Part shown: piece after piece, positions 1 through 31,562 of the stretch
How the letters are laid out: each line of letters begins with the position of its first letter
Numbering within the stretch: position 1 is the first letter of the stretch
NCBI GenBank assembly: GCA_032358255.1
Contig: JAULBX010028127.1
Span: forward strand, 1 to 31,562
Source of the DNA: Heterotrichella gracilis
Lineage: Eukaryota; Sar; Xanthophyceae; Tribonematales; Xanthonemataceae
Direction of reading: 5' to 3'
Length of the DNA: 31,562 nucleotides
Program-made: the position numbers and the translations under genes
The notes under the pieces: model-generated
What the model was told of the DNA's origin: nothing
What the model saw: the letters and a program-made list of their open reading frames with translations, nothing else
Databases searched by the model: none

Positions 1-204
1 GATTATGAACATAGGTTGTGCAAATATTGTGAGACGATTGGACAACATCACGTTGAAGATGAACACCACTTTATTTTATAATGTCCACTATACCACGATG
101 TTAGAGAAGCATTTCAGAGCTGCTATAATGGCATTTTAAGAAACTTGTTTAGCTTTTCTGGTAGTAAATGTGGGGCCAATGAGGCTCCATTAATTCACAG
201 TTAA
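1..204 (+). mobile_element. LINE C-terminal fragment (zinc-knuckle tail), continues beyond left edge
   Basis: Frame 1 reads RLCKYCETIGQ, HVEDEHHFIL, a stop, then CPLYHDVREAF. This is the C..C...vEDE.HFll.CplY...R tail found at the C terminus of many LINE reverse transcriptases. One TAA interrupts it and the frame ends at 204. It is opposite in orientation to the PKS gene, probably inside the intron after exon 31. Confidence 0.75.
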
Positions 205-302
205 TTTAGTAAGCGGGGTGACTTTTTCAGGCACCCCCAACAGTCTTGTGAGCCCGGGTTGGATCCCTGAATGTGACTGTCAAATAAATCTAAATCTTGT
301 TA

Positions 303-415
303 AAAGTAATGCAGAGAAATCTGATATTGCTCGAGGTTTTGGACTGCAGGAAATTTCTTATGCGAATATGAAGCACCGGTGCTCTTTTTGCAAGGTGCAT
401 AATGTACAGGGCCTC
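303..415 (-). CDS. PKS exon 31: enoylreductase nucleotide-binding loop (3' end uncertain)
   Basis: After acceptor ACCAG and a 97-nt intron the frame reads GGPVHYAPCKKSTGASYS, aligning with the ER loop aGGVG.yA.q.Ak..GA. The frame stays open to a stop at 300-302, but the true donor is not clear; GCACCG|GTGCTT at about 367 is one candidate. The next exon is not recognisable between here and the LINE fragment at 1-204. GGVG has become GGPV. Confidence 0.62.
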
Positions 416-3400
416 CTGGTGTGCAGGTGGGTTTTTAATCTTTTCTTTACAGCATGTTTGATTGGTTGCACAACAGCTCAGACACTAGCAACAATTGCTC
501 GGTTTGGTCTACCTGCAGATGCATGAATGAGGATGATGTCCTTGGGAGTACAAATTATTGCATCATACAAGCAGGCAATAGCTGTGATGTAGACGGTCGG
601 TACTGTGGAGGCCTCAAGGAAGGTAACATTGCTAGGCAAAGGAGCAATCACTTCTACTGGGGCAATGACAGTGTTGCCAATGCAGCCACTATTCTGTCCA
701 AAAACAGCATCACCAACCCTGCACATGAAAGACCAGTGATGTCATGGAAATATTTATTGCATTCAGCATTACAGCCAGATAAGCAAAGGAAATACAGCCT
801 GGCAGAAGCAGATAACGGTGCACATCCTGGTAATAAAGATGACAACTGAACGCTAGTACGCAGAAATTGCTCTAGGATTCCCGCGTACAATTATCTGGCT
901 AATACATATATTGTACAACACGTGTCTATGTATGGATCAATTCTCCTTGAACATCACTAGGTAGCATGTAACTGTAGCCATGTTCCCAGCGTACAGCGGT
1001 TCTTGGGAATGTGACCGGTTAGCACACAATGGTCTCCTATTCTCTGTAATTGATCAGAGAAGGCAGTACTACGCAGTACCGAAAAGGACTGTCAAAACTG
1101 CCAACACAGTGTATGCATGTTCTCTCATGATTGTTGAGTATTACAGGAATTTTACAGGAATTTTGAGACAGTGTCAGCATGTTTTTGCAATGCAGCATTT
1201 GTGTAAGACAGCCATGTCCATTTGTTTTTCAAAACTAATACATCTGTATACATAAGGATGTAAGTCAACGCAAACAAAGTACTTACTGCATAGTACTTCC
1301 AAGCAGCGAGGGTGACACAATGATTCCAGAAAAATCACTTCCCAATGCCCCAGCATCCCCTGGGTACAACCCTAGCACATTCAGCAGATCTCGAAAGTTG
1401 AGGGCAGCAAATTCCACGCGGATATATGTCAAGCATGCATCTGAAGCCTGTGCATCATAGAGCACAAGCTTGTTGGGGGCTGAAACTGTATGCAACTGAG
1501 GGCCAATAGTGTTCACATATGTCGAAACCACCATCTGTGGAATATATATCGCATTGGCCAACGTCCATTGGTCTGAACCAGCACCCATGCCTAGATCGCA
1601 ATTGTTTTCTACAACAATCTGCAAGGAGTTCGAATATCAAGTTTAGTCAACATATTCTTGTTTCAATCAAGTCCACTTCCTTGCATTTAAGAGAGTATTT
1701 AGCCCAATTGTTGAAGTGTGGCACTAGACGCTTGGCATAAAACATGCGTTAGGTGAACAATGTAAGTAAGGCGAGCATGGGTGAGCATGCAATCTAAATA
1801 TGTCCGTTTTGCTTATTCCTGGGGGGTATGCAAACCATTTTAATAGTATTATGCATCATTTCCGATGTCCAATTGGTACTTGGCATGCGCAACGCAACAA
1901 AAGCGCATGGCAGAACAGGGATATACCTTTGAAATCATTTTGCTATGCGTTTTTGAGAGGAGGGGCAGCCTTTCACAGTAACAAAGCCTGTTCCGTAGTT
2001 CAGCATTAAAGGAGAGCACCATGGCTCTAGCAGTGAATGATGCACTGGCTTCAATGCACTGAATACAATCAGATGGGTCTTCTTGGAGATAAGGTAATTT
2101 TCTTCTTGCAGATTCCAGGTTCAGGCTGAGACGGGACAACAGCAATTTTTCTAGAATGATCCGTTGGAACACAGAAAGTAGAACCATGACAAGGTGCGGG
2201 TGGCTAGAGACATTGTTTGCCTTTATTACAAAAGACATGTTGATAGTATTGTCACGATCATCAGAGTCAATTTGCCGAGGCAGTATCCAATCACAAGCTT
2301 GCCAGCTCAATGCATAACCATATTGACTGTTGCTTTCAGTGCTTGGGCAAAGGGGTGTGTGGTACTTCGATCCACCATTCTGCTTTTCCTGCGCATGTGT
2401 CACAAGTTGACCAGTAAATACAACATGTATGAAAGCATGCAATCATTGTGGACAACTGGTTACAGCAGCTTATTCTAATGGGCCTGAGCAGGTCCGCGTT
2501 AGTTCCATTAGTATTACCAAGTTTCCATACAACACTGGTATGCATTTGACGGGGCCTTAAGCACAATGAAAGTTATTGACAATTGAGACTGCATACTCCA
2601 GGACACTGACAAGGGAGAAATCATGCAATATGCCTGATACAATTCCGCAACTGTATCTTTATAAGTATATCCTTAACACTAATCAATATAATCCTGTCTG
2701 CCTTACCATGCCAAACTACGCATGCAACCCCACCTTGTCGTTTGTTTCTTGTGAGTGTTTCCAAGGCCTGGGATGTATACACTTTAGCGATTTGCACATG
2801 ATTTGGCAGCTGTACCCTGCCAAATGCAGCAGTTTACAAGTGGGCACATCAACTATCCTCTGTCCATTTGTACATTGAGATAAGACAGCCATGGTGGGTG
2901 TGGGGGAACCATCCATCATCTTGGGCACAGCAATGGACTTGGTACAGCAGCCAACATCAATAGGGATTGGCATGCTACGTTGTGGGTGAATTTGGGGGGG
3001 TGCAGCAATCAACATTGATGACGATAAATGGAGCATGCTGTCCATGATCAAGAACAACTGGTGCTTGTTGCAGCATTTGCTATGACCAATTGCCCCTGAA
3101 ATGTACACAGGTGCAGTGGTCCGCCAGGAATATGCCAGACAGTCCGGTTGTTGGCGGAATGTTCTGTGTATTTGGTCAGTGGTCATAGTGGCATAACATA
3201 CAACATGCGCATGCGAGTCTGAGGAGTTTGCACTAGCAATCTCAACTCTGCCATCAAGTGTTTTGAGCTCTACATTCAATGCCTCCTTGCACATGCCAGT
3301 GACTGTGGTCACTTTAGCCTTGATAATTGTAAATGATTGGAGTGAGATATATGAACCTAACCATTCTGTTGAATTTCCGACAACATGCAATAGGTGAAAT

Positions 3401-6400
3401 GACAGATCCAAGAAGAAAGCCATAGGTACAAGGATGGCGTTGCTGACTGAATGATCGACAAGTACATGCATAAGCATAGGTGACAGCACTACTTGAGCAA
3501 TGACAGAAGGTGTCATTAAATTGTTCAATAGTTGATGTTTTGCTGGAATGCAATCTGGTTGGTTGAGCAAAGGCCATACTACTGCAGGGTGGTGTACATA
3601 CGAGCATTGGGAGCTAGATTGGGGTGTATTTGTTGGTAGAGACATTTGTATGAACGCATGCGCGTTTGTCCCAGTCAAGCCCAAAGCACTTGCACCTGCA
3701 GCAGACGCATGCATCATATTCATCTTTTTGCAGTGCATTGGACCGCAGCTGCACATAATAAATACATGTATTGTTATATTGAAGGACTCCAGCATTACAT
3801 AGACAGATCAGCCAGCCTGCTCTGTCAGCCTGGCTGAGAGTAAGCGCCTGTCTGTGCCCTGTCCCAACAGTGCATATGTTTCCCCCGCTGCTATAATGGT
3901 GTCATAGAAATCTGTGCTCAATGAGCAGTTTAATGTCACATATGCTACTGCGTGAAGCCGACGGGCTATAAACGTGGGTCCGCGTGTTTGCAACCGACAG
4001 GTTGCCGGTTTGATCCATCAAGCCTGTCCTCAATTCTCTGTCAATTTCTTCAAACTTGTCAGACGGTTATAGCCCGTGCTGTGCATTATTTGCCCCCTGC
4101 TGCCTACAAGCCTATTACTTAATGTGCGCCAATTTCGTAAAAAAACGTTCTATGTCCAATCCCCGTCTCGAACCGATCCCCAATGCGTACATGCAAGAAC
4201 GCAAGTTGTCGACAAAGTTCAAACAAACCTCATACTCAAAACCACTACAAGTCTACCCGATTGGGATCACTATTGTTATGAAATTGCAAGATGATACTTC
4301 TGTTAGCTGTTTTAGAATAGAATAGAATAATAAAGTACCCGTCGCGCCCCACAGGGACACAGACTACACGCTGGTTTTGCCTCCTTCCTTGGGCGCAGGC
4401 CATCCCAGGGATCAGATCAAAGGGCTTGGGCCAGCCACAACCGAATGTTGACAAATTTGGAAGTCTCACGGTGACAACCATCCGGGAACCCTATCCCAAG
4501 ATGCTGTGTAAGAGAAGCCCACTGGAACATTGTGCGGCACTGGTGCCGGGAACAATGGTGGTGTATACAACGGTATTTAGCGTGGTTCTGAGCCGGTTAG
4601 GATGGGAAGGTTGTTCGCTAATGGTAGGATAAAAAATGAGGGGGGGCAGGGTGTCCTACCTTGATGTGACTTTATAATGAACGCACCAGGGAAATCCCCG
4701 GAAGGGTAGTCTTTAATTTATGTTACTTTACTTCTACATGGGTGCATGACAATGATTGGATGTGGTTGTTACTCTTTACTGTTTGTTCACACATATGGTA
4801 CACCTGCACATGCTGCACCATCAGGTGCTACACTGGGCTCGTATGTCTTTTATATGTGTTCACCATGTTCAATGGGTCTGCCAGTTGGGCTATTGCGTAC
4901 TTTCATCACTTTTTGGAACGACACCCTTCGGGCAGGAACCCCTATAGTTTGACCCCTTCGCGGGACCGCCACATCAGCAGTGAGGGACTGAGAGCACAGC
5001 TTTTGGCTGCCTCCACTGCCTTCCTCCCATAGTGCGGTGCTCTCAGCAGCCTCGCACTCTCGAAAAGGCCCCACAAAAATGCTCACTCTGTTCCCTAAAT
5101 GTGTGTCTGCGGTGCTATTGCTGCTGAATTAAAGTTACCAGCCCCTATTTTTGCCTCGCATTTTATCATAAAGGGTCAGCAGTGAAGCCGTAACAGCTCA
5201 CTGTACAGTTGAAAGAAAGCCTGACCCCCTTATTTTTTTTATTGAAATGTGGGGGTCAGGCTTTCAACTTGCAGCAGGGGTCGAAATAGTGAGCAGGCTC
5301 AAGACGTTTGAACTACACGGAGGAATTAAGAGGATTTATTCTAACCGTTGAGGGTTAGTAAAAGGGGTTCCTGGCTGACCAGTCACGCCTGTCTGACACT
5401 TGCATCGACTGTTTTTGGAGCGCATGGGCCGCTCAACGCGTATATCACAATAATGCTTTGGGGCAGTTTTTAGGGGTATGAAGGGTTGACCATTTTCTGG
5501 TGCAAATTTCGCTGAATGCTATAAAGTGCCAGTGCAAAGATATTTAATTACTAGGACAGAGGACCAATGCCATCTAGGGCACGCCAATGCACATGACATG
5601 CGGGCTCTGCCTGTAACATCTTTTTATTTCACACTAGCATTGCCTCAAATGAATCTATATGTGCCAACTACCAATAAATTACACTGTGCACATAAGATCT
5701 AAGTAGCGCACAAACAAAAGAATGAACTGAAGGCCTGTAGCAAATGCCGCTCTGTAAATATGTGCAGGGCCTTAGAGAATCAAGTTTGCACAACAAATAT
5801 AGGCCAGGATGTGACATATGCCTAGCAAGCTCCAACAGCATGTGCCCCACACATCATTCTAAAATTTTACTACGCATACGCTACATTTAACATACCATAC
5901 CTGCTGCATGTTGGTGACCTGGAAACAAACTAGATGCTGTTTCTCTTGGTATACACCATTCCCATGTGGCATGCACTCGTCTTATCACATCCTTGATGTA
6001 GGGGTTCATGTGACGCAGAGTTTTGAGTGGGTGCATAATGCCATAATTTGTGACGCATGCCAGATGTACTAATGCTGCTGCGCCAGCTGCCCCTTCGGTG
6101 TGTCCCAATAACGATTTACTTGAAGATACGGAGAGGATGCCGTTATTTTCTCTAGGGACACATTTGCAATGGTACTCCAACACTCCATTCAAAGCGTTTA
6201 ATTCTGTGGACGCAGCACGCTTTGTGTCATGTGAAGTTCAAGTAGAGAAGCAGACCCATGTTTTGATGCCAAGTGGAACTTCAATGACAGAACAGTGCTG
6301 AGACCAGATGCTGAGACAGCACTCACCGTGCTGTCAGAAGTAGATGCTCTTGGCCCATTTATTTCCAATACTAATGCATGCACCACCATGGTATGCACGC

Positions 6401-9400
6401 CTGGGGTTATTTACATCAAATACACGTACACAAAAAGGGTTACATAGTACAATGCAACAGGCTTTAATTGACCCACCAATTGGATCCCCTAAAGGTGTTC
6501 CAGTCCCATGCAAGGCAAGATGCCAACTCTTATTTTGACCCCCTCCTGCAGACATTGCTGATATAATAAGCGAGGTTTGGGCCGGACCACTTGGGGCTGT
6601 CATCCCACTAGATCTGCCATCTTGGTTGACAGCTGTGCCCTGCATACCATTTTCCAAAGATGAAAAGTATTTTTACCTTACTGGTGGTTTGTGCCGGCTT
6701 GTAAAAACAACATTAGCCGGGCTGCAAGGTGCAGAAGATAATCAACTTTTACCTGAAGAAGCAGGATAGATGGACTGCATTCACTGTCCCAAACAGTTAG
6801 CAATGTCATTGCACACCCATCACCCCTGCCATATCCATCAGCAGCAGCATCCAAGGACTTGCAACGCCCATCATTGGCTAATGCCTTGAGCTGTGTTATG
6901 CTGTGTGTGGACTGAAGCCGGAGAACAAGATTACATCCTCCAGATAAAGCAGATCTTGTGGTGCAATGAGAAAGGTCTGCATGCATAAATTGTCTAATGA
7001 ATAGGTAAAGCGATGTGCAGGTTGCAAAACAAGTTGATTATGACTTTTGAGACCTTGCAAATGCCGAAATGGGCAAAACCAATGGTTGTGCTTACACAAA
7101 CGCACCTGTCCTTGCAAGATGAAGGGTCACAAGACTGGACGAGCATGCTGTGTCCAGGCCAATAGCTGCACCTTTCAGGTTAAACTGGTATGCTACCCTT
7201 CCACAAGTCATGTGCATTGTGTTCCCCATAATAACTGCTCGAGGAGAAGCGCCTGTGAAGCTGTTTAGGATTCCCAGGTACTCATGGCACCACATAGTGC
7301 CTAAATAAATTGATACGTCGCCTATATCTGCATGGTTTGCTTGCAAAACCTCCTGCAAAGTGCATGGATAGGGGGTATTAAAATATGCATTGCTAAGAGT
7401 GTCTACATATATCATGGCACTTAAACAATGTGCATATATAATTCATTAAGTTTGCAGAGCTTAGTGAACTAAACAACAGTGCCAATTTTCAACTCAGCAA
7501 TTCAGTGCCAAACTTCAGTAACAAGTATATTATGTAAACCAAAAACAACTTCTTGCTCAATATCAAGAAGGCAGATGCCACTCTGTGGCACATGGTGTAA
7601 TTTGCTGTTGCGTGCAATGGTAGGCTTGCAAGGTGGGGAAGTGCATGTTCATAGCTGGAACGCAAACTGGTACAAGCAATAACGCAACAACACTCTGTCA
7701 ATTTGCAACCGTGAACAATGTTACAATATTGCAGGCTTATTGTTGGCATTTGTTTGTCTTTGGTCCTGGCTCCATTGGGGTAATCTTGATGTCTTTTGGG
7801 CAAACGTTTGCAGGTGGAACTGGCGCACTCAAAGTTCATCTAGCATCTGCACAACTGATTTACATCATCCACTTCTGCTACCCTTTCCTCTAGAGGGATT
7901 TGTTTATATAAGGTTATATGTTGTATAAAATCCAGCTACATGCTATGTGATTTTCTTAAAATACTATCATTTGCAAAGCTTGATAATGGAGTGCCGGTGT
8001 TGGGCGAGGGACGAGGATCTGTTCTTGTCAGGTACCCAGGATGAATCTAGGCTTTAAGGATTGCACTTTATTTCTTGCAACGTCAGTCCTTGAGGAAGTA
8101 GTTTGTCATTATGCAGTGTCAATATGTTCAAATTAGATGTTATCATGGCAACGGCTGCAAGTCCCAGGCAATAAGCATATAATCTCCTAATGCATATGGC
8201 GGTATGTGTGGAAACATTATGTGGAAACCTCCTAGACACACAGACTGTTGACCACCATCTCCAGCCAAGCCAGTTGTCAGCAAAAGATGAGGTTCTGCAA
8301 CCATTATGATAGCTTGTTACTCCCTCCTCTCCAGTTTCTATGGGTACGTCTCCGTGCTGCTTTGGAATAGAAAGGTAGTTTATAAACAGGACCGAAAACT
8401 TTCATCTCCAATGGCACCATATGTAGCAAAACGCGGCTGGGAAGGTTTGAAATTTTAGCATCTACAGTCGTCCTCGGTAACACACTGCACGGATACGTAC
8501 TTGTGCACTGATCATTCTGAAACCAGCTAAACGTAAACCACCTGACCATTCTGAAACAACGTCCTTGCTGCTCCTGTCAGATCTACTTTTTACCATTATA
8601 TAAATTGTTGTTTGCCCAGATATGTAGGGCAATCACAGTAAAGAGTAGTTGGGGCTCAACTATTTTGTTGCTCTCTTCTGTCTTGCACTGAAAACCAGTG
8701 ACATATAGTGTATTTATTGTCTTAGTGGTTTGTATGGCACCTGAGACTAGTCGTTTGGCACAACTGTGAAGCTGCATTTCGCACCATTGTGGTTGTCAAG
8801 AACAGCCGGATGTGAGGATCCAACAGCATTGCCTCAATAGCGGGTATAGAAAAAAGAGTTGCATCAAAATGTAGTCCAGTCTGAAGGGGTGAATGGAATC
8901 TGGTTGCTGAACTTTGGGCACTGTTACCCATGAAATGCTCATTGTCAATGTCCCATAGATGTTGTGGCGGGCGAGAGCATGGATCCAGCAATGTACAGTT
9001 TGTGGGTGCAATCTTTTGGGCGCTTTCAAATCCTGCAACAAATTTGGCATGGCATTGAAATATTCTCATTTCATAACACTGTCTGTTACAAAGTTAATGA
9101 CATGCAAATGAACAAACTTTAGCATTAAATTAAGCATTGCTAATATGCCCGCAAAGAATTGCCATGGATTGTGGGACCGAGCTCTGTATTACACGGGTCA
9201 CCAGATGCTGGACACTGCGCTATCCTTGTACGGCCTCAGGCCTGATCTGTATCCAAATCAGCAATGTCAGTCGGGAACTTTTGTGTCAAACCCAGGGCAA
9301 CCTACCAGCCGCATGATGTGGTACATTACACACCACACAGGGTTCGGAACATAGAAAGTACTGCGGTAGTTTACATTTGGAGGGGACAAACACACAGACA

Positions 9401-12400
9401 GACTGGCATTGCAGGATCTGACTGGTCATGAATTTTAAAACTTTTCCTCGCCATATAACATCATGTAACAACCATGGCATTAATGTTTAACAGATAAAGT
9501 ACTTGCAATAAATTCAATACCTTGAGTGTCTGGAAAGATTGGAAACCGCATGGCTGATGCTTTAACCAAAATAGCTTTTCTCGATGGAGCTTGGTCAACA
9601 GAAAAATGGTGGGAAATTGGTAAATCACCAACTGGTGATTCGACATTGCCTGGGATGTCCCATTGCTTTTGCTTCAGAAGGGCTCCGCTCACAAGCTCAA
9701 AGACAACTGACGAAATGCAAGCAATAGTTGGATAGTCATACATTGCAGTCACTGGCAATGTGATGTTAAAGCTCTTGCAAATCAGACTATGGATCTCAAG
9801 GTTTCCAAGGGAGTCAATCCCCAGCTCAGCAAATGGGCAGTTATGGTCAATGGTGGCTTGCCTTGTTATGTCAGCAACCATGCCTGCACAATGACAAGTG
9901 CAATTTCATGTTCTATTCTATGCCATTCATTGCAACATCCATCGTAGTAGGAGTACACACACATGTTTCATGTTAAAGCAATTGGACTTCAATTGTAGTA
10001 AACAGCAATTATGATCTTCGAAAGAAAGGAAGCAAAAGTTTGCATACATACAAGATCATTGAATTGGAAAGGGAGCAGTTTATCATGTGTGTTATTTTCC
10101 CTCCTATCGCAAGAGCTCAGCTATTATTATCATACAGTATGTACATTTACAGCAATTATCACAATCATATATTTTATGTTCTATCTATTCACAGCCACTG
10201 GCAGTCTCCACCTGTTATTCGTTTTGCGATGCTCTCAGGACCTTGTGAACTAGGCCTTCGGTGAGTATAGTCCCCTCCACTTTGGATTGCACCAAATTGA
10301 TGTATTTCAGATTGGCTGTCTCTTTTGGCCACCCTCGCATCTGCCTTTTTTGGCCACCCAAATGTTGCACCAATGCGCCAAGCATCTGGGACATTACCAT
10401 GCACGACCATTTTTTAGTCATGCTTGCGATTGAGGGCATGCCAAGTTGTTGATGGTGCGTTGCATCCAAGGCAAAATGCATGGAACAAACGAACAGGCAG
10501 ACTATGTGGACACTAAACACTGTCCAAGTGATTGTCATGAGACATAGATTTTACAGTGTCGCAAACCAGCTCAACAATAAAGCCTTCTTTGTTCTTGGCT
10601 GTTTCCAATACAAATCAATGGTCAAGTGGCATATATTTGCCATGTCAACACTGAGAGTTGTTGTATATTTGTCTTACCCTGCTTCATCAACATTTCCACA
10701 TCTAAGCTTCCAATTGAGGCAACGCACGTGTGACACATTGGGGTTATTGGGGTAGTCATAGCATTTACAAAATTTGCAAATATGGATAAACCATGTACTG
10801 GGTGGATGGCAAATATTCCCTGCCTTTCCAACTTGGTTATCAATGTAGGTTGTTTGGAAGCCATGCCTAGTAGCTTCCATGGTCCCCATTGTATACACTG
10901 AATGAGAATTCCCTGAACAAAGGCGTAGTTCTGTCATGCATTTTACTCTAGAATAATAATGCCGGTGGGATGACAGATAACTTGTTGAAGCGTGCAGATG
11001 CGATGTTCATATGTAATGCCAGGACCTGAACTACATGCCTTGCAACAAATCACAGGCCTAGAAGTCCGTGCATACTACAGGCATGCAGCACAACCGCATA
11101 TATATATATACAAAGCCACTGTGGATTTGTCTGACATTGGGGAAATTGGAACACTTACTGTCTTGTGTAAATTGTTGCATTTAGCATCCATTACTGCATT
11201 GGCACATGAATAGTTTGTTTGCCCTCGAGTTCCCAAAGGTGCTGAAAAAGAGGAGAAGGCAAGCACACAGCCAACTCCAGCACACTGAAAGGATGTAGCA
11301 TCGATTGCTGAAATTTTGACAGGCATCACACAACGAAAGCTGTGTGGCATCATTCCAGCAAATGCACCATCAGAGGTTACGCCTGCTGCATGTATGAAAT
11401 TGCTCTGGCTGGATTCTGACGGTTTCACCATGGATGTAGCATAAGTCTTGTGCTGCAGATAGTAGGTAGACAACTTCCAATGGCAGTTAAATTCATCTCC
11501 GCAACACATTTGGTGGCTTGTAACACGAGCGTTCCTGCCCAATAAGAATATGTGTTTTGCTCTGCTGCAAATGACTTGTGAAGATGCACGTCCAATACCA
11601 GAAAATCCTCCAGACACACTCCAGGAAAATACACAAGGCATGCAAACACTTAGTCTGGGACTGTGCTGCGCTATTTCAAGGCTGCAGCACATCAGTGTTT
11701 TAGCATGCATGGCAGTGTTGTTAACGTTGCCTCCACTCGAATATCTCTGCAAGCTGAGGCCACATGTGTGAAGCCATACACCAGTGTCTATGACATTCTC
11801 GGAATGCCATGTGTGGTAAACAGGCGAAACAGCTGATACTTGCATTGCCATTGGTGGCGGACTTGTTACCGTGCACATTTGCAATGGTAAAGTTATAGCT
11901 TTTGCAACCACTGCATTGAAAACATGGCAAAACTTGCTGAGGCGGTGCAGAAAGAAATGTGATACAATTGCTGCCCTTATTTCACTTTGTTGGCGATGTT
12001 GAACTGTGAGACACTCCACATCATTTGCAAAGCATTGATAGGTAATAAGCTTACTAGCGACAGAGATTTGGGGCAAACCTCTCGCTTTCTGGTGAGGGGC
12101 AAACCTCTCGCTTTCTGGTGACATGCAATCATTGAGAGGACTGGAGGCCGACCACACAATTTGATATTGACTTGGAACCTGCAGGAAAAGCATAGACACC
12201 TCAATATTAGGTTCTGAGATGGCAACAATCGGCTAGTGACGAAGTTTAACTTGCAAACTACGGCGTTGCCACATAAATCTGTGCCTAAGTCAACACAACG
12301 TTGAGCTTGATAACATTATATATTAATGAAAAGTGAGCAGGATTGTAGCAGGGCGAATGCAGTCAATACCCCGCTGAGAATTGTCCAGGCACTGATGTAT

Positions 12401-15400
12401 TGCATACTCTTTAAACAAAATAGTATGGCTCCAATTGGTCCTTTATAAATCATATGACAGTGGCAGTGTCGGAAGAGCAATACGCTCCAGGCTTTTGGTG
12501 GGAGTCTTGTCACCAGGTGCCTCCCAAGGAATACTTACTTTGTTGGGCTGCTCAGGTGTAAGCGTATTTTGACTTAATGTGTGTGATGTCTCAATACTGC
12601 GTCTCAGCTTGCGAGAGTGTACCCTTTGGAGAGTAATTGTGGATGCCTTGTGTTGTGTCACTAAATCTATTTCAGTTGCATGCGTCTGGGTGACAGAGAC
12701 TGAATTGCTCTGCCTGTCGTTGTTGCAACTAGTACTTTGGACAAATGACGCAGCAACTTGCATTGGTATGAAAGTGTTGAACAACTTGTTTGCTGAGTTG
12801 TCGGTCATTGCTGCCAGATGAATGCACGCATCCACCTTGCACATGGACAATGACTCCAAGCCTGAACACACAGATGCCTTCCATAAAAGGCTTTTGCATG
12901 CACCAGCAAGGGTTTGGCCACTTGTGTGTCAACAGTTCTCTTTGAAGTCTTGCACATTATAGTGATACTACATTTAATTCCCCATGATATAAAGCTGATG
13001 ACCATGCTTGCGTACATGCCGAAACAAAACCTTTCTATGTGTTCAAAAAATACATTTGCCAACAAATCATGCAATAGTATGATGGACTGTTTCAATACCT
13101 CACATTTTGTACACATTACCTGATGTTTTTTGTTCAGCGGGATACCCTACGACCGTTTTTGTGCTGTTATTGTGCCTGCTGCATGATGAGGATTCTTTGA
13201 CATATTTTGCTTCCACGAATTGTTTAATATGCTGTGATGCATGCTGAGCGCAGGTAACTGCATGATGCATATTTGAATCGTCTGTTTTCAATGCCATCTC
13301 GCCAGTGGTGTGATCAAACATTATTGTAATTAAACACCTGAGTGCCATGGCGCATTGTTTGCTTATTGCGAGGTATTGTTTAAGTCAGTAAGTTAAGTAC
13401 GCGAATTCAAGCCTAGAAGCCAGGCTAGTATGCCTGGGTAAGCCTCACCCCGGTCCAAGAGGCAAGCTTAAAATGACAACTGTTTCCAGTGTGGCAGATG
13501 GTGCCAACCAGTCGTGCTTACTGCACTTTCTTGCTACCCATTTGTCCCGTCGCAAAGAGGTATGGTGTACAACCTTGATATCTCAACACATGGTTGACTA
13601 TGTATGCCAAAGATCTCATCTCACACCAACCAATGCATGCAAAACTATCTTACCTGCGGTCAGCGTGTAGACACAAGGCTTTTGCAAATAAAGTGGCTAC
13701 AAGCAGGTGAGTACTGCGTGATGTTTGCTGCAATGATGAAATTGTTTGAGTTGCAGCAACCACTGCAGCAAACATGAGGAGGTGCGAAGCTGCCGGAATG
13801 ATTGACCTGTTGTTGATGGCATGCTCTGAAATGCCAGCTTCTACTGCTGCTGGCATGTTGAAACAAAACCTAGGAATGGAGTTCAAATATATCAGATTTT
13901 AAGATGTATGTATGTTTATAGAGATCATGTCTACTGCTGCTGGCATGTTGAAACAAAACCTAGGAATGCAATTCAAATCTGTCAGATTATAAGATGTATA
14001 TGTTTATACTAAGGTCATGTCTGCAGTTGGACTTGGTGTATGCTGTATATCAAATGAGGACTACGCTCTTCATCTCAAGTACTTGAGCGTTGGGGGTTAA
14101 AAGATAGATAGCGTAAGAGAGAGTCATGCGGTGCATGCTGTACAAAGAGAGCAAAACCGAACAATTCAATAAGCAAAGGTGATGCACAGCTGCTATTTAA
14201 ACTTCAAACCCCAGCAACACTGGCTTCATTAGCGCACCTGCTCATACCACGCATTGCAACTTCAATTCCAAGAAACATGGCAGTGATGTTAAAATCACTC
14301 TTGAGATATGGAAACATCCAAGTCTGTGATTGATGTGACAGGAGGGCAGAACACCGCACATTACCAAGCGGGATTTTGGCATTGCACTGTGTTTGCAGAA
14401 GCACATGACCATTCACACCACTCATTCCAAAAGCGTTTGCTCCTGAAAGCAGGAACGTGAAAATTGTGAGTATGCAACCAAAATGTTTCCTGGACACACA
14501 GCAGTACATTGTTTTGAAGAAGATTCCTTTTTGCATAAAAAAATTAGGTTTTCACAATACGTCGCATTTTCGAAAACAAGTATGTAATACGTCGCATTTC
14601 AGGCCTCTCTTGGCATGGGTACACATCATAAGTGAAAAATGCGTTAAATGGATATATTAGTATTAAATTCAATGTAAATATATTTATATAAAATCCCAAA
14701 TTCATTTTTGAGCTGTGAAACAAGCAGAGCTTGCCAAATGAGTCAAGGTGTGGGCTCCTTCATGTGGTTGGGTGTGGCTTTTGTCTTTTTCCTGTAATAT
14801 ACTTAAAAGACATAACGTTTTTTTAACGTATTTTCAAAGTATGCTAAAAAGTAAAATACGTATTTTTACGCATACATATGCATATTACGCATTACGTATC
14901 ATGAATCGCTATAAACAACCTAAGCAAAATCGGAAATGATGTCGTGCCATGCAAATAATACATTGCAGAGTATTTGTCATTTACATGCCGGTGTTGTGCC
15001 AAGCCAATGTGTTATACGCAAAGAAAGTATACTGCTTACAGTGGTTTTAAAAATTTAGCAGATAATAAAATAAGTAATATGGGCGTAGATGTGCAGGCCT
15101 GAACAATTGCTTTGGAAACCTCTAATCTATCATGTTGGGGCTGTCTAATAGCCCAGCTGTCACCCCTATATAAAAGGGTTGTCAGCACCACTCCACCAAA
15201 ATCCCAGCATCTTGTGCGTAGACTATTGCGCCTATTATGCCACAAAACACCTCTTACACGGCGACGGTGTGATAACTCCGGTTCTAAAATGTTATCATTA
15301 GTATAGTATACTTTTTATACACATAACTTTGTCCACAACTTCCACCTGCCGCCCATCTAATACAACCACTAGAGGGTCCTGTTCAGTTTTTGCCACTGCT

Positions 15401-18400
15401 AGGATCGTAGTCTTAGGGACGCTAATCAAGAAGCCCACTTTCTGTGCGCCCATTTAATACAACCACTGGGGCCCTACTTCCTGTGAAAAATGACAAACAC
15501 CCTAGACAGTGCTGTTGTCACCTCCAACTAAGATCCACAAACCAAGGTGATGCCATCTTCATACATTATCAGGAAAATGATAAGCTGCAGGTTGGTTACC
15601 CTTAACGGTATGCGACGAGGCCCTATACACCTGGCCATCTACCTTGTAAGCAATGGTAGTGCCAAGGTCCTGCACACCCTCCAGCACTTGCCTTGCCACT
15701 GTGTCTACCACGAAGTTAAAAAGGGAAGGAGCTAAAACGCAACCGGTGCATATCTGAAAGCGGGGGGAAATGTCCCAAATGCATGGACCATATACGTCGT
15801 ATCTAGGTGCAGCTCCCTCAATAACTGAGCAAGCTTGCAATCAGAACCTCTCAATTCTAACACCTTCCGCACGGTGTCCCTATCTACCGAGTCATAGGCT
15901 TTGGCAAGGTTCATAAATCCTAGGAAAACAGGTACGTTCTCTTGCCAGGCACTATTTAAAAGCCTCCTGAGTGTGAAAAGAGCATCAGCGGTGCCCCTAT
16001 TGGGGCTGAACCCGCTCTGCGGTTCAATTATCTGTCCCAGTATCCAGGCACTATTCAAAAGGATGCAAGCAGAGGCCTTTCCTACAACACTTCGGAGACT
16101 AATTCCCCTGTAATCATCACACACTGAGCGGTCCTTTTACTTGAACAGGGGCACTAGCACCGCCTGCTTCCACTCAGCAGGGACAACTCCAGTAGCCCAG
16201 ACCACCTGAACACACGGTGGATCCACAAATAATATGCTATGACCCCCAGCCTCAAGTTGTTCGGCCACAATGCCATCAACCCCCGATTATTTATTGTTCT
16301 TGAGTTGCTCAACTGCAACCTTGACTTCCTCAAAACTAAAGTGTCTTATGTGCCTTAGTGATATGAATTACAAAAAGGGTCTGCACAGCGGACCCTAGTC
16401 TCCCCACTATGCCATGGGAGGTTGTCCTTTTTGAAATGACACAAGTCTGATTCTTACCTGACCAACAATGCTGATTATGCTGAACGCATGCCATGGCTTG
16501 TCGAGGGAGAAACATTGTTTGCGTCCCTGAGGAGTTCAGAATGCTGCTAACAAATGGATTCGTTGTCCGTAAACCAACAACCGGCGCACTTGCACAGCTT
16601 TGCAAGCTAGCCAGTGACAGCGTTGCCCCAATCAGGCCAGCTGCTCCTTCAGAATGGCCAACGCTTGACTTGCTGGCACTTATAATAAAAGATGCTGATT
16701 CAGGGAACCAGTCCTTCTTTATCTTGGTGATTGCACCGGTTTCAATTGGATCCCCAAGGACGGTGCCAGTCCCATGCGAACTGTACTGAGAGACATCTAT
16801 GACTTGGTACGGCGCAGCCTTCAGTGCATTCAGCATGAGTTCCTGCAAACAAGGAGCCTCGTCAACGAGCAACATGTCAAATTGGAGAATGGACATATTG
16901 TGCATTGAATTTCTACTTGTACTGTTGATATGTGCAAGACAAGCTTACATATTGAGCAATGCCGCTGGGGGCAGTTAAGCTACTGGATCTTCCATCTTCA
17001 TTGACAACGCAGGCTGCCAGTATGTTGGGCAGAGCTGAAAGTTGCGTATGTTGAGTTTCTTGCACGCAAAATCCGTCAACCAAAAAGCTACAGGTTGCTT
17101 CCCCACGCCCATATCCATCGGCAGATGTATCAAAGGTTTTACATCGACCGTCTGACGACAAGGCATTTAATTGTGCAATGGCAATAAACGTTCCCTTGAA
17201 AAGCATTAAGTTCACTCCACCCACAATGCTTGAGGATTGCGATCCTGCAGAACATCACGTAGATTTGAGCTGTGATCAGTAATGATGGTAATGGCATGAC
17301 TATGTTGCACCAGCAACCATCCATACCTCTACAGGCATTGCAGAGGGCAACAAGCGATGAAGAGCATGCTGTATCAATGTTCTGGCTAGGTCCTCGCAGG
17401 TTGAAAGTGAATGATATCCGCCCACACATGTATGGCGCGCCAACCCCTGCAAAGTAACGTCCAAACATATATTTTAGAAATGATGGAGGACGCCATCCAC
17501 GTCTATGCTCGGAAACATATATCTGACCCACCACACCGGATATCAGAAGATTAGAGTGCATAATGCTGTTGCTGGTCACCAGGATAGTGCCATAGTGATG
17601 GATATACATACTCTGTGCCATATGCGGTGTCCCAGCCTAGTTGCTTTGGTGCACATATGTTTATGCACAATTAGGGGCTCCCCAACTCATCTTTGATATT
17701 TGTGCTAAATTGTAGGTGTGTGGGTGGAGGTGTGCGGATGAGTGTGCGTGTATGTGGTGAAGCAGCAGCAGTGGTCCTTGGCATATGACCATATGATTGT
17801 TGTATGGCTTTGATTGCTGTATGGCCTTGGATGAGCATTTATCCAGCCTGTTTCCTCAAGACGAGGGGTACATATGTCATGCTACGTCCGGTTGAAACGA
17901 CAATAAGCACGGTAAGGCTATTGCATCCATTCCATTGTATATACGAGGCTGGCATGGTGCCCATTATTGCAACGATTATCGTTCCAGTTTCTTAATGCAT
18001 TGCCGTCATATCTTGAAGCTACATACCTTGCTGTTGGACACATGTGCTTGCTGCACCCCAGAGAACCTGTAAATGATTTGTCCACTACAAAATACTCTGC
18101 AGCAGGCTACTCATCAGCTCACGTAAAAGTAAGTACGTGCATTCCAGCTCAGAAGCCAGGTGAGCATGCCTGGGTATGCCTCACCCCAGTCCAAGAGCTA
18201 AGACTTAACTGACACTGTTTTCAGTGTGGCAGATGGTGGCCAACCAATCGTGTTGCTTACTGCACTTTCGTGCTACCCATTGTATCCCGTCACAAAGCTC
18301 AGGTAAAATAGAAACCGATCGCTACCCTTTGGATTCGAACCTGCGACCCCTTGCTTAGTTGAACTCAAGACTCAACGCAAACTCAGGTGCTGAGTTAACG

Positions 18401-21400
18401 GCTGGGTCGACCGTTGGAGGGTCACTCCTTGCATCATGCTTTACTTTTTCTTTAATAGACCATACCATGTTTGTGCATATTTTACCCTTGTTAGTGCTGC
18501 CGTTTTCTGGCAACGAAGTTTTGCGCTGTTCCTGTTGTTATACCGGCGGTCAATGCCGCAAGGCAAGGGGCAAAGAATAACCCCAATGTTTGTTCTGAAG
18601 AGGTAATCAAACAGCTACATGCATTCCAGCAGAACAGCTGAGTCAGTTTAGCACTGACACCAAGGGGCAGAAGATGAAAGTGTCCACAGGTTCAGAGGGC
18701 TCATGCACGGTCAAGGTCCTGGGCTTCAATTCCAGGGTTTATGTTTTGGTTCAACCCTAAACACGTTTAACCACGTTGGAAGCGCTTTTGGTATTAAAAG
18801 ATTACCAGCACAGTTTGATTTGTACAATATCAATGGTGCTTAAAACTATTCCCAATTATGCCTAAACACTGTGCCTGGTCGTGCCTAAAGGGTGTTTTAA
18901 CTGTGCTTAAAACGTGGAAAATGGCCACAACTCCATCACAAAGTCAGTCAGCTGCATAACCAGTCAAAGGTGTTCCAGCACCGGCGGACAAATATAATCA
19001 AGCCCACGGCTATAAGCATGGTAAGGTTTCTAGAGAAACAGGAGATCTGCTGTCTTGTGAGCTGAGATTGGCCTGATTGACCCCACAGAACCCCTGGAAC
19101 ATTGTTTTTGACACACTTTCGCTGGGCCTCAAAATAGCCCACAGCCCTACATAAAAGGTTCAACACAACAACAGAATTGAAAAGTCGCCTTTTTACGGCA
19201 ATGAGCTTGCGTAAGGCACCATATGCAGTACCAGTGCGGCTGAGAAGGTGACATTTACAGCATGTAGCAGTTGTCACCGTAAACACACAAATTGGGAAAT
19301 GTTCTGAGCTCTACCACTTGACCATCCAAAAACAAAGCCTGTTGTTATCATTTTTTAACAACTACCATGACCTACATAACAAAGATGGCACCACTGTTTG
19401 GCATGCCCATTGTTTTTGCAACTACCATTTTATCTTCGTTATTGCAGAAAAAATGAACCAATTGACCGTTTTTATTCGTTGACCTGTTCGTTTTTTGGGC
19501 GTGTTTTTTACAGCAAAAAAACCCAAATCCTTGTCATTGCAAACGAAATGAACCCTGGCTTCGTTATCCTCAAAACTTGCGCCTGATTTATGTCGATAAC
19601 GACGACATTGCCAAAAAAAACGTTAGCAGGAAGAACGTCAGCAATTATGTTGTGCTTGTCTGCACAGTCCACTGGGCATATCAGATAGATGGGAAAAGGA
19701 ACAGTGCGATGTGGGTATAAAATGGTGTTCATGGACATTGCATTTCTTGTTAGGGAGACAGATCTTATTTCTGGCCGAGCACGTTATCTTGTATACTTTG
19801 GGCCTAGACAGGCAAAGACATGTTGCATGTATTATTTTTCTTCTTTGTTGAGCTGCTGGACATTGTAAGCCCCCAGAAGCAAGTGGTTTTTAAAGAAAAT
19901 TAAATGAGGCCATACTCAATGAAGCATTGATTAATCCTTCACCCCAACGTCTTTGTTTGGCAAGCTAATAACAGTAGTGGTTGCGTCTTCTTGTCTGTCT
20001 CAAGCCTGTCTTAAGTTTGTCCCCAAACCTGCCAGCATTTAATCCCTGGTCCCCGGCCCCGGTGGTTCACACATACCATGCATGAAAAGACAAGTACCAA
20101 CATCATGATAGAAACTTTTACCCACCCAGTGGGGCCATCCACATTTGTCTGACTTACCGGTTACTAATTGGCTTGTGAGCGCATTGCCAGCATCAATGTG
20201 GCAGTGGTTCACGTAGTCATAAAACATGCATCCAATATATACTCCCATTTCTTGCAACACATCTGATCCCCCAAGATTGACTTTCCAAAACGACAAGAGC
20301 AAGTTCAATGCATCTTTTAAGAGGAACCTGATTTGTGGGTCCATCCCAACACTCTCAACAGGGGTGCATTGAAATAATTGAGCATCAAACATCTCAACTC
20401 CCTGCAGAAGTGACATCTTGTCTTAGCACGTATAACATATTGCTTCATTGGAATATAGTACCTGAAAAGCATCAGCTGTTAATGCAGCAGCGTGCGAAAT
20501 TGCATCAGCTCTCCACTAAATTGTTTTTTTAAGGGTGCATAACATGAAGCTATAGTTTGAAGTGTATATATGGATCTGGGGATCCATGATACGTAATGCA
20601 TAATACACAATACATAAATGCGTAAGAGTGCGTATTTGTTTATTTAGCATACGTCGAAAATACGTAAAAATACGTTATTCATATAAAATCTTGTAAATCG
20701 TGTAAATCGTGTTATGTCCTTTGAAGAAATTACAAGAAAAAGACAAAAGCCACACCCAACCACATGAAAGAGGCCACACCTTGGATCATTTGGCAAGCTC
20801 TGCTTTTTTTCACAGCACAGCTACAAACAAAATTTGAGATTTTATTTTAATATATTTATATTGAATTTGATATTAATATCCATATTACGCTTTTTCCACG
20901 TGTAATGCGTACGTATTGTAAGAAAGGGCTAAAATGCGATGTATTACGTATTTGTTTTCGAAAATGCGACATATTGTGAATCCCTATGTGGATCACAGTG
21001 GGTATACCCTGTCATCTTGACCCACTTAGTGATAGAAGTTGTTTGAGCCCATTCAGAAAGCACATTGCCATGAAAAAGCAAATACAGGTTTTGAAAGGTG
21101 ACGACTTGCTGTATTTTCCTGGAATGTCAAAACCCCCCGGCAATAGTGCAATTTTGTCATATTTCTATTTCCAAACAAACCTGAACATCCACTACACACA
21201 CAAAGAGGTACCGGTACACACACAAAGAGATATTAGGCATGGAAATAAAATACCACTATATTTTGCGTCTACCAGATATGTATATGGATGGTAGTTGCTT
21301 TCCTTCTTTCTGAAGGTACTGACATGGGCAGGCAAGGTGGTACTCAATATGTTTGCTCATTACCTTCAGAAATACCCCAAAGCTTGTATTGCATGTACCG

Positions 21401-24400
21401 CTGCTAATACGCGTGGAGTAGATGGTATCCGAATCCCATCTGTCAAGTGGCACTTTGCACTGGTAGTCAATGGCACGGCAAATGGACCGCACATCTGACA
21501 AAGCCCCTGCACACGGTAGCAAACACCATCACCTGGTGGTTAAGAGCACAGTAGGAGCCAATACATCCCCTCGGGATAGCAAGTGCACACTACACCACAA
21601 TCAGTAATGATTGCAGAGGAAAACAGAACAAACAACGAGTCATACTTGATATTCCTGCAAGGTTCATTATGTTGACTGATAAATCACGGGTCCCACCAAA
21701 GTATGTCACAAACTAAATTATTTATAAATTGCCCCACTCCGCTACGCAAGACAACATGCCCTTGCATAGAGGATGTACTGTCTTTCTTAACACGTCACAA
21801 AATATCCACGCGAGAAATAATGTATACAACTCCTTTCAGTTGGGCCAGGTGCCCTACCTGTTTGCATACTGGCTGTTGAACATGCAATGGCACTGATACT
21901 GTGCATTCTTGCCGAAGGTGACGCATGCATTCTGTTGTCAAGCTGACCCTACAGATGTGGAACCCAGTGGTATGATTGACCACATATCCACATAGAGGGC
22001 ACTTTCTTGTCAATGTGCCTTGCTCTGGCATGATTTACAAAAAAACAGCATGGTTTGTGCCAGATGTACTGGAATACTTGCCTGGCAATCGTTTGTCCTT
22101 CCTTGCATATAGGCAAATTCGAGTGAGTCATGCTGTTTGTGTTGACTGTGCATTTCAGCTTGCTGTTCATTTGTCTTCGCATCAGCTATTGTTATTATAT
22201 ATTCTGCCATTATGTGGGGTGTTGCATAGTCAAATATTGCTGTGGCTGGCAGATTGACTGACATTTGCTTGCTTAATATCACTGCATACTGTGATACTTC
22301 CATAGAATCCATACCAGCCTGCATTCCAAGATCAATGTTGCCATCACTAAGTAGAACAGGTGTAAATAGTGACATGCATTCAGTAGCGCCTTGCACAAGG
22401 TCAGCCCATGTGGCCCTGGGCCTCCCTGCATTGCTCTACCCCGCCGCTGTATTAAACCTAACGCATGTAGGTTATTTTGTTGGACATGCATCCAGCATAG
22501 TATTGAGGCCTAGAACCAGTAGCCTTGCATTTCCACTTGTAAAGGAAATGCTTCACCAAAACAATAGTCAACCGTTCATACCTCACACAATGCCCTGAAA
22601 GATATTCAGACGTACTACTAACATGGTTAGGTGGATTGTAAAATAGCCCAGCCGTCAGCCCCACACTAAAGCTGGACATAATCACAGCATTAAAGATAAT
22701 ATCCTGGTCGACAGTATATATATCCTGGCAGTTCCTGGGTATTCCACGAGTTTTGCGTTGGCCTGCCGGGCCATTTTTCTGAAGATAGCAACTTTTGCGT
22801 TCGTATTCTACAATGTACGGCTTTGGATGTGCAACGCCAATACGCACCTGTTGTGGTTGTCATAGTCCGCAACAACTGAAGACGTGCAGAACCGCCTGTT
22901 CCCTTAATCCTAGAAGCATGGGGTTTTCCTAGGGTTTATAATTGTTGCGACTGGCCAAGGGTCATTGTTTCCAAATGATCGTAATATTTGCAAATGTTTT
23001 GAGGCAAGTTTTACATGGCCGTATTTTATATGGCAAAACACTGATGATTGGTGCGGTATGGTGGAAAAAAGACAGGAATGCACAGGGCAGTGTGTGCATC
23101 CCCAGGTTAGATACCAGAGCATTTCCAAGAAAGAGTGGGCATCATGATCATCAGCTGCAGAACGGTTGTCAGCCGAATAGTTGTATATCTGCATATTAAA
23201 GTACTTATGTTTCTGGCGGCTTTTGAGCCAGATTAGCATGCCTGGGTATGCCTCACCCCAGTCCAAGAGCCAAGGTTTGCCTGGCACTGTTTCCAGTGGC
23301 AGATGGTGGCCAACCAGTCGTGCCACTTACCGCACTTTTGACCTACCCCACTATTATTGACATACGGTTTATGAAAAATAAGCAATAAGTTGCCTCATGG
23401 TTATTCAAACCCTTGACTTCTTGGACGAATCGAGGTTGTACCAATGGCTGGGTGGATCATCTGCATACCCCAGGCCGCACAGAGCCTGCCCCTCCTTGCC
23501 TGCCCCTTCCCCCATCTGCCTGGTCCTGGGCGACCAAACCGCCATACCACCGCATGCATGCTCTTAATAGTACACGTGCATTACTTGAGAAACGTTATTA
23601 ACAAACCATGTCAATGCCAACTGCTTCCTCACCAGCTTTAAGCTAGTAAGGACCATTCATTGATGGCCTAACAAGTAGCTAGGTTTGGGTAGGTGTTCCA
23701 GGGCTAACTGTTACCCCTAATAGCCCACCACCTGCACTCGCGATGCTTGGCAGTCCCAGTGCAGGCAACCAGCAAGCTTACTGCCGTGACTGTGGGGATT
23801 CAAAAGAAGCATATGTTGTTCATGACATGTTGAGAGGCAGGCTGTGTGTGGCGAGAGTTTTTTTTTTTTTTTTTAACTAATGTTGTCGGAACCCTTATCA
23901 GCTGAAAGCGGTCCCAGTCTTGACTTTGCCATAAGTGTGCATTGCACTTATAACCAGATTACAAAGCAGGGCCAAGCAGGTTTGGATTGGGGCATGAAGG
24001 ATCTGCGCATCCACAGCCCATTGCCTTGTGATTGCAGACACTTATACAGCGTAGTGCACTCCTGAGGTACCTGTGCAAACCATATGTCATACCTCAATCC
24101 CACAAGGTGTCAGTGCTGAAGTACTTGCAAAGAATGTGGATGTCCCTAGTAAATAATGACCCGTATGACAACCGGATTCTTGGATGTGCTTCAATCTCCT
24201 CCTTAAAAGCTGTCGTTAACACTGTTAACACGTAACAGTAAAACCTGGCGCCTAACTTTCCAAGGTGCACCATTGGCTATTTGGTACTGGATGGCACTTG
24301 CACGCACCACGGATCAATTAATTCTTTTAATTGTGTGCTTGATACAGGAGGGAGTATATAAACTAACTCTAAAAGCAGTTTGGGCCTAGTAAGACATCGA

Positions 24401-27400
24401 CTGGAACTAGTCCATGAGCGGAAGTCAAAATTTGCTAGTCGAAGTTGGAGTAAGTTGGTGTTTGCAAATTGAGATGGAATTAGTTAGTAAAAGGCAGTCA
24501 GCTTTTTAAAAGGCACTTGGGGCCCATGCACATCTAAGGTGCCTGCTATTCGACAGAATGGGTATGCACATAACATGCCATAGGCATCACGGGGGTGTGC
24601 CTGTGGGAGAGTTGTAGACCCTAAACCCTGAAGTTGACCTTGGCAGATTTTGCGGCATCGGTGGCCAGGTCGAAAAGCAGAACTATCCAGAGCTGAGCAT
24701 AACGCTGCTGTGGCACAGGCAAACACAAGACTGTGATAATTTCAGCATTCAAGTGCATATAAGTGACCATGATTGTAGCCATCAGCGTGGAACAGTGTCC
24801 ACAAATGAAAAAACTCTGAAACAATATCATGCATGAGCATTGTACGGTAGTACATATTACAGACTGGGCAGAAAGGCTTCCCATGCTACCTCAACCCTTG
24901 AGCTGAGATTGATGTATCTGTCTAGGGAGTGTATACGACTTAAATATATGGATAAATATTGGGTACCTAATACAAGGGGTAGACATACGCAAAGGCGTAC
25001 TTGTCTATACCTGACCTGCAAATGGGTTTGAGCTGTTCCTACGGTACTCCTTGCCAAAGTGGGCTTTAGATCTGTAGAAATAATACAAACTTTCATTATA
25101 TTACCTCAACTAATATAGCAGTGAAACCTGATGCAGAGCCGCTAGAATGCATGTAAGTAACTAACTAACAAAAACAATTAATAGCAGTAAACTGATGCCA
25201 GAGTTGGCAATTCCTTGTGTAAAAGGCTCCAAGCCAGGCTCCAAGCCATGCTTGGCTCTAAGGCGTATCAGCTCCATGTATTGATGGCTTGATTGCAGCC
25301 CCGAAGCATGGGATGTGGTAGAAACAAATCCATTAAATGCATGTGCCCATTCCTCTTACAACGTGTTACCTGCATGTAGGGATCGTGCGGAGCGATATGC
25401 AGGCCTGTTAGGTCAGTGAAAACTTCCAACACCTTTGCAAGCACATCCTGGTAGTGGAGTGTGTGCTTGTGCTTAGCGCCGTTTGATGATCTGCCGCTGT
25501 TTGAATGGCTCCCACTGTAATCTGCAACACAACAGTCTTCAATAAGCATGGGATTTGTTTGTTGCCAGTCCCATTTAGAGGTTTTTATTAAATATAGGTT
25601 GCAATATCCATGATTGCTTTCCTTAAAAAAAAAAAAATCTGTAAGCCACATTCCAGCATTTTTTGCCAAAATAACAATCAGTTTTAAAGCAATTGCTCAT
25701 GTGGCGTCAAGCTGGTTTGTCTGTTCATATCATTTGCTAGTCTTGCAAACTTTAGATGTCCTGTTGGGCCAGGTCAGCACATGTGTCCATAGGCTTAACT
25801 ACCCCCTTTGCCCCCTCTACCCTACCAAAAACCATGTGATATGTACATTTATGAACCCGGGCGTCCGGTTCAAGTCCTAAGTGTCCCAGCCGCCTGATCT
25901 CTGTCAATATGTCACTCTGCTTTGTTTTGCCACACAGAGCCCTCCAAAAATTATTCAAAACAATCCTCTAGCCTAACAACCTGAGTTGAGCCTGACTGCC
26001 CCATACAACAGAATATTCGGCACAACCCCACCGAAAGTCCTGCATTTAATGCATAAGCCAAGCCCCTTTTTTGTCACAATGACCATTTGAGCGATGAAAA
26101 CGCAACACCTGGATGGCTATGAAGGTGTGTAACTTTGCAAGGAGTATCATAAAAGTAAAGTAAGAATACTCCCAAACTATCAATCATTTCTGGCACTTCC
26201 ACCTGCTGCCATGAAGTACAATGAACAGCATGTCCTGCACAGTCTTGCTACCACAAGGAGCTTAGTTTCTTGAAGCGCTGATTAATAATGCCCAGATCTG
26301 AACAAGGCTATACTAAGTAGATATAAATAATTTCGCTAAAAGTGTCTTTGTACATCAATTGGCATTTTACTTGGGCTCCTGGGACATATAGCACAATGTT
26401 TACAGCCGGGAGGCCCAGGGTACCAGTTTTATAACATTGTTTTTCTATTTTAAACAAAGTTAGCAGAGTAAACTAATTCAATAAGTATATTTCCTCGTAC
26501 CTTTGTCTTCTGCCAAACATTGTCGTGTGAATCCTGCGTAGTTGTGCCTTCTGGAGTGCAACAGCAAATGTGTGTCCATGTTGCAAACCAAGATGGTGCC
26601 CTTGCTTGCTTGAAAAGTACTCCACAGCATTACGTTTGGCATGCTTGCCACAATGTCTGACAGCAAGTTCAGACCGTCAACTGTAGCTAGTAGACTGAAT
26701 CCTGCAACCAGCGCAAATGTCATAAGTACTCCTTACATTTTATGCTACATACGGAATATGTACATCCCATATGGGAATATGGGAGTTGGCTTACATATAA
26801 CATTGCAAAACAGTCTTTTCTATATGGCTTTTGACAGCCAACTCTGGTGGGATAGAGGGGGCAAAGATGGTAGGTAAGCCAAGGTCCACGTGGGCTGACG
26901 GTGTCCAGCAAGACCCCAAGTCGGGTAAGAACAATAAGTGGCTCAAATAGTGCCGGGATAGGGGCTGCTTGGGCGCCGCATGTGCGAGACTGACTGCTAA
27001 TCTGGCTGTATTTCTGGAATGCATGCAACTAATTGGCTGACTGACTAACAAACACTGGAACTTACTAAGTAACATATGCACTGGAAAGACCAACTCCACA
27101 GGAACGGGACCCCTCAAATGGTCATGGTGCTAAAGAGCTCAAATGCCAGCCTCATGAAGCACAGTGAAAACCAAGATAGATGAAAATATTGTGACCTTTG
27201 TTGACAGTGATACCAGTTTTAATGCGTGTGCTCTTGCCCCCAGACACTATTTACAATACGTGCATGTACATCATTTACATGCCATGGCCGTTATAGGTCT
27301 ACGTGCATGCAAGCACACACCTAAACAAATGCGGCGTTTGTGCCTTGAGACCTGCATTGGATCTCCTTGGCAGGAAGCAACTTATACTCTGGTAGCTAGA

Positions 27401-30400
27401 CATGAAACCAATTGTCAGTGGCTGTGTCGTAGATTTGTAACTGTATCCGCACTTCAACAATGCCGTCAAACTCGGTCGCCCAGGTGTTATACTCAAGTTA
27501 ACGTATTCCATACATTGTAAGGCGGTAATGTGAGTACTCTACGCTGGATCATTTTACCCCCAAAAATACCGTTTGATCCTGGATTGAGCGAATTTTACTG
27601 AGATCTGATGATCCAAGCCTTAAGCAACAATGATGATTGCACTTACTTGGTATTTATGTTGCAAGCATTGGCGTCGATTAAATAGACCATCAGGAAACCT
27701 TTCGAACAAAGGCCTATGTCGCAGCTTTTGGTGGAGGATGTCATCAGTAAGGTAAGACAGTAAGTATGTGCAATTCAGATTAGATCCAAATTAAGATGTC
27801 TGGGTATGCCTCACCCTAGTCTAAGAAGTAAAACATATCAGACAATCTATTGAGTGTGGCAGATGGTGGCGTACCAGTCGTGCCACTTATCGCACATTCG
27901 ACCTACCAATGCTACACTCCCGAAGCAAAGATCAGGGCAAAATTTAAATAAAACCTTTCTCTCAGGGATAGACTTGCAACCCTTTGGTTGGTTGAACTCA
28001 AGACACAATTCAAACTCTAAAAAGTGCTTGACCCAGCCAGCTAGGTGGGTAAACCGGTGTCATAGGTGAACAACAAAACAATAGATACACAGACCACCAA
28101 ACCTGCTAAAAGGTAAACTTAAATATACAAACTCTATACCGTAAAATCAAGTATTAGATTTCATGCTTGCTAGTTAGGTGTCAATGCTGACTGCAAGTTT
28201 TGGTTTATATTTATTGATAGCTTTTGTCTTTTTGAGAGAGACGCTTTACCAGTTTTAGGAGGAGCCAAAGCTTCGCCTTCGTTCTTTAAAATTTAAAACT
28301 TATAACTTGTTCATACCTTGTTTTTGTAGTCCACCCTGTAGCTTCTTTGAAGCAGCCATGCCTTCACCTGACCAAGGACCCCAATTAATACTTATCCAGT
28401 AGCCACCTTTGAGCTACAGGCAAACAAAAGAGAAAGTAATTGCACCGCACAAACCACACAATGCCCTCCTGCAGGAAACCTCAGCAATCATGCAAGGGAG
28501 CCCAACCAGTAACCACGCAACAATGTACATCATCATGCGGAATGTATTTTGGCAAGGACAATGGTATAATTATTGCTTAAGCAAAGTTTCAGTCTGCAGG
28601 TGGCCACACATGTGCATATATGTACACAAGACCGGACTGTTTTGTCGCATAGCCTTTTACATTACACACAAGCAGTCCCCATCTTTGAGCATGTAAACCT
28701 ATAACACTGCAACAAGCCTGATTTAATGCAATATCACTGTAGGTCAACTACAATATGCCAGGAGCCAAAATGAGCATATGGGATTGTGTAGTAGTAAAAT
28801 TGCATGTATGTGAATGCGGAGCTTCATATTGTTACCTGCACGGAAGTCACCTCAGCATCCAATACTTCATTGGCAGCTGCATACCAAGCTTGCCCCGCAA
28901 TGCCCAGTATACTAGAAATAGATGAGAAAGAAACACCAACGTGTGTTGGGTACATTGTCAAAGACGACAGCCGCTGCATTCCAAAGGCTTTACCACCAAA
29001 CACAGCCCAACTATGTTTAAACTGTAGTTTAGCAACTGGTGCATCATGTACCTTGCCAGCCGTGTGGAATGTATTCCTGCCAGCAGGTTGCTCCTGTAAA
29101 AGAAACACCATGAAACCATGTGCAAGTACCTTTAGCGAATCACATGGACCCAGAAGCTGGAAGTAAAAATACAAGTAAAAGTAAAAGATGCTGTGCAACA
29201 TTCATACAACAATTTAAAGACCGGTTTTAAATAATTATGCAGCCCTTGTCTTATAATCTACTGCATTGTTTACTTTGGTTGATGTTATACAACTATGTGT
29301 ACTATGCAACCTGCAAATTTGGCCAGGCAAGCCAAATCAACCAGATCTGCTGTCAAAGCTTGGCCATTCTGAGCAACAAACATCCAACCTTGTATCTATC
29401 CGTACATTTGCATGCCTCACAAGTATCAAACATCTACAAGGCAGATTGAAATTTGACACAATGGCACAGGTCACCTGTTGTATAAGCGCACAACAGCTAG
29501 TTGCGTGTGGTTTCTCCACTTGATAGTGAGTGACACTTAATTAAACTTGCAGTTGCACATGCAGTTGTACATGTATGTATGCCCGTAACACATGTAGTCT
29601 TGCACATTGTGCAAACTTGCGCATACGGGCTCTCATGTGGCATAAAAAGTGCACACAGGTGTAGACGTCAACATACAATTGGTAGAAGTTGGAGTTCTTT
29701 GCGCTGCTAATAACAACGCACCTTGTATCGTAGATCACATGCCTGACTTGATTGGTCGCATGCTGTAGATACATCACCAGATACAAGTTCAGTATGTACA
29801 TGTGCTCCGCGCAAACCTGGATTTCTGTCTTGTTGTCTGGCACAGGATCCTTGTAGTAACAGCTTTCCAGATGCCATGTGGCCTGCCAATCTGTCACATG
29901 ATAGATGCGCAATCAAACATGAGCACAGATGACCCAGGTACCCAAATCCACCTGTGATCATGGTCAGTCTCGCACAAAAGCCAGCGCTGGCATGAGGGGA
30001 AATTAATTCATGTTGGTGTTGACTGTGAGCCTTCTGCAACCTGCGCTTGGGGTGCAAACAATGAGTATGAGTGGAATTATTAGCTGCAAGTAGGTAGATT
30101 CCCCCATACGGATCCCGTAGATATCACCAACGAGCATGTTCAAAGCATTCTTCACATGCCTTTATTTAATTGCCACTCCTGAACCTAACCATAGCAATTA
30201 CAATACGATCAATGGTGGCAGTGATAGAATGATACTTTTACCCATCTTCAATGCACTTCCTCTCTGGTTTGTACCTTGGATGTATCAGAATTGTAGCGGA
30301 GTATACGCAGTTGATGTCCATACCCAATGTGCCGGGCAACGTATCCCTAAAGTCTGCCAGTGCCGAAATGTCTACAAGATTAACCGTGTTTTGCACACCC

Positions 30401-31357
30401 AACTCACATTCAATGCACTTCCATAAACCCCAAATTCCCCCTGATCGCACTCCACTATATGTACCTGGGGTAGTCCCCCCCAAACGTACAGCTCCATATG
30501 TGCGGACACGTATGGCTACTTTAGCCATGATGCTGCACGTCTGTGCCAAACCAGCTATGTTTTGAATAGGCATTGGCACAGCAAAGGCTTGCTTAAGTTG
30601 TATAATGCCGTTTGAGAAGTTCAATGTCGCTTTATCAGTCAAATCAGGAGCTTGTATCCAGTTGCTGCTGCAAGGGAGTGCACGCAACCATTGCAAGGAA
30701 TACAGGAGCTGGGAAGGAATGAGCTTGTTTGCTTTTTGATGCTGAACATTGACTGCCAGTGGTTTTGCACCCAGGAGTATCAATGCGTCCATCTCATCAT
30801 GGCTGTGATACACATTGACATCCGCAAGGTGCGGGCCTTGCAGTAGTGACGTGTCACGAGCAATTGCTGCACTCCAGACCTACACACAAGCACAAGGTTG
30901 AAGAGATGGCAATATTCCTGAAAGCAAAATGACGTATTGGCTACTCTAAAAACGCTGTGACATAGTACATGCAGTGTTACACTAGCAAGAACACACAGCC
31001 CTGAGTCACGAAGACTGGTTAATCTAATACTGAATCTAATGCGTTGAGCTCAGATATAAAGTATTCCACCCAGGAATATGTATTGACATAGCTTCATGTA
31101 GTTTCACAAAGATTGTCGTTGTTAAAAAAATCGAAATGGTAGGTTTGAACAGAAATTGGTGTAATTCTTACTGACATGTATGATTGACGATGATGGACTC
31201 GTACCTTTGTGTATGTGCCCGATTGTTTGTTGCTTGTGCAGACACAACGAAGGGAGACAGGAACTTTGATTGTTATATCTGGTTCTCCACAAAGCAAGGT
31301 TAAATGGGTAGCAGCATCAATTAAGCTTGGATGACGATGAAAACCAGGCAGCAGTTG
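303..31357 (-). CDS. Giant multimodular type I polyketide synthase, AT-less modules (internal part, 31 exons; both ends outside the window)
   Basis: This single gene builds a polyketide by repeated condensation and reduction on carrier-bound intermediates. Its visible domain order is DH-KR-ACP / KS-DH-KR-ACP / KS-DH-ER. The exon chain is 31357-31205, 30879-30275, 30040-29722, 29093-28836, 28413-28317, 26701-26501, 25521-25370, 22318-22082, 21948-21858, 21506-21364, 20401-20158, 17446-17327, 17244-16949, 16842-16458, 14442-14238, 13869-13654, 13337-13120, 12861-12539, 12178-11159, 10912-10678, 9883-9521, 9032-8785, 7352-7106, 6976-6753, 6639-6477, 6203-5901, 3695-2734, 2388-1927, 1618-1287, 718-513 and 415-303. 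Every junction preserves phase, and conserved motifs are restored across junctions, for example the Glu of GDPIE between exons 25 and 26. No AT domain is found after either complete KS. In green algae, giant PKSs with AT activity in trans are known, and Chlamydomonas PKS1 acts in zygospore wall maturation; whether this gene is its counterpart is inference. Exon numbers here count only the visible exons. Confidence 0.93.
513..718 (-). CDS. PKS exon 30: enoylreductase, middle part
   Basis: VGDAVFG, then APLPSNVTFLEASTVPTVYI and TAIACL match the ER consensus (vGDrV.g ... P..l.feeAA.lPt...TA..al). DIILIHASA leads into the nucleotide-binding loop. Acceptor TGTGCAG, donor CTGCAG|GTAGAC, phase 1. 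Confidence 0.9.
719..1286. other. Intron between exons 29 and 30
   Basis: GTAAGT...TGTGCAG, 568 nt, inside the ER. Short direct repeat TTACAGGAATTT near 1142-1160; otherwise nothing. Confidence 0.8.
1287..1618 (-). CDS. PKS exon 29: enoylreductase N-terminal part, module C
   Basis: RVEFAALNFRDLLNVLGLYP followed by GDAGALGSDFSG is the hallmark of the PKS enoylreductase (v.v..aglNfRDv...lG.yPg....G.e.aG). The domain saturates the enoyl group with NADPH. Acceptor CTTGCAG, donor TATGCA|GTAAGT, phase 2, joined to VGDAVFG on exon 30. Confidence 0.92.
1619..1926. other. Intron between exons 28 and 29
   Basis: GTATAT...CTTGCAG, 308 nt. Nothing recognised. Confidence 0.78.
1927..2388 (-). CDS. PKS exon 28: structural ketoreductase subdomain preceding ER, module C
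   Basis: YGYALSWQACDWI is taken as the Y-x-x-W opening of the structural KR half. The rest is poorly conserved, with a Leu/Arg-rich helix (LLLSRLSLNLESARRKL). Its position, DH before and ER after, is the normal place for this subdomain in reducing modules. Acceptor GCGCAG, donor TCAAAG|GTATAT, phase 0. It could also be plain linker. Confidence 0.68.
2389..2733. other. Intron between exons 27 and 28
   Basis: GTGGGG...GCGCAG, 345 nt. Featureless; the donor is the least certain of the interior sites. Confidence 0.6.
2734..3695 (-). CDS. PKS exon 27: end of ketosynthase 2 fused to whole dehydratase, no AT (module C)
   Basis: The exon opens ASALGLTGTNAHAFIQ (KS end). After about 60 residues comes the DH motif DHSVSNAILVP with the catalytic His and again Asn for the usual Gly. 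LFLIMDSMLHLSS has the catalytic Asp of the second hot-dog fold, and SMPIPIDVGC the strand after it. One 962-nt exon thus holds what module B spreads over exons 15-18. Acceptor GCTGCAG is firm. The donor GACAAG|GTGGGG near the 3' end is tentative but keeps phase 0. Confidence 0.9.
3955..4130 (+). mobile_element. Possible second tRNA-derived SINE or small inverted-repeat element
   Basis: TTGCAACCGACAGGTTGCCG followed by GTTTGATCC resembles the T-arm/box B of tRNA-derived SINEs (box B 4007-4016, one mismatch and one missing base). An 11-bp perfect inverted repeat, ACGGGCTATAA at 3961-3971 and TTATAGCCCGT at 4067-4077, surrounds it. A weak relative with CCGGTTCAAGTCC and CTCTGTCAATATGTC lies at about 25855-25920. 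Boundaries are uncertain. Confidence 0.4.
5208..5268. repeat. Imperfect hairpin in the intron between exons 26 and 27
   Basis: Left arm 5208-5229 (GTTGAAAG, bulge AAAG, CCTGACCCCC) pairs with right arm 5251-5268 (GGGGGTCAGGCTTTCAAC). All 18 base pairs are Watson-Crick apart from the 4-nt bulge; the loop is T-rich and 21 nt long. It may be the remains of a palindromic transposable element or a structured intronic RNA. There is no gene or terminator context. Confidence 0.8.
5901..6203 (-). CDS. PKS exon 26: ketosynthase 2, second catalytic histidine
   Basis: Begins by completing Glu (E-LNAL), then SSKSLLGHTEGAAGAAAL with the second His, and RHMNPYI. PRET matches the lPR[EQ] segment. Acceptor TCCACAG, donor GCAGCAG|GTATGG, phase 1. 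A 2.2-kb intron follows. Confidence 0.93.
6477..6639 (-). CDS. PKS exon 25: ketosynthase 2, first catalytic histidine
   Basis: GTAVNQDGRSSGMTAPSG and HGTGTPLGDPI. The exon ends one base into the Glu codon (ATTG|GTGGGT), so unspliced reading appears to replace GDPIE by GDPIG; splicing to exon 26 restores Glu. Acceptor TATGCAG. Confidence 0.92.
6753..6976 (-). CDS. PKS exon 24: ketosynthase 2, central region
   Basis: LSGGCNLVL, NDGRCKSLD and AADGYGRGDGC follow KS consensus. Acceptor GCATGCAG, donor CTTCAG|GTAAAA, phase 0, giving LLLQ-GTAVNQDGR with exon 25. Confidence 0.92.
7106..7352 (-). CDS. PKS exon 23: ketosynthase 2, active-site cysteine exon
   Basis: VSIYLGTMWCHEYL (gvyvG....ey), CGRVAYQFNLKG and DTACSSSL with the nucleophilic Cys. 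Acceptor TTTGCAG, donor GGACAG|GTGCGT, phase 1. Unlike KS1, this exon also includes the segment that KS1 carries on exon 11. Confidence 0.94.
7353..8784. other. 1.4-kb intron between exons 22 and 23
   Basis: GTGCGA...TTTGCAG. I see no mobile element or domain fragment. Open frames such as 8304-8549 show no KS similarity. Confidence 0.75.
8785..9032 (-). CDS. PKS exon 22: ketosynthase 2, N-terminal part (module C)
   Basis: RPPQHLWDIDNEHF corresponds to vP..RWDid; LHFDATLF and LLDPHIRLFL are the FDa.lF and mDPqqRllL blocks. The donor ACAATG|GTGCGA makes TTTM join EVLQ on exon 23, in line with the family pattern ttWevLq. Confidence 0.9.
9033..9520. other. Intron between exons 21 and 22
   Basis: GTATTG...GTTGCAG, 488 nt. 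Nothing recognisable on either strand. Confidence 0.8.
9521..9883 (-). CDS. PKS exon 21: acyl carrier protein (module B) and start of ketosynthase 2
   Basis: FAELGIDSLGNLEI carries the phosphopantetheine Ser; LPVTAMYDYPT follows in the normal position. After a linker of about 45 residues, KAILVKASAMRFP opens the next KS (v.I.g.a.RfP). The exon ends CTCAAG|GTATTG, phase 1, completing a Gly with exon 22. Confidence 0.92.
9884..10677. other. Intron between exons 20 and 21
   Basis: GTAAGA...TGTGCAG, 794 nt. A frame over 10215-10538 is open but exons 20 and 21 join in phase across the first ACP helix without it. An ACATGTTTCATG-type AT-rich stretch is otherwise featureless. Confidence 0.8.
10678..10912 (-). 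CDS. PKS exon 20: end of ketoreductase and start of ACP, module B
   Basis: IQWGPWKLLGMAS is the KR C-terminal motif; HPVHGLSIFANF is the helix after it. The last residues (LDVEMLMKQG) are the first ACP helix, continued by MVADITRQ on exon 21. Acceptor GTTCAG; donor CAGG|GTAAGA, phase 1. Confidence 0.88.
11159..12178 (-). CDS. PKS exon 19: structural plus catalytic ketoreductase, module B (longest exon, 340 codons)
   Basis: The exon opens with YQIVW, the start of the structural KR half. The catalytic half has VSGGFSGIGRA (NADPH loop, T to S in TGG), HIFLLGRNAR, FIHAAGVTSDGAF, Lys in MPVKISA, Ser in FSSFSAPLG and Tyr/Asn in NYSCANAVMDA, so the catalytic set is complete. Module A spreads the same region over exons 2-4. 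A 26-bp tandem repeat at 12071-12122 lies in the structural half and is needed to keep the frame open. Acceptor CCTGCAG, donor AAGACA|GTAAGT, phase 0. Confidence 0.92.
12071..12122. repeat. 26-bp tandem duplication inside KR exon 19
   Basis: GGGCAAACCTCTCGCTTTCT plus GGTGA is repeated head to tail at 12071-12096 and 12097-12122 (last base differs). The unit is not a multiple of three, so the two copies are read in different frames (minus strand ESERFAP, then HQKARGLP). The exon stays open only with both copies present. Confidence 0.95.
12179..12538. other. Intron between exons 18 and 19
   Basis: GTAAGT...CCTGCAG, 360 nt. No repeat or coding segment seen. Confidence 0.8.
12539..12861 (-). CDS. 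PKS exon 18: dehydratase C-terminal half and linker, module B
   Basis: CKVDACIHLAAM has the catalytic Asp in DxxxH, and FIPMQVAASF is the [IL]P strand that follows. About 80 residues of Ser/Thr/Gln-rich linker come after it. Acceptor GTTCAG, donor AACAAA|GTAAGT, phase 0. Confidence 0.86.
13120..13337 (-). CDS. PKS exon 17: dehydratase middle part, module B
   Basis: LITIMFDHTTGEMALKT matches the DH strand pair that ends the first hot-dog fold, followed by a Ser/Asn-rich inter-fold linker. Acceptor CACTCAG, donor ACATCAG|GTAATG, phase 2 in and phase 1 out. Confidence 0.83.
13375..13580 (-). mobile_element. tRNA-derived SINE, copy 1 (head missing)
   Basis: Body shared with the other copies: AGTATGCCTGGGTAAGCCTC, GGTCCAAGAGGCAAG and GTGTGGCAGATGGT on the plus strand. 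The promoter-bearing head is absent, as expected for a 5'-truncated insertion. It fills most of the 316-nt intron between DH exons 16 and 17. Confidence 0.68.
13654..13869 (-). CDS. PKS exon 16: dehydratase N-terminal hot-dog half (module B)
   Basis: EHAINNRSIIPAASHLLM is the DH HxxxGxxxxP motif with the catalytic His; the usual Gly is Asn here. The acceptor ATTCCTAG is one of two copies created by a 90-bp local duplication; only this copy opens into the DH frame. Donor CCGCAG|GTAAGA, phase 2. Confidence 0.88.
13841..14020. repeat. 90-bp tandem duplication spanning the acceptor of DH exon 16
   Basis: 13841-13930 and 13931-14020 are near-identical; each contains CTACTGCTGCTGGCATGTTG and AAACAAAACCTAGGAATG. 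On the minus strand each copy supplies branch region, ATTCCTAG acceptor and the first 29 nt of the exon. The upstream copy runs into a stop soon after and is a decoy. Confidence 0.92.
13870..14237. other. Intron between exons 15 and 16
   Basis: GTGCGC...CCTAG, 368 nt, half of it the 90-bp duplication. Nothing else recognised. Confidence 0.8.
14238..14442 (-). CDS. PKS exon 15: end of ketosynthase 1 and KS-DH linker without AT
   Basis: GANAFGMSGVNGHVLLQ is the KS end (g.ssFG.sGtNaHv). The roughly 50 residues that follow contain TWMFPYLK and lead directly into the DH of exon 16. There is no room for an AT of about 300 residues and no GHSxG motif of an AT. Donor AGCAG|GTGCGC, phase 2. Confidence 0.9.
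14545..14911 (+). mobile_element. Terminal-inverted-repeat element (MITE-like), copy 1
   Basis: A 367-bp AT-rich element with no coding capacity. Its core (GAGCTTGCCAAATGA, CATGTGGTTGGGTGTGGC) recurs in inverted orientation at 20578-20985. The ends read TAGGTTTTCACAATACG and, on the other strand, TAGCGATTCATGATACG, an imperfect terminal inverted repeat. Both ends start at TA, which could reflect a TA target site. It lies in the same intron as the LINE remnant. Confidence 0.72.
15030..16350 (-). mobile_element. Decayed LINE-type (non-LTR) retrotransposon, reverse transcriptase remnant
   Basis: Read in order on the minus strand: FEEVKVAVEQL, GVDGIVAEQLEAGG, GVVPAEWKQAVLVPLFK, CDDYRGISL, NRGTADALFTL, NLAKAYDSVDRD, TGCVLAPSLFNF, YEDGI, KVGFLISVPKTTI and VVLTTLLYRGDSWA. 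This is the finger, palm and thumb order of a LINE reverse transcriptase. It is dead: motif A has Asn for the first catalytic Asp, YADD has become YEDG, two stop codons interrupt the 5' part (after VEQLKNNK and VPLFK) and there is a frameshift near 15765. No endonuclease is visible, so the copy is 5'-truncated. It sits in the intron between KS exons 14 and 15, in the sense orientation. Edges are approximate. Confidence 0.88.
16458..16842 (-). CDS. PKS exon 14: ketosynthase 1, both catalytic histidines
   Basis: HGTGTVLGDPIETGA and SKSSVGHSEGAAG carry the two His residues of the KS Cys-His-His triad. TTNPFVSSI and LPRQ are the expected C-terminal marks. Acceptor TTTGCAG; donor TCAG|GTAAGA, phase 1. 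The following intron contains a LINE remnant. Confidence 0.94.
16949..17244 (-). CDS. PKS exon 13: ketosynthase 1, central region
   Basis: VGGVNLML, DGRCKTFDTSADGYGRGE and NEDGRSSSLTAPSG appear in the order and spacing normal for type I KS domains. Acceptor TCTGCAG, donor CAATAT|GTAAGC, phase 0 out. The acceptor choice yields SQSSSIVGGVN, which fits the family. Confidence 0.93.
17327..17446 (-). CDS. PKS exon 12: ketosynthase 1, active-site cysteine exon
   Basis: A 120-nt exon containing CGRISFTFNLRGPS and then DTACSSSL, with the nucleophilic Cys that accepts the growing chain. It is flanked by TTTGCAG and AGAG|GTATGG, phase 1 on both sides. Confidence 0.94.
17447..20157. other. 2.7-kb intron between exons 11 and 12, with SINE copy 2
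   Basis: GTAAGT...TTTGCAG. Besides the SINE, a tRNA T-arm-like CCTGGGCTTCAATTCCAGG near 18717-18735 hints at another decayed tRNA-derived insertion. The rest, including the T-rich 19330-19620, is unexplained. Confidence 0.78.
18100..18425 (-). mobile_element. tRNA-derived SINE, copy 2 (best preserved)
   Basis: On the minus strand it carries a box A-like TTAACTCAGCACCTGAG (18398-18382) and a perfect box B GGTTCGAATCC (18341-18331), spaced as in a tRNA. The unrelated body contains the family core TATGCCTCACCCCAGTCC (plus strand, near 18175) and the tail ends in CTTACTTTTACG-like sequence. It is in the intron between exons 11 and 12, sense to the PKS. Confidence 0.78.
20158..20401 (-). CDS. PKS exon 11: ketosynthase 1, FDA/MDPQ region
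   Basis: VEMFDAQLF, GMDPQIRFLLKDAL and MGVYIGCMFYDY match the KS signatures FDa.lF, mDPqqRllLE.a and gVyiG....dY. Acceptor TCTGCAG, donor AACCG|GTAAGT, phase 1 out. A 2.7-kb intron follows. Confidence 0.92.
20402..21363. other. Intron between exons 10 and 11, with inverted-repeat element copy 2
   Basis: GTAATG...TCTGCAG, 962 nt. About 400 nt is the terminal-inverted-repeat element; an ACACACAAAGAG short duplication lies near 21200-21230. Confidence 0.8.
20578..20985 (-). mobile_element. Terminal-inverted-repeat element (MITE-like), copy 2, inverted relative to copy 1
   Basis: About 408 bp; the reverse complement aligns along its length with 14545-14911, with short indels. The ends read GGGGATCCATGATACG and, on the other strand, TAGGGATTCACAATATG. 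It lies in the intron between exons 10 and 11. Confidence 0.72.
21364..21506 (-). CDS. PKS exon 10: ketosynthase 1, N-terminal part
   Basis: CKVPLDRWDSDTIYS is the KS consensus vP..RWd.d. The exon ends FGVFLK at AAG|GTAATG, and exon 11 continues with GVEMFDAQLF, an exact fit to the KS segment fG.Fl.gv..FDa.lF. Phase 1 in, phase 0 out. Confidence 0.9.
21858..21948 (-). CDS. PKS exon 9: start of ketosynthase 1 (module B)
   Basis: A 91-nt exon after acceptor TCTGTAG with no long frame of its own. SISAIACSTASM aligns with the KS opening (.iaI.g.acR.Pg), though the usual RFPG is not kept. It enters at phase 0 and exits at phase 1 (CAAACAG|GTAGGG), joining exon 10 to give QTGALSDV. Confidence 0.72.
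22082..22318 (-). CDS. PKS exon 8: acyl carrier protein, phosphopantetheine half (module A), and linker
   Basis: The exon begins AGMDSMEVSQY; the Ser of GMDSM is the 4'-phosphopantetheine attachment site. LPATAIFDYAT is the conserved helix III region of ACPs. After it comes a Gln/His-rich intermodular linker. The start after AATGCAG gives the continuous ACP sequence PYMQ-AGMDS with exon 7. The donor is a GC type (GCCAG|GCAAGT), supported by phase and by the KS start on exon 9. Confidence 0.87.
22319..25369. other. 3.05-kb intron splitting the module A ACP, with SINE copy 3
   Basis: GTAACA...AATGCAG. Holds the SINE at 23195-23455 and a 17-T run at 23858-23874, which on the gene strand is an A-run and could be the tail of an older retroposed sequence. 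The rest is unexplained; none of its open frames resembles a PKS segment. Confidence 0.75.
23195..23455 (-). mobile_element. tRNA-derived SINE, copy 3
   Basis: Shares the body with 18100-18425: GCATGCCTGGGTATGCCTC and GGCAGATGGTGGCCAACCAG on the plus strand, in the same order. The head region with CCACCCAGCCAT is present but box B has decayed. Located in the 3-kb intron that splits the module A ACP. Confidence 0.7.
25370..25521 (-). CDS. PKS exon 7: acyl carrier protein, N-terminal half (module A)
   Basis: A Ser/Asn/His-rich linker is followed by VLAKVLEVFTDLTGLHIAP and then HDPYMQ, the first ACP helix and the loop before the phosphopantetheine site (v..v.......dp.m). The exon ends at CATGCAG|GTAACA in phase 0. 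The carrier Ser lies on exon 8, about 3.05 kb away. Confidence 0.83.
25522..26500. other. Intron between exons 6 and 7
   Basis: GTACGA...GTTGCAG, 979 nt. Contains a 13-A run at 25625-25637 and a weak tRNA-like piece near 25855-25920. No coding signal. Confidence 0.75.
26501..26701 (-). CDS. PKS exon 6: end of KR and linker to ACP, module A
   Basis: The exon starts after GTTGCAG in phase 1 and ends at ACAAAG|GTACGA in phase 1. DGLNLLSDIVASMPNVML fits the helix after the KR WGPW segment (gl..l...l....p.v). The remainder, rich in His and Arg, is linker towards the carrier protein. The assignment rests on phase and position more than on a sharp motif. Confidence 0.75.
26702..28316. other. Intron between exons 5 and 6, with SINE copy 4
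   Basis: GTATGA...GTTGCAG, 1615 nt. Holds the SINE at 27740-28065 and a 9-bp inverted repeat (GAGTTGGCT 26783-26791, AGCCAACTC 26836-26844). No PKS exon is expected because exons 5 and 6 join within the KR C-terminus. Confidence 0.8.
27740..28065 (-). mobile_element. tRNA-derived SINE, copy 4
   Basis: Shares the body core (CTGGGTATGCCTCACCCTAG) and the head: minus-strand GAGTTTGAATTGTGTCTTGA matches copy 2 closely. Box B is degenerate (GGGTTGCAAGTCTATCC). In the intron between exons 5 and 6. Confidence 0.7.
28317..28413 (-). CDS. PKS exon 5: small ketoreductase exon with WGPW motif, module A
   Basis: This 97-nt exon has no ATG-initiated frame of its own and was recovered from motif continuity. 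INWGPWSGEGMAAS matches the KR C-terminal consensus s[IV].WGpW...GMA. It joins exon 4 at phase 0 after CCTGTAG and exits at phase 1 (AACAAG|GTATGA). The split Gly codon is completed by exon 6. Confidence 0.88.
28414..28835. other. Intron between exons 4 and 5
   Basis: GTAACA...CCTGTAG, 422 nt. Nothing recognisable. Confidence 0.8.
28836..29093 (-). CDS. PKS exon 4: ketoreductase catalytic core, module A
   Basis: The exon of 86 codons, phase 0 to 0, contains FHTAGKVHDAP (the H[TS]AG segment), Lys in GGKAFG, the catalytic Ser in SFSSISS and Tyr plus Asn in WYAAANEVLDA. The K-S-Y-N set of an active short-chain-dehydrogenase-type KR is therefore complete. The acceptor is TTTTACAG and the donor is GTGCAG|GTAACA; the rival donor GCTGAG|GTGACT lies 12 nt upstream. 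Confidence 0.9.
29094..29721. other. Intron between exons 3 and 4
   Basis: GTGCGT...TTTACAG, 628 nt, inside the KR. Contains simple ACATGTA-rich sequence near 29550-29600 but no recognisable element. Confidence 0.8.
29722..30040 (-). CDS. PKS exon 3: ketoreductase NADPH-binding region, module A
   Basis: Enters at phase 2 and leaves at phase 0 (ACAAG|GTGCGT). The Rossmann motif TMITGGFGYLG matches the PKS KR consensus TGGxGxLG for NADPH binding. ELVSGDVS downstream is the conserved GDV segment. The residues before the motif form a Q/H-rich linker. The domain reduces the beta-keto group after condensation. Confidence 0.88.
30275..30879 (-). CDS. PKS exon 2: end of DH and structural (pseudo) subdomain of KR, module A
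   Basis: The exon enters at phase 0 after TGTGTAG (VWSAAIARD, end of the DH) and leaves at phase 2 (CCAAG|GTACAA). About 60 residues in, LLYSLQWLRAL is the typical Y-x-x-x-W start of the structural half of a PKS ketoreductase. GGIWGLWKCIECEL near residue 150 matches the wGl.r....E.p strand of that half. The structural half has no active site; it stabilises the catalytic half encoded by exons 3-6. Confidence 0.85.
30880..31204. other. Intron between exons 1 and 2
   Basis: GTACGA...TGTGTAG, 325 nt. No repeat or coding segment seen. Confidence 0.8.
31205..31357 (-). CDS. PKS exon 1: dehydratase, C-terminal hot-dog half (module A)
   Basis: The exon of 51 codons begins after acceptor TTTTCAG and ends at donor AAAG|GTACGA, phase 0 on both sides. 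It carries HPSLIDAATHL, the DH motif DxxxH with the catalytic Asp of the second hot-dog fold, and then KVPVSLR, which matches the usual [IL]Pv strand that follows. The N-terminal DH half with the catalytic His must lie upstream of the window. Confidence 0.85.
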
Positions 31358-31409
31358 CTGAAAACACATAGATTTGTTAATGGTCATGGTTTTTTTTTAG
31401 TATGGGGAT

Positions 31410-31496
31410 GGATTTGTTTTGGTATAAGGGTCTTAAATGGGTTTGTTTTGGTATAAGCCCCCAAAATGGGTTTGATTTGGTATATGCACTGCACCA
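31410..31496. repeat. Three-copy degenerate tandem repeat, period 29 bp
   Basis: GGATTTGTTTTGGTATAAG at 31410, GGGTTTGTTTTGGTATAAG at 31439 and GGGTTTGATTTGGTATATG at 31468 have constant 29-bp spacing; further TTGGTATA(T/A)A pieces follow to 31560. It lies in the intron upstream of exon 1 and continues past the window. Confidence 0.8.
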
Positions 31497-31562
31497 AAGG
31501 ACAAGCTTGGTATATAAACCAATATTTTTGGTATAAGCCCAAAATTGCTATAAGGTTACAAC

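Follow-up and report, generated by a model that had tools for sequence, protein, structure and literature searches.

Type I PKSs have been reported from nine of 12 chlorophytes, where AT-less forms predominate; almost all of the non-iterative algal enzymes are described as lacking an integrated AT, and the multimodular ones include proteins of MDa size (Shelest et al. 2015, PMC4661987). The available text of that survey thus supports a statement made in an earlier reading of the DNA considered here, drawn from its letters alone (the sequence-only reading), that giant chlorophyte PKSs with displaced ATs exist. The PKS1 of Chlamydomonas reinhardtii (Heimerl et al. 2018) is likewise presented as AT-less, highly reducing and giant (PMC7073580, PMC12633428, PMC6972661). 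In Chlorella vulgaris, the giant AT-less PKS/FAS g276 is accompanied by two MCATs, and the second, cytosolic one has been proposed to act in trans and compensate for the missing AT (PMC6972661). Bacterial trans-AT PKSs, too, have modules devoid of an AT and depend on a discrete one, and structures of their KS domains retain the KS-AT linker subdomain (reviewed in PMC11907408).

The DNA analyzed here, referred to as the window, is the whole of contig C561 (31,562 bp), open at both ends, from an assembly of 68.5 Mb in 903 contigs. Very probably it holds an internal part of a second AT-less giant chlorophyte PKS, most likely loaded in trans. We label this PKS as PKS2, and use PKS1 for its paralogue on contig C44, which is distinct from the Chlamydomonas PKS1. 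Because AT-less MDa PKSs have already been described in chlorophytes, PKS2 is not new in kind: with the enzymes described by Shelest et al. it shares a multimodular, AT-less arrangement of KS, DH, ER, KR and ACP, MDa-size proteins, and the presence of more than one PKS per genome, as in several of their species, and it differs from them in its low GC and very short exons (PMC4661987). What the window adds is a second AT-less giant PKS within one green alga.

Spliced alignment and Pfam searches revealed highly reducing PKS modules on the minus strand of the window, roughly two and a half in number. The domain order can be read directly from the DNA and is, from 5' to 3' and from high to low coordinates, DH(end)-KR-ACP, KS_b-DH-KR-ACP, KS_a-DH-ER, and the contig end. 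The upstream module opens with the C-terminal part of a DH carrying the motif HPSLIDAATH (31172..31366; spliced alignment to a PKS1 module, with PF14765 below cut-off at E=0.0013 on 31097-31396). A KR in several exons follows (28317..30741), which includes the structural part, TGGFGYLG and FSSISSILGIAGQAWYAAAN; PF08659 was found there at E=3.2e-13 on 28827-29201, and the spliced score of this stretch was 288 vs 94-117 on the other strand. The module closes with an ACP (AGMDSM; 22169..25447) whose exons, 25370-25447 and 22169-22318, are separated by a long intron, and which was recognized by spliced alignment and by PF00550 just over the cut-off (E=2.6e-4 on 22013-22435).

The middle module begins with KS_b (14393..21453), spliced from six exons (21364-21453, 20158-20401, 17327-17446, 16949-17244, 16458-16842 and 14393-14442), some of them matching PF00109, with PF02801 at E=1.3e-17 on 16339-16944. 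It runs without an intervening AT into a DH (EHAINNRSIIP and VDACIHLA; 12535..13880), where the spliced score was 276 vs 64-82 on the other strand and PF21089 stayed below cut-off (E=0.046). A tandem duplication with a unit of about 90 bp lies at 13840-14008 and overlaps the start of this DH exon. Next come a structural part and KR (VSGGFSGIG, QTNYSCAN and IQWGPW; 10567..12178; spliced alignment, and PF08659 at E=4.3e-17 on 11078-12232) and an ACP (GIDSL; 9690..9883; spliced alignment, and PF00550 at E=2.6e-8 on 9483-9905). In the last module, KS_a (3646..8967) comprises exons at 8785-8967, 7106-7352, 6753-6976, 6477-6639, 5957-6203 and 3646-3748, plus doubtful ones at 5901-5903 and 5593-5610, and was placed by spliced alignment, with PF00109 on two exons (E=1.3e-12 and 2.2e-11). 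The KS-DH junction and the DH after it (DHSVSNAILVP and MDSMLH; 2719..3657) share a single open frame, where neither PF21089 (E=0.0017) nor PF16197 (E=0.0024) reached its cut-off. An ER with exons at 1287-1440 and 511-718 (511..1440), aligned to one PKS1 module, heads to the contig end.

Template-guided splicing replaced a Viterbi gene finder that had been trained on C44 and was unsuited to the low-GC window. Aligned to a paralogous KS, KS_b gave six exons, 395 aa, 45% identity and a score of 641, and KS_a gave eight exons, 396 aa, 37% identity and a score of 555, one 3-bp exon of the latter being surely an artefact of the aligner; controls scored 69 (plus strand), 56-71 (10 resampled sequences) and 73 (reversed template). 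Both KS domains are spliced from GT-AG exons and keep DTACSSS, HGTGT.LGDPI and GH.EGAAG, so that Cys-His-His is intact, and PF00109 exceeded its cut-off in five window exons. The description of these KS domains as complete stands for the catalytic core only, because the alignment does not cover the initial 39-40 template residues. Of the PKS domains in the window, KS, KR and ACP had exons with Pfam matches over cut-off. DH was sub-threshold at all three places (E=0.0013, 0.0017 and 0.046), and a Pfam search of single exons gave no match for ER; the DH and ER calls therefore depend on spliced alignment with the paralogous PKS, in which the ER stretch scored 249 with one PKS1 module, against at most 95 with 11 other modules and 56-77 on the other strand. 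Across alignments the window yielded 43 to 48 spliced pieces, many of the short ones doubtful, a count that agrees with the previous estimate of at least 31 exons. Judging from their arrangement in the DNA, the modules are likely parts of one gene encoding one continuous protein.

An AT occupies 290 positions in TIGR00128 and so requires about 870 bp. The distance from the end of KS_b (14405) to the DH His (about 13823) is 582 bp, and that from the end of KS_a (3658) to the DH His (about 3453) is about 205 bp, inside a single open frame at 2719-3807; as the DNA itself makes plain, neither window junction has room for an AT. An AT profile built from 59 bacterial cis-AT PKS domains (threshold E<=5) had no match in 1332 window ORFs, nor in 3325, 1281 and 1191 ORFs from the examined stretches of C44, C355 and C348 (5797 in total), and recovered five ORFs of C104 and seven of C290. 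A smaller AT search returned a single row after KS_a, at 1.7 bits and E=5.8. Spliced AT templates scored 73-88 on the coding strand of the window and 64-81 on the other strand, compared with 212 to 611 at true AT loci, self-comparison excluded; on a 30-kb part of C44 they scored 110-123, above the window's values (a score without a null), and the AT profile found nothing in that part. These results bear out the proposal that two KS domains run into DH without an AT and, together with the spliced domains, that this is an intron-rich eukaryotic PKS with AT-less modules. AT domains in further modules would have spoken against that proposal, and the AT profile found none in the stretches of C44, C355 and C348 covered. 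With several modules that carry tailoring domains and ACP, presumably within one gene, and with no integrated AT in its visible part, PKS2 resembles a chlorophyte trans-AT multimodular type I PKS.

The larger AT-less PKS on C44 (33-110 kb, minus strand; L014-L021) has 12 KS and a terminal thioesterase. KS and DH exceed their Pfam cut-offs within one open frame without an AT twice in this paralogue (L015:6573-8348 and L016:7691-8674), and in modules with a pattern-detected DH the distance from KS end to DH motif is 181-581 bp in five C44 modules and 612 bp in one C348 module. The stretches of C355 and C348 that were examined hold two KS each, of the same low-GC type as the window (GC 0.44 for the window-type PKS vs 0.50 for C44); these four are counted here with PKS2, of whose gene they may be part. 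Cys-His-His is kept in 18 of 18 algal KS, including all six of PKS2; two of the 18 escaped the third motif pattern, and their residues were read directly from the alignment. An ACP end and the start of the next KS apparently share one frame on C348 (48417-48836, by eye), and two ACP motifs and a KS exon do so on C44 (43527-45041), indicating that at these places, at least, a single chain links the modules.

Among the PKS contigs, thioesterase (PF00975) was found on C44 only, and a TE domain is thus common to this paralogue and the Chlamydomonas PKS1, as the latter is described (PMC7073580, PMC12633428, PMC6972661). Unlike the Chlamydomonas enzyme as portrayed in these sources, the C44 PKS has two methyltransferase stretches (103-106 kb), a domain that most algal trans-AT PKSs are reported to lack (PMC4661987), and no adenylation domain (PF00501) was found on PKS contigs among the 13 of 42 candidates that were scored. 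The sequence-only reading considered that the window might correspond to the algal zygospore-wall PKS or represent a distinct pathway; the more complete PKS on C44 is more likely to be that counterpart, and the window would be a second, faster-evolving PKS. More KS-family matches occur on C429, C199 and C463, with GC of 0.53-0.54 in the stretches examined, and these are perhaps type II fatty-acid ketosynthases. A single type I KS relative was also seen on L128, an IMG/VR contig classed as viral.

Genome-wide searching uncovered two stand-alone, intron-split ATs, on C104 and C290 (TIGR00128 at E<=10, exon by exon; matches below the whole-protein cut-off). The idea that a stand-alone AT lies elsewhere in this genome thereby holds, with two candidates rather than one, either of which might be the proposed loader of every extender unit. 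They align over eight exons in C290 and five in C104, with 146 of 292 aligned residues identical between both, and they keep GLSLGE, Arg and GAFHT, whose Ser, Arg and His we take to be the catalytic residues of FabD. The C290 AT is preceded by a transit-peptide-like stretch (by eye) and looks like a plastid fatty-acid enzyme, which leaves C104 as the best candidate loader. In the C104 gene (48638-51806, minus strand; L040, L042 and L127), an AT exon is extended on its upstream side by a charged stretch, which a GC-AG intron (CAG/GCAAGT) can connect to ankyrin-like exons (PF13637 E=4e-5, over cut-off). This AT appears to be fused in frame to ankyrin repeats, a reading of DNA rather than of a transcript, for which the gene finder picked a different donor; an ankyrin fusion is not mentioned for the Chlorella vulgaris MCAT in the available text of PMC6972661.

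A single-exon family search of the genome with PF00698 gave one match, on C1, and missed both algal AT genes. The C1 AT, although the strongest match in the genome, was set aside as not algal: its neighbors, by eye, are rpsT and alanine dehydrogenase, which gives the contig a bacterial look, presumably Bacteroidota-like. The two best PF00109 matches, on C442 and C111, were rejected as well, these FabF-like frames having RNase III and rimP as neighbors (by eye). These bacterial-looking contigs, C1, C442 and C111, sit within an algal assembly and could mislead annotation.

The KS-DH junctions were also compared with bacterial linkers. A KS-AT linker profile was positive in six of six held-out cis loci and five of six AT-less bacterial loci, and in none of seven algal post-KS frames, KS_a included (one frame is only 38 residues long); the succession of KS and KS-AT linker, which we used to assign bacterial trans-AT PKSs, was accordingly not found in these seven frames. 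The bacterial post-AT linker YPFQRxRYW lies 330-520 residues past KS in 57 of 64 cis loci by a looser search, adopted in place of a stricter pattern with 0 of 69 matches. In nine of 11 algal junctions a Trp stands 24-33 residues past KS, a count reached in none of 5000 shuffle sets, and in places it sits within IRFHHQRYW or VTVRERFW, resembling the post-AT linker. The summed post-AT profile score of the 11 junctions exceeded all 2000 shuffle sets; the Trp window of 24-33 was chosen after the sequences had been seen, and the profile test was not confined to it.

The 11 junctions were kept by eye, as those in which the frame runs on, from 16 KS ends found by pattern; those dropped as entering an intron were C44 37324, 97332 and 42717, C355 18946 and C348 52227. 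The frame after C44 37324 is actually open for 148 residues, and four junctions that are long enough were later restored. With all 15, the Trp count was nine (equalled or exceeded in one of 5000 shuffle sets) and the profile sum was reached in none of 2000; the four restored junctions alone did no better than shuffles. Taken singly, p<0.05 was obtained in only five of the 11 junctions, one of them (C44 53121) at a different place, and in only five of nine does the Trp coincide with the best profile match. Both window junctions carry the Trp, and neither passes the profile test (p 0.086 and 0.87). From these patterns we infer a likely joint loss of AT and KS-AT linker domain, after which KS was followed directly by what remained of the post-AT linker. 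A bacterial AT-less module, L084 (a Magnetococcales MAG), has RSFQRQRHW 15 residues past KS with the linker domain not found, so short linker-less junctions are not unique to algae. Neither linker-domain loss nor a post-AT relic is discussed in the available text of PMC4661987. A search of the openly accessible literature, which does not extend to subscription papers such as Heimerl 2018, listed no paper joining a chlorophyte PKS with the KS-AT linker and none on an ankyrin-fused AT in a chlorophyte PKS context.

A KS phylogeny, which the sequence-only reading had proposed as a check, was built against bacterial KS from 61 rows, including 41 of 80 bacterial loci picked by similarity to algal KS. 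The 18 algal KS formed one clade (100/99) apart from the 41 bacterial KS, six AT-less ones among them; the algal rows come from this genome only, the classical bacterial trans-AT clade may be missing from the sample, and the bootstrap was not fully settled. Modules of PKS1 and PKS2 are intermixed in two subclades of the algal clade (starred in the tree), and several PKS2 KS branches are long, at 1.1 to 2.8 changes per site. The algal modules differ from those of bacterial trans-AT PKSs, as these are reviewed in PMC11907408, in the linker subdomain, which was not found in them, and, within this sample, in their separate KS clade.

PKS2 would be a giant, non-iterative, highly reducing type I PKS. 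Because an AT is absent from every module seen, malonyl units would most likely reach its ACPs via a free-standing malonyl-CoA:ACP transacylase, and we infer the ankyrin-fused AT of C104 as the candidate loader. Each module would perform condensation on KS, reduction on KR and dehydration on DH before the chain is handed to the next KS, and the last module seen would add an extra reduction on ER. The modules probably descended from cis-AT modules, the AT and the KS-AT linker domain having been lost jointly with the post-AT relic left before DH. By analogy with the Chlamydomonas PKS1, the product is perhaps a wall or resting-stage lipid. A fuller scenario would have chlorophyte AT-less modules in general derive from cis-AT ancestors by joint loss of AT and linker, be loaded by a transacylase docking through its ankyrin repeats, and form a eukaryotic trans-AT system that arose independently of the bacterial one; it is tentative and, taken whole, rather doubtful. 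The junction scar offers a testable reading of AT displacement in algae that can be searched for in every chlorophyte PKS, and a specific gene can be named as candidate loader. Should the absence of the linker domain prove real, AT recruitment in algal PKSs would have to differ from that in bacteria, a point of relevance to PKS engineering.

Other explanations were weighed against loading in trans of a working AT-less enzyme. PKS2 might be a decaying pseudogene, given its low GC, a transposon insertion, long branches and weak DH and ER similarity, but both window KS align without a stop or frameshift where a neutral copy that had diverged would be expected to show stops and lost motifs, and with Cys-His-His in six of six PKS2 KS and KR and ACP motifs also kept, we regard decay as unlikely. 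Very unlikely, in our view, is a single cis-acting AT in an unseen terminal part of PKS2 that supplies every module in the manner of haptophyte "semi-trans" PKSs, whose megasynthases are described with one N-terminal AT each (PMC7073580). The PKS2 gene does run off both contig ends, and a divergent, split AT could escape a search in which the best candidates alone were scored; yet the genome-wide AT searches, among those candidates, pointed only to C1, C104 and C290, three contigs without PKS matches, and the profile found no AT in the examined stretches of C44, C355 and C348.

Gene transfer from bacterial trans-AT PKSs could in principle account for the AT-less architecture, since such assembly lines are common in bacteria and discrete-AT logic is common to both. 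We consider this highly improbable in view of the separate algal KS clade, which in a similarity-picked sample excludes even the six AT-less bacterial KS, and of algal junctions without the linker domain that five of six AT-less bacterial loci keep, L084 being the one that also lacks it. Least credible of all, to the point of being negligible, is that the KS-DH junctions conceal AT exons overlooked by frame-based searches: the exons are short, single-exon profiles are weak and the first AT search did overlook both algal AT genes, but the gaps fall well short of the length of an AT, and the spliced AT scores of the coding strand lie beside those of the opposite strand rather than in the range of true AT loci.

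The host is a chlorophyte alga as judged from two light-harvesting proteins: the best matches of CP26-like and LHCA3-like exons were green-algal photosystem chains (7pi0, 6kac and 8bd3, which we take to be from Dunaliella, Chlamydomonas and Chlorella, respectively). An intron of KS_b contains a LINE reverse-transcriptase fragment (15112..16145, minus strand) that is not part of the PKS, with PF00078 just below cut-off (E=3.2e-6 on 15735-16136). A genome search with it gave 50 rows, counting the fragment itself, with relatives on C355, C348 and C131 among them; as C131 bears both a related LINE and a light-harvesting gene, the window can be assigned to the alga. Several LINE copies sit at contig ends, suggesting that this repeat probably breaks the assembly. 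Dispersed repeats also lie at both ends of the window (31382-31562 and 1-291), of which one has a counterpart in C429 at 96% identity and the other has relatives in C355 and C348.
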